From Gammaproteobacteria bacterium (lineage in GTDB: Bacteria > Pseudomonadota > Gammaproteobacteria > Acidithiobacillales > Acidithiobacillaceae), in contig JAMCRJ010000007.1 in NCBI GenBank assembly GCA_023381645.1, positions 1 to 55,614 on the forward strand: a stretch of 55,614 nucleotides of DNA. The letters run 5' to 3'. The position numbers and the translations under genes were made by a program. The notes under the pieces are model-generated. The model was not told the DNA's origin, searched no databases, and saw only the letters and a program-made list of their open reading frames with translations. Below, in pieces: positions 1 through 55,614 of the stretch (the stretch's first letter is position 1; the number at the start of each line of letters is the position of its first letter).

Positions 1-2
1 AC

Positions 3-113
3 AGCCTGATCCAATCCGCCAAGGCCAAGGCCCGGGGCTATCGCACCCACAGGAACTTTATCAACATGGCTTACCTGATCCTCGGCAAGCTGGATCTCAG
101 GCTACCCACTTGA
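3..113 (+). pseudogene. ISL3-family transposase, C-terminal tail (cut by window edge)
   Basis: An open frame entering from the left edge ends in TGA after 36 residues. It reads like the extreme C-terminus of ISL3 (IS1167-type) transposases: a basic RGYRTHRNF segment, then a hydrophobic MAYLILGKLDLR ending. Only the tail is visible, so it cannot be told whether the element outside the window is complete. The next 300 bases (114-427) contain no recognisable gene. The 13-mer ggaaccgtttttg occurs at 121-133 and again near 364-376 and may be part of the element end. Confidence 0.7.
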
Positions 114-427
114 AACAGCGAGGAACCGTTTTTGAAATTATTCCAGACACATGTTTTCCTGACATTGAGGATTCGTGTTGTGGAAAGGATAACAACCGCA
201 CGTATGTAACTGGGACAAGTGTTACTACCAGCGATAGATGCATTGTGCGTCAATAGATTGGTGGCTTCATGTTTTGGGTGTAACGGCTGATAGCCTCACA
301 AGCACCCGTTTTGTGAACGCTCGGTGTCATCCTGGATTCTGACGATCACGGTAACGCAGTCGGGAACCGTTTTTGTAGTAGCAGGCCGTCATCCGTCTGG
401 TCATACCTGCGTCTGGCAGGGCGGTGG

Positions 428-949
428 CTATGGCGCCTTATCCAGTTCGGGTCCCTTCCGGAGATTGTCCGGACCAATCGGGGTGATGGAATCACTCTTT
501 AAGATATAGGCGCCTCCGAAGCCTGCGATATAACGCCCGGATAAAGGATCGAGGCCGAACACGCGAAAGTCAGGTAACTGAAATAATAGTTCCATGATGC
601 CGCCGAACTTGGTCTTGAACTGCTCGTAGAGTATATGACAAATTTCGGTCTCCCTGAAGATTTCATGGACGTCACACGTATAGCTCACGCGCTTTCTGCC
701 AAGCACCTGAGGGGCACCCTGTTCATCCGCGATGATCATTATCCCCGTGGGCTTTTTGGCCGCCAGATGGGCTGTATGCGGGGATAGTCCACTCACGGCA
801 GTATAAAACTGATGTGTTGCCGCATCATGAATAAATGGCACCATAGATGCCTCTGGGACACCTGCTGAATCCAGTGTAGCCAGAGTCATGGTTTGTGTAT
901 TAGCTATCAGATTGTTTATTTCAGCGGCTACGATATCTATTTTTTCCAT
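428..949 (-). CDS. HugZ-like / pyridoxamine-phosphate-oxidase-fold protein
   Basis: This 173-residue protein has the FMN-binding split-barrel fold of the PNPOx superfamily. The N-terminal half carries the family pattern MTLATLDSAGVPEASMVPF. The C-terminus PLSGRYIAGFGGAY matches the signature of the HugZ/HutZ haem-utilisation branch. Those proteins bind or degrade haem, but this copy lacks any visible histidine-rich C-terminal haem ligand, so the substrate is uncertain. A strong Shine-Dalgarno, GAGGTGA, precedes the ATG. It stands alone between mobile-element scraps, with no iron transport genes beside it. It is one of the few intact genes in the first 1.8 kb. Confidence 0.75.
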   Translation of the reverse strand: MEKIDIVAAEINNLIANTQTMTLATLDSAGVPEASMVPFIHDAATHQFYTAVSGLSPHTAHLAAKKPTGIMIIADEQGAPQVLGRKRVSYTCDVHEIFRETEICHILYEQFKTKFGGIMELLFQLPDFRVFGLDPLSGRYIAGFGGAYILKSDSITPIGPDNLRKGPELDKAP

Positions 950-1082
950 AATATTCTCACCTCACTCAACGAATTTTTCGGTTAAGCCAATACACGGCGA
1001 AATGGTTTATCACTGCCGCATCTCCTCGGTTGGACTGATTCTGCCCGAAACCGAGATGGGTCCCACTATGGACAAGCGAATC

Positions 1083-1276
1083 CTACCCGTCAGGAGTTCC
1101 TGTATTATACCTTTCTGCCAACGCTGAGGTAGCATTGTCCGTTTCCTGCCCGTAGTTGGTTACACCCGTCTTGGCCTCGGGGGCGGCCTTGAGGAGCAGC
1201 GACCCGGGCCGCAGGTGGGGTCATAGATGGTCTGGGAGGCGTTTTTGGCCGGGGCAATGCCGATGACTTTGGCACT
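1083..1276 (-). pseudogene. hsdM: hsdM fragment (type I restriction-modification methyltransferase)
   Basis: The minus strand reads AKVIGIAPAKNASQTIYDPTCGPG and, after a one-base loss near 1200, continues SLLLKAAPEAKTGVTNYGQE. Joined, this is the SAM-binding motif I region of HsdM (DPTCGxGSLLLK), followed by the usual YGQE strand. Only about 60 residues survive, ending at a TAG at 1083-1085. Its 5' end abuts a transposase scrap, so the gene was destroyed by rearrangement and no methyltransferase can be made. Confidence 0.75.
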
Positions 1277-1535
1277 CATAGCGGGCGTCGTGAAGTACCC
1301 CGTAGGCACGCTCGCAGAGCTTGCGGGTGGCCGGCCCCGACAACGTGTCATGCAGGGCATCCAGCTCCGCGAGAGCCTGCACGTCGGCTGGGGTATAGCG
1401 GCGCAGCTCGTCGACAATCCAGTCATACGCCTCGTCTCTGGAGGGAGCTTGAAAATCGAGGGCTTGGGCGCCTTCCACAAAGGCATGGATTTGGTCGAAG
1501 GTCTGTAATCCTTGGGTCTTGAGTGTCACGATCAT
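1275..1535 (-). pseudogene. N-terminal fragment of an integrase-core (DDE) transposase
   Basis: The frame starts at ATG 1535 with MIVTLKTQGLQTFDQIHAFVEG and runs to about DARYE at 1275. This resembles the N-terminal region of a family of IS transposases with an rve catalytic core. Between DELRR and YTPADVQALAELD the segment these proteins normally carry appears to be missing, so there is an internal in-frame deletion as well as truncation. The catalytic core is gone. The fragment runs directly into the hsdM scrap. Positions 1536-1743 upstream hold no convincing gene. Confidence 0.65.
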
Positions 1536-1743
1536 CCTCCGATGATCCCACACCCAGACCGCTCAGGCTCAGTTCACTTTGGAATCACGTGCTCCTTTCA
1601 GGCTCATTTGTCATTGGAAGAGGCTCCGACTTGCTGGGAGGCATCTATCATGCCACACTTCACACCAAGCGGCAGCGGACCGATTGGGCACCTTAACGAA
1701 CACGCCAACAGCGGCGAAACGATATACTTTGGAGGTTGTTTCC

Positions 1744-1803
1744 ATGGAGTATGGTCTGCCCCAGATGGCTTGGAACCGTAGGGTTCTGGAAATATGCTGC
1801 TGA
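1744..1803 (+). CDS. possible 19-codon leader ORF ahead of the pigment operon
   Basis: A short ORF beginning MEYGLPQMAWN and ending EICC has a strong ribosome site, GGAGG at 1731-1735, eight bases before its ATG. Its stop overlaps the start of the deacetylase gene by ten bases. The deacetylase ATG at 1794 has no good ribosome site of its own, so translation of this small ORF could deliver ribosomes to it. The peptide resembles nothing I recognise. It could also be chance. Confidence 0.35.
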   Translation: MEYGLPQMAWNRRVLEICC

Positions 1804-2534
1804 CGTCGGTGTTATGGTCCCTAGCGGGTGCAGCAGCCTTGGGAAATGCCGTGTTGGGATCTCTGGTCATGTGTCCACGCTGCAAAATAATCAGCACCAA
1901 CCTGGTACGCCTGCCAAAAGCGGCCATAGGTCGCGGTGAGATAGCATTAACTTTTGACGACGGGCCGGATGTCCACGTAACCCCCCTGGTGCTGGATCAA
2001 CTGGATCTCTATGGCGCGAAAGCCAGCTTCTTTTGTATTGGCGAGAAAGTGGCCGCACAACCAGATTTGGTTGCGGAAATCGTGCGTCGCGGACATAGCA
2101 TAGAAAATCACAGCTATAATCACCGAAATCTATTTGCATTTAGTGGTATAAAGAAACTAAAAATGGAAGTCGTTGCCACGCAACAGGCTATCCATTCCGC
2201 GAATAACGGCATCAGCTCCAGGTTTTTTCGTGCCCCATTTGGCTTTCGCAGTCCATGGTTGGGTGGTGTCTTGCGCCAGACCCATATGCAGCATGTGGCC
2301 TGGACCAGGCGCGGCTATGACGCTGTTTGTCGTAATCCCGATGTGGTGCTCTGTCGCCTCGTCCACAATCTGTCTGCCGGTGACATTTTGTTGATGCACG
2401 ATGGAGGATCGGCACGTACACGTAATGGCCAGCCGGTTGTACTTGAGGTATTGCCCCGGCTATTGGAACGGTGCGCGAGCCACGGACTGCGCGGTGTGTC
2501 TTTGCCAATGGCGCTCAGTAATGCGCAATTATAA
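1794..2534 (+). CDS. polysaccharide deacetylase family protein (NodB domain)
   Basis: The protein has 246 residues with an N-terminal hydrophobic anchor (about residues 1-28) followed by a carbohydrate esterase family 4 domain. Visible NodB motifs are TFDDGPD (D55, D56), the metal-binding HSIENHSYNH (H106, H110), RAPFG (146-150) and LMHDGG (H202). These are the catalytic aspartate and metal ligands of metal-dependent N- or O-deacetylases acting on surface sugars. It is the first gene of a five-gene plus-strand operon and lies 90 bases before the halogenase-like gene. A deacetylase beside a GT2 and acyltransferases suggests that the polyene is joined to an amino sugar or other glycan, which is an inference. 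Confidence 0.88.
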   Translation: MLLTSVLWSLAGAAALGNAVLGSLVMCPRCKIISTNLVRLPKAAIGRGEIALTFDDGPDVHVTPLVLDQLDLYGAKASFFCIGEKVAAQPDLVAEIVRRGHSIENHSYNHRNLFAFSGIKKLKMEVVATQQAIHSANNGISSRFFRAPFGFRSPWLGGVLRQTHMQHVAWTRRGYDAVCRNPDVVLCRLVHNLSAGDILLMHDGGSARTRNGQPVVLEVLPRLLERCASHGLRGVSLPMALSNAQL

Positions 2535-2624
2535 AAATCCCGTCCCTGCTTGCGGATAGGGTTGTCGACGCGCACGCCGTCGGCGCAAATGTTTCGTGAA
2601 AAAATTAAAATGGAGCAGATCATA

Positions 2625-3944
2625 ATGGGAAAAGATGAAATAACCACTTCGGCTCCGGCAACGCAAATCTGTGACGTCCTGGTGATCGGCGGGGGGCCGG
2701 CGGGCTCCACGATCAGTGCGCTACTGGCAGGGCGGGGCTACCAGGTGACTGTTCTGGAAAAGATGCACCATCCCCGCTTTCATATCGGTGAATCGCTACT
2801 TCCGGCCAATTTACCCTTATTGCAGGAATTGGGTGTTGCGGAGGAAATCCGGCGCATCGGCATGGAAAAATGGGGGGCAGAGTTCAATTCACCTTACCAT
2901 GCAGAGAAGATGCAGACCTTTTCTTTTGCCGACGCATGGGATAAATCCATGCCGATGGCCTATCAGGTGCGGCGCTCGGAATTCGACGAGATCCTCATTC
3001 GCAACGCCGGGGCAAAGGGCGCCAGGGTGATGGAAGGCTGCCGTGCCAACGCCGTGGAGTTCTTGCCGGATAACGCCGGGGCGCTCGTCCTTGCGCAGCA
3101 CGAAGATGGCCGCCAGGAAACCTGGCGGGCACGCTTCCTGGTGGATGCATCCGGCCGCGATACGTTCCTGGGTAATCGTTTCAAATATAAGCGCCGCAAC
3201 CCCAAGCATAATGGCTCCGCCCTCTATGCGCATTTTCGCGGTGCCCAGCGCCTTGACGGCAAGGAAGAAGGGAATATTTCGTTATTCTGGTTTGAGCACG
3301 GGTGGTTCTGGTTTATTCCCCTCGCGGACGGGACGACCAGTGTAGGGGCCGTGGTGTGGCCGTACTACCTCAAATCCAGAAGCAAACCCGTAAACGAGTT
3401 TTTTCAGGAAACCATCGAAATGTGCCCTGCCCTCGCCGCACGGTTGGTGGATGCCCAGCGCACTACCGATGTCGAGGCCACCGGCAACTACTCCTATGCC
3501 TGCGATCAAACCCATGGGCCCAACTATCTGCTGCTGGGTGATGCATTCGCTTTCATCGACCCGGTTTTTTCTTCGGGGGTCATGCTGGCGATGCAAAGCG
3601 CATTCATCGGCGCCGAGACCATCGACACGTGCCTGCGTGAGCCGCAGCGCGCCGCCAGGGCGCTCAGGGATTTTGATCGCCGGGTGCGCCACGGCGGCAA
3701 GGTCTTTTCCTGGTATATTTATCACATCAGCCAGCCCGCCATGCGCGACATGTTTATGCGCTCGTGTAACGTGCTGAGGGCCAGAGAGGCGGTACTCTCG
3801 GTCCTTGCCGGAGATATTTTCAGGAAGACGCCGATTTGGCCCTCTCTTGCCGTCTTTAAGGGTATTTATTACTTGTCTTCCCTGCGTCATGCACGTCGTT
3901 CATGGGCAGCCTGGAGGCGGCGTAAAGAAGATATACGAGTATAG
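2625..3944 (+). CDS. FAD-dependent halogenase-like oxidoreductase of the aryl polyene locus
   Basis: This is a 439-residue flavoprotein of the tryptophan-halogenase / geranylgeranyl-reductase superfamily. The FAD Rossmann motif GGGPAG is at 22-27, followed by the HIGESLLP segment typical of flavin halogenases. The halogenase signature WxWxIP is present as WFWFIP (227-232). K82, in EKWGAEF, lies in a segment that may correspond to the lysine that forms chloramine in PrnA-type enzymes; that alignment is by eye only. The second FAD motif, GDAFAFIDPVFSSG, follows. I chose ATG 2625 because GGAG lies nine bases upstream; ATG 2610 is an alternative. Xanthomonas pigment clusters encode a similar protein, and xanthomonadins are brominated, so this is a plausible ring halogenase. 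A monooxygenase or reductase role cannot be excluded. Confidence 0.85.
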   Translation: MGKDEITTSAPATQICDVLVIGGGPAGSTISALLAGRGYQVTVLEKMHHPRFHIGESLLPANLPLLQELGVAEEIRRIGMEKWGAEFNSPYHAEKMQTFSFADAWDKSMPMAYQVRRSEFDEILIRNAGAKGARVMEGCRANAVEFLPDNAGALVLAQHEDGRQETWRARFLVDASGRDTFLGNRFKYKRRNPKHNGSALYAHFRGAQRLDGKEEGNISLFWFEHGWFWFIPLADGTTSVGAVVWPYYLKSRSKPVNEFFQETIEMCPALAARLVDAQRTTDVEATGNYSYACDQTHGPNYLLLGDAFAFIDPVFSSGVMLAMQSAFIGAETIDTCLREPQRAARALRDFDRRVRHGGKVFSWYIYHISQPAMRDMFMRSCNVLRAREAVLSVLAGDIFRKTPIWPSLAVFKGIYYLSSLRHARRSWAAWRRRKEDIRV

Positions 3945-3946
3945 CG

Positions 3947-5020
3947 ATGACGCCAAGAGCGAACGCCTTGCTTACTGATGCGGGAGAACTTTATTTTTCT
4001 TATGCCCGTCCTGCCGATGACGGGTTGCCGTCACTATCTAGGCAGGAAGGTTTGCTGGGAATCGTCACCTTCCAAACCGAGTTTGTTGGAGAAGGGGATG
4101 GTGCCAGGCCTGAGGGAATATTACAGATACCGTTATCCGGCCGGGGAGATGATCTATGTGAAATATGGAAGACCACGCAACCGGTGGTTGCCGGGACGTT
4201 TGGTGATATTACCTACCGTTGCAGCCGCGACTTTTTGTTTGGCGGCATCACCGTGGCCGTAGCCGACCTTCCAGCAGGCAATCATGGTTTGATTCACCCC
4301 CCTATACAGACCGCCGCCAAACTCGCGTATCAGCAGATATTCAGCCTGCTGGATCGCCACGGGTACCCGGGCCTGCTGCGTCTTTGGAATTTTGTGCCGG
4401 ACATCAACGGGGTTAGCCATGGTCTTGAACACTATCGTCAATTTAATATAGGTCGCCAGGATGCGTTCCTTGCCCACAGTCGCCTTCCGTCGAGGCAAAA
4501 CATCCCCGCAGCCAGCGCATTGGGCTCCGTCGATGGACCGCTGGTCGTGTACTTTCTTGCGGCACGGCGTAACTCGGTGGCCGTTGAAAATCCCAGGCAG
4601 ATCAGCGCCTACCATTACCCGCAAGAATACGGGCCAAGCAGCCCGACCTTTTCTCGTGCCGGGTGGGTTGATCTAGGGCAACAAAAAATTCTCTTCATTT
4701 CCGGAACGGCCAGCATCATAGGGCATCAAACCCGGCATGGCGGGAATATAGCAGCGCAAACACGCGAAAGCATGGCGAATATCGCCGCCGTCGTCGCAGA
4801 GACAAATCGTGTCGCGGCTGGATCCCCATATGACCTCAACGACCTTTCCTACAAGGTTTATTTGCGGCAGTTCACGGATCTGCCGATCGTTCGGGCCGAA
4901 CTGGATCGTCTTGTTACGCCAAAGGCTCCGGTATTTTATCTTCAGGCTGATATCTGCCGAGCAGATCTTCTGGTAGAAATTGAGGCAACCGCGGGTGTAT
5001 TCCATGGTGGTATGGCATGA
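3947..5020 (+). CDS. chorismatase / hydroxybenzoate synthase (XanB2/Hyg5 type)
   Basis: The 357-residue protein matches the FkbO/Hyg5/XanB2 chorismatase family. Diagnostic segments in order are RLWNFVPDING, LEHYRQFNIGR, PAASALG, VVYFLAAR, VENPRQISAYHYPQEYGP and LFISGTASIIGH, then a conserved TRES segment. XanB2 of Xanthomonas splits chorismate into pyruvate plus 3- and 4-hydroxybenzoate, and these feed xanthomonadin and ubiquinone. Here it would supply the aryl starter unit for the polyene. Its start lies two bases after the halogenase stop, and its own stop overlaps the next gene's ATG, so it is tightly co-translated. Whether 3- or 4-hydroxybenzoate is the product cannot be told by eye. Confidence 0.9.
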   Translation: MTPRANALLTDAGELYFSYARPADDGLPSLSRQEGLLGIVTFQTEFVGEGDGARPEGILQIPLSGRGDDLCEIWKTTQPVVAGTFGDITYRCSRDFLFGGITVAVADLPAGNHGLIHPPIQTAAKLAYQQIFSLLDRHGYPGLLRLWNFVPDINGVSHGLEHYRQFNIGRQDAFLAHSRLPSRQNIPAASALGSVDGPLVVYFLAARRNSVAVENPRQISAYHYPQEYGPSSPTFSRAGWVDLGQQKILFISGTASIIGHQTRHGGNIAAQTRESMANIAAVVAETNRVAAGSPYDLNDLSYKVYLRQFTDLPIVRAELDRLVTPKAPVFYLQADICRADLLVEIEATAGVFHGGMA

Positions 5021-5817
5021 GCCAAGCCCAGGGATCGGGCATTTCTGGTATATTGCGTACGCTGCGGGAATATCTCGCCTTCTATTGCGGACTGGGACTG
5101 TTGGCGAGCGTCAGCCTCCTGTGGTCCGTGCTGGCCCTGCCATTGAGCCTCGTACTGCCCAGGAAATGGAAAAAACGGACGGGACGACTGGTTATTACCA
5201 TGGGCTTCAGAACGTACCTGCGGGCCTTATCCATTATGGGGGCCTGCCGTTTTGACGTGAAGGCGCTGGATGCTCTCCAGGGCGAATCGCCCATGATCAT
5301 CGCGCCCAATCACCCTTCGCTGCTGGATGCGCTGATGGTGATTTCCCGCTTGCCCAATCTGGCGTGCATCATGAAGTCAGAGTTGATGGATAACGTATTT
5401 TTTGGCGCGGGCGCCCGTTTGGCTGGCTATATCCGCAATGATTCGTTACGCGGTATGGTCTACCTTGCGGTGGAAGACCTGCGCAGCGGCAGTCATTTGC
5501 TGCTCTTCCCGGAAGGCACCCGGAGCAACCGTCTTCCCATCGGGACCGTACGCGGTAGCATTGCCCTGATTGCCAAGGAGGCTGGGGTGCCTATCCAAAC
5601 CGTTTTAATCGAAACCGACTCGGCATTCCTGACCAAGGGCTGGCCTTTTTTTCGCAAGCCATCCATGCCCGTTCATTATCGAATCTGTCTCGGGCAGCGC
5701 TTTGATCCGCCGACCGACGTGCGCGGCTTCACCGCGGAGCTGGAAAGGTACTTCCAGTCGGCGCTGGCAGCAGCCCAGTTGCCGCCGCTCTCTTCAACGG
5801 GCGCTCATGCGCCGTGA
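5017..5817 (+). CDS. 1-acyl-glycerol-3-phosphate acyltransferase family protein (PlsC-like)
   Basis: The protein has 266 residues with an N-terminal membrane segment (about 19-48). The HxxxxD catalytic motif is present as NHPSLLD (H99, D104), and the second block as FPEGTRS near residue 163. PlsC-fold enzymes move acyl groups from ACP or CoA to a glycerol or lipid acceptor at the inner membrane. In aryl polyene clusters this class is thought to attach the finished polyene to its lipid anchor. The ATG overlaps the chorismatase TGA (ATGA), and the stop overlaps the next gene's GTG. Confidence 0.88.
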   Translation: MSQAQGSGISGILRTLREYLAFYCGLGLLASVSLLWSVLALPLSLVLPRKWKKRTGRLVITMGFRTYLRALSIMGACRFDVKALDALQGESPMIIAPNHPSLLDALMVISRLPNLACIMKSELMDNVFFGAGARLAGYIRNDSLRGMVYLAVEDLRSGSHLLLFPEGTRSNRLPIGTVRGSIALIAKEAGVPIQTVLIETDSAFLTKGWPFFRKPSMPVHYRICLGQRFDPPTDVRGFTAELERYFQSALAAAQLPPLSSTGAHAP

Positions 5818-6575
5818 GCGAGGCGTCCACTACTCGCCTGTTGCTGATCCCTAGCTACAATCCTGGTCAAAAGGTATATGAAACCGTAGCATTGGCACGG
5901 CAGCAGTGGAACCCCGTATGGATCGTGGTGGATGGCAGCACCGACGGAACCGCTGCAGGGCTGGAGGCGCTGGCCGCCAAAGATAGCGGGTTACGCGTTT
6001 TTCAACGCACCAGTAATCAGGGTAAGGGCGCGGCCGTACTTTTTGGTCTGGATCAGGCCGCCTCACAGGGTTACACCCATGTGCTGACGATGGATTCCGA
6101 CGGACAGCATCCCATGGAGGCCATTCCCGCGTTTATGGCAGCATCCCTGCAAAATCCGGATGCCATGATCCTCGGGGTCCCGGTCTTCGATGCCAGCGCT
6201 CCAACCCTGCGGGTAATAGGCCGCAGGGTATCCAACTGGTGGGCCAACCTGGAGACGCTGCGGGGAGGCATTGGTGATTCCCTGTTTGGTTTTCGCGTCT
6301 ATCCCATCGCGCCGTTGCGGCAACTAATGCACTCACAACGCTGGATGCGGCGCTTCGATTTCGATCCGGAGGCGGCGGTGCGTATGTCCTGGCGTGGTGT
6401 CAGAATTATCAACATGCCAGCAAAGGTCCGCTATTTCCGTGCCGATGAGGGTGGAGTATCCCATTTCCGCTATCTGCGGGACAACGTGCTGCTTACCTGG
6501 ATGCATACTCGCCTGTTCTTCGGTTTTCTGGTTCGTTTGCCCGTATTGTTGTTGCGTTACTGGTCAGGGCGGTAA
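5814..6575 (+). CDS. family 2 glycosyltransferase
   Basis: The 253-residue GT-A fold transferase is most like the dolichyl-phosphate-mannose-synthase branch. It has an N-terminal PSYNPG motif, VDGSTDGT for nucleotide binding, NQGKGAAV, and the DxD-type metal site MDSDGQHP. The C-terminus is hydrophobic (LFFGFLVRLPVLLL), suggesting membrane attachment. Translation starts at GTG 5814, overlapping the acyltransferase stop (GTGA). It ends the plus-strand operon and converges on the antiporter gene, with seven bases between the two stops. Aryl polyene clusters regularly carry a glycosyltransferase of this type. The sugar and the acceptor are unknown. Confidence 0.9.
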   Translation: MSEASTTRLLLIPSYNPGQKVYETVALARQQWNPVWIVVDGSTDGTAAGLEALAAKDSGLRVFQRTSNQGKGAAVLFGLDQAASQGYTHVLTMDSDGQHPMEAIPAFMAASLQNPDAMILGVPVFDASAPTLRVIGRRVSNWWANLETLRGGIGDSLFGFRVYPIAPLRQLMHSQRWMRRFDFDPEAAVRMSWRGVRIINMPAKVRYFRADEGGVSHFRYLRDNVLLTWMHTRLFFGFLVRLPVLLLRYWSGR

Positions 6576-6582
6576 TCCGGGG

Positions 6583-7902
6583 TCAAACGGTTTTGCGACC
6601 GCTCGGCATGGGAACGGGGGAGGGCAGTTGTACCCCGGCCTGGGGTAACCAGGCACGGAGAAAAGGTGTCGTGATGATGGTGCTGAAGATGGCCATGATC
6701 ACGAGCATGGTGAAAACCTGCTGGGATATGGCACCCAGATCATATCCTACATTGATGACGATCAACTCCATTAATGCGCGGGTATTCATCATGATGCCCA
6801 TAACCTTGGCCTGATGGTGGTTCAAGCCGGCGATCCATGCCGCCCCATATGCACCGCCGAACTTGCCCGCCGTCGCAAGAAATAAGATCAATCCGCACCA
6901 ACCCCAGAGTGACGCGCTATCCAATCCGCCAATATTGGTACGCAAGCCCGTATAAGTGAAGAAAATCGGGAGAAAGAAGACCAGCACAAAGGGGGAGACC
7001 CGCTCATTCCACGCCTCCACGAATTCATCCGCGTCATGGAGGATGACGCCCATGATGAAGCCGCCAAAGATCGTAAAAATGCCCAACGAAGAGGTGACCA
7101 GTCCGGAAACGAATATGCTGACCAGAATGACTCCCAACAAATGCGGAGTCAGTTTGCTTCCCGTGCTGAAGCGCCGGATCATCCATTTCATCAGCGGCCG
7201 GATGCCAGATATCCAGATGACGATGAAAGCGAATACTAAAAAAACCTTGATGGCAAAGGCGATCGCCTCAAAATGGGACAGCGCCAGAGCCGTCACCAGC
7301 GCGAGCAACAACCAGCCGACGACGTCGTTGATTGCCGCCGCACTGATGGCGATGACTCCAAGTCGGGATCTGGTCATACCGAATTCCATCATGATGCGGC
7401 CAAGGATGGGTACGGCGGTGATGGAAAACGCGGTAGCGATAAATAGCGCCGATGTCCACTGATTGGCTTGTGGGGAGAGTTTGGGCGCGCTGATCAGGGC
7501 GAACCCCAGACCAAGGACGAATGGTACCAGCATACTTGCTGTTGCCACCCATAACACCGCATTCCGGTTTGCTTTTTCTTTCAGGTGGGAAAAATCGAAT
7601 TCCAGACCGATCTGAAACATCAACAGGATAAGGCCCAGTTGGGAAAGGGCATCTAGGGGGCCAGCAGGAATCGAATGAAAAATATAGTGGAAGGCATCGG
7701 GCATCAGCAGGCCGAGCAGCGACGGACCCAGCACGATTCCGGCGATGATTTCGCCAACCACCGCCGCCTGGCCGATTCTGGCGGCGATTTCTCCACCCAG
7801 GCGCGCAGCCAGTATAATGACGCTGAGCTGCAGCAATGTGAAAAAGATCAGCAGCTCGGACTTCTGTGCAGGCAGATCGAAAACATGATTAAGAATGCTC
7901 AT
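6583..7902 (-). CDS. CPA2-family cation:proton antiporter
   Basis: The 439-residue integral membrane protein has roughly twelve hydrophobic segments, typical of the Na+/H+ exchanger domain (KefB/NapA-like). It includes EIIAGIVLGPSLLG near residue 51 and ISAAAINDVVGW, where N192-D193 occupies the ion-binding pair position. There is no C-terminal TrkA-N/RCK regulatory domain, so this is the short form. It is the last gene of the long minus-strand pigment series, 15 bases after fabG. An antiporter is not a core aryl polyene gene, so its role here is unclear; pH or ion homeostasis in an acidophile is possible. Confidence 0.9.
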   Translation of the reverse strand: MSILNHVFDLPAQKSELLIFFTLLQLSVIILAARLGGEIAARIGQAAVVGEIIAGIVLGPSLLGLLMPDAFHYIFHSIPAGPLDALSQLGLILLMFQIGLEFDFSHLKEKANRNAVLWVATASMLVPFVLGLGFALISAPKLSPQANQWTSALFIATAFSITAVPILGRIMMEFGMTRSRLGVIAISAAAINDVVGWLLLALVTALALSHFEAIAFAIKVFLVFAFIVIWISGIRPLMKWMIRRFSTGSKLTPHLLGVILVSIFVSGLVTSSLGIFTIFGGFIMGVILHDADEFVEAWNERVSPFVLVFFLPIFFTYTGLRTNIGGLDSASLWGWCGLILFLATAGKFGGAYGAAWIAGLNHHQAKVMGIMMNTRALMELIVINVGYDLGAISQQVFTMLVIMAIFSTIITTPFLRAWLPQAGVQLPSPVPMPSGRKTV

Positions 7903-7917
7903 GGAAGGTTTCCAGGT

Positions 7918-8640
7918 TCATGCCATGGCGCCATTGATGGAAATGATCTGGCCACTGATGTAGGCGGCTTGTTCCGAGGCAAGAAACCCAACCAGATCGG
8001 CCACTTCCTCGGCCCGCCCGGCCCGCTTCATTGGCACGATTTGCGCGATGGTGTCGGTCGCGAAGGCATCCGCGCTCATGTCCGTGGCGATGATGCCAGG
8101 TGCTACGGCGTTGACGGTAATCCCGCGGCTGGCGACCTCCAGTGCCAGGGACCTGGTGGCCGCATGCAGCGCACCTTTGGCCGCAGAATAGTTGACTTGG
8201 CCGCGATTACCCGTTAGTGCGGCTACCGAGGTGATATTGATGATGCGTCCCCAGCGAGTGCGGATCATGGGCATAAGTAGGGCCTGTGTTACATGGAAGA
8301 AACCATTCAGCGATACGTCTATTACGCCCTGCCATTGTCGCGCACTGAGGGCCGGGAAGACCGCATCGTCATGAATGCCGGCATTGTTGACCAGGACTTG
8401 GATAGGCCCGGCTTCGAGCTCATCCTGCAAGGCCGCAGTGGTAGCCTGTGCATCGGTGACGTCGAAAGCCAACAAGGCTGCATCGCCACCCGCGGCGACG
8501 ATAGAGTCTGCGAGAACCTGGGCTTTCTCTGGGTTGCGATGGGTATGGATAATGACCTGGAGGCCATCTGCGGCGAGTTTTTTGCAGATGGCGGCACCAA
8601 TGCCGCCACTACCTCCGGTGACCAGGGCGCGCTTAGGCAT
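7918..8640 (-). CDS. 3-oxoacyl-ACP reductase (FabG/ApeQ-like)
   Basis: This is a 240-residue short-chain dehydrogenase. The NADP(H) motif GGSGGIG is at 9-15, the NNAG motif is present, and the catalytic set N112, S138, Y151, K155 (YSAAK) is complete. It reduces the 3-keto group after each condensation in polyene elongation. The start is ATG 8640, overlapping the preceding dehydratase gene by eight bases; a longer reading upstream would run through the dehydratase and is rejected. Together with KS/CLF and ApeP it forms the elongation module. Confidence 0.93.
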   Translation of the reverse strand: MPKRALVTGGSGGIGAAICKKLAADGLQVIIHTHRNPEKAQVLADSIVAAGGDAALLAFDVTDAQATTAALQDELEAGPIQVLVNNAGIHDDAVFPALSARQWQGVIDVSLNGFFHVTQALLMPMIRTRWGRIINITSVAALTGNRGQVNYSAAKGALHAATRSLALEVASRGITVNAVAPGIIATDMSADAFATDTIAQIVPMKRAGRAEEVADLVGFLASEQAAYISGQIISINGAMA

Positions 8641-9133
8641 GCGGCTCCTCCCGAATGCCCGCAAGTGGGGCAGCAGGGGAATGTCCTGCTGCAGACGGAT
8701 TGGTGCCCAGTAGAAGTGCCGCACGGCCGTCCAGCAGCACGCGGCCCTGGCCCAGAACGGCGAAGCGGTATAATAGATTGTTTTTGTCGGCCAGCTTTTC
8801 AGCCGTAATCGTGAGGTCGCCGTCGATATCGTCGAGGCGCGATACGCGCAGGACAACGTTGCGCACACTGATGAGATAGCCTAATGGGGCCACGTGCCCC
8901 TCTCCGGTTGTGGGGCACAATAAGGCGCCATGTACGGCCATGGTCTGTGCCGCATATTCAATACCGCAGGCGGCACCGAGCCGCCCGTGGGCGCGTAGCG
9001 GCAACGTTTCCCATCGGTGGCTGGTGGCCGTGCAGGTAATGATGTTTTCGTTCCATCGCTCTACGGCATCGAGCAGATGCATGCCCCCCTGGTGCGGTAT
9101 TTGTCCTGCAATCCACCGGCGGTCTAGCTGCAT
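8633..9133 (-). CDS. ApeP-like 3-hydroxyacyl-ACP dehydratase
   Basis: The 166-residue hot-dog fold protein carries the ApeP-type motif PHQGGMHLLD near the N-terminus, where FabZ would have its catalytic histidine segment. A central AACGIEYAAQTMAVHG helix follows. ApeP is one of two dehydratases in the E. coli aryl polyene pathway and removes water to form the conjugated double bonds. It overlaps the chain-length factor gene upstream by ten bases and fabG downstream by eight, which implies strict co-translation. Confidence 0.85.
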   Translation of the reverse strand: MQLDRRWIAGQIPHQGGMHLLDAVERWNENIITCTATSHRWETLPLRAHGRLGAACGIEYAAQTMAVHGALLCPTTGEGHVAPLGYLISVRNVVLRVSRLDDIDGDLTITAEKLADKNNLLYRFAVLGQGRVLLDGRAALLLGTNPSAAGHSPAAPLAGIREEPHA

Positions 9134-9939
9134 GGTGCTACATCCACTGCCAAACGCGGAGGATTTACGTAATCCAGGACGACGCGCCCCGCTTCGCCTC
9201 TCGCTATGAGCTGAAGCAGAGGGAGGCAGCGTGCGGCAGGAATGGATTGGCGCAGGGTTTCAAGGGCATGGTCATTCATGGGTTGCACTGCGGCGTCCGT
9301 AAATAACGTATCGCCGCAAAAACTGAGTTGCGCAATCGTCTTTCCGGGATGTGGCGTGGTTGTCAGCAGCAGCGCCACGGCAAAAGTATCGGGAACCGGA
9401 CGGGCATCGTGCAGAGGCTGCGGGTAATCGCTATCACAGGCGATCAATAACACACGGTGTTGCTCGCTCCCCAACAGCATCACCGCTTCCAATAGTCCGG
9501 CAGCGAAGCTCCCATCATGGGCGCTGACCACGGAGGATGGAGTCATGGCACCCGCCGCAATACCCCAATAACCGGAAATGGCATTGTGTACGGAATTATG
9601 AAACTGGGTGGGAGAAATCATGGTGTCTCCCGACGCCAGCGCCGAACAGATGGCGTGGCAGATGCGGCCATCGCCCCCCGACGAAGCAAACACCGATGCC
9701 GGATCTGCGGGCCGTACGCCGGCCATGGCGCAGGCCTCATGGCCCACCTCCAGGGCAGCCATGACTCCCGGGCTGGCGCGGCGTCGCTCTGCCGCTGGCA
9801 ATGAGGCCGGTGGCGATAATACGGTTTTCTGCTTTTGGTAGGGCGTTTGTCCGGCAAGTATGGCTAAACCTTGCGGCCAGTCGGGGACGCCAGGGCCGAG
9901 CAGCCCTATACCTTCAAGGTATGCACTGAGCAATGTCAT
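9124..9939 (-). CDS. chain-length factor, ketosynthase-like (ApeC type)
   Basis: The protein has 271 residues and resembles the N-terminal half of a ketosynthase. The segment SPTQFHNSVHNAISGYWGIA is typical of the small KS-like partner in aryl polyene clusters. At the position of the active-site cysteine it reads VVSAHDGSFAAG (about 137-148), so it has no catalytic Cys. It should act as the non-catalytic partner of the ketosynthase encoded 12 bases upstream, setting chain length. Confidence 0.85.
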   Translation of the reverse strand: MTLLSAYLEGIGLLGPGVPDWPQGLAILAGQTPYQKQKTVLSPPASLPAAERRRASPGVMAALEVGHEACAMAGVRPADPASVFASSGGDGRICHAICSALASGDTMISPTQFHNSVHNAISGYWGIAAGAMTPSSVVSAHDGSFAAGLLEAVMLLGSEQHRVLLIACDSDYPQPLHDARPVPDTFAVALLLTTTPHPGKTIAQLSFCGDTLFTDAAVQPMNDHALETLRQSIPAARCLPLLQLIARGEAGRVVLDYVNPPRLAVDVAPCS

Positions 9940-9951
9940 GATGTCATTTCG

Positions 9952-11145
9952 CTAGGCAGAACGGCCAAAGACCAGACTGCAGTTGCTGCCACCAAAGCCG
10001 AAGGAATTGCTTAATATATGGGAAACCCTTTGCCGTTGGTTTGACATGAGATATTGAATACCAGTCGTGGTATCTCTCTGGCCGGCTTCCGGACCTGCTG
10101 GCATCAGGTCATGTTGGATGGCGACGGCACAGATGACGGCCTCCAGCGCTCCAGCAGCACCTAAGGTGTGGCCGGTAGCACCTTTGGTAGAGCTGCACGG
10201 TGTTGTGGCACCGAAGACTCCGGCTACTGCTTTGGCCTCGGACGAATCATTGTTGAAAGTGGCGGTGCCGTGCAGATTGATATAGTCAATACTTGCAGGG
10301 CTCAACCCGGCCGAAGACAGCGCCTGCTCCATGGCCATACGCGCTCCCAGTCCCTTGGGGTGGGGCGATGACATATGATAGGCATCGCTGGATTCACCCA
10401 CACCCAACAAAAGCACCGCATCGCCGTCGGGACTGTCCGGCACGCGCTCTAGCAGCAGATAGGCGGCGGCCTCGCCGAGGGAAATACCTTTACGATCGTC
10501 GCTGAACGGTCGACAGGGGCCGTCGGCCAGCAGCCCCAGCGAATGAAAACCGTAGAGGGTAGTCGCACATAATGAGTCTACGCCGCCGACTACGGCGGCA
10601 TCAATCAGCCCAGCGTCCAGCATACGTTTTGCCGAGGCGAGGACCTTGGCGCTGGAGGAGCAGGCGGAAGACACCGACATGGCCGGACCTTCGAGGCGCA
10701 ATTTGCGCCGGATGAAGTCGCTTAGAGAGTATGGGCTGTGGGTGGCGGCGTAGACAAAGTCCGCTGGCAGGCATCCGCTAACGGGGTCGCGGTGCCGAAA
10801 TGCCCATTCGGTCTGCAGAATGCCCGCGGTGCTGGTCCCCAGAAAAACGCCGATCCGCCTCCGGCCCCATTTGCTGGCGGCAGCATCCACTGCCTCGGCA
10901 AATCCGTCCTGGCGCAGGGCCAACTGCGCCAACCTATTGTTACGACAGTTGAACTCTCGCAGCCCCGGTTCTATTTCCTCATCGTCAACCGCATCCACTT
11001 CGCCGACCCAGGTGTTGATGTCGATATCCTGGAAGGCGCACTGCTTCAGCCCGCTTTGGCGATCAAGCAGTGCAGCAAGGGTTTGGTCCAGACCGCGTCC
11101 GATACAGCTTGTCGCAGTGAATCGTGATACGAGCACCGGTGGCAT
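9952..11145 (-). CDS. beta-ketoacyl-ACP synthase (ApeO type)
   Basis: This is a 397-residue KAS I/II enzyme with a complete Cys-His-His triad: C162 in SSACSSSAK, H292 in NLHGTAT, H326 in GATGHTLGAAG. It would condense malonyl-ACP with the growing aryl-polyene chain as a heterodimer with the chain-length factor. It is the first gene of a tight block KS-CLF-ApeP-FabG-antiporter. No Shine-Dalgarno is visible before ATG 11145; a TATAAT box lies only four bases upstream. Only one full ketosynthase is present, whereas some aryl polyene loci carry additional ones. Confidence 0.93.
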   Translation of the reverse strand: MPPVLVSRFTATSCIGRGLDQTLAALLDRQSGLKQCAFQDIDINTWVGEVDAVDDEEIEPGLREFNCRNNRLAQLALRQDGFAEAVDAAASKWGRRRIGVFLGTSTAGILQTEWAFRHRDPVSGCLPADFVYAATHSPYSLSDFIRRKLRLEGPAMSVSSACSSSAKVLASAKRMLDAGLIDAAVVGGVDSLCATTLYGFHSLGLLADGPCRPFSDDRKGISLGEAAAYLLLERVPDSPDGDAVLLLGVGESSDAYHMSSPHPKGLGARMAMEQALSSAGLSPASIDYINLHGTATFNNDSSEAKAVAGVFGATTPCSSTKGATGHTLGAAGALEAVICAVAIQHDLMPAGPEAGQRDTTTGIQYLMSNQRQRVSHILSNSFGFGGSNCSLVFGRSA

Positions 11146-11149
11146 GTGT

Positions 11150-11179
11150 ATTATAAATCATAATAATAGGTGATATGAA
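11150..11179 (-). promoter_or_regulatory. candidate promoter of the ketosynthase block
   Basis: On the minus strand TTCATA (11174-11179) is followed after 18 bases by a perfect TATAAT (11150-11155). The ketosynthase ATG begins only four bases downstream. If transcription starts in the usual place, the mRNA would be nearly or fully leaderless, which fits the lack of a ribosome site. The region 11180-11405 contains no convincing gene. Confidence 0.4.
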
Positions 11180-11405
11180 CATTGTGATTGGGCGACCGAT
11201 GAATGTCAAACCGAGCCCAGTGGCTGCCTGTAGGGACGGTGAGGTGCGCGTAGGTTTCTTTGCGGGGCGCCACTGCCTCAAAAGGACCTGGGCGAAGTTG
11301 CACCCTAGTCACGACGATCCGATACGAGCGTATGCAGGTGGCCCGGTAGGGAGGCACGGCGGCGCGGGTTGGTGGACCGCCTCCCCTGGGGGCAGTGTCC
11401 ACAGA

Positions 11406-11436
11406 TTGTGAACCAAGTAGCAATCTGGGGTAGAAT
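11406..11436 (+). promoter_or_regulatory. candidate promoter of the ACP gene
   Basis: TTGTGA (11406-11411) and TAGAAT (11431-11436) are spaced 19 bases apart, on the plus strand, with about 120 bases of leader to the ACP ATG. The core TCTGGGGTAGAATTA (11424-11438) recurs exactly at 18842-18856 on the minus strand, upstream of the small secreted protein that heads the minus-strand series. The two may be co-regulated. Confidence 0.4.
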
Positions 11437-11555
11437 TATTAAAGTGGAACCGGGCGGGCACCTCTGTCCTCCTGCTGGAGGCGCTGGATCGTACCGCCCA
11501 GGGCGTATCGCCACCTCATGCGCGATTAAACATAAAGCAATGGAGACTATCAAAT

Positions 11556-11822
11556 ATGTACAGCCTTACGCCCCAGGAACTGGAGTTAAGTGCTTTAATA
11601 ATAGCGGCACTGAATCTCCCCGTGGGTCCGCAGGACATTGATCCTGAAGCACCATTATATGGTGGAACATTGGGACTTGATTCCATTGATATTCTGGAGA
11701 TATCCATGGTCATAGGAAAAAAATACGGATTAATAATATCAAGCGACAATGACAGCAAGGTGGAAATATTTAGTTGTTTGCGCAATCTCTGCACTTATGT
11801 GCAGGCGCATAGGTCCAACTAG
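11556..11822 (+). CDS. acyl carrier protein
   Basis: The 88-residue ACP carries the phosphopantetheine attachment motif GLDSID, with Ser43 as the expected carrier residue. GGAGA lies nine bases before ATG 11556. It would hold the aryl starter and the growing chain. Unlike the rest of the elongation genes it lies on the plus strand, diverging from the ketosynthase gene and converging on the MMPL gene. It is the only ACP in the window, whereas E. coli-type aryl polyene clusters have two and the Xanthomonas cluster one. Confidence 0.9.
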   Translation: MYSLTPQELELSALIIAALNLPVGPQDIDPEAPLYGGTLGLDSIDILEISMVIGKKYGLIISSDNDSKVEIFSCLRNLCTYVQAHRSN

Positions 11823-11894
11823 AAAATCCTTTCCGCGCACGCCGTAAGCGGGAGCACCTGGCGGTTGGTCCGGGGCGCTTTGGGAAGCTAGGGA

Positions 11895-14249
11895 TCAAGC
11901 GGTCGTGTGTTGGGAAAAACTGGCGGAGAATAACAATGCCAGAACAACGCCCGGCGCGACGGCGGCACCGATGGCCTGTAGTACTGGGACCCCGGAAAAA
12001 GCGAGTGGCCCAAATCCCATGATGGTGGTGATGTTGGCGATGACCAGGGAGGCGAGCGTACGCGGCGCGATCTCCCCGTGGACCTGCCTGTCGCCCTGGT
12101 CAAAAAAGAGTGCGTAGTTTGATCCGATGGCGACAATCAGCATCAGCCCGATCAGATTCATAATATTTAGTTCATAACCGAGCAATACAAGTCCGGCGGA
12201 TACCGTCAGGACGGCCGCAATCAACGGTAGCAGTATCCTGAAGACGCGCATCGGGGAGCGCATTACGAACAATAACAGCAAGGCAATGAGGGCGACACCG
12301 GATAATGACAGTTTAATCCCATTTATCAGATAATTTTTATACAATTGATTCGATGTGCCGGACAAGTCGATGAGCATGGCACCCGTGATATGGTGCCGGA
12401 CAAGGCTGGCGCGCACGCGCTGCGCGTCCACTATGCCTGAAGCCGGTGCTTTGAGCGGTAGAATGGCGTCCCATCCGTTGCCGTGGCGGATAAGCATGCT
12501 GTTTACCACCATCTCGATACTGGTGCCGCGCAGGTCGGCAAGGGTTAGGGGCGTGCGCGTGCGCTGCGCCTCGGATTCCTTGATGAATGGCGTGAACAGG
12601 GAAGCTCTTACCGGTAGCCCAAGCAGGGCTTCACGCAAACGTCTTTCCAGCACATCTTTTGGTGGGATTGCCGCTTGCCGCTCCTGTTGCAATGTGACGC
12701 TCGGCAGGTACCGGGCGGGACTCTCATAGCCGGCAATGACGTGATTTTCTACCAACCCCTGTAGCGCATTGCCGGTCTTTTCGGCCGCAGCCAACGCAGC
12801 GTTGACGGTGGGTGCGGAAACGACGACCAGATAACCGCCGTCGGATACACCCAAGTCAGCACGCATTTGCGTATAGAGTCGTTGCGCTGCCGCCGGAACG
12901 GGGCTCAGCGCAGACAGGTCGTAGTTCCAAATCTTGTCGCGATGGCTGACGAGCACGGCGCTCGCCGCTATCAGTAGCAACACGACGCCAGGCCGCAGGG
13001 TGGAAAGAGTTCGTGTCAAGCGAAGCAGATATTCGCCAATACTGCTTAAATCCCGTGATTTAAAATTGCCAGGCAGCAGGGCTGGTAATACCAGTCGGGT
13101 AACAATTGCCGCAGTGAGAAGCCCGGCAATTGCATAAAGGCCGAGTTGTGCCAGCCCCGGCAAGTTCGAAAATAGCAGGCTGGCAAATCCGATGATCGAA
13201 GTGAGTACCCCTAATCTGATGGTCGGCCAGTACTTGCGTATCCATTCTTCACTACCTGTTGCGGATTGTCCAGACTGCACAAAAAAATAAATGGAATAAT
13301 CTACCGCTTCGCCAATTAACGCCGTTCCAAACCCCAGAGTGATATCGTAGACAACAGAGAAGCCCAGCGCTACTGCGGAAATTCCGATGATTACCCCGGA
13401 AAATACTGGTATGAGACCCAGAATAAGCACGATACCGGAGCGGTATACGAGCAATAACAGTATAATTATAAGCGTTATACTGATGGTAGACATCAACTCG
13501 GCTGCATGGACGATGGCGTCGCGGGAGGCCACCGAAATCACCCCGACGCCGGTCATCCTCAAGGTCGTGTTCGCGGCTACGGACCCCGCTTCCGACTTCG
13601 CAACGGCGAATGCCGTCTGTATGTCGTTGATCGCTGCCTGCTGGGCATTCATAGCGGAACCGGAAGCTCGGGTTTGCGCCAATATCAAGACACTTTTGCC
13701 GGAACGCGAGGACCACACTCCGTCGCGGGTCACCGGTCTCGCCCCGCTTCCCATGGATTGGATCATCTGCACTGTTGCCCCGGTAGGATCACCAGGGAGC
13801 AGCGACTGAACCATCTCTCCGCCTGGAGTGGCCAACATATCGATGGAATCGGCAATGGCGTTGTGTAGTCCGGCAACTGTAAAAAGTGTCGGGTTGACGG
13901 TGGGGCTCAACAAATAACGATGAGAAAAAATATATTGAAATATTCTGGTATCACCATTGCTGCTGCCATTGTTGATGGATAAAAATGCGGTGTTACCCTG
14001 AAGCTTCCGGACCAGTTCATTGGAGAGCTTGGCGCGTATGGCAGCATCACCGCCATCAATGCTGATCATAATTTGGCGTGATAGGATGCCCTGACGTAAT
14101 TGTTCGTTCAGGATCGCCTGCTGCGTGGTGGGTGACCGGGGCAGGAATTCCGAAAGACTTGCTGTGAATTTGGTGGTGCTGATCAATAAGCCACCGATAA
14201 GCAAAATAGCCAGCCATGTTGCAATGATGAAAACGCGGTTTTTCCTCAC
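11895..14249 (-). CDS. MMPL/RND-type exporter of the aryl polyene locus
   Basis: This is a 784-residue membrane protein with a duplicated RND topology: an N-terminal membrane helix (about 7-26), a periplasmic loop, a cluster of five to six helices (about 245-395), a second single helix and loop, and a final helix cluster after about residue 640. It belongs to the MMPL exporters found in aryl polyene loci, which probably move the lipid-linked pigment across the inner membrane. It starts at GTG 14249, overlapping the LolA-like stop (GTGA). The last bases converge on the ACP gene. Confidence 0.88.
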   Translation of the reverse strand: MRKNRVFIIATWLAILLIGGLLISTTKFTASLSEFLPRSPTTQQAILNEQLRQGILSRQIMISIDGGDAAIRAKLSNELVRKLQGNTAFLSINNGSSNGDTRIFQYIFSHRYLLSPTVNPTLFTVAGLHNAIADSIDMLATPGGEMVQSLLPGDPTGATVQMIQSMGSGARPVTRDGVWSSRSGKSVLILAQTRASGSAMNAQQAAINDIQTAFAVAKSEAGSVAANTTLRMTGVGVISVASRDAIVHAAELMSTISITLIIILLLLVYRSGIVLILGLIPVFSGVIIGISAVALGFSVVYDITLGFGTALIGEAVDYSIYFFVQSGQSATGSEEWIRKYWPTIRLGVLTSIIGFASLLFSNLPGLAQLGLYAIAGLLTAAIVTRLVLPALLPGNFKSRDLSSIGEYLLRLTRTLSTLRPGVVLLLIAASAVLVSHRDKIWNYDLSALSPVPAAAQRLYTQMRADLGVSDGGYLVVVSAPTVNAALAAAEKTGNALQGLVENHVIAGYESPARYLPSVTLQQERQAAIPPKDVLERRLREALLGLPVRASLFTPFIKESEAQRTRTPLTLADLRGTSIEMVVNSMLIRHGNGWDAILPLKAPASGIVDAQRVRASLVRHHITGAMLIDLSGTSNQLYKNYLINGIKLSLSGVALIALLLLFVMRSPMRVFRILLPLIAAVLTVSAGLVLLGYELNIMNLIGLMLIVAIGSNYALFFDQGDRQVHGEIAPRTLASLVIANITTIMGFGPLAFSGVPVLQAIGAAVAPGVVLALLFSASFSQHTTA

Positions 14250-14959
14250 GGCGTAGGTGACTTGGTGATGGTGATCAGGGAACGATCGCGATTCGTTTTC
14301 AATGTTTCGATGCTGGTTACCGTATCGTTGCTACCGTTGACTTGAATATATTGAACCATGTCCGCCAACTTTTTTTGTCTGGGCACCATCGTCAGGGTCC
14401 ATTTGCCCTCGCTGCCGTTCAAAGAAAGACGAAAGAATTGCTCCAGCATCTGCTGGTTCCCGGTCAATGTACCACGTATGCTATCGATAAACGCCAGTAA
14501 TTCCGGATGATCCTGCAGGTGGATATTCTGGTGGTCGATGGTGAGCACGTCGCCTTGTACGAGCATAACCTCATTTTTTGGCTTGAGGGTGTGCATCTCC
14601 AAGCTATCCGGGGCTATGAAACGTAGTCTGCCGGATGATTCTATGGGTTTTTCCAGCATGGTCAGGAATTTTTCCTCGACGAATGTGGCGCGCCCGGGTT
14701 GGGTATGTGCCAAGGACTGCATCAGATGATCGATATTCCATTCCGATGCCTGAGCTGCAGCCGTCAGCATCGTACTTAGGCCCAGGAGCATCAGCAGGAT
14801 CGCCGCCCCGGAATGGAAGGAGGTCCGGCCAGAAGTTGCGACGAGTGGGGGTGTGCTGCGTGATGTCGCCTGGTCCTTAAGAAACGCCTTTTCCAGATGT
14901 GCCACGAGTATTCCTACCCAGGTATCCAGCAGTTGCGGGAGCACTTTAGATATGGCCAT
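14246..14959 (-). CDS. LolA-like outer-membrane lipoprotein carrier
   Basis: From about residue 70 the protein reads like the LolA/LolB fold of pigment clusters: HTQPGRATFVEEKFL, then SSGRLRFIAPDSLEM and later MVLVQGD-type strands. A signal-like hydrophobic stretch with an AQA-type cleavage site sits at about 50-72, unusually far from the N-terminus. The first 50 residues (MAISKVLPQLLDTWVG and onward) are not part of a normal LolA. However, AGGGAG lies close upstream of ATG 14959, which supports that start. It likely shuttles the polyene lipid to the outer membrane together with the MMPL protein. Confidence 0.75.
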   Translation of the reverse strand: MAISKVLPQLLDTWVGILVAHLEKAFLKDQATSRSTPPLVATSGRTSFHSGAAILLMLLGLSTMLTAAAQASEWNIDHLMQSLAHTQPGRATFVEEKFLTMLEKPIESSGRLRFIAPDSLEMHTLKPKNEVMLVQGDVLTIDHQNIHLQDHPELLAFIDSIRGTLTGNQQMLEQFFRLSLNGSEGKWTLTMVPRQKKLADMVQYIQVNGSNDTVTSIETLKTNRDRSLITITKSPTP

Positions 14960-14976
14960 CAGACTACTCCCTAACC

Positions 14977-15897
14977 TTATTGCCAGAAGTCAAAAAAATT
15001 AAACCAGTTATAAGGTGCCATATGACAATACTTATCCAACAGGCGGACGTACTTTTCCATCGCCCGGTGCATGACTGCTTCCCGCTCGTCTCGTTCGACC
15101 TCAGTGAAATCAGCCAATTGTTCAAGAAAAATTTCATATTTCCCCGGTCCGGTATGCAGCCCGACCATAAAGAAAATCGGTCTGCGCAAGATCACCGCCA
15201 TCCGGAAGGGCCCGCTGGGCCAAAAGGCGGGCTTGCCCAAAAAGGTAATGGACTGCACCTTCTCCTTACCAAAAGAGCGATCACCCAGCAGACCAACCAA
15301 TGCGCCGTTTTCCAGTTCTTCTTGAACGCGGATCATCGAATCCATACGGCCAGGGGGTATGATATTTTGTTCGGCCATCGGATTGATGGCTGAAAGCATC
15401 GCATTTAAACGCTGGGCGTTTTGCTCATACATCACCATGACCACGCGGGGACCAAGGTGCCGCTGGCCAACGCCCCTTAGCACCTCAAAACTGCCGAGAT
15501 GTGCCCCAAGAAGCAATATCCCTTGTCCGGCGGTAACGGCCGTGTCGATAGCCTCTGGCTGGTGTACATGTATGTCAAAGAGATCGAAACGATTGTTGAG
15601 CAAATCAATGCGGTCATGGATCGTTGCGGAGAATGTTAGAAAATGATGATATATATGCCAGATATGTGCGGGTTGGCCGAGCACCCGCGTGAGGTACGCT
15701 CGAGATGATCGTCTGGCCGTTGGCGCAAACAAGAGAAAGTATCCGGCGATCAGATGCAATATAACACGGGCCTGGCGGCGGCCTAGCTTCATGGAAATCC
15801 AGGTGATTACCCGTAGCATGGCCATGCTTCCGCGCTCCGGATACTGTGCCCAGGACGGCTGGTTAGGGGGTATGGACGCCTGGTCTGTGGGGAGCAT
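14977..15897 (-). CDS. lysophospholipid acyltransferase family protein (LpxL/HtrB-like)
   Basis: The 306-residue protein has the LpxL/HtrB acyltransferase architecture: an N-terminal WAQYPERGS segment, a membrane helix, the HxxxxE-type catalytic motif HLGSFE, and a conserved LGDRSF block. Aryl polyene clusters contain such an enzyme besides the PlsC type, and it may add a fatty acid to the lipid anchor. Its ATG overlaps the stop of the ApeI-like gene (TGATG), so expression is coupled. Confidence 0.87.
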   Translation of the reverse strand: MLPTDQASIPPNQPSWAQYPERGSMAMLRVITWISMKLGRRQARVILHLIAGYFLLFAPTARRSSRAYLTRVLGQPAHIWHIYHHFLTFSATIHDRIDLLNNRFDLFDIHVHQPEAIDTAVTAGQGILLLGAHLGSFEVLRGVGQRHLGPRVVMVMYEQNAQRLNAMLSAINPMAEQNIIPPGRMDSMIRVQEELENGALVGLLGDRSFGKEKVQSITFLGKPAFWPSGPFRMAVILRRPIFFMVGLHTGPGKYEIFLEQLADFTEVERDEREAVMHRAMEKYVRLLDKYCHMAPYNWFNFFDFWQ

Positions 15898-16217
15898 CAG
15901 CAGGTTGAGGTCTTTGCGGCAGGAGATAGATCACCAGCGGCTATCCTGCGGTTATTCGCGTGGATCTCAAAGGCGATGGACGCATCTGCTCTTGTATCGA
16001 AACATAGTGTCAGCACCTCCCCGGGGGATGCAGGGCTGTAAAATTTGGCCATGGTAATATGGCCTCCTGTCATCATCGCTTGCCCAGTCGTAGACTCCAC
16101 CATATGAATGACCTCGTCAATAAGCATTACGCCGGGAACGATGGGATGCCCCGGGAAATGACCAGCGAAGACCGGATGTTGCGCCGGGATGCTGAAGAAA
16201 ACTTCATGGTGTGCCAG
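15897..16217 (-). CDS. ApeI-like 3-hydroxyacyl-ACP dehydratase
   Basis: This FabA/FabZ hot-dog protein has the catalytic block HPVFAGHFPGHPIVPGVML near its N-terminus. ApeI is the second dehydratase of the pathway. The homologous part begins at about LAHHEVFF, where no ATG, GTG or TTG exists. The best ribosome site, GAGGAG, lies seven bases before a CTG at 16217, which I take as the start (106 residues). ATGs at 16307 or 16382 would give an unrelated N-terminal extension overlapping the ligase gene by 100 bases or more. Non-canonical initiation is therefore likely but unproven. Confidence 0.78.
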   Translation of the reverse strand: MAHHEVFFSIPAQHPVFAGHFPGHPIVPGVMLIDEVIHMVESTTGQAMMTGGHITMAKFYSPASPGEVLTLCFDTRADASIAFEIHANNRRIAAGDLSPAAKTSTC

Positions 16218-17565
16218 GATTGTTCTCCTCTTTATGATGGTGCGCCGTGACCAGCAACTGAAGCGCTTCGCGCGGTAATTTTCCGGTATTATTACGCGGT
16301 AGCGCATCCACAATCCGTAATGGCCGGGGAAGAAATGCCGGATCGATGCGCTCACGCAGCTTGGCGTAAATCGAATGAGCATCTACTCCCGGTGCCACAA
16401 CAAATGCAATCAAGCGCTTTACGCTGCCCGCCGCACCGTCGTCGGGCATAAAAAATACACCATCCTGTACTTCTGGGATGGAATTAAGCTGATGGTTTAG
16501 ATAAGCCAGAGAGCTGCGTTTGCCCGCTATATTGACAAGGTCAGCGGTTCGGCCATGAAGAAGAAAACGCTCATCGTTAATAATCTCCAGTCTGTCGCTG
16601 AGTTCCGTTGCTTGTTCCACATGCCCACCGCTTGCCCACACGCGCCCAAGTTGCGACGTCAAGCGCAGTTCCGGCAATAACGACCATTCATCGGTTTCTG
16701 CACTGCGCCGGGTGGCAATCTGGCCCGTTTCAGTGGACCCGTAGATTTCTTGCAGAGGGGCATCGAAGCAGGTTTCCGCCTCTCTTGCCAGGTCTTGGGT
16801 CAATGGAGCCGTAGCGGAAATCAACAAGTCGGCAGGTGGCAAAGGAGAACCCATACCCAGTAAAGCGCGGAGGTGAATTGGCGTGCTCACCAGCAATCGT
16901 GGGCGTGGCAGCAATGAAAGTTCAGCGCAAATATCCGCAGGGAAAAAATATTGCGGCGCACTGAGGGTACCTCCACATTGTAAAACGATCAGTATGGTTG
17001 ATTCGAAGCCGTACATATGCTGTGGTGGAACGGTACCAAGCACCGCATGGGTACGGCCATCAAGTAAGCCCAGACGCTGGGCTTCGGTGCGGACGCTTCC
17101 TACCAGCGCGCCCCAGGTTTTCAGATGGGGAATCGGGCTTCCGGTGGATCCGGAAGTGAATACATAACTTACCGGTAGGGTTTCCGGAAGGAGGGGGATG
17201 GGCAGATTGTGATTTGCCGCCGGTACGGGAGGTCCTTCAGGTAAGGAAAGTTGCGGTAGATCTATATCGTTGTCACCCTCGCTGAGGCAAAACACATCCG
17301 GAGCGAAGCGGACCATCTGGCTGACGGTTTCGTGTGTATATGTAGACGGCAACAGGCTTATTTTATTGGCAGTCATGGCCGCAGCAAGACCTACCATGAA
17401 GCGGTAACGGTCACGGCAAATGTTAAGAACATGTTTCCCGGGAAGAAGTATGGCACGAAGCCGTGCTACATCCGCTAAGAATTGATGCACGGTAATCGCT
17501 TCGCCATGACGAAATGCTACGATATCGCTCGCGGATTGATGGGTCATCAAGGGGAGGCGGTTCAT
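16204..17565 (-). CDS. AMP-binding acyl-ACP/CoA ligase for hydroxybenzoate
   Basis: This is a 453-residue member of the adenylate-forming superfamily. The ATP-binding motif is FTSGSTGSPIPHLKTW, followed by QEIYGSTETG, LHGRTADLVNIAGKR and the C-terminal lysine segment RNNTGKLPR. In aryl polyene and xanthomonadin clusters this class (ApeH/XanL) activates hydroxybenzoate and loads it on the ACP. It fits the chorismatase encoded in the opposite operon. The stop overlaps the ApeI-like gene. No clear ribosome site precedes ATG 17565. Confidence 0.88.
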   Translation of the reverse strand: MNRLPLMTHQSASDIVAFRHGEAITVHQFLADVARLRAILLPGKHVLNICRDRYRFMVGLAAAMTANKISLLPSTYTHETVSQMVRFAPDVFCLSEGDNDIDLPQLSLPEGPPVPAANHNLPIPLLPETLPVSYVFTSGSTGSPIPHLKTWGALVGSVRTEAQRLGLLDGRTHAVLGTVPPQHMYGFESTILIVLQCGGTLSAPQYFFPADICAELSLLPRPRLLVSTPIHLRALLGMGSPLPPADLLISATAPLTQDLAREAETCFDAPLQEIYGSTETGQIATRRSAETDEWSLLPELRLTSQLGRVWASGGHVEQATELSDRLEIINDERFLLHGRTADLVNIAGKRSSLAYLNHQLNSIPEVQDGVFFMPDDGAAGSVKRLIAFVVAPGVDAHSIYAKLRERIDPAFLPRPLRIVDALPRNNTGKLPREALQLLVTAHHHKEENNPGTP

Positions 17566-17592
17566 GGCCGGAGGTTGCCCATTGACTGAATG

Positions 17593-18333
17593 TTACCGTA
17601 GTGGCCTGGGTTTGCTATTGCGCGATTGCTGTTTGCTCTTCGCGGTCTTGCCGGAATAATGGAAATAGGCACGAAGTCCCTCCACCATTCCGGAACGCTC
17701 GCCTACAGGGATGGTGCGACAGCGAACTATGTATTCAGCAAACAACAGGAATGCCACCAGCGTCAGGGAAATGGTATTGGTCAACAGAAATAATAAATGA
17801 TGTGGCGCAAATATAAAAATAATCAGGGGCAGGGCTGTCATTGTGGCGAAGAGAAATGTCCAGGCCGTTGTCACATGTCGAGTATAGAGCGCCACCTGTT
17901 CGCTCAGAGGCCCATGAACCAAGTCGGCAATTCGCGATATCATGGGGGTGCGCCCAGGAAGCAAAGTGATACCAAATACCATAGCCAATAGTGCGAAAAT
18001 GCCACTCCTTTGAATCAGGTACGTCCAGTTTAGGTAGTGTACAAGGATGGTTTGGTAATGCCACAATGCTATACATCCAGCGATGATAGAGGCGAGGCCG
18101 ATAACTCTGTAACGCGTGCGCCACAATATAAATAAAAGAACAATAATGACGGGTGCGAAGGTGGACACCACTACCAATCCACCCGGGTGGGCCGAAGATA
18201 TCCCCCGGTAAGTGAGTATTTGGTAGCCGACAAAAATAAATAAGGAGAGCGCTACGCTCCAGTACTTCGCCAACCTGCTGGTTGTCAAATTCTGACAAAA
18301 TAGTTTAACGGTTTGGCTGCGCAGAAGTTTCAC
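17593..18333 (-). CDS. COG4648-type membrane protein (ApeG-like)
   Basis: The 246-residue protein has about six hydrophobic helices and a basic C-terminal tail (KTAKSKQQSRNSKPRPLR). It matches the COG4648 predicted membrane proteins that accompany the ligase gene in aryl polyene clusters; their function is unknown. It starts at GTG 18333 with AAGG eight bases upstream. It lies 27 bases ahead of the ligase gene in the same direction. Confidence 0.75.
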   Translation of the reverse strand: MKLLRSQTVKLFCQNLTTSRLAKYWSVALSLFIFVGYQILTYRGISSAHPGGLVVVSTFAPVIIVLLFILWRTRYRVIGLASIIAGCIALWHYQTILVHYLNWTYLIQRSGIFALLAMVFGITLLPGRTPMISRIADLVHGPLSEQVALYTRHVTTAWTFLFATMTALPLIIFIFAPHHLLFLLTNTISLTLVAFLLFAEYIVRCRTIPVGERSGMVEGLRAYFHYSGKTAKSKQQSRNSKPRPLR

Positions 18334-18483
18334 ATATCTTGCCTTCTCAATCGTAAAAATAGATGTCCGCTACCAGAATCTGCCGTTACTGGTTTTCTGT
18401 ATTTGGTTGTTGGTCGCTCAATTGATGTATTTCCCAGGGAAATGGATGAAGCGCAACCTGGAGCCGGATTTGTCTTGAAGCTG

Positions 18484-18816
18484 TTATTTTTGACTCTTTG
18501 TACTTCCTGTAACGGATGGCTTATTTCCCTTGGCTGCTTCCCAAAATCCGATGGCTCCTGCCTTCACCGCGTGACCGATATCAACCGCCTCATGGGCGAT
18601 GCCAAGCCCCACCGCCTTTCCCGCCTGGCCGATCTTGTGGACGGTTGAACCAACTGTCTGGCCCGCCTGCTCCGCTCCTTGTTTGAGACCTGTATTTTCT
18701 GCATGTGCTGTGTCCGGGGACAGGAGCGAAACCAGAAATACGCAGGCGTACGCCGGAATCACTGAGTTTACCATCTTTGCCTTGAGGCTGTTGTTCGTCA
18801 CCTTGTGTCCATGCAT
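18484..18816 (-). CDS. small secreted glycine/alanine-rich protein
   Basis: A 110-residue protein with a signal peptide whose hydrophobic core is VIPAYACVFLVSLLSP, ending in AHA at about residue 38-40. The mature part has GxxxG/A-type repeats (GAEQAGQTVGS, GQAGKAVGLG, AVKAGAIGFWEAAKG), like glycine-zipper or membrane-active peptides. I start it at the second ATG (18816) because AGGAG lies nine bases upstream. It heads the minus-strand pigment series, 150 bases before the ApeG-like gene, behind its own promoter. I do not recognise a family. Confidence 0.6.
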   Translation of the reverse strand: MHGHKVTNNSLKAKMVNSVIPAYACVFLVSLLSPDTAHAENTGLKQGAEQAGQTVGSTVHKIGQAGKAVGLGIAHEAVDIGHAVKAGAIGFWEAAKGNKPSVTGSTKSQK

Positions 18817-18843
18817 CGCATGCATCTCCTAACCATCTATGTA

Positions 18844-18873
18844 ATTCTACCCCAGAATTAGAGTTGCTTCCAA
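18844..18873 (-). promoter_or_regulatory. candidate promoter of the small secreted protein / ape series
   Basis: TTGGAA (18868-18873), an 18-base spacer and TAGAAT (18844-18849) lie about 30 bases upstream of the chosen ATG. The 15-mer TCTGGGGTAGAATTA spanning the -10 is identical to the one in front of the ACP gene, which suggests shared control of the two transcription units. Confidence 0.45.
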
Positions 18874-18910
18874 CTGGAGTAGTTCAGGAACTTACCAGCT
18901 TAACGGCTAG

Positions 18911-19072
18911 TTACAGGCCTTTATCCATGGCGAGGCACCGGAGGTGGCGGTAGGCTTTGGCTTCGTCGCTTTGCAGGTCTTGCATGAGGATGTCCTTGGC
19001 CTTTTTCACCGCGTTGCGTTCGGAAAAGACATTTTGGGTATCCTTGAGTTTTTTGCGTAGCTGCAGCAGTGC
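18911..19072 (-). pseudogene. ANTAR-domain (AmiR/NasR-type) regulator, C-terminal remnant
   Basis: 53 codons between an in-frame TGA and a TAA encode LQLRKKLKDTQNVF, AVKKAKDILMQDLQ and YRHLRCLAMDKGL. This is the three-helix ANTAR RNA-binding domain of AmiR/NasR antitermination regulators, with its conserved AK.ILM and A.....MD positions. There is no start codon and no receiver domain, so it is a leftover of a deleted regulator. Confidence 0.65.
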
Positions 19073-21326
<2,254 letters not shown>

Positions 21327-21330
<4 letters not shown>

Positions 21331-21596
21331 CCGGTTACGAACGGTTGCTCGAGCGCGTGAAACAACAGACCCTGCGTATGAAGAAGGCGCAAAGGGAGCA
21401 TGCCAGCCTGCTCGCTCAGACCTTCTACCTGGGGACACTCGGACTGCTGCTCGTGCTGCCGCCGGTTGCAGGCGCTTATCTCGGAAACTGGCTGGACAGC
21501 CTGTCCGGCGGGTACTCCATGCATTGGACCCTGAGCCTCATTTTCCTCGGCGTGGTAATCGGTGGCTTCAACGTCTATCGCTTCATCAAGGACTAG
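21327..21596 (+). CDS. atpQ: N-type ATPase accessory membrane protein AtpQ
   Basis: An 89-residue AtpI-like protein with two membrane helices: TFYLGTLGLLLVLPPVAGAYLG and the LSLIFLGVVIGGFNVYRF end. The basic N-terminus precedes them. AtpQ is one of two small N-ATPase-specific proteins thought to help c-ring assembly. The other, AtpR, is normally encoded next, but here atpB follows after three bases. Confidence 0.85.
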
Positions 21597-21599
21597 GAC

Positions 21600-22292
21600 A
21601 TGCAACAAAGCATCATGACCAGCGTGCCAGTTCTACAGATCGGTCCGTTGTCCATTTCTGGAACGGTGCTCGTCACCTGGGTCATTATGGCGGTTTTAGG
21701 GGGACTGAGCTGGGCGGTGACCCGTCACCTGCAGGCCAAACCTGGCATGGTGCAGACCGCTGCAGAGGGCATAGTGAGTACCATGGAAAACGCCATCCAC
21801 GAGGTGGCTCCAGAGCAGACCACCGAACTGCTTCCCTTTATTGGCAGCCTCTGGATCTTCCTCGTGGTGGCCAATCTGAGTGGCCTGATCCCTGGCGTGC
21901 ATTCGCCGACCGATGATCTTTCGGCCACCTCGGCATTGGCCGTTCTGGTATTCTTTTCCGTGCACTGGTTCGGCATTCGTAACCAGGGGGTAAGGGGATA
22001 CCTTCGGCACTATCTGTCGCCGACCCCCTTTCTTCTGCCTTTCAACATCCTTAGCGAGCTTACCCGCACCTTGACCCTAGCCGTGCGCCTGTTCGGCAAC
22101 ATGATGAGCCTCGAACTGGCTGCACTGCTGGTCGTGTTGGTCGCAGGCCTCCTGGTACCCATACCCATCCTCATGCTGCACATCGTGGAGGCGCTGGTGC
22201 AGGCGTATATCTTTGGTATGCTGGCGCTGGTTTATATGGTCGGCGGGATTCAGCAGCAAGAGCGAATCCCGCAACAAAGGAGTGATTCATGA
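21600..22292 (+). CDS. atpB: N-type ATPase a subunit
   Basis: The 230-residue membrane stator subunit carries the essential arginine helix as ELTRTLTLAVRLFGNM, followed by the conserved QAYIFGMLALVYM helix. It forms the ion half-channels next to the c-ring. Its stop overlaps the atpE start by four bases. Confidence 0.92.
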   Translation: MQQSIMTSVPVLQIGPLSISGTVLVTWVIMAVLGGLSWAVTRHLQAKPGMVQTAAEGIVSTMENAIHEVAPEQTTELLPFIGSLWIFLVVANLSGLIPGVHSPTDDLSATSALAVLVFFSVHWFGIRNQGVRGYLRHYLSPTPFLLPFNILSELTRTLTLAVRLFGNMMSLELAALLVVLVAGLLVPIPILMLHIVEALVQAYIFGMLALVYMVGGIQQQERIPQQRSDS

Positions 22293-22555
22293 CGGCAATG
22301 ACCTGGTTCACTCTGGCATCCACTGTAGCCAGTCTGTTGGTGATGGCTATCGGTGTACTGGGACCGGCGCTCGCCATGGGCCGGGCCATTGCCGCCGCCT
22401 TGGATGCCTTGGCCCGGCAACCGGAATCGGCATCCACCATCATGCGCACGTTGTTCATCGGGTTGGCCATGATTGAGTCCCTGGCGATCTACGTGCTGGT
22501 CATCGTACTCATCGTGATGTTCCGCAATCCGCTGCTCGCCTACCTGATAAAATGA
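22289..22555 (+). CDS. atpE: N-type ATPase c subunit (rotor ring)
   Basis: The 88-residue hairpin has helix 1 with GVLGPALAMGRAIAAALDA, the polar loop ARQPE, and helix 2 with the ion-binding carboxylate E63 in GLAMIESLAIY. Aligned with the Ilyobacter Na+-type c-ring from memory, S64 and Y68 match Na+-site residues S66 and Y70, but the Q32 position is M30 and T67 is L65. Two ligands of the Na+ site are thus missing, which favours proton coupling. A 67-base gap separates it from atpF. Confidence 0.92.
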   Translation: MTAMTWFTLASTVASLLVMAIGVLGPALAMGRAIAAALDALARQPESASTIMRTLFIGLAMIESLAIYVLVIVLIVMFRNPLLAYLIK

Positions 22556-22622
22556 TCCTGAAACAGGCGTTGGAGGGGTTGGCAGGCGATGCGGCAGGAT
22601 TTACCGGGGGGGGATATTTGCA

Positions 22623-23366
22623 TTGGAAGTAAGCTGGTCCACCTTCTTCCTGGAAATCGTCAACTTCCTCATCCTGATCTGGATACTGAAACATTTTTTC
22701 TATCGTCCCGTGCTGGAAGTGATTGCTCGCCGGCGAGCGACGGTGGAAAAAACCCTCGCGGACGCCAAGGCGATGCAGGCCGCAGCCGAAGCCCTCAAGG
22801 CACAGTATCAAAACCGGCTCGGTCAGTGGGAAAAGGAGCGGCAGGCGGCCCACGAAACGCTGGACAAGGAGATCGCAGCAGAGAGGGCGCGCCAGTTGGC
22901 AGCGTTGCAGAGTGCTCTGGAACAGGAGCGCGAAAAGGCACGGGTGCTTGCGGCGCGCGATGCCGAGGATGCGCGCATCCGCACCGAACAGGCTGCTTTG
23001 GCCCATGCGACGCAGTTTGCCACCCGCCTCCTGTCTGCGGTAGCGGGGCCGGAAACGGAACGTCGCCTCCTGGAATTGTTGCTCAAGGAGCTTCCCGGCC
23101 TGTCCGCGGAGGCCAAGGGGCGCTTGAACACGGCCGCCAAAAGCGCCGACGCCGCTCGCGTCGTCAGCGCCTACCCGCTGGACGACGCCAGCCGTCAAGT
23201 GCTGGAGCGTTCTTTGGCGGTGCTCCTGGAAAGAGCCCCTCCCTTTGCCTACGAGGAGGATAAGGAGCTTCTGGCCGGCGTGCGTATCACCATAGGGGAT
23301 TGGGCGCTGCGGGCCAACCTACGGGATGAACTCGGGGCCTTTGCGGAATTTTCCGATGGACGGTGA
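22623..23366 (+). CDS. atpF: N-type ATPase b subunit with delta-like C-terminal domain
   Basis: The 247-residue protein begins at TTG 22623. It has an N-terminal membrane helix ([19 protein letters not shown]), a long Ala/Glu/Arg coiled coil to about 130, and a C-terminal domain to 247. Normal b subunits are about 160 residues. N-ATPase operons lack a separate atpH, and the extra length is taken to replace delta as the peripheral stalk cap. A G-run just upstream may serve as ribosome site. Confidence 0.88.
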
Positions 23367-24852
23367 GGACACCCTGTCTTCGGGCCCCCTGCGCAAGCAG
23401 GCGGCCTGGCTGGAACACTATGGTCCCGGCCTGCGCTTTACCGAAGAGGGGAGTGTGATATCGGTGGGCGATGGGATCGCCTGGGCCAGCGGCCTTCCTT
23501 CCGCCGCCATGCAAGGAATCCTCCATTTTGCCGATGGCAGCCGTGGAATGGTCTTCGATCTGGCCGAGGGACAGGTTGGTGCAGTGCTCCTGCATCAAAC
23601 CGAGGCGCTTACCTCGGGCACTGCCGTGCGATCATCCGGGGGGATTTTGCGCATTCCAGTAAGCAACGATTTGCTGGGGCGCATTATCGACCCCCTAGGC
23701 ACCCCTTTGGATGGCACGGCGGCTTCCGAACCCGCGGCGTGGGTTCCGCTGCAAACGGGGTCTCCGCCCATCACGGCGCGCGATTTCGTGCACAAACCCC
23801 TGTACTCCGGCATCAAGATCATCGATACGCTGATCCCCATCGGCAAAGGTCAACGCCAGTTGGTCATCGGCGACGAAGGCCTGGGCCGCAGCTCGGTGGC
23901 CCTGGATACCGTCATCAACCAGCGCGGAAAGGATGTCTACTGCGTGTATGTGCTCATCGGCCAAAAACGCTCTACGGTCATCAACACCATCGAGACCCTG
24001 CGACAATATGAAGCCCTCGACTTCACGACCGTGGTGGTCGCCGAAGCCAGTGCATTGCCCGGCCTGCAGCACCTGGCTCCCTTCGCGGGCTGCGCCATCG
24101 CCGAGTTCTGGATGCGGCAAGGGCGAGACAGCCTGGTGGTCTACGACGATCTCGCCACCCACGCCAAGACCTATCGCGAACTTTCCCTGTTGCTCCGCCG
24201 GCCACCCGGGCGCGAGGCCTATCCTGGGGATATCTTTTCGGTACATGCCGGACTTCTGGAGCGGGCAACCTGTCTCAACGCGGTTGCGGGAGGCGGAAGC
24301 ATGACGGCCCTCCCCATCGTGGAGACCCTGCAAGGCGAGATCGCGGCCTACATCCCCACCAACCTCATTTCCATCACGGATGGGCAGATCTATCTCGACC
24401 AGAACCTCTTCGCCGCTGGGTTCCGTCCGGCCATTGACATTGCCAAGTCGGTTTCCCGCATCGGCGGACAAGCCCAGCACCCCCGCATCAAGGAGGAGGC
24501 CGGGCGGATGAAGCTGGACTACCTCCAGTTTCTGGAGCTTGAGGTATTCACCCGTTTCGGGGCACGCTTGGAAGCCTCCATGGAGGCGGCCATACGGCGG
24601 GGGCGCACATTGCGCGAGATTCTCAAGCAAGACCGCCTCGCGCCCCAATCCATCGAGTACCAGCTTGCCTGGTTGGTGGCCTTCAATGAAGGGCTGTTCG
24701 CGGATACACCACCAGAAGATATTTCCACCCGCGTGCAATCCCTGGAAAAACTGGTGGAGCACGTGGACCTCTCTCTGGACAGCCCCCGCGAAGCGTGGGT
24801 CGGTGCCGTGACGCAATGGCTCGGCAAGCCGACGGGCGAGACGGGAACATGA
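23356..24852 (+). CDS. atpA: N-type ATPase alpha subunit
   Basis: The 498-residue non-catalytic subunit carries the typical alpha segments [55 protein letters not shown] and the arginine-finger region [10 protein letters not shown]. The nucleotide loop is odd: where alpha subunits read GDRQTGKT, this one reads GDEGLGRS (172-179), so the Walker lysine is arginine (R178). I start at ATG 23356, overlapping atpF by 11 bases; ATG 23326 is possible. The stop overlaps atpG. Confidence 0.9.
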
Positions 24853-25676
24853 GTCGGCGCCATGAGGTGGAGCAGCATCTCCTCGCCCTCGGGGACATTC
24901 GTAGCATCATGAACTCCATGAAAACCCTGGCATATATGGAAACCCGCAAGCTCACGCGCTTTCTTGAGGCCCAGCGGGAGGCCGTTGGCCAGATGCAGGC
25001 TGTGGCGGACGATTTTCTGGGGCATTACTCCGACCTCCTGAGCACTACCGCTCCCCAAGTCCCGCAGATATGCGTGTTGTTCGGCTCGGAACGGGGATTT
25101 TGCGGCGATTTCAATGCGTCTCTGGAGAATGCTTTGAGGGAGCCCGGCGTTGGCATGGTCCACCAGTTGGTGGTAGTGGGGCGCAAACTCGGCAGCCGCC
25201 TGGAACAGGATCCACGGCTTGCTGCGATCATCGCCGGGGCGAGCGTGGCGGAAGAAGTGGAAGAGGTTCTGCTTCAGCTCATCCGAACCCTGACCACCCT
25301 GCAGACCCAGCACGGCCCCTTCCCGCTCATTGCGCTGTATCATACGCCAGATGCCCAGGAATCTTTGATTAAGCCGTTGTTACCGCCTTTCCAGCAGCGT
25401 CTTCACGCTCTTCGTACCTTGCCCTACCCTCCACTGCTGAACCTGCCGCCCAAGGCGTTTTTCGCCGGGCTCGTAGAACAGTACCTGTTCGCCGCCCTCC
25501 ATGAGATCGCCTATGTCTCCCTGATGGCCGAAAATCAGCGCCGGGTACGGCATCTCGACGGTGCCGTAAGACATCTGGATGAACGGTCTGCAGCCTTGGC
25601 ACGGCGAAGCAACGCCCTGCGCCAGGAAGAAATCATAGAGGAGATCGAGGTTATCCTGCTGGGTTCGGTCAGTTGA
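24849..25676 (+). CDS. atpG: N-type ATPase gamma subunit
   Basis: The 275-residue central shaft has N-terminal and C-terminal helices ([37 protein letters not shown]) around a Rossmann-like middle with [12 protein letters not shown], the usual SDRGLCGxFN. It starts at ATG 24849 overlapping the atpA stop and is the last gene of the operon. The 94 bases to the convergent GH3 gene hold no clear terminator. Confidence 0.92.
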
Positions 25677-25770
25677 TGGCGCTGGAATACTGATCACGTC
25701 AATTTTGACAAAGGCGGTTTGCCGGGTCCTTTTCGTCGACTATTCCCAGGAAATTTCGAATACCCTCAAA

Positions 25771-27315
25771 TCACTCTCCCTGGACTGCCAACACATGGCG
25801 TTTCAAATCCGCCAGAAGTGCCTGATCATTGATCACCCGCGGTACCTTATTCTGACCGCCCAGTCTGCCGCGGGTGCGCAGCCAATTCGCAAAGGTCCCA
25901 GGGTCGACGAGGATGACCCGTGGGACATCCAGTTGTATGTCGTTTCGTCGATGTTCCCGGTAGTCGGCATTCCGTTCCTTGAGGGCCAGGTCAATTTTGG
26001 TTGAGAAGCGTCCGGCCAGGGCCTGCCGTGCGTCCGGTGCCGCGGAAGGCACACCGGATTCGATGATATAGACATGGCGGCCCCTAGTGCTTGGACCCGA
26101 AGGGAATTCCGCTCCCATGCTGAAATCGGTGACCTGTATTTTCAGATTTTGCGCCGCTTCAACGACCGCCCCCTCGATCTCCTCGCCGATCAGATGCTCG
26201 CCAAAGGCGGACATCATGTAGGAGAGGCGCCCGGTGACCAGGAGGCGGGGCGGGTAGCGATCGATAAAGCGCACCGTGTCGCCGATCACGTCGGACCATA
26301 GACCGGCGTTGCTGCTCAGGATGACGGCATAAGGGATCCCGATTTCGAGATTGCCCAGCCAATGACGGGTAGGGTGCGGTGCGCTCAGCTCTTCCACGGG
26401 AACGAACTCGAAGAATATCCCGTTGTCGGGCAGAAGCCGCAAACCCTCGCCGGGGCCGCGGTCGGCGACGGCGATGAATCCTTCGCTGGCCGCATAGACC
26501 TCCCGCGTCGCGGCGCCCGTGGCGCGGAGATAATCCGCGAAGCGGTCCGCGTAGGGGGCGAAGGCGACACCACCGTGAATGAGGAGTTCCAGCTCGGGGA
26601 AGGCCGGCCCTTTGCCCCCTCGTAGGGCCAATACCCGCTCGAAGAGCAGAAGGAGCCAACTCGGCGTGCCGCTCAGCACCCGGATGGGCTCGTGGATTAC
26701 GGTTTCAGCGATACGTTCGAGCTTATCGTCCCAATCGGCGAGGAGGGCGAGTTCGGTTTTCGGCAGGGTATAGGGCCTAGCCCAAAAAGGGATGGTCTTG
26801 GCCGCAATACCGCTCAGGTCGCCGCTGTATATGCCCGTCGCCAGACGGGTGAGGGCGGTGCTGCCGCCCAGGATGAGGGTCTTGCCAGCCAGGGGCCGCC
26901 CGTGGGGCCGGCTAGCGAGATGCCAGACGAGAATATCCAGGGCGGCGCGGCGGTTGGCGCGCACCATCGCACGGCTGACGGGGATGGTCTTGGTTGCGCC
27001 CGCCGTCGTCCCGGAACTGAGGGCAAAAAAAGGAATGCGACCCGGCCAAGTGACGTCCGTCAGCAGCGGAAAGGGTAGGCGCCAATACTCCGCCAGGAAA
27101 TCTTCATAGCGACGCAGGGGCACACGCCTTTGGTAGTCAACGACTGTTTTGATTTGTTCGAAGTGATGGTCGCGGCCAAAGCGGGTCCGTCGGGCATGGG
27201 CGATGAGCTGCTGGAGTTCCTGTGCTTGCGCGGCAGCCGGATCGAGTTGTTCCAGGTAACGCCGGCGCCTTTCCGCATAGACGCGGAGAATGGGGGTTCC
27301 ATCCGGGAGTCTCAC
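25771..27315 (-). CDS. GH3-family acyl-acid amido synthetase
   Basis: The 514-residue protein matches the GH3 (auxin-responsive) adenylating family. It shows motif I SSGTTAGATKT (100-110), motif II YAASEGFIAV, and the motif III region TGRLSYMMSAFGEHLIGEE, with a basic YAERRRRYLEQLD N-terminus. Plant GH3 enzymes adenylate a carboxylic acid and join it to an amino acid. Bacterial members are poorly characterised. It starts at GTG 27315, overlapping the TGA of the penicillin-acylase gene (GTGA), so the two are made together. The acid and amine substrates are unknown. Confidence 0.88.
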   Translation of the reverse strand: MRLPDGTPILRVYAERRRRYLEQLDPAAAQAQELQQLIAHARRTRFGRDHHFEQIKTVVDYQRRVPLRRYEDFLAEYWRLPFPLLTDVTWPGRIPFFALSSGTTAGATKTIPVSRAMVRANRRAALDILVWHLASRPHGRPLAGKTLILGGSTALTRLATGIYSGDLSGIAAKTIPFWARPYTLPKTELALLADWDDKLERIAETVIHEPIRVLSGTPSWLLLLFERVLALRGGKGPAFPELELLIHGGVAFAPYADRFADYLRATGAATREVYAASEGFIAVADRGPGEGLRLLPDNGIFFEFVPVEELSAPHPTRHWLGNLEIGIPYAVILSSNAGLWSDVIGDTVRFIDRYPPRLLVTGRLSYMMSAFGEHLIGEEIEGAVVEAAQNLKIQVTDFSMGAEFPSGPSTRGRHVYIIESGVPSAAPDARQALAGRFSTKIDLALKERNADYREHRRNDIQLDVPRVILVDPGTFANWLRTRGRLGGQNKVPRVINDQALLADLKRHVLAVQGE

Positions 27316-29591
27316 GGGGCAGGTTCCAGGTCCATAAGCAGAGGGAACTCTGCCTCGATGGTTTCTGCACGTAGGGGCATGCGAATATAATTCTCCTGAC
27401 GCCAAAGGCCGATCTGATCTGCGAAATTGGCGCTGCCGAGCCAGCCGTCCTGACCTCCGAAAAGGACAAAGTAGTTTTCGTCGGGGTCGGACAGGTCCGA
27501 GATATGCCGTGCCTGGGAGCCGTAAACGGCCACATCGGGGGCGGCAACCAGGCCGTGGGCGGTTTTCATGGGGGTTTCCCGGGAACCGCCCACGGGAAAT
27601 CGAGCGACGCGGAAGGCCTTGCCCAAAACGGGAAGTCTCCCCAGCCAATGGGCGGCATCCAGGCGGTGCATATCACCCCAGACCGCATAACGTTTCACCC
27701 GTTTTTCTACCTTGCGCAACACGCGACGGAAAAGCCTTGTCCGCCGTGTCGGCGGCAACGACTCCAGGTCAGGGATCAGGTATTTCGTGAGGAAGCCCCA
27801 CTGACTGAGCAAGGCGGTCGCCTGCTGCGGCCTGTCAGGGTAGAGGGCGGGAACCAGATAATACAGGAGGATTTCAAAGGCGGCTGCGGCGGCAGAATCC
27901 GGTCGGTAGTCACCCTCCCAGGTGCAGAGGCGTTCGGCGATCCACTCCGTCTGCCCTGCTTCCCGGATGAGGCGTGCAAGTTCCCCTGCCAAACACTGCG
28001 CTGCGGGCGAGCGGATGTCAGTCTGTAGTCGTGCCAAGTCCTGCCGGGAGAATTCCTCTTGCCCGGCGATGATTTCCCGCAAGCGGATGATCCGGTCGCT
28101 GTCGCTAAAAAACAGTCCGATCAGGATATCGCTTTCTACCGGCCGGTTGTTGGCCGAGGCCAGATAGCCATCACTCGGGTTGAGGGCATAAGGAAGTTGG
28201 GGTGTCCCGATGATCCCCGTCCAGTGGGTGTGCGGGTCGGCGGGATCGCGCAGCAGATCGAAATAGCTTGTCTCCGCCCGCGTCGGGATGGCTGCGGCGA
28301 GAATCTGGAGGATGTTGCCGCCGCTGTCGGCGCAGAGCAGATTTTGCCCCGGCACGCCGAAATCGGCGAAGCTCGCGCGAAACTCCCCGCAGTGGCGGGC
28401 GCGGGCCGCCGCCAAAAGGGCGGTGACCTCGTCGCTGGGTTGGTGTCCCACCCAGGAGAGGGCCAGTTCCTTCCCCCTCCCCCGGGGCAGCAACCGGGTG
28501 TCGCTGAGGATGGGTCCGAAGGGGGTGTTACGGCGGATGCGCCGGGCGGGAAAGCAAAAACGGCGGCGGATGAGGAAGGGTTCGCTGCGGATACTGGCGG
28601 GGTCGATCCCGCCGACGTCGAAGAGGTCGCTCGCCAGGGCGCGCAGGTTGGTTCCGCCCCAGGCGACGGAGGGGTTGCGGCCCAGGGCGAAGACCGGAAC
28701 CCCGACGGGCATGAGTCCCACCACATGATAGCCGGGAGATTGCGCGCCCAATAAAAGCCAGGCATTGGGCAGGGACAGGGCGAGGTGCGGGTCGCTGGCG
28801 ATGAGTGCCCCGCCGCTGGCGCTTTTCTCCGGGGACAAGGCCACGGAATTGCTCCCGGAACGACCGAGGCCGGAGAAAATGCTGGAGAGCACGCGTTCGT
28901 CGCCCGAGGCGCGAAAACTGGTCGCGGAATCCGCGCCCGTCTCCCGCGCCCGCGCCCATATACGCGGCCAGTCCGGCCGCCCCTCCTCGCGCAGAAGAGT
29001 GAAATAGACGAGCCAATTGACATCGGCGCCCATGAGCCGGCTGATGGTGAGCACATCTGCCACTGTCCAGGATTCACGCCGCAGCCCCAATAGGGCGAAT
29101 TCCGGCGGAGGAGGCCCGGCCTTTTCCTGGTAATGGTTCAGCCCTTCGACGAAGGCGCCGAGCCAGGCGTGGGTGTCCGCAGGCATCTGCTCCATGATCG
29201 CATCTACCGCGCGACTGAAATCGAGGATTCGCAGCAGTTCGTCGATCCCGGTCGCCGGTGGGCCGAAAATCTCCGCCAGGCGTCCTTGGGCCGCGCGCTT
29301 GAGCAGGGCGAGTTGGCCCTCGCGCAGATGGGCCTGGACAAGCCCCAGTACCAAGGCCAGATCGCGGTCGGTCCGGGCCTGGATGTAGGGCACCTGGTAG
29401 GGATTCCAGCGGATCCGCACCGGGGCTTCGCAGGGCAGGCCCTTGCGGGGAAAGGCCGCCAGCCGTGTCTTCAGAGGCACCGGCGGTGGAAAGAGGGCAG
29501 CGAATCCTGGTAGCTGACCGATTATCCGCAGGAGGAGGGGTGCGGGACTGCGGGTGCCGCTTCCATCCTGTTTGGGTCTGCTATCGGCCAT
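27312..29591 (-). CDS. penicillin acylase family Ntn-hydrolase
   Basis: The 759-residue protein belongs to the family of penicillin G acylases, AHL acylases and related amidases. These are cut autocatalytically to expose an N-terminal serine. The expected nucleophile is S247 in GRSGSNSV, followed by ASDPHL and later the SLW/WTGI-type conserved blocks. The N-terminal 246 residues would be the alpha chain plus linker. I chose ATG 29591 because AAGGA lies seven bases upstream. No clear signal peptide is seen, so it may be cytoplasmic. Coupling to GH3 suggests that it hydrolyses amides of the kind GH3 makes, which is an inference. Confidence 0.87.
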   Translation of the reverse strand: MADSRPKQDGSGTRSPAPLLLRIIGQLPGFAALFPPPVPLKTRLAAFPRKGLPCEAPVRIRWNPYQVPYIQARTDRDLALVLGLVQAHLREGQLALLKRAAQGRLAEIFGPPATGIDELLRILDFSRAVDAIMEQMPADTHAWLGAFVEGLNHYQEKAGPPPPEFALLGLRRESWTVADVLTISRLMGADVNWLVYFTLLREEGRPDWPRIWARARETGADSATSFRASGDERVLSSIFSGLGRSGSNSVALSPEKSASGGALIASDPHLALSLPNAWLLLGAQSPGYHVVGLMPVGVPVFALGRNPSVAWGGTNLRALASDLFDVGGIDPASIRSEPFLIRRRFCFPARRIRRNTPFGPILSDTRLLPRGRGKELALSWVGHQPSDEVTALLAAARARHCGEFRASFADFGVPGQNLLCADSGGNILQILAAAIPTRAETSYFDLLRDPADPHTHWTGIIGTPQLPYALNPSDGYLASANNRPVESDILIGLFFSDSDRIIRLREIIAGQEEFSRQDLARLQTDIRSPAAQCLAGELARLIREAGQTEWIAERLCTWEGDYRPDSAAAAAFEILLYYLVPALYPDRPQQATALLSQWGFLTKYLIPDLESLPPTRRTRLFRRVLRKVEKRVKRYAVWGDMHRLDAAHWLGRLPVLGKAFRVARFPVGGSRETPMKTAHGLVAAPDVAVYGSQARHISDLSDPDENYFVLFGGQDGWLGSANFADQIGLWRQENYIRMPLRAETIEAEFPLLMDLEPAP

Positions 29592-29869
29592 TTCATTATC
29601 CTTGGTGTTCATGGGTAAGAGCGTGACCGCTTCAAATGGAGTTTCATACCGCTCCGGAGACGCGATAGACGATATTTTCAGCCCCGGCGCGCGCACCGCT
29701 GCACCACACTCTCCGTGCAGATTTCATTGTAGGCCAATCTGATGGTCGCAGATGGCGGAGGAGGACCGGCTACGGCCAGGAGTGTTTAGCAAAGCCGGGG
29801 CGCCAAACTGTCGCCTTCATCGGCACTTTGCGAAACCGTAGCTGTCATCCATCAATGCCGAGTAGAGAA

Positions 29870-30118
29870 GACGGGTTGCCGGCGTCGCTCAAGGCAAAGG
29901 CCGGAGAGGGGGCCACGTTGGACGACGTTTTCATAGAGCTCACCGGCGGGTCCAGGGAGGATTTCCTGGCTCCCGGTATCCTTGCCCAAAGTATCGTGTT
30001 CATCGCCATCTTTTACGGGCTGTCGGCCATCCGGGCGCGCGACTCGGGTGTTCTGGCGACTGAGCGCAATCTCGTCCGGGCTCCCGAGGATTTGCTCAGC
30101 TTGCTATCGATATATTGA
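29870..30118 (+). pseudogene. fused remnants of an ABC-2 ATPase and its permease
   Basis: One frame reads KAGEGATLDDVFIELTGG, the extreme C-terminus of drug-type ABC ATPases. It continues directly into APGILAQSIVFIAIFYGLSAI.ARDSG, a middle segment of an ABC-2 permease. The permease N-terminus is missing, so a deletion joined the two. A stop follows at 30116-30118. Neither half can work. The following 320 bases (30119-30440) contain no convincing gene. Confidence 0.65.
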
Positions 30119-30440
30119 ATCCGGGTGGTACTATCCATCAGGCCATCGCCGATGCCAGGGATGGCCACACCATCAAGCCCGTGTTGCGGATCGGTGTGGG
30201 GTGAGGTGGGTGGGATGGTCGGGGACCGCTTCACAATGCGGAATGGCCGTTCCCCGGTTGGAGTCCGCCGGAGTGGATATGAGCCAAGCATTAGATCTGA
30301 AGTGGCGCAGAGAAGCAGCAGCCCATGAGCAATGGGTTCGCCCAGTTCAGGATTGATTCAAAGGGGTAAATATTCCCTCGGCAGGACGGGAGATATACAG
30401 GGTGCCAGCGCGAGCCCAGCAGATCGGAGAGAATAAATTC

Positions 30441-31067
30441 ATGCCTGGCCGGTACGTGATCGCGGGTATCCTTCTGGCAGCGGGCGCCAGCCGTCGCTTC
30501 GGCACCCCCAAACTCCTCCAACCTCTTGCCGACGGGACGCCCATGGCACTCGCCTGCGTCCGTGCGCTGACGGCGAGCGTGGATCGGGTGATTGCGGTTA
30601 TCCGTCCTGACGACAAGGCGTTGGCCCAACTTTTCGCGAACCATGAGGTCCCCGTGCTGCCTTGTCCGGAGGCGCCAGAGGGCATGGGGCGCAGTATTGC
30701 CTGCGGGGCGCGGGCGAGCGCGGACGCGGACGCGTGGATCATCGCGCTGGCGGATATGCCCTTTATCCGGAAAAGTACCATCCTAGGGGTGGCGGACTTG
30801 CTGCGTGACGGGGCCATGTTGGCCGCACCCTTCTATGCCGGTCGGCGAGGGCATCCCGTCGGCTTTTCCCGATCCTTGGGAATTGCCCTACGCGAACTGA
30901 AGGGAGATACAGGAGGGCGAAGCATCGTGGCACAGCATCTCGATGGGCTGCGTTTATGTCCGTGCTCGGACCCTGGGATACACTGGGATATTGATACACC
31001 GGAAGACTTGGTCCTCTGTGAATCTTTAGAGAAGGGCCGAGGCGCAGTGGAACAGTCTCTATTATAA
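30441..31067 (+). CDS. mocA: molybdenum cofactor cytidylyltransferase-like protein (MocA/MobA family)
   Basis: The 208-residue nucleotidyltransferase has the signature LLAAGASRRFGTPKLLQPL at its N-terminus, then GMGRSIACG, the metal site ALADMPF, and a conserved RGHPVGFSR. MocA transfers CMP to molybdopterin, making the MCD cofactor used by xanthine-dehydrogenase-family enzymes. It converges on the gene set for such an enzyme, with 60 bases between, so a dedicated cofactor role is likely. GGAGA precedes ATG 30441. Confidence 0.85.
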   Translation: MPGRYVIAGILLAAGASRRFGTPKLLQPLADGTPMALACVRALTASVDRVIAVIRPDDKALAQLFANHEVPVLPCPEAPEGMGRSIACGARASADADAWIIALADMPFIRKSTILGVADLLRDGAMLAAPFYAGRRGHPVGFSRSLGIALRELKGDTGGRSIVAQHLDGLRLCPCSDPGIHWDIDTPEDLVLCESLEKGRGAVEQSLL

Positions 31068-31127
31068 AGTGGCTTTGACAATTGAGGGGGTCGAGCTTCG
31101 AGCTGCGGCAGCGATTCTGTGCCAATT

Positions 31128-32174
31128 TCAGAATCGATCCTGCGACAAGGTGGCGGCACCCAGTACAGCGCGACGTACCAGTGTTGCGAGCAAGGGTAAT
31201 TTGTAGGCATTCTGCGTTAAGGGTGTTGCCCCCGCCAGTGCGGCCATCCCCGCTGCTTCCGCCGTTTCCCCGCTGATTTTCGCCCCCGTCAGCATGGCTT
31301 CGGCCTGTCGCACCCGCCACGGAGCTGGCGCCGCTGCGCCGAGCACAATGCTCGCCTGCCGGCAAAGGTCCGCCGCGTCGATATCCAGAACCACTGCCAC
31401 GGCCGCAAGGGGCCAATCGAAGGCTTCCCGTTCAGCAACCTGGAGATAAAGGGAGCGATTGGTCTGCATCTGGGGCGGCAGCCATACCGCCGTCAGGATT
31501 TCCCCGGCCGCAAGAATGTTTTCCCGGTGCATATCCGCTTCGGGCAAAACGAAAAAATCCTCCAGCGGGACCTGCCGCCGCTGGCCTTGCGGGTGGAGAA
31601 GTTCCACCTGCGCGTGAAAAGCCAAGAGCGCAGTGGCCGGGGTAGAGGGATGGACAATGGCGCAGCCATGGTTGGCAAAAACGGCATGGTAGCGATTGTC
31701 GCCCGCAAAGGCGAAGCAGTGTCCGCCGCCCTTGCGAAGGCAATGATGGGCGGCGGAGCGCAGGTACCAGCAGCGCGGTCGTTGCAGCAGATTTCCGCCC
31801 AGGGTGGCGCGGTTGCGGATTTGCGGGCTGGCCGCCATGGCGGTCGCCTGCGCCAACGCGGCATGGCTCTGCCGGAGACCAGGGTGTGTGGCGATCTGGG
31901 CCAGGGTCGTCAGAGCGCCGACGCGCAGGCTCCCGTCGTCTCCGTGGGAGATGCCCTGCAGTTCCGCCAACTGGTTGATGTCCAGCAGGCGCTTTGGGTT
32001 GACCAAGCCTTCTTTCATGAGATCCAGCATGTCTACCCCGCCGGCTTTCACCAGAACAGCTTGTTGTGCGCTCGGGGTGCCTTGCAGTGTGAGCATCGCT
32101 TCTGCCGTGGTGTGGGTGACGAGGGAGGCGGCGTCTGTCGACGACCCGGCCGGTTGCCACTCGAAGGCCTCCAT
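31128..32174 (-). CDS. FAD-binding subunit of a PaoABC-type molybdenum hydroxylase
   Basis: The 348-residue CoxM/PaoB-like subunit carries the FAD motif RNRATLGGNLLQ. After it come four cysteines (C135, C145, C153, C171) spaced almost as in E. coli YagS/PaoB, where they bind an extra [4Fe-4S] cluster that xanthine dehydrogenases lack. This points to an aldehyde oxidoreductase of the PaoABC type. The ATG at 32174 overlaps the stop of the large-subunit gene (TGATG). Confidence 0.88.
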   Translation of the reverse strand: MEAFEWQPAGSSTDAASLVTHTTAEAMLTLQGTPSAQQAVLVKAGGVDMLDLMKEGLVNPKRLLDINQLAELQGISHGDDGSLRVGALTTLAQIATHPGLRQSHAALAQATAMAASPQIRNRATLGGNLLQRPRCWYLRSAAHHCLRKGGGHCFAFAGDNRYHAVFANHGCAIVHPSTPATALLAFHAQVELLHPQGQRRQVPLEDFFVLPEADMHRENILAAGEILTAVWLPPQMQTNRSLYLQVAEREAFDWPLAAVAVVLDIDAADLCRQASIVLGAAAPAPWRVRQAEAMLTGAKISGETAEAAGMAALAGATPLTQNAYKLPLLATLVRRAVLGAATLSQDRF

Positions 32175-34522
32175 CAACTCGCCCTCTCCGCTGCGGCACC
32201 AAGGGCATGGAGCACCATCGCCGGCGTCATGGGCAAGGAGCGCATGCGTACCCCGACGGCGTTGTAGACGGCATTGGCGATGGCGGCGGCGGTGGCAATG
32301 TTGGCCGGTTCGGCAATGCCGTAGGCATCGGTGGCGCTAAAGCCCTGGTAATTTTCCAGCAGTACCACCTCTATCTGCGGGGTGTCCCATGCCCCTGTCA
32401 ATTTGTAATCGACCAGATTGGGATTGAGCATCCAGCCGGTGTGGGTGTCCAGGATCCGTTCCTCCAGCAGCGCATAAGAAACGCCCATGAGTACGCCCCC
32501 TTGCACCTGGCTTTCAATCTGCAAGGGGTTGATGGGACGGCCGCAGTCCTGAACGGCCACCACCCGTTCCACGCGGATGACGCCCGTCTCCGTATCGACG
32601 GCCACTTCGGCGAACTGGACTCCACCCAGGTCGTTCAGCGCCATGGCCGCATCGCCCGAGCGGCTGCGGAAACCGGCATAGTCATCGCTTCGCCCGGCAA
32701 AGGCGCTGATGCGGTCGGTACGCAGGGCGGCGGCCGCCTCCCGCCAGGAGATGCGCCGTTGCGAGTCATCGCGCAATTGAATCCAGCCGTCCTGCACAGT
32801 CAATCGTTGCGGGTCCACCCGCCAGCCAGCGGCGATGGAGCGGAATAGGACTTCTTTGATCTGCCAGGCGGCGGTGCGGGCAGGGGGGGTGATGGAGGCG
32901 GTGGTGCGGCTGCCGTAAGAAGGTGGGCCCGAGGGAAATTCGGTATCCCCGATACGTACCTGGATATCTTCCGGCTGCAGACCCAACTCCTCGGCAACCA
33001 CCTGGGCCAGGACCGTACCGACTCCGGTGCCGATATCCTGCACGCTGGACAGGACCTCAACGGTGCCGTCGCGCCACAGCCGCAGTTCGCACGCGGCGTT
33101 GACCTGTACATTGGCCGACCAGAGGGATTGCGCCATGCCCATACCGCGTTTGACCGGCCCCTGATCAGCCCCCGGCGGCTTGCGCTGCGTCCAGCCGATT
33201 CTTTCGGCACCGATACGGCGTTCTTCCCGGCGAACGGGGCTGAGATCGATGACATCCCGCAGGGCGACAGGGTCCATCGCGAGCTTTTCCGCCAGTTCAT
33301 CAATGCCCTGTTCCAGGGCAAAGGCACCCTGGGTGTTGCCAGGGCCGCGCATGGCGGAGCTGGGGCCAGCATGCGTAAAAACATCATACTGCAGGGATTC
33401 CACATGGGGACAGTGGTACAGGGCGGTGACCACATTGCCCACACCGGCGCCGAAGGCGATACCAGCACTGCCGTAGGAATGCAGGGAAAGCGCCGTCAGG
33501 GTGCCATCCCGTCGGGCCCCGATGCGCAGATGCTGCTCACTGGAGGGACGGTTGCCACTATCCATCTGTTCCTCGTCGCGGCCATGGACCAGGCGCACCG
33601 GCGCCTTGGCCAGCCGGGACAGGGCTACCGCCGTGCGCCCGTAAAGTCCAATCTGCGACTTGGAGCCGAATCCCCCGCCAACCGCCTCGGCCCGCACGCG
33701 GACGCGGGAAAGTGGCAACTGGAAGTAACGAGCCAACTGCGCGCGCACGCCCGCCGTGAACTGGGTGGACATCCAGACATCGAGGCCACCCTCCTGCCAG
33801 GCCGCGACGATGGCATGGGGTTCCAGGCAACAATGTGTCTGGACCTGGGTATGATAAGTTCCGTTTACCACGACCTCGGCAGCGGTGAAGCCCGTTTCGA
33901 TGTCGCCGCGGCTACCTTTTCTCTCGGGTCCCCGGATATTGCCGAAAATGGGGAGATCACCGGCTGCAGCGGGCAGGCCGGCCGAGGGGATATTCTCCAT
34001 CTCGGCGTTCGGGTAAACGAGGGGGGCATCCGCCTGCCTGGCCCCATCGAGGTCCACGACGAAGGGCAGGGGCTCGTACTCCACTCGGATCAGGCGTAGT
34101 GCCGCATCCGCCAGGGCCGGCGTCTCTGCCGCCAAGGCGGCGACAGGTTGGCCGACATAGCGCAGCACCATGGAGCCGCCATCGGCCGGGAGTTCCACTA
34201 CGGTCAGGACCGCATGGACGCCGGGCAGCGCGGCGGCCGGCGAAAGATCCAGGGAGCGAATGCGGGCATGGGGCAAAGGCGAGCGCAGCACCGCTGCATG
34301 GAGCATTCCCGGCAGATGCACATCCACCGTATAAAGGGCTGCGCCAGTGACTTTGTTCCGGGCATCCCAGCGGTGGATACTCTTGCCGATCTGCGTCAGC
34401 TCGGCGTTGGGTGCCAGCGGCGGCGGCTCGTCAGCGGGAATCTCCCGTTCCACCGTATCGAGCCCCAGATGGGCGAGGCCGAAGGGGAATTTCTCCCGGC
34501 GCTGCGGCAATTCGTCCTCCAT
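32174..34522 (-). CDS. molybdopterin-binding large subunit, xanthine dehydrogenase family (PaoC-like)
   Basis: The 782-residue subunit holds the active site. An N-terminal hammerhead domain (ARNKVTGAALYTVDVHLPGMLHA) is followed by the Moco-binding domains with AVGGGFGSK, AMRGPGNTQGAFALE and GIGTV-type blocks. The catalytic glutamate lies near the C-terminus in GIAEPANIATAAAIANAV (E738). No twin-arginine signal is visible, unlike some relatives where a partner carries it. The substrate is probably an aldehyde or N-heterocycle. Gene order is 2Fe-2S, Mo, FAD, whereas E. coli has 2Fe-2S, FAD, Mo. Confidence 0.9.
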   Translation of the reverse strand: MEDELPQRREKFPFGLAHLGLDTVEREIPADEPPPLAPNAELTQIGKSIHRWDARNKVTGAALYTVDVHLPGMLHAAVLRSPLPHARIRSLDLSPAAALPGVHAVLTVVELPADGGSMVLRYVGQPVAALAAETPALADAALRLIRVEYEPLPFVVDLDGARQADAPLVYPNAEMENIPSAGLPAAAGDLPIFGNIRGPERKGSRGDIETGFTAAEVVVNGTYHTQVQTHCCLEPHAIVAAWQEGGLDVWMSTQFTAGVRAQLARYFQLPLSRVRVRAEAVGGGFGSKSQIGLYGRTAVALSRLAKAPVRLVHGRDEEQMDSGNRPSSEQHLRIGARRDGTLTALSLHSYGSAGIAFGAGVGNVVTALYHCPHVESLQYDVFTHAGPSSAMRGPGNTQGAFALEQGIDELAEKLAMDPVALRDVIDLSPVRREERRIGAERIGWTQRKPPGADQGPVKRGMGMAQSLWSANVQVNAACELRLWRDGTVEVLSSVQDIGTGVGTVLAQVVAEELGLQPEDIQVRIGDTEFPSGPPSYGSRTTASITPPARTAAWQIKEVLFRSIAAGWRVDPQRLTVQDGWIQLRDDSQRRISWREAAAALRTDRISAFAGRSDDYAGFRSRSGDAAMALNDLGGVQFAEVAVDTETGVIRVERVVAVQDCGRPINPLQIESQVQGGVLMGVSYALLEERILDTHTGWMLNPNLVDYKLTGAWDTPQIEVVLLENYQGFSATDAYGIAEPANIATAAAIANAVYNAVGVRMRSLPMTPAMVLHALGAAAERAS

Positions 34523-34524
34523 AC

Positions 34525-35052
34525 TCAGTCTCCCTGCGCTTCGGCCAGGGCCAGAACGGCCTGGATCACATGGGGATAGGTTCCGCAGCGGCAGAGATGC
34601 CCGCTGATGGCGGTCCGGATCTCAGCTTCGCCCGGGTGGGGGTTTTCTGCCAGCAAGGCGGCGCAACTCATCACCAGACCGGGCGTGCAAAAGCCGCACT
34701 GCACGGCGTCGTGGGCGATGAAGGCCTCCTGGACGGGATGCAACCGCTCGCCCCCAGCCAGCCCTTCGATGGTGGTGACCCGCCGCTCCCCCACCTCGAT
34801 GGCGAGGACGCTGCAGGAGGCAACCACGAGGTCTTCGAGCCAGACACTGCAGGCCGAGCAGGCGCCCTGGTTACAGGCGATCTTCGTACCCGTAAGGCCA
34901 AGGGGGCCGCGCAGGGCTTCGGCAAGGGTGGTGCGCGGTTCCACCAGCAGGGCATGGGCTTCGCCATTGACCCGGAGGACAATGGACACCGCACCGGGGC
35001 CAAGGACGGAAGCGTCGACCAATTTTTCATTTTCCTGCGGATATTCTATCAT
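34525..35052 (-). CDS. (2Fe-2S)-binding subunit of the molybdenum hydroxylase (PaoA-like)
   Basis: The protein has two [2Fe-2S] sites. The plant-type one is in CNQGACSACSVWLEDL with a further C in VVASC, and the helical one in QCGFCTPG and HLCRCGTY. It passes electrons from the Mo centre to the FAD subunit. I start it at ATG 35052 (175 residues) because GAGGG lies upstream and the length fits the family. The frame stays open to 35184, which would add 44 residues without a recognisable Tat signal. Its stop is two bases before the large-subunit ATG. Confidence 0.87.
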   Translation of the reverse strand: MIEYPQENEKLVDASVLGPGAVSIVLRVNGEAHALLVEPRTTLAEALRGPLGLTGTKIACNQGACSACSVWLEDLVVASCSVLAIEVGERRVTTIEGLAGGERLHPVQEAFIAHDAVQCGFCTPGLVMSCAALLAENPHPGEAEIRTAISGHLCRCGTYPHVIQAVLALAEAQGD

Positions 35053-35125
35053 CAGGGTTGGCCCTCGCTCCAGGAAACGCCCGCGCCGCCGGAAACAGGG
35101 TGCGGCGAGGACGCCTTCAGTGTAG

Positions 35126-36008
<883 letters not shown>

Positions 36009-36099
36009 GCGCTCCAACAGGTCGCTCCACCGTATGTAGAGCCTGGTCGTTGATTACCCGTACCAGGTCAGCAGGGTGAAGCGACCACGTTCGTTCACC

Positions 36100-36340
36100 G
36101 GGTTACGCTTTGCACCATACATAAGAGCAGCGGCGATTGTCCGGGTGTAATTACTTGCGCGCCCATTTTATGAATGAGTAATCGCAGCGTCAGCCGGGGC
36201 ACAAATATAGTAAACAGAATGCCCGCCGCCACGCACACCCGTCCAGCCCACCTGACCGGGGAGGTGGTGCATTTCCGCAAGATCACGAGCCACCCGTAAC
36301 CAAATCGGAGGTATGATAACGCGCCCACCTGGGCTGCAGA
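36100..36340 (-). pseudogene. broken paralogue of the window's L,D-transpeptidase
   Basis: One minus frame reads WLRVARDLAEMHHLPGQVGWTG, nearly identical to WLRVARALAQMHYLPGQVGWTG in the intact gene at 47546-48328. A second frame continues VITPGQSPLLL, matching VLTPDSPGSPLLF there. At least one frameshift separates them, and the catalytic YkuD domain is absent. It is a truncated duplicate. Confidence 0.7.
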
Positions 36341-36494
36341 AAAAAACCCTGTTACAAGCCATACCGTGAGCACACGGTGGAAATCTCTAGGTACCATGAC
36401 CGGTTTCTGTGAGATGTGATTGTTGGAAAGATCATGGCGGCAGAATGCGCCTGCCATACCCGGCCATGAGGTATGACCACGTCATCTAAAGTGC

Positions 36495-36842
36495 TCCGCA
36501 ATCCTATTGATGGTCTGGTGTATTTCGTTCCATACATTCTCTGGAATAATCGCGCACTCGCATGACGCTGATGCCGTACTTTTCGGCAGCAGGGATGTCC
36601 ACATGGTTGAAACCGGTGCGGCGCAACACCAGTAATTTAGTTCCTAAGCGCGCTATGGTTTCCAGTGTTTTTGTGTCCAGTGTGTCATCCACGAAAGGGC
36701 AAATGGCGGGGTAGCCCTGAGCAATAAAAGCCGTGTCCGCGCTCAATGCGGTTTCGACAAATACCAATTCGTGGCGTCCGTGGTTAGCAGCAGTGAGGAA
36801 TTGTTGATCGTAAGGACGTGCACTGGTAACCAGACAACGCAT
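36495..36842 (-). pseudogene. D-lactate / D-2-hydroxyacid dehydrogenase fragment
   Basis: From ATG 36842 the frame encodes YDQQFLTAANHGRHELVFVE, ICPFVDDTLDTKTLETIARLG and LRRTGFNHVDIPAAEKYGI, the N-terminal catalytic domain of fermentative D-lactate dehydrogenase (LdhA). After VRDYS the sequence loses register. A stretch EIHQTINRI in another frame matches a later part of the enzyme, so an internal deletion plus frameshift occurred. The NAD-binding domain is missing. Positions 36850-37046 show nothing else recognisable. Confidence 0.7.
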
Positions 36843-37046
36843 AACACCTACCCTCTACACACCGGCGCATCAGGAACAGAAACTTCTTTGTGCCCAAGTA
36901 TAGTCTAAAAACATCAGGGAAGATTGAGGGTGCCTCTGGCTTTACCCGAACGTAGATTTGACATGGGCGAAGGACTGCTTCTTTACCGCCCATTTAGCAC
37001 CAAACCTCTCCACAAGAGGTTACACCGACTATACACCGGAGGCTTC

Positions 37047-37313
37047 ATTCCAACCAGAAGCCGTCGTCCCGCTGGGGGTGGTATGCTGCGGGCTGAAGGG
37101 TATGGGCAATCTGAATGGCGGCCGCCGCTCCCTGTTCTTCGACGAATTTGACAATCGAGCGCGTAGCGCGTCGCCCTGCGCATCATTCCAGATACCCAGG
37201 TCATCGGGAGAAATCCGCCCTTCGGAACTGACGGCTGCCGCTTCGACCATGATGATGCGATTGCGCAGGATGACGCTGCGCAATTTCCAGGGAGTAAATA
37301 ACAACTTGCTCAC
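37047..37313 (-). pseudogene. old yellow enzyme (NADH:flavin oxidoreductase, YqjM-like) remnant
   Basis: The frame from ATG 37313 reads FTPWKLRSVILRNRI, jumps to IMVEAAAVSSEGRISPDDLG (about 40 residues of the barrel are missing) and, after a frameshift, continues IVKFVEEQGAAAAIQIAH. These are true OYE segments in order. The FMN site is destroyed. Its ATG overlaps the dienelactone hydrolase stop (ATGA), showing a former operon. Confidence 0.75.
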
Positions 37314-38037
37314 TTGCCTGCCCCTAGATATTTGGTAAATTCACCGAGAGTGATCTGCCAAGCTTCTGCGGCGACCTCCGGTCGGTAGCTGTCGCGGCGA
37401 TCACTGAAGAAGCCGTGCGGCGCACCAGGGAAAACGCTGAGGTTATAGCGCTTGCCAGCGCGGCTGAGGGCGGCGACGATACGGGCATGCTCGTCGGGTT
37501 GGATGGACTGGTCCTCAGCGCCGTACAGCAGAGTGAGGGGCGCGCGCATGGCCGGCACCTGTTCCAGGAGTGGTGGTCGGCCCGCTGGATCGGACTCTGG
37601 GGCAATTCCGCCGCCATAGAAGGCCACCGCAACGGCGACCTGGTCTGCCAGCGCGGCATTGGCGAGGAAGGCATAGCGCCCACCCATACAAAAGCCAACG
37701 ACGCCAATCTTTGCGGAGGCGACCTCCGGGCGCTGCTGTACTGCAACGATGGCCGCCCGTGCCTCGGCCATGACCAGCTCATCTTTCAGGGTGCGCAGAT
37801 GTCCGATCGCATTTTGCAAATCCGTGTAATCGTAAACCTTGCCGTGGTAGATGTCTGGGGTGATGGCGGCGTACCCCTCCTGCGCCAGGCGCTGCGCAAC
37901 ATCCTCGAAATGTTGGTTGACACCAAAGGCCTCGATGAAGACCAAAACCAGAGAGAACGCCCAGCACCGGCCGGACGCGAGTAGTAGGCACGAAGTTCGG
38001 GAGAGACCTGCAACCACTCTGATACGACCTGTGACAT
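37310..38037 (-). pseudogene. dienelactone hydrolase with a single-base frameshift
   Basis: From ATG 38037 (AGGAG nearby) the gene encodes MSQVVSEWLQVSPELRAYYS. Near 37950-37960 the frame shifts by one base and continues VLVFIEAFGVNQHFEDVAQR to the end. The alpha/beta-hydrolase triad is intact: the nucleophile in GFCMGG, Asp in GAEDQSI, His in APHGFF. Apart from the shift the gene looks complete, so a sequencing error or very recent inactivation are both possible. Confidence 0.8.
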
Positions 38038-38075
38038 GGGGATTCACTCCTGCACGTGGAAAAGGCCTCAAGAGA

Positions 38076-38093
38076 ATACCGACCAATCGGTAT
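38076..38093. promoter_or_regulatory. TetR-family-type operator palindrome
   Basis: ATACCGACCAATCGGTAT is a palindrome with perfect 7-base arms around CCAA. It lies 39 bases upstream of the dienelactone hydrolase start. Similar ACCGA/TCGGT operators are bound by TetR-family electrophile sensors such as NemR, which control old-yellow-enzyme genes. No TetR gene is present in the window. Confidence 0.55.
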
Positions 38094-38164
38094 CCAAGCA
38101 AATCCGCGGCCAGAGTGCGAGGGTGCTTATGTAGTGCTGAAGCGGCCCAAGGCAGGTCTGATCG

Positions 38165-38218
38165 CTACGTAAAGTAAGTGACCACAAACATCAACGCAAG
38201 CGCTTTCAGAGAACGCAT
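38165..38218 (-). CDS. 17-residue micro-ORF with ideal ribosome site
   Basis: AAGGAGG (38225-38231) is placed six bases before an ATG that opens MRSLKALALMFVVTYFT, then TAG. The peptide is a basic N-terminus plus a hydrophobic helix, as in a membrane micropeptide or the start of a truncated small secreted protein. The 448 bases from 38219 to 38666 hold no other convincing gene. Confidence 0.4.
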   Translation of the reverse strand: MRSLKALALMFVVTYFT

Positions 38219-38666
38219 GATGGACCTCCTTGTGTCCACCAAAACAACGAATTTCAAGGCTTGATCTTAAAAAAGGTTAGCCTCTTTCGCGGCATTCGCA
38301 AATCAACCAGATAAAGGCTGCGCCGGCACCTATTTGGGCCATGGCCGCCCAGTACTGCGCCACCGCTTGCGTGACCGGCTGGGCCATCATGTCAGAATGC
38401 TCTACCGTCGTTGGAATCGCCGGGAAATCCTTGCCGAAGGTATCCGGCAGGTCGCATCCTGCCGGGAGCATCTCTTGCAGGATGCACCCCTGCGGCTTTG
38501 GATATATGGAGATTTGGTCAATCCGTTATGGCTGATTCTCAGGGCAACACTAAGGTGGCCGGAACATCTGTGCAGTGGAGTGGTTGATGGCAACAAAAAT
38601 TTTTGCTAGATTACTCAAGTGCCGGAAAGACCAGCACCTAATCACACTCGATAGGGGATTCCTTCG

Positions 38667-39704
38667 ATGTCGGAAAAAACATACGATTTACTCGTTTTCA
38701 TTGGGCGATTCCAGCCCTTCCATAACTCGCACCACGCTGTTCTGCAATCCGCTCTCCAGCGTGCCAAGCATGTCCTGGTACTGGTAGGTTCCGCCAATCG
38801 CGTCCGCTCCCCGAAAAATCCGTTTACCGCCCGCGAGCGTGAGGTCATGATCCGGGCGGCCTTCCCGGAAGCCGGTGATCGCCTGAGTGTTGTCCCGCTT
38901 CGGGACCACCCCTATCTGGAAGACCTCTGGCTCAAGGGTGTGCAGGATGCCGTGGAGTCCGCGGCCAAGGAAACCGGCGCCATACGCATCGGGATTATTG
39001 GGCACTCCAAGAATGAGAGTTCCTACTACCTAAAAGCATTTCCGCAATGGGAGCAGATCGAAGTACCCAACTTCGAGGGGCGCTCCGCCACCGAGTTACG
39101 CGACTTGATCTTGTCTCCAAACGGGCAGGGTACCGACCTGATTCTGGAATCCGCCCTGCCTGCACCCTGTCTTTACTTTGTTCGGGAGTTCCAGCGCCTA
39201 CCACAGTACAAGACGCTGGTGCGCGAGCACCAATTCATTCAGGGTTACCGGAAGCAATACGCGGCCTACCCTTATCCGCCGACATTCGTTACTGTGGACG
39301 CGGTCGTGGTGCATAGCGGGCATATCCTGTTGGTGGAACGCCGCGCCATGCCCGGTGAAGGGTTGTTTGCACTGCCGGGAGGATTTCTGGGGCAGGATGA
39401 ACGATTGCTTGACGCCGCCATCCGCGAACTCAAAGAGGAAACGCGACTCAAGGTGCCGGTACCCGTTCTCAAGGGATCATTGAAGGGAAGTCGAGTCTTT
39501 GACGACCCGGATCGCAGTCAGCGTGGGCGCACCATCACCCATGCCTTCCACTTCGAGTTCCCGAACGGACCTCTCCCGGCGGTCAAAGGCGGCGACGACG
39601 CCCGGCGGGCAAGGTGGGTATCGCTGTCCGACTTCTACGCCCTGGACGGGCAGATGTTCGAGGACCACTGGCATATCGGCACCAGTTTTCTGGGCGGGGT
39701 GTAA
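38667..39704 (+). CDS. bifunctional NMN adenylyltransferase / Nudix hydrolase
   Basis: The 345-residue fusion protein has an N-terminal NadM-type domain (GRFQPFHNSHHAVL, with the second motif IGIIGHSKNESSYY) and a C-terminal Nudix domain with the box GGFLGQDERLLDAAIRELKEET. NadM makes NAD from NMN and ATP. The Nudix part in such fusions cleaves ADP-ribose-type dinucleotides. The gene lies 71 bases before the NMN-forming enzyme, so the pair turns nicotinamide into NAD in two steps. Confidence 0.92.
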   Translation: MSEKTYDLLVFIGRFQPFHNSHHAVLQSALQRAKHVLVLVGSANRVRSPKNPFTAREREVMIRAAFPEAGDRLSVVPLRDHPYLEDLWLKGVQDAVESAAKETGAIRIGIIGHSKNESSYYLKAFPQWEQIEVPNFEGRSATELRDLILSPNGQGTDLILESALPAPCLYFVREFQRLPQYKTLVREHQFIQGYRKQYAAYPYPPTFVTVDAVVVHSGHILLVERRAMPGEGLFALPGGFLGQDERLLDAAIRELKEETRLKVPVPVLKGSLKGSRVFDDPDRSQRGRTITHAFHFEFPNGPLPAVKGGDDARRARWVSLSDFYALDGQMFEDHWHIGTSFLGGV

Positions 39705-39775
39705 TCCTCGCACACTGTTGTAACCCGGCAGCCGGATAGACCGGCTGCCACCACATCATGCAAAGGAGCTTTGCC

Positions 39776-41187
39776 ATGGAACAGCAACAGAACACCATCA
39801 GCTACAATCCCATCCTGGACACCGATTCCTACAAGCCGAGTCACTACCTGCAGTTGCCGCCTGGCGCGCAGAGTCTGTTCGGGTACATTGAGTCGCGCGG
39901 CGGCATGTACGATCAGACATTATTCTTTGGTCTGCAGTACATCTTGGCGCGCTACCTCTCGACCCAGGTAACGTACCCCATGATCGAAGAGGCCAAGGCA
40001 CTGCTGGCCACACACGGCGAACCGTTCAATGAGGCCGGCTGGCGGCACATTGTCGACCAGCACCGCGGTCGCTTGCCGTTGGAAATCCGCGCGGTACCGG
40101 AAGGCTCGCTGATACCCAACCACAACACCCTGGTCACCGTCCGCTCCACCGATCCGGAGGCGGCATGGCTCGAGGCCTACATGGAAACGATGCTCTTGCG
40201 CGTCTGGTATCCGATTACGGTCGCCACCCAGTCCTGGTCCATCCGGCAGGTAATCCGCCGCTATCTGGAGGAGACCAGCGACAACCCGGAAGGCCAGTTG
40301 CCATTCAAACTCCACGACTTCGGCGCGCGGGGCGTGTCCAGCAGGAATCGGCCGGCAGCGGCGGCATGGCGCACCTGGTGAATTTCATGGGTACAGACAC
40401 GTTGTCGGCCATTCGTTACGCACGGGCCTACTACGACGAACCCATGGCCGGATACTCGATTCCCGCTTCGGAACACTCGACGATTACTGCATGGGGCCAG
40501 GAAGGAGAAGTGGACGCCTACCGGAATATGCTGCGGCAGTTCGGCGGACCCGGCAAAATCTTCGCCTGCGTTGCCGACAGCTACGACATCTACCATGCCG
40601 TGGAGAACCTGTTCGGCAGCGTGCTGAAAGAGGAAATCGTCGCCAGTCAGGGGATTGTCGTTGTGCGCCCGGACTCCGGAAACCCCGTGGAGATGGCAAT
40701 CGCCACTGCCAAAATGCTCAAAGCGAAGTTCGGCGTTGTTCAGAACAGCAAGGGCTTTGACGTGCTGAATAATACCCGGATTATCTACGGCGACGGGATC
40801 AATGAACGCACTATTCGCGGTATTCTCATGGAACTCAAGGGGTACGGATTTGCCGCGGATAACATCGCTTTTGGCATGGGTGGCGCGCTCTTGCAGCAGG
40901 TCAACCGCGATACCCAGAAGATGGCGATGAAGACATCGGCTATCCTGATGCCGGACGGCTGGCGCGACGTGTACAAGGCCCCAGTAACAGATCCCGGCAA
41001 GACCAGCAAAAGAGGCCTGTTGAGCGCCTACCGCAATCGGGAAACCGGCGAGATCAGGACCTGCCGGATCGACGAAGCTGGCGCCGAATGGGACGATCTT
41101 ATGCGCGTGGTGTGGCGCAATGGAGAATTGCTCGTGAGGGATTCTCTGGCGGTGATTCGGGAGCGGGCGGCGGCGCAAGCCGTGTAA
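39776..41187 (+). pseudogene. nadV: nicotinamide phosphoribosyltransferase with one-base frameshift
   Basis: The gene begins at ATG 39776 after AAAGGAG and encodes ILDTDSYKPSHYLQLP and onward, as in NAMPT/NadV. At about 40342 the frame breaks: GARGVSS should be followed by QESAG, and that sequence is present one base out of register, continuing to the proper C-terminus at 41187 with VVRPDSGNPVEM and FGMGGALLQQVNRDTQ. One missing C explains everything. All else is intact, so a sequencing error or a recent mutation are the main options. Confidence 0.85.
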
Positions 41188-41193
41188 CTGCCT

Positions 41194-41231
41194 GGGGCGC
41201 GGCATATGCGCCCCCTCTTCCCGTCTTTTTG
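41194..41231 (+). terminator. rho-independent terminator after the NAD salvage pair
   Basis: GGGGCGC (41194-41200) pairs with GCGCCCC (41208-41214) around GGCATAT, seven bases after the stop codon. A T-rich stretch ending in TTTTT (41226-41230) follows. Confidence 0.75.
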
Positions 41232-41241
41232 ACTGTTCTGA

Positions 41242-41994
41242 TTGAGAGAGCGGTTAAGTGAACAAGCCGCGCAGATGTTGGCTCAACGCCATGAGTCGGC
41301 GGAGGCTTCGGCTCGCATGGAAACCCGCCTTGACGGTCGCATGGACCGGATCGAATCTAAAATAGGCGCCATAGAATCAGGAGTTGGTGCAAGGATAGAC
41401 CGCATGGAAGCCAGTTTCACGGCGAGAATGGATCGTGTTGAGGACAAAATAGAGCGCCAGACAGGCAAACTGCATCATGCTCCTTTCTCCCCAAAAACCG
41501 TGCTGTTGGCGGATAGAACTTCATCTATGACTGTTACGAAGCAAAAACTCACGAATCACCTGGCAGATTCCACCGGATTAACCGGCAGAAACAGCAGGGC
41601 GCTGGTGGAATCGTTTTGCTGTAATTCGATCATAGATCGGCATTGGGCTGGATACCGGCCCGCGTACAATCCAGGATTTTTTGGACGATCCAGTCACCGT
41701 GACATCGAGACGACCCGCACGGTTCCCTGTTTGACCGTCACTATTTCCGTCTCCTGGTTTCCAGAATATGCTGATACTCCTCCCGCAGAGCGATCCCGGC
41801 CAATCCGCCCATCAATTTCGTGTCCCCAAGACCGCTATTTTCGTGTAGACATCCATCCAAGCCACGCCCTCACGCCTGCATTCCAGGATTGGCTATCCGG
41901 CCTCCGCTGTGTTCGCACAGTCCTTCACACGATTGGCCGCTTGAAACGGGACTGTCCACTAATGTCAGGCCTGCCTCAGAATGGGGTGCGCTGA
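41242..41994 (+). pseudogene. degraded stretch with coiled-coil and HU/IHF-like fragments
   Basis: The long frame starts at a TTG without support. Its first 75 codons give repeated MDRIESKIGAIE / MDRVEDKIE heptads, like the end of a coiled-coil protein. At ATG 41527 the sequence MTVTKQKLTNHLADSTGLTG followed by RALVESF resembles the N-terminus of a HU/IHF subunit and then degenerates after about 33 codons. The rest, to 42025, resembles nothing. I read it as joined scraps, not a gene. Confidence 0.4.
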
Positions 41995-42025
41995 ATATGA
42001 GATCGATTACGAACAAAATGCTGTA

Positions 42026-43162
42026 CTAATCGAGTGATTTACGAAAACGCAGCACGCTTATCGTCAACATTATCAATGCAAGCAATGCCAAGGCCCCGAG
42101 TTCCGGCCAGAGTACCGCAAATCCTACCCCTTTGAGAAAAACCGCACGGATGATTACCAAAAAATAACGTAACGGGTTGATCATGGTAAACCATTGCAAG
42201 ACTTTCGGCATGGCGGCGATCGGAAAAGCGAATCCCGAAAGGATGAAAAAGGGGTTGAGCAGAAAGAAATTGAGGGCGAAGGCCTGCTGCTGCGTGCGTG
42301 AGAAAGTTGACATCAGTAGGCCCATGCCGACCACTGCCAGCAAAAACAGCGCGGACCCGACCAGCATCACCCATGGGTCACCGATGAAAGGCACGTGGAA
42401 CCAGGTGATGCCGACGAAACTGACCAGAGCGATGTCGCCGAGCCCGATGAGGAAAAATGGCACGGTCTTGCCGAGAATGAACTCAACAGGTCGGATTGGG
42501 CTGACGAGAATCTGTTCGAGCGTGCCGACCTCGCGTTCGCGCACGATGGCGAAGGCGGTGAGGCTGACCACCTGCATCAGCGTCAGGGTGCCAATCACAC
42601 CGGGGATGAAGAACCAGCGCTCGTCGAGCCCTTCGTTGAACCAAGGGCGCATCTGCAGCGAAATGCCGACGACCGGATCCGCAGCAGAGCCTGGCCGGGA
42701 AGGAAAGACGCGGTTCGCCGCCTGCTCGGTGGAGAAGTTGGCGACGATCTGGGCGATGTAGCCGAGTGCGATGAGCGCCGTGTTCGAGTTTGTACCATCT
42801 ACGATGACTTGCAGTGGCGCGCTCTTCCCGTTTTCCAGGTCGCGACTGAAGCCGGCATGAATGACGATGGCGATGACAGCTTTGTCGTGGTCGATGTCGC
42901 TGGTGATTTCCCGCTGGTTCGTGGCCACGTCGACGATGTCGAAGCGGGAGGTAGCGGCGAAATGCGAGATCAGGCTGCGGCTGGCCTGGCTCTGATCGAG
43001 ATCGAGCACCGCGGTTGTCACGTGGTGTACGGTGAAGGTGGCGGCGTAGCCGAAGACAAGCATCTGGAGAATCATCGGTACGATAAGACGGAACATCGCC
43101 CAGCGATCGCGCCGGAGTTCGAGGAACTCCTTCATCAGCATGACCGAGAGGCGCTCGAACAT
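42026..43162 (-). CDS. ABC-2 type transporter permease (YbhR-like)
   Basis: The 378-residue protein has an N-terminal helix, a large periplasmic domain (about 50-175) and five C-terminal helices, typical of ABC-2 permeases with the conserved EREVGTLEQILVSPI motif. It pairs with the next permease to form the membrane channel. It is the last gene of a five-gene minus-strand operon (membrane fusion protein, ATPase, ATPase, permease, permease), like E. coli ybhGFSR, which exports cations or drugs. Confidence 0.9.
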   Translation of the reverse strand: MFERLSVMLMKEFLELRRDRWAMFRLIVPMILQMLVFGYAATFTVHHVTTAVLDLDQSQASRSLISHFAATSRFDIVDVATNQREITSDIDHDKAVIAIVIHAGFSRDLENGKSAPLQVIVDGTNSNTALIALGYIAQIVANFSTEQAANRVFPSRPGSAADPVVGISLQMRPWFNEGLDERWFFIPGVIGTLTLMQVVSLTAFAIVREREVGTLEQILVSPIRPVEFILGKTVPFFLIGLGDIALVSFVGITWFHVPFIGDPWVMLVGSALFLLAVVGMGLLMSTFSRTQQQAFALNFFLLNPFFILSGFAFPIAAMPKVLQWFTMINPLRYFLVIIRAVFLKGVGFAVLWPELGALALLALIMLTISVLRFRKSLD

Positions 43163-43165
43163 GGC

Positions 43166-44299
43166 CTACAGATGCTTGCGGAAGGCTCTGGCAGCGAGCC
43201 AGATGATGATTGCGGCATAGGCGACGAGCCCTAGGACCGGCGCCCACAGATCGGTCAGCCCGCTACCCTTGAGGAAGATCGCGCGCAGAATGGTAACGTA
43301 GTATCGCGAATAGACGGCATAGGTGAGAACCTGGATCGCAGCCGGCATCTGGTCGATGGGGAAGGTGTAGCCGGACAGGAGGGTGGTAGGCAGCATGGTC
43401 AGCAAAAGAGCGACCTGGCTCGCCCCGAGCTGGTTGCGGATGCGCACGGAGATGAGGTAGCCGATCCCCAGCACGACGAGGTCGAAGAGGGCGGTTGTCA
43501 CGAACAGTATGCCGATGCTTCCGCGGAACGGGACACGGAACCAGAAGGCGGCGACGGCCAGGCAGAATGCCGCATCGAGCAAACCGATGGCGAAGTACGG
43601 TATGAGCTTGCCGAACATGACCTCGAGCGGAGTGACCGGGGTCGAGATCAGTTGCTCCATGGTTCCCCGCTCCCACTCGCGCGAGATGGTCAGCGAGGTA
43701 AGCTGGGCGCCGACCAGCGCTAGGATCACTGCAACCACGCCGGGGATGATGAAGTTGCGGCTTTCCAGGGTTTCATTGAACCAGACGGTGGGTTCGAAAT
43801 CGACCCGTCCGACCAGCGACGGCTGAACGCCATGGCTGGCGGCCCATCGGGCAGCAATCGTGGCGTTGGCTTGGGCGACCACACCCTGGGCATAGCCCAT
43901 CGCGATGTTGGTGGTATTGACGTCAGTAGCGTCGAAGATGGCTTGCACCGGCGCACTTCCGGTCGCGGCGAGGGTGCGGGAGAAGTTAACCGGGATAACG
44001 ACCGCTGCGGCGCATTCACCACGGTCCATCGCGTTGCGGATGCCGTGCTCGGAGGTGATGGTGTGGCTGATGGTGAACCAGTTCGAAGCCGTGAAAGCGT
44101 CGACTACCGCGCGGCTGGCTTGGCTGTTCTCCTGGTCGTAGACGCACAGGGGTATGTGTTTGATGTCGAGGCTTACGCCGTAGCCGAGCAGGCCCATTTG
44201 CATCAGCGGCATCAGCAGCGCGACGGCCAAGCTGCGCGGATCCCGCCAGATCTGCAGCGTCTCTTTGTATGCCACAGCCAAGAGACGCTGGATGTTCAC
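43166..44299 (-). CDS. ABC-2 type transporter permease (YbhS-like)
   Basis: The 377-residue permease has the same topology as its neighbour, with the motif EWERGTMEQLISTPVTPLEV after the periplasmic domain. Its ATG overlaps the stop of the ATPase gene (ATGA), and three bases separate it from the second permease, so subunits are made in balance. Confidence 0.9.
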   Translation of the reverse strand: MNIQRLLAVAYKETLQIWRDPRSLAVALLMPLMQMGLLGYGVSLDIKHIPLCVYDQENSQASRAVVDAFTASNWFTISHTITSEHGIRNAMDRGECAAAVVIPVNFSRTLAATGSAPVQAIFDATDVNTTNIAMGYAQGVVAQANATIAARWAASHGVQPSLVGRVDFEPTVWFNETLESRNFIIPGVVAVILALVGAQLTSLTISREWERGTMEQLISTPVTPLEVMFGKLIPYFAIGLLDAAFCLAVAAFWFRVPFRGSIGILFVTTALFDLVVLGIGYLISVRIRNQLGASQVALLLTMLPTTLLSGYTFPIDQMPAAIQVLTYAVYSRYYVTILRAIFLKGSGLTDLWAPVLGLVAYAAIIIWLAARAFRKHL

Positions 44300-45249
44300 G
44301 ATGTGCTCCCTGTTGCCTGCCTGGTGGAAACGAGTTTGACGAAAACGTCCTCCAGGGTGGGCGTGGCGGGGCGGACTGACTCGACCTGGATTTCCCGTTC
44401 GGCAAGAAAGCGAGGAAGCGCCTCGGCCGAAAGACCGCCTTCGCCGAGCACGAGATGGAGCTTGTCACCGAAGATGGCCGCTTCGACCACCCCCCGGGTA
44501 CTGCCGAGCGCCTTGAGTGCGGCGCCCAGTGGCGCGCAGTCGATCTCGAAAAGGTTGCCGCCCAGACTCCGTTGGCGCAACTCGCTCGGTGAACCCATGG
44601 CAACGAGCCTGCCACCGTTGATGAGGGCAATGCGGTTGCAGTATTCCGCCTCCTCCATGTAGTGGGTGGATACCAGGATGGAGACGCCCCCGGCCGCCAG
44701 TTCGTGGATAAGGTCCCAGAAGCGCCGCCGGGCCTCGGGCTCGACCCCGGAAGTAGGCTCATCCAGAAATAGTATTGGCGGGCGGTGAAGGATAGCGCAG
44801 CCGAGCGCCAGCCGCTGTTTCCATCCCCCTGCGAGCGTCCGCACCAAGGCATCCTCCCGTCCCTCCAGTCCGGCCATGGAAATGGCGAAGCGCATCCGCT
44901 CGCCAAGGTCGCGGTGCGGCACCCGATAAATGCCGGCAAAAAACCGCAGATTTTCATGAACCGTCAGGTCACCGTAGAGCGAGAATTTTTGCGACATGTA
45001 ACCGATGTGTTCGCGTACCTCCTCAGGCTGCCGTCCCACATCGAAGCCAGCCACCGATGCCTGGCCCTCGCTGGGGCGCAACAGGCCGCACAGCATGCGG
45101 ATGGTGGTCGACTTTCCGGCCCCGTTGGGGCCGATAAAGCCGACGACCTCGCCCTTTTCGATCCGCAGATCGAGGTGATCGACGGCAGTGAAACTAGCGA
45201 ACCGCTTGGTCAGCCCATCGGCCCAGACCGCTGGGCTATCGGAGATCAT
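44296..45249 (-). CDS. ABC transporter ATP-binding protein (C-terminal half of YbhF as separate gene)
   Basis: The 317-residue ATPase has Walker A GPNGAGKST, the signature as LAGGWKQRL in place of LSGGQ, and Walker B LFLDEPTSG. The altered signature is typical of the second ATPase half in YbhF-like proteins. A C-terminal TLEDVFVKL segment ends the protein. I start at ATG 45249, 14 bases inside the preceding gene. Confidence 0.9.
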   Translation of the reverse strand: MISDSPAVWADGLTKRFASFTAVDHLDLRIEKGEVVGFIGPNGAGKSTTIRMLCGLLRPSEGQASVAGFDVGRQPEEVREHIGYMSQKFSLYGDLTVHENLRFFAGIYRVPHRDLGERMRFAISMAGLEGREDALVRTLAGGWKQRLALGCAILHRPPILFLDEPTSGVEPEARRRFWDLIHELAAGGVSILVSTHYMEEAEYCNRIALINGGRLVAMGSPSELRQRSLGGNLFEIDCAPLGAALKALGSTRGVVEAAIFGDKLHLVLGEGGLSAEALPRFLAEREIQVESVRPATPTLEDVFVKLVSTRQATGSTS

Positions 45250-46189
45250 GCGGATTCTCCTCTCCGAGAAGGGCGACAAAGACATCCTCAATGCCGGGTT
45301 CGGCGGGCGTGATCACGGCGTCTGCGATACCTCGATCCGCGACGACGGCGCGTAGTTCGGGAATGCGCCGCCCGGCATCGTCGACACGCACATGGACGCG
45401 GTCACCCATGAGGAGGGCGCCGAGTACTCCGGGTTTGCCAGACACAGCCTCGCGTACGTCACGCGGGTGAGCGGAGGCGATGGCGAGCAGAGCTCCCGGC
45501 ATTGCCGCCTTCAGGTGTTGCGGGGTGTCGCAATGGCGTATTTCTCCGCCGTGGAGCAGAGCCAGGCGCGAGCAGCGCTCCGCTTCATCCATGTAAGCGG
45601 TGGAAAGCACGATGGTCACGCCGCTCTCACGCAGGTTGTAGAGGATTGCCCAGAAATCGCGGCGGGAGACGGGATCGACCCCGGTAGTCGGCTCATCGAG
45701 CAGCAGCACCCGGGGGGTGTGGATGAGAGCGCAGATGAGGCCGAGTTTCTGCTTCATGCCGCCGGAAAGCTGGCCAGCCAGCCGGCGCCGGAAAGGAAGG
45801 AGTCCGGCGACTTCCAGCAACTCCTGGCTGCGCGCGATGCGCTCGCCGCGCGGCACCCCGAAGAGGGCGCCATAAAAGAAGATGTTCTCTGCAATGGTGA
45901 GGTCCTCATAGAGACCAAAGCGTTGTGGCATGTAGCTCAGATGCAATTTGGCGCGCTCGGCCTCGGCGATGACGTCCACGCCGTCGACGAGGATTTCGCC
46001 TGCGTCGGGGCGCAGCACGGCGGCCAGCATTCGCATGATGGTGGTTTTACCCGCCCCATCCGGGCCGACCAGCCCGAAAATTTCCCCTTGGGCGACCGCC
46101 AGGTCAATATCCCGCACCGCTCGCACTGATCCGAAGTTCTTGCTGAGCCCATGCACTCCGACGGCAATTTCGTTAACCTCTGCCATCAT
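45236..46189 (-). CDS. ABC transporter ATP-binding protein (N-terminal half of YbhF as separate gene)
   Basis: The 317-residue ATPase has Walker A GPDGAGKTT, a canonical signature LSGGMKQKL and Walker B LLLDEPTTG. In E. coli this and the following ATPase are fused in one YbhF chain; here they are two overlapping genes. Its ATG overlaps the stop of the membrane fusion protein gene. Confidence 0.9.
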   Translation of the reverse strand: MMAEVNEIAVGVHGLSKNFGSVRAVRDIDLAVAQGEIFGLVGPDGAGKTTIMRMLAAVLRPDAGEILVDGVDVIAEAERAKLHLSYMPQRFGLYEDLTIAENIFFYGALFGVPRGERIARSQELLEVAGLLPFRRRLAGQLSGGMKQKLGLICALIHTPRVLLLDEPTTGVDPVSRRDFWAILYNLRESGVTIVLSTAYMDEAERCSRLALLHGGEIRHCDTPQHLKAAMPGALLAIASAHPRDVREAVSGKPGVLGALLMGDRVHVRVDDAGRRIPELRAVVADRGIADAVITPAEPGIEDVFVALLGEENPHDLR

Positions 46190-47181
46190 CGTCCCGCCGG
46201 CAAAAGCGCGATCGTCGCATCTGCCGGCATCCCAGGGAGCAATTCATGTGTCGGGTTGTAGATGTCAATGCGGATTCGGTAGACGAGCGTAACTCGCTCC
46301 GCGTGGGTTTCCACCGTTTTGGGGGTAAACTCGGCCTGCGATGCGATGAAGCCGATGCGGCCATGATAGATCTTTCCGGGATAGGTGTCGGTAGTGACGG
46401 CGACCGGTTCACCGAGGCGGACCTGCCCCAGATTGGTTTCATTCACATAGGCACGGAGCCAGACATGGTCGAGGTCGTCGAGGGTGAAGATCGCTACCCC
46501 GGGGCCGGCCAACTCACCCAGCTCAGCCTCGCGTACCGCCAGAACACCGCTGAAAGGCGCTCGCAACGTAGTATAGGATAGGGTCACTTCGTCGAGCTTC
46601 ATTTTTGCCTCGGCCGCCGCAAGGTCGGCGCGTGAAAGAGAGATGGTGTCATGCGCCACCCGGACCAACGCCTGATCACGCGCGAGTGCGGCAGCCGCCT
46701 GCGCCTCGGCAGTGAAGGCTTGCTCGTACGCCTGACGGGAAACAGCACCCTGCGGAAGTTGTTCCTTGTCGCGGGCAAGGTCGCGCCGCTTCTCGGCAAG
46801 GGCGAACCGATCGCTGACGACCGTATTTTGGGCGGCGGCGAGGTTGCTGGTGTCTACGGCAACCTGTCTGCTCGCCACCTCCAGGTTGGAACGATCAATC
46901 TGCACCTGCTGGCGATAGAGACGGTTATCGACCCGGGCCAGTGGAGTACCGGCCTTGACGTACTTGCCTTCGTCGAAGGGGAGATAGACGATCGGCGCCT
47001 GGACGTCGGTGAAGCTCAACACGCTCTGATGGGCCTCGATGTTGCCGGAAACCACGATATGCGCTGGTCCAGCCGGCGGACCGAACAAGGCCTGCCGGAC
47101 GGGTCCCCAAAACAGCAGCCCGATTGCAACAAGGATGAGAATGATGAATGCGGCTATGCCAAAACGCGTGCGGGGCGTCAT
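46186..47181 (-). CDS. HlyD-family membrane fusion protein (YbhG-like)
   Basis: The 331-residue protein has a single N-terminal membrane helix (FGIAAFIILILVAIGLLFWG), a lipoyl/barrel-sandwich half, a long coiled-coil hairpin (about 90-190), and the second half with LRAPFSGVLAVREAELGE. It spans the periplasm and links the ABC pump to an outer-membrane channel. I start at the internal ATG 47181; an upstream ATG at 47211 adds ten residues. The 364 bases to 47545 hold no gene and should carry the operon promoter. Confidence 0.9.
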   Translation of the reverse strand: MTPRTRFGIAAFIILILVAIGLLFWGPVRQALFGPPAGPAHIVVSGNIEAHQSVLSFTDVQAPIVYLPFDEGKYVKAGTPLARVDNRLYRQQVQIDRSNLEVASRQVAVDTSNLAAAQNTVVSDRFALAEKRRDLARDKEQLPQGAVSRQAYEQAFTAEAQAAAALARDQALVRVAHDTISLSRADLAAAEAKMKLDEVTLSYTTLRAPFSGVLAVREAELGELAGPGVAIFTLDDLDHVWLRAYVNETNLGQVRLGEPVAVTTDTYPGKIYHGRIGFIASQAEFTPKTVETHAERVTLVYRIRIDIYNPTHELLPGMPADATIALLPAGR

Positions 47182-47545
47182 ATTCACCGGATTTCGGGTA
47201 CATCGCCCCATAACGACGATGGTCGCGTTTCTGGCATTGGTGGATTGACGGTTGGTCGATGCCCCCTAGACCGCCGTCGGGCGCCGAAGTGAATGTTGGG
47301 CGCGACCTTCACTGTTTACACGCCGCAGTACCGCAAGCCGGGGCATTTATGGCGTGGCGGATGGGTTGGTTCACGGCACCCCCGTAAATTTCATTTGACC
47401 GGCTTTTTGGGGTCAGCCTTCCGCTCGTACGGTAAGGTCTGCTCCAACTGTCTCGGTATGAAGCATTATAAGCCGATGGCCGGTGGTTGGGTAGGTCTAT
47501 GATACGCCGCTCAGTTACCGTGCGACTGGAGCCGCATCAAACCTA

Positions 47546-48328
47546 TCAAGGCGCCACCGTCACCGGCGTACCGATGTGCATCATTCCATAGGCTCTTTGT
47601 GCCGTCTTTAACGGTAGTTCCACACAACCGTTACTTTGCCGAAACCCGTACGCAAGACGTGGGAAATAGTGTACCGCACGGCCATCCCAGAAATAATTGA
47701 CGAAGCGCACGCCTGAATCGTTATAACACTCGCCATGGGGAAAACAACCGGTCATTCGCGTACTCAGAAAGCGCGCGTAGACTGCCCAGGTACCGTTGGG
47801 GGTGATCGCACCGGGTACCCCGGTATTGGTCGGGCTTTGCAACACCCATTTACCCTTATCCGTTTCCGCGTTGTACCGCCAAATGGACAAAGTTTCTGGC
47901 GTGGCTTTGCGCACATAAACCCACACAAACGGCTTTGGCGCACCTTCCCCGTGCCGATGGGCGGCAAGAATGGCTGCATAAAGGCGACGGCGGTTGCCCT
48001 GATCAAACCAGTCGCTGCTTTGGTTAGACCACGGCAACCCATGCACCTTGGCAAAAAAATCCAGGGCACCGAAGAGCAAGGGCGATCCAGGAGAATCCGG
48101 GGTGAGCACCTGCAGCGCAGACGGTGTGCCTGACGGCCATAACCACCATATTTGTGGATTTGCCCCCCGTAGCCCGGTCCAGCCCACCTGACCCGGTAAA
48201 TAGTGCATTTGCGCGAGCGCGCGGGCAACACGCAGCCAAGTTGGCGCCGGCGCTGTTGCCGCGAGTGCCCTGACGCCAGCAGCAGACGCAAACCACAGCA
48301 GGACCATCGGAATCCATGCCCTTTTCAC
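47546..48328 (-). CDS. L,D-transpeptidase (YkuD domain)
   Basis: The 260-residue exported enzyme has a signal peptide (KRAWIPMVLLWFASAAGVRALA). An N-terminal region with WLRVARALAQMHYLPGQVGW follows, then a YkuD catalytic domain with the cysteine motif SNGCVELP near residue 240. Such enzymes make 3-3 cross-links in peptidoglycan or attach proteins to it. It starts at GTG 48328, overlapping the alcohol dehydrogenase stop (GTGA). A broken duplicate lies at 36100-36340. Confidence 0.85.
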   Translation of the reverse strand: MKRAWIPMVLLWFASAAGVRALAATAPAPTWLRVARALAQMHYLPGQVGWTGLRGANPQIWWLWPSGTPSALQVLTPDSPGSPLLFGALDFFAKVHGLPWSNQSSDWFDQGNRRRLYAAILAAHRHGEGAPKPFVWVYVRKATPETLSIWRYNAETDKGKWVLQSPTNTGVPGAITPNGTWAVYARFLSTRMTGCFPHGECYNDSGVRFVNYFWDGRAVHYFPRLAYGFRQSNGCVELPLKTAQRAYGMMHIGTPVTVAP

Positions 48329-49332
48329 GTCTCGCGTTCCTGTCCTATCCCCATAACCAGCACCGCCGCACCGTGGACCGCGCCACGTCTCAAATCCGCC
48401 AATGCCACATTCGCCATGGCCAAAGGATACGTCGTAATATGGCTTTGCACCGGGATACGCCCCGCCAGTGGGAAATAGTCCTCGGCATCTTTGCGCGTCA
48501 GATTGGCAATAGATCGCACCTGTCGCTCCTCCCAGAGCAAGGAATAGGGGAAAGCTGGGATATCCGACATGTGAATTCCCGCACTGATAACAATACCCCC
48601 CTTCTTGACCGCCTGAAGAGCCATAGGTATCAGGGCTCCAATCGGCGCAAACAAAATTGCCGCATCCAGGGGTTGTGGCGGAAGAATATCTGATCCACCT
48701 ACCCACACAGCCCCAAGCTGAATGGCCAAATCCTGTGCCTCCCTATCGCCTGGGCGGGTAAATGCATAGACCTCCATGCCTTGGTAACGCGCTACCTGAA
48801 TCAGTAAATGTGCGGCAGCGCCGAATCCATAAAGACCCACGCGTCGTCTTCCCTCGGCAAAACGTAAGGCCCGAAAGCCGATGAGCCCCGCACACAATAG
48901 CGGGGCACCTTCCGGATTGGCGTAAGTCTCTGGAAGAGGGAAGCAGTAACGCGCGTCGGCGACCATATACTCGGCGTAACCGCCATCCACGGTGTAGCCA
49001 TGAAAACGCGCCTGGTCACAAAGATTCTCTCGCCCTGCACGACAATATTCGCAGGCACCGCAAGTCCATGCGAGCCAGGGAATGCCCACCATCTGTCCGT
49101 TCTGTAAGGAAATATCTGGGCTACCCACAGATTCTATCTGGCCGACTACTTCATGGCCGGGAACGAGCGGTAGTTTGGGGTTCGGCAATTCACCGTCCAC
49201 TACATGCAGATCGGTACGGCACACGCCGCACGCCAGTATTTTTACCAGGACCTGGCCCGGCTGTGGCTGTGGTCGCGGCAATTCAGCAGGTACCAAAGGC
49301 TTACCCACCTCTTCCAGAACCATGGCATGCAT
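48325..49332 (-). CDS. zinc-dependent alcohol dehydrogenase family protein
   Basis: The 335-residue medium-chain dehydrogenase has the catalytic zinc ligands in CGVCRTDLH and GHEVVG. The structural zinc cysteines are in CGACEYCRAGRENLC, and a nucleotide-binding segment is GLYGFGAAAHL. It oxidises alcohols or reduces aldehydes with NAD(P). GGGAGG lies six bases before ATG 49332. Coupling to an L,D-transpeptidase gene is unusual and no functional link is obvious. Confidence 0.9.
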   Translation of the reverse strand: MHAMVLEEVGKPLVPAELPRPQPQPGQVLVKILACGVCRTDLHVVDGELPNPKLPLVPGHEVVGQIESVGSPDISLQNGQMVGIPWLAWTCGACEYCRAGRENLCDQARFHGYTVDGGYAEYMVADARYCFPLPETYANPEGAPLLCAGLIGFRALRFAEGRRRVGLYGFGAAAHLLIQVARYQGMEVYAFTRPGDREAQDLAIQLGAVWVGGSDILPPQPLDAAILFAPIGALIPMALQAVKKGGIVISAGIHMSDIPAFPYSLLWEERQVRSIANLTRKDAEDYFPLAGRIPVQSHITTYPLAMANVALADLRRGAVHGAAVLVMGIGQERET

Positions 49333-49427
49333 GAAACACCTCCCATAATCACCATATATCTTCCATGAAGGCGTACCGTCGCGGGTTTACACAAAGCAAC
49401 AAGCCCGATTCTGCAATTGTAGACCAG

Positions 49428-49562
49428 CCCGCAACGGTCGCGTCGACAGCCATGGCACAGAGGGCGGCATCCGCCCAGAATATCCGTCACGAGAGGAGAC
49501 ACCCCGTACGAAATCCAGAGAGATGCACACGCCTTTGGTGCGGGAATCTTCCGCTACTCAGA
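49428..49562 (+). repeat. imperfect direct repeat, copy B (likely IS21-type element end)
   Basis: This segment resembles 35326-35462 in the same orientation. Here no istB sequence precedes it, so only the element end has survived. The flanking bases, 49333-49427 and 49563-49761, hold no gene. Confidence 0.6.
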
Positions 49563-49640
49563 ATATATGATGGGCGCGTCGCGCTTATTGATGCGCCCCA
49601 CCTGCTTTCAATGGTAAGCAGACCGTAGAGGAAATCCAGG

Positions 49641-49694
49641 CTGCTCCCCACTGGGGGCGTCCGTCGGGTCGTAACCCCCGACCGAGGGGAGCAG
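49641..49694. repeat. inverted repeat capable of a long hairpin
   Basis: CTGCTCCCC (49641-49649) and GGGGAGCAG (49686-49694) are perfect inverted repeats. Inside them GTCGGG and CCCGAC can also pair. No T-run follows on either strand. It may belong to a mobile element or be a structured RNA remnant. Confidence 0.4.
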
Positions 49695-49761
49695 GTGTCC
49701 CAAAGAAAAGCGGGAAGCGCCATCCCTGATGGCAAATATTCAGGTAATGCATTGTTTTATA

Positions 49762-49838
49762 TGGTGCGCCTGACAGGAATCGAACCTGTAACCTACGGCT
49801 TAGAAGGCCGTTGCTCTATCCAGTTGAGCTACAGGCGC
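49762..49838 (-). tRNA. tRNA-Arg (anticodon UCU)
   Basis: The minus strand folds as a complete cloverleaf: acceptor GCGCCTG/CAGGCGC, D-arm TAGCTCAACTGGATAGAGC, anticodon stem ACGGC/GCCGT with loop CTTCTAA, and T-arm GGTTCGATTCC. The 3' CCA is encoded. It reads AGA and probably AGG codons. Confidence 0.95.
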
Positions 49839-49972
49839 ATAGGGATAATCGGACAATAATCGTTGGCGCCATTGTAGAGGACCGGCGGCGGTCAGGGAAG
49901 CAGGAACGTGCCTCTTTTCGCTGATGGCTGCCAGCGTGTATGGTTGGTGGTATCAGCCGATCGGAGCAGGGC

Positions 49973-52000
49973 ATGGACAAGCGCTTTATCCTGGAGAGCA
50001 GTTTCCCACCGCAGGGCGACCAGCCGGAGGCTATCCGTCTGTTGGTGAACGGCCTTGACGCTGGTGAATATTTCCAGACCCTGTTGGGGGTGACCGGTTC
50101 GGGCAAAACCTTCACCATGGCCAACGTCATCGCCATCACCCGCCGGCCCGCCATCATCATGGCGCCCAACAAGACCTTGGCAGCGCAGATCTATGCGGAG
50201 ATGCGCGCGTTCTTTCCCTACAATGCCGTGGAGTATTTCGTCAGTTATTACGATTACTACCAGCCGGAGGCCTACGTTCCTTCCTCCGACACCTTCATTG
50301 AAAAAGACGCCGCTATCAATGACCACATCGAACAGATGCGCCTCTCCGCCACCAAGGCCCTGCTGGAACGGCCGGATGTCATCATCGTGGCCACCGTTTC
50401 TGCTATTTATGGTCTGGGCGATCCGGCCTCCTACCATGGCATGATTCTGCATCTGCGCGAGTCCGCTACCATGGATCAGCGCGCTATCCTCAAGCGTTTG
50501 GCGGAGATGCAATACAGCCGCAATCCTTTGGAAATGAAGCGCGGTACCTTTCGGGTCAACGGCGATGTCATCGATATATGGCCCGCGGAAAGTGAGGACG
50601 AAGCTGTTCGGATCGAACTTTTTGGCGACGAACTGGAGCGCATCTCGCTCTTCGATCCTCTGACCGGCAAGACCATCACCCGTTTGCCGCGCTACACCAT
50701 CTACCCCAAAAGCCACTACGTCACCCCGCGCGAGACCATTCTCGCAGCGCTGGACGCTATTAAAGATGAGCTTCGCTCGCGTCTGGAGGACCTGCACCGC
50801 GCCAACAAGCTGGTCGAGGCGCAACGGCTGGAGCAGCGCACCCGCTTTGATCTGGAGATGATGGCCGAGCTGGGGTATTGCTCGGGGATCGAGAATTACT
50901 CCCGCTACCTCTCGGGACGGGTGTCCGGTCAGGCGCCTCCGACCCTGATGGACTACCTCCCCAAGGATGCCCTGCTATTCATGGACGAATCCCACGTAAC
51001 CGTCCCGCAGTTCGGGGGGATGTACAAGGGCGACCGTTCGCGCAAGGAAACTCTGGTGGAATACGGGTTCCGTCTGCCCTCGGCGCTGGACAACCGGCCC
51101 TTGATGTTCCCCGAGTTCGAGTCGCTGATGCCGCAGACCGTGTTTATTTCCGCAACGCCTGGTCCCTACGAACTGGAGCACTCCGGGCAGGTGGTGGAGC
51201 AGGTGGTGCGGCCTACCGGCCTGGTCGATCCGGCTGTGGATATTCGTCCGGCGAAAGGGCAGGTCGACGACCTGATCAGTGAAATCAACATTGTTGTGCG
51301 TAACGGTTGGCGTATTCTGGTGACGACGCTGACCAAGCGGATGGCCGAAGACCTGACCGATTATCTGCATGAGCTGGGCATCAAGTGCCGTTATCTGCAC
51401 TCTGATATCGAAACGGTGGAACGGGTGGAGATCATTCGCGATCTGCGCGCCGGGGTGTTCGACGTGCTGATCGGGATTAACCTGCTGCGGGAAGGCCTGG
51501 ATATGCCGGAGGTGGCATTGGTCGCCATTCTGGATGCGGATAAGGAGGGCTTCCTGCGCTCGGAGCGGTCCCTGATTCAGACCATCGGGCGCGCCGCGCG
51601 TAACCTGCACGGACGGGCCATTCTCTACGCGGACAGCGTCACCAAATCCATGGCCCGGGCCATGGCCGAAACCGACCGCCGCCGGGAGAAGCAGTTGCAG
51701 TTCAATGCGGCGCATGGCATCACCCCGCGCGGCATCATCAAGCCGGTGTCGGACATGATTGAGGGTGTCTATCGGCGCAATGCACAACCCGCCGCGCGCG
51801 CCGCAGAAAAAAATGCGGATTATCGCGTGCTCAATGACCCCAAAGCGGTTGCCAAGAAAATCAAGGAGCTGGAGGAGGCCATGTACCGTCACGCCCGCAA
51901 CCTGGAGTTTGAACAGGCGGCGGCGCTGCGGGACGACATCAAAAAACTGGAGACCCGTCTGCTGGGCACCGATCTGCCGGTATCTCTGGAAGAGGACTGA
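49973..52000 (+). CDS. uvrB: excinuclease ABC subunit B
   Basis: The 675-residue helicase-like protein of nucleotide excision repair loads at damage with UvrA and recruits UvrC. Walker A is GVTGSGKT (39-46), the DNA-clamping beta-hairpin [12 protein letters not shown] follows, and helicase motifs include MDESHV and QTIGRAARN. The C-terminal UVR domain is [21 protein letters not shown] start at ATG 49973, preceded by GGAG. Confidence 0.97.
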
Positions 52001-52032
52001 AGGGCAATCTTCCGGGAATTACGGTTGGCGCC

Positions 52033-52061
52033 TTGACGCCAATTTGGACATTGCCTATCCT
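52033..52061 (+). promoter_or_regulatory. sigma-70-type promoter of the alcohol dehydrogenase gene
   Basis: TTGACG (52033-52038), a 17-base spacer and TATCCT (52056-52061) lie about 36 bases before the ATG, in the gap between uvrB and adh. The spacing is ideal and the -35 differs from consensus by one base. Confidence 0.55.
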
Positions 52062-52097
52062 GTAAACCAACCGGCCGGTATGCAATGACAGGAGAAC

Positions 52098-53153
52098 ATG
52101 ATCATGATCAAGACAAAAGCCTACGCTGCTCAGACTGCCCGCAGTCCGTTGGCGCCCTACGAACTCCTGCGTCGTGAGCCGGGTCCTGATGATGTCCAGA
52201 TAGATATACTCTTTTGCGGTGTCTGCCATTCCGATTTGCACACCGCCCGCAATGAGTGGAAAAACACGCTGTATCCCTCCGTTCCCGGTCACGAAATCGT
52301 GGGCCGCGTCGTTGCCGTCGGTAAAGAGGTCAAAAATTTTAAAGTTGGCGATTTTGCCGGTGTCGGTTGCATGGTGGACAGTTGCGGGCACTGTCCGTCC
52401 TGTGATGAGGGTGAGGAGCAGTACTGCGATAACGGATTCACCGGAACCTACAACGGCCCGGTATTCGGCGGCGAAAATACCTACGGCGGCTATTCCCAGA
52501 GTGTGGTGGTCAAAGAATCCTTTGTGCTGAAGATTCAGCATGATGAAAAGGATCTGGCGAGTGTGGCACCGCTGCTCTGCGCCGGTATCACCACGTACTC
52601 ACCCTTACGCCACTGGGATGTCGGACCGGGTAAAAAGGTCGGCATTGTGGGTCTGGGCGGCCTTGGTCATATGGGCGTCAAGCTGGCGCACGCCATGGGT
52701 GCCCATGTGGTGCTGTTCACCACCTCCCCCGGCAAAGTGGAGGATGGTAAGCGGCTGGGGGCGGATGAGGTCTGCATCTCCAAAGACGACGCGCAAATGG
52801 CCAGCCATGCCAACAGCTTCGATTTTATCCTCAATACCGTGGCGGCGTCCCATGACCTGGACGCCTTCCTGAATCTGCTCAAGCGGGATGGTACGATGAC
52901 GCTGGTGGGTGCGCCGGCAGAGCCCCATCCGTCACCAGAAGTCTTCAACCTGATTTTTAAGCGCCGCCAGCTTGCGGGCTCCCTTATCGGCGGTATTCGG
53001 GAAACGCAGGAGATGCTGGATTTCTGTGCGCAGCGTGGGATTGGTTCGGATATCGAGATGATCCCCATGGACTACATCAATACCGCCTACGAAAGAATGC
53101 TGAAGAGCGATGTGAAGTATCGCTTTGTGATTGACATGGCGACGCTGAAGTAG
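52098..53153 (+). CDS. NAD(P)-dependent alcohol dehydrogenase, CAD/YahK type
   Basis: The 351-residue zinc enzyme has catalytic ligands in CGVCHSDLH and GHEIVG and structural zinc cysteines in CGHCPSCDEGEEQYC. The NADP motif is GLGGLGHMGVKLA. Relatives such as YahK reduce a broad range of aldehydes with NADPH. Two ATGs, at 52098 and 52104, share one AGGAG; the second has better spacing. It is monocistronic behind its own promoter. Confidence 0.92.
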   Translation: MIMIKTKAYAAQTARSPLAPYELLRREPGPDDVQIDILFCGVCHSDLHTARNEWKNTLYPSVPGHEIVGRVVAVGKEVKNFKVGDFAGVGCMVDSCGHCPSCDEGEEQYCDNGFTGTYNGPVFGGENTYGGYSQSVVVKESFVLKIQHDEKDLASVAPLLCAGITTYSPLRHWDVGPGKKVGIVGLGGLGHMGVKLAHAMGAHVVLFTTSPGKVEDGKRLGADEVCISKDDAQMASHANSFDFILNTVAASHDLDAFLNLLKRDGTMTLVGAPAEPHPSPEVFNLIFKRRQLAGSLIGGIRETQEMLDFCAQRGIGSDIEMIPMDYINTAYERMLKSDVKYRFVIDMATLK

Positions 53154-53258
53154 GCCCTCTGGGGCGGAGGTGTACAGTCCCACCCGCTCTTTGGTTTCAA
53201 CGCAGAATGTCAAGGCAGTAGGAACCGCGTACGGGCTGCCACAGAAAGGCGGTTTGCG

Positions 53259-53287
53259 TTGTGCCGCACGTCCGAATTGGCTACCAT
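53259..53287 (+). promoter_or_regulatory. possible pyrG promoter
   Basis: TTGTGC (53259-53264), a 17-base spacer and TACCAT (53282-53287) precede the pyrG ATG by about 30 bases. The match is moderate. Confidence 0.35.
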
Positions 53288-53298
53288 GCGCAGGTTAA

Positions 53299-55614
<2,316 letters not shown>

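Follow-up and report, generated by a model that had tools for sequence, protein, structure and literature searches.

Does an acidophile of the genus Acidithiobacillus possess a complete pathway for an aryl polyene pigment, and what might its product be? Aryl polyenes are thought to protect outer membranes against oxidants. An acidophile in iron-rich, oxygenated acid is a natural test case for such shielding, and a genus that has species with and without the pathway genes is useful for testing it. The locus analysed here lies in a 55,614 nucleotide stretch of Acidithiobacillus DNA (the window), which an earlier note had read as carrying a xanthomonadin-like aryl polyene locus. The class of the ketosynthase (KS) and its partner, the gene families and their conservation all agree with that reading. 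Judged from its sequence, the locus is very probably a complete-looking aryl polyene cluster of the xanthomonadin/arcuflavin type with a hydroxybenzoate starter, an estimate that does not extend to halogenation. Two further ideas of the note, a halogenated product and a guard against metal-driven radicals, are conjectural. The literature library that was searched contained no report of an aryl polyene cluster for Acidithiobacillus.

Gene content and organization of the cluster

The cluster proper comprises 17 genes between positions 1794 and 18333 of the window and is followed by one further open reading frame:

1794..2534, plus strand, polysaccharide (N-acyl-sugar) deacetylase, arcN-like (PF01522, 90 bits)
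2550..3944, plus strand, FAD-dependent halogenase-like protein, arcA-like (PF04820, 95 bits)
3947..5020, plus strand, FkbO/Hyg5/XanB2-family chorismatase, arcB-like (TIGR04444, 241 bits)
5017..5817, plus strand, PlsC-type acyltransferase, arcD-like (PF01553, 60 bits)
5814..6575, plus strand, GT2 glycosyltransferase, arcE-like (PF00535, 75 bits)
6583..7902, minus strand, CPA2-type Na+/H+ antiporter, arcG-like (PF00999, 186 bits)
7918..8640, minus strand, FabG-type ketoreductase, arcH-like (NF004200, 362 bits)
8633..9133, minus strand, ApeP-like dehydratase DH1, arcI-like (profile A4)
9124..9939, minus strand, truncated Cys-less KS partner, chain-length-factor-like, arcJ/ApeC-like (PF13723, 99 bits)
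9952..11145, minus strand, ketosynthase, arcK/ApeO-like (PF02801/PF00109; Cys162-His292-His326)
11556..11822, plus strand, acyl carrier protein (ACP) with GLDS motif (PF00550, 28.5 bits; NF006617, 101 bits)
11895..14249, minus strand, MMPL/RND-type exporter, arcP/ApeM-like (PF03176, 57 bits)
14246..14959, minus strand, LolA-like periplasmic carrier, arcQ/ApeL-like (PF19574, 60 bits)
14977..15897, minus strand, LpxL-type acyltransferase, arcR-like (PF03279, 44 bits)
15897..16307, minus strand, FabZ/ApeI-like dehydratase DH2, arcS-like (PF07977, 30 bits)
16204..17565, minus strand, AMP-dependent aryl ligase, arcT/ApeH-like (PF00501, 64 bits)
17593..18333, minus strand, membrane protein of unassigned role, at the place of the hypothetical arcU (by position)
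18484..18825, minus strand, short secreted-looking protein of 113 aa (by neighbour occurrence counts)

All gene classes named in the earlier note are present as open reading frames, and the deacetylase, the antiporter and the membrane protein come in addition. The note had extended the locus from 1794 to 18873, which holds as far as 18333. Of 12 Acidithiobacillus-type loci that were read, seven have the 113-aa frame beyond next to the cluster, the other five being cut or otherwise arranged. A search for such loci across genome contigs gave 585 confirmed candidates; the best 80, three from Acidithiobacillus and 77 named as others, were compared, and the frame lies near the cluster in 1 of these 77. 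It is probably a lineage-specific neighbour outside the pathway. The proposed layout as two convergent operons is only roughly correct: the plus-strand block 1794-6575 does converge with the minus-strand block, but the ACP gene is inverted within the latter, pointing towards the MMPL gene and away from the divergently oriented KS gene.

All 17 genes are under purifying selection, with dN/dS of 0.10-0.35 in comparison with the relative G015 and 0.11-0.39 with a second relative, G018. None of them was recognised as a methyltransferase (arcM, apeB), a thioesterase (apeK) or a LolB-like protein (apeN). The 316-aa ketoreductase frame reaching 8868 begins too early, NF004200 covering its residues 77-316, and the true starts of the LolA-like and halogenase-like proteins are probably internal, near residues 52-57 and 13-18, respectively.

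The ketosynthase and its Cys-less partner

The KS profile (A2) matched 6qsp_A and 7f28_B best among solved structures (343 bits; next best 246), and its Cys162/His292/His326 triad is found in 92/92 aligned sequences. The profile of the partner (A1) ranked 6qsp_B and 7f28_A first, at an E value of only 0.001; 6qsp is the ApeO:ApeC pair. The partner is Cys-less as previously noted: it consists of the N-terminal ketosynthase half only (271 aa), with His141 in place of the KS cysteine. Y, F, H, R or M occupies this position in 92 of the 93 aligned sequences (the window and 92 relatives) and C in one (L027). A KS of the ApeO:ApeC class with a truncated Cys-less partner is one of the features expected of an aryl polyene cluster.

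In the KS tree, the 13 Acidithiobacillus-type rows form one clade (SH-aLRT 100) within the proteobacterial arc-type KS and not with FabF, support being weak at deep branches. The earlier note would have abandoned its reading had the pair fallen outside the aryl polyene clades. KS and partner belong to the aryl polyene class, and the locus therefore passes this check within the limits of a tree without Xanthomonas rows; among the best 80 of 585 candidate loci none was titled Xanthomonas.

Other biosynthesis and export genes

The other genes expected of an aryl polyene cluster are also present, namely a pair of dehydratases of the ApeI/ApeP kind, a ketoreductase, an ACP, an aryl ligase, and a set for outer-membrane delivery made up of MMPL/RND exporter, LolA-like protein and acyltransferases. 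DH1 has no match in Pfam or NCBIfam, and its profile matched a single solved structure, 6qsr_B (42 bits, E 5e-10). DH2 reached 24 bits against the ApeI-like family PF22818, below the cut-off of 28.5, and its profile (A6) matched the uncharacterised protein 3esi first, 6qsr_A second and FabZ chains after these. The ligase scored 120 bits against TIGR02372, under the cut-off of 335, and the ACP exceeds the cut-off of 70 of NF006617. An antiporter gene, arcG, is likewise listed in the arc gene table (PMC3949708).

Among the 77 named non-Acidithiobacillus loci from the best 80 of 585, the deacetylase is found in 72, and it lies between the MMPL and KS genes in all 66 that hold the three. A homologue of the 17593..18333 membrane protein occurs in 44 of the same 77. 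The protein itself has no match in Pfam, NCBIfam or PDB; weak IspA/IspZ-like matches appear in some relatives only.

Supply of the starter unit

A XanB2-family chorismatase lies within the cluster, as in the xanthomonadin and arc systems. Its matches among solved structures include Hyg5 (5ag3, 172 bits) and 4bps. Besides the catalytic Glu344, it carries Gly253 and Cys337, as does the 3-hydroxybenzoate (3-HBA)-forming Hyg5 (CH-II), and not the two alanines of FkbO; the roles of the signature residues in chorismatases are described in PMC7170507. The product type is not fully readable from these residues, since Ala191, an alanine in the window and in 38/38 relatives, aligns with Gly173 of Hyg5, and since the TIGR04444 score lies below the curated cut-off of 325. 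The most likely product is 3-HBA.

Two genomes of the genus, G005 and G011, have a chorismatase from another lineage beside the same PKS core. Such an exchange offers a clean case of starter-enzyme replacement.

The halogenase-like flavoprotein

Flavin-dependent halogenases are marked by a GxGxxG motif, a WxWxIP motif and a catalytic lysine. The flavoprotein has GGGPAG from residue 47, W252xW254xI256P257 and Lys107, the last aligned with a lysine of CndH, 8zop and ChlB4. Among 36 aligned rows, Lys107 is conserved in 33/33 and both motifs in 32/32 of those with letters at these positions, the rest being gaps. The flavoprotein may halogenate the ring or the chain of the polyene.

There is a somewhat less than even chance that the final pigment is left unhalogenated; the flavoprotein would then be a hydroxylase, or a halogenase that acts cryptically or only under certain conditions, or it would stand idle where bromide is lacking. 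In Azoarcus BH72 arcA is annotated as a halogenase, yet the pigment, C41H52O4, is a nonbrominated aryl-heptaene (PMC3949708). Furthermore, the family includes monooxygenases, and the NCBIfam scores for QhpG (171 bits, cut-off 240) and CmlS (195 bits, cut-off 900) are both under their cut-offs. Against this, the closest solved structures are the halogenases CndH (3e1t, 204 bits), 8zop (189) and ChlB4 (183), whereas the peptidyl-tryptophan dihydroxylase 7ctq scored 35 bits, and the motifs and aligned lysine are invariant where present in the alignment. Xanthomonas, with a halogenase gene, is described as having brominated pigments, and Lysobacter, without the gene, pigments without bromine (PMC3691225).

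Proposed pathway and product

By analogy with characterised relatives, the chorismatase would convert chorismate to 3-HBA, which the ligase would activate for the ACP. KS and its Cys-less partner would extend the chain with malonyl units, each round being followed by FabG reduction and dehydration by the two dehydratases, to give a conjugated 3-hydroxyphenyl-polyene acid whose ring or chain the flavoprotein may halogenate. The two acyltransferases, the GT2 enzyme and the deacetylase would join this acid to a sugar-containing lipid. Transport of the polyene lipid to the outer membrane would fall to the MMPL and LolA-like proteins; once there, it could quench light- and oxygen-derived radicals.

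We put forward only tentatively the fuller proposal of a brominated or chlorinated 3-hydroxyphenyl-polyene glycolipid in the outer membrane of a cell living in strong acid, made by a pathway with an exchangeable starter enzyme: some members of the genus would have taken up the chorismatase of a distant lineage in place of their own and kept the PKS core. If true, it would be, to our knowledge, the first halometabolite and the first polyene pigment of this chemolithoautotroph; Acidithiobacillus is not known to make any halometabolite.

Distribution within the genus and possible roles

The cluster core is found in 11 of 17 genus genomes; KS orthologue, chorismatase and flavoprotein occur together in these 11 and are all absent from the other six. 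That the pigment chiefly protects iron oxidisers from radicals generated by Fe is improbable, and this role was set aside. A Cyc2 homologue is present in 8/11 cluster-bearing vs 1/6 cluster-less genomes (Fisher two-sided 0.0498), a borderline P from relatives that are not independent; for rusticyanin the counts are 6/11 and 1/6 (P 0.30), and both associations are weak. Three genomes (G005, G008 and G011) have the cluster and no match to the Cyc2 query. Moreover, among the best 80 of 585 candidates the same kind of cluster occurs in many betaproteobacteria that are not known to be acidophilic.

An ester link between the polyene and a dialkylresorcinol (DAR), of the kind present in arcuflavin and flexirubin, is unlikely. 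The gene set is nearest to the arc type, and DAR clusters are present in 16/39 genomes of Table S7 (PMC3949708), but no DAR-type gene was seen among the cluster genes and 20 further open reading frames of the window. With KAS III as a proxy for DarA/DarB, 12 of the 13 genus genomes searched (of 17; 9/13 cluster-bearing; the window's own genome outside the set) have a single KAS III C-terminal domain and lack a second. In the remaining genome, G008, the domain occurs twice, both copies lying about 2.5 kb from a FabF match.

It is very unlikely that the chorismatase mainly feeds 4-hydroxybenzoate (4-HBA) to ubiquinone, as XanB2 partly does in Xanthomonas: XanB2 and ArcB form both 3-HBA and 4-HBA (PMC3949708), but UbiC (PF04345) is over cut-off in 17/17 genus genomes with or without the cluster, which makes the chorismatase dispensable for ubiquinone and led us to reject this purpose, and the six genomes without the PKS have no chorismatase.

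Origin

The KS is 57-69% identical to those of the 77 named non-Acidithiobacillus loci from the best 80 of 585, compared with 51-54% to the same-family genomes G027/G029, and the gene order is largely common to named betaproteobacteria among these loci, e.g. Sulfuriferula multivorans L056. The identities, the nesting of the tree and the lower G+C of the cluster (0.553 vs 0.595 in the rest of the window) suggest horizontal transfer from betaproteobacteria. We do not claim it, because a tree keeping the family together was not rejected (AU test, p 0.294) and the best 80 of 585 loci, three of them Acidithiobacillus, have a mean G+C of 0.636.

Comparison with known aryl polyene systems

The flexirubin models of Bacteroidetes are approached by the ketoreductase (FlxB, 282 bits, cut-off 340) and the LolA-like protein (LolA2, NF053544, 61 bits, cut-off 125). 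Unlike flexirubin clusters, the present one has a chorismatase as starter enzyme and no DAR-type gene was seen in it.

The ape clusters of E. coli CFT073 and Xenorhabdus (PMC8253772; PDB 6qsp, 6qsr) have in common with it the KS/chain-length-factor pair, two dehydratases, ligase, ketoreductase, LolA-like protein, RND exporter and acyltransferases. The gene table of the E. coli type has a methyltransferase, a thioesterase and a third KS, and no chorismatase, halogenase or antiporter; 4-HBA from UbiC is its predicted starter.

As described in PMC3691225, the xanthomonadin clusters of Xanthomonas and Lysobacter share the type II PKS, an unusual KS/CLF pair, two dehydratases, an outer-membrane carrier and exporters. 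Xanthomonas also has the halogenase gene, which the Lysobacter counterpart lacks, and a chorismatase, XanB2 (PMC3949708); the likeness to Xanthomonas is one of descriptions, not of sequences.

The closest likeness is to the arc genes of Azoarcus sp. BH72, where 16 of the 17 genes have annotated counterparts in the gene table (PMC3949708) and the 17th stands at the place of the hypothetical arcU. Common by annotation are halogenase, chorismatase, two acyltransferases, glycosyltransferase, Na+/H+ antiporter, ketoreductase, two dehydratases, N-terminal KS half, KS, PS-deacetylase, exporter, LolA, ligase, hypothetical protein and ACP. BH72 arc adds a methyltransferase, an MltA-interacting protein, a two-component system and DAR genes, none recognised here. 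In BH72 the arc genes form two unlinked loci, whereas the Acidithiobacillus cluster is one locus, with the ACP gene inverted and the deacetylase beside the halogenase-like gene. The cluster adds to a known type, which has been published together with its wide spread, and changes no concept.

Gene content and layout

The cluster occupies positions 1794-18333 of the window and comprises 17 genes (KS, ketosynthase; DH1 and DH2, the two dehydratases):

1794-2534, +, polysaccharide deacetylase
2550-3944, +, halogenase-like flavoprotein
3947-5020, +, chorismatase
5017-5817, +, PlsC-type acyltransferase
5814-6575, +, GT2
6583-7902, -, CPA2 antiporter
7918-8640, -, FabG
8633-9133, -, DH1 dehydratase
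9124-9939, -, truncated KS partner
9952-11145, -, KS
11556-11822, +, ACP, between MMPL and KS
11895-14249, -, MMPL exporter
14246-14959, -, LolA-like
14977-15897, -, LpxL-type acyltransferase
15897-16307, -, DH2 dehydratase
16204-17565, -, ligase
17593-18333, -, membrane protein

Every gene named in the earlier note was located here and its list is correct, but three of the 17 genes had been overlooked (deacetylase, antiporter and membrane protein). The + block, from the deacetylase to GT2, and the - block, beginning with the antiporter, do converge as that note described. The layout is nevertheless not one of two plain convergent operons, because the ACP sits on the + strand between MMPL and KS. 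Loci of G001, G015 and the same-family genome G018 show the identical arrangement of all 17 genes, with dN/dS of 0.10-0.35 (against G015) and 0.11-0.39 (against G018) across them. The divergent KS and ACP genes are separated by about 410 bases (window 11146-11555), in which two short ORFs match no Pfam or NCBIfam model and no gene is recognised; this is perhaps a two-way promoter region.

A HutZ/HugZ-like protein (window 428-949) adjoins the cluster, as it also does at the G001, G015 and G012 loci. The PKS block of G007 is on one contig, and the genes for deacetylase, halogenase-like protein and chorismatase are on another (locus L124, 7964 onward), where they too adjoin a HutZ-like gene. In G012 an insertion of roughly 1.5 kb, with a 446-aa ORF, interrupts the LpxL-type acyltransferase gene (L015:14941-17431). 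Between the chorismatase and the PlsC-type acyltransferase, G003 carries an ORF (L021:4536-5021) that is about 160 aa long and begins like a lipoprotein, and G008, G009 and G014 have a gap of similar size; the window has none. Genes for F-type ATPase subunits beta, a, alpha and gamma follow directly after the cluster (window 19274-25676), in an order that we take to resemble that of the alternative N-ATPase. Further on, window 25771-35184 encodes one protein each of the GH3 and penicillin-amidase families and a molybdenum hydroxylase-like set of three subunits.

Class of the ketosynthase, its partner and the dehydratases

A profile of 12 KS sequences scored 343 bits to 6qsp_A and 7f28_B, against 246 for the best other ketosynthase. 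The partner profile (13 sequences) matched just 6qsp_B and 7f28_A at E 0.001; 6qsp is presumably the ApeO:ApeC pair. ApeC is described in PMC8253772 as a chain length factor complexed with ApeO. Cys162, His292 and His326 of KS are conserved in 92/92 aligned sequences. In the partner the position of the KS Cys is occupied by His141, and 92 of 93 aligned partners lack Cys at that position. Although recognised by no Pfam or NCBIfam model, DH1 yielded a profile with 6qsr_B as its sole match, 6qsr being, we assume, the ApeI:ApeP pair. The DH2 profile ranked the uncharacterised protein 3esi first and 6qsr_A second, followed by FabZ chains.

A KS tree of 70 rows was built from the window, 63 of the 91 relatives' extracted KS, two solved KS and four FabF. 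The 13 Acidithiobacillus-type rows (the window and 12 loci, one from G018) form a single clade within the KS of the type found in the arcuflavin (arc) cluster, with the four FabF outside, in what is a quick tree with a long-branch warning and 23 of 67 inner branches open. The clade persists after removal of the FabF rows.

A dialkylresorcinol hybrid was addressed by proxy, through the KAS III C-terminal domain, in 13 of the 17 Acidithiobacillus genomes (G014-G017 lay outside). Since 12 of the 13 hold a single copy, a DarB-like enzyme seems unlikely; G008 has two, both about 2.5 kb from a FabF match.

Chorismatase and starter unit

The chorismatase aligned with Hyg5 at 172 bits and with FkbO at 153 bits. 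Its Gly253, Cys337 and catalytic Glu344 correspond to Gly240, Cys327 and Glu334 of Hyg5, the matching FkbO residues being Ala, Ala and Glu; Ala191 occupies the position of Hyg5 Gly173. These four residues are identical in all 38 relatives with a near-complete chorismatase, from 93 loci searched, many of them incomplete. For another family member, PMC7170507 gives the signature residues of CH-II together with the catalytic Glu; the shift of 9 applied between the numberings is ours. The residues would be compatible with formation of 3-hydroxybenzoate (3-HBA), lack the FkbO signature and fall short of a pure CH-II assignment, and the predicted product is likely a mixture like that of XanB2.

UbiC scored over cut-off in 17/17 genus genomes (28/31 of all searched), so that 4-hydroxybenzoate is available without the chorismatase; UbiC of E. 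coli is likewise reported in PMC8253772 to feed the aryl polyene. We therefore infer that retention of the chorismatase alongside UbiC favours a 3-HBA starter.

The KS of G005 and G011 is 83% identical to that of the window and belongs to the same clade's PKS core. Their chorismatase (L017:18609-19652 and L018:18572-19600) is just 41% identical to the window's and groups with those of the same-family genomes G027 and G029 and of MAG L043. A single clade for the 11 Acidithiobacillus-type chorismatases was rejected (39 rows; AU p 5e-5, lnL 75 lower). In G005 and G011 the starter enzyme was swapped and the PKS core retained.

Halogenase-like flavoprotein

The top solved relatives of the flavoprotein are halogenases (CndH 204, 8zop 189 and ChlB4 183 bits), against 35 bits for the peptidyl-tryptophan dihydroxylase 7ctq. 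Lys107 is found in 33/33 aligned rows with a letter at that position (3 gaps), and WxWxIP and GGGPAG in 32/32 each (4 gaps). An NCBIfam score of 195 bits against 171 for QhpG is a small margin, both being far below cut-off. Arcuflavin, C41H52O4, is described in PMC3949708 as a nonbrominated aryl-heptaene despite the halogenase gene in its cluster; presence of the gene is therefore no proof of a halogenated product.

Distribution in the host genus

Among the genomes compared, G001 is closest to the window and shares its genus with G007, G008 and G014; the host genus is Acidithiobacillus. KS orthologues (70-97% identity) occur in 11/17 genus genomes and in G018. The same 11 carry both the chorismatase and the halogenase-like gene; neither was found in the remaining six, of which five are 100% complete and G016 81%. 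Cyc2 homologues were found in 8/11 cluster-bearing versus 1/6 cluster-less genus genomes (Fisher two-sided 0.0498), and rusticyanin in 6/11 versus 1/6 (P 0.30). The Cyc2 query was a 489-aa gene without a Pfam match that heads G015's rusticyanin-linked operon and is taken to be Cyc2 from the make-up of that operon. The association of the cluster with iron oxidation is weak, and these genomes are non-independent.

In the literature within reach (supplements and subscription journals lay beyond it) we found no report of an arylpolyene in Acidithiobacillus, and only single mentions of the genus in papers that name xanthomonadin, aryl polyenes or a halogenase. PMC9734747, a survey of clusters in acid mine drainage, uses no aryl polyene terms in its main text.

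Comparison with arc clusters and other loci

The best 80 of 585 confirmed candidate loci were compared, 77 of them non-Acidithiobacillus and many of these incomplete. Among these 77, KS and partner occur in 77, DH1 in 76, the deacetylase in 72, MMPL in 67, the halogenase-like gene in 28 and the chorismatase in 26. Within the same best 80, the 46 non-Acidithiobacillus loci of at least 20 kb include 24 with the halogenase-like gene, 22 with the chorismatase and 16 with both. All 66 non-Acidithiobacillus loci with MMPL, KS and the deacetylase have the deacetylase between the other two, and in 37 of the 46 named loci with both ACP and KS these are encoded on the same strand, again among the best 80 of 585. 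In 9/12 Acidithiobacillus-type loci the deacetylase adjoins the halogenase-like gene, and in 9/12 an inverted ACP lies between MMPL and KS, the others being in each case incomplete or differently arranged. The gene table of the Azoarcus BH72 arc cluster (PMC3949708) contains the parts of the window cluster as well; its antiporter is arcG, its deacetylase arcN and its halogenase arcA.
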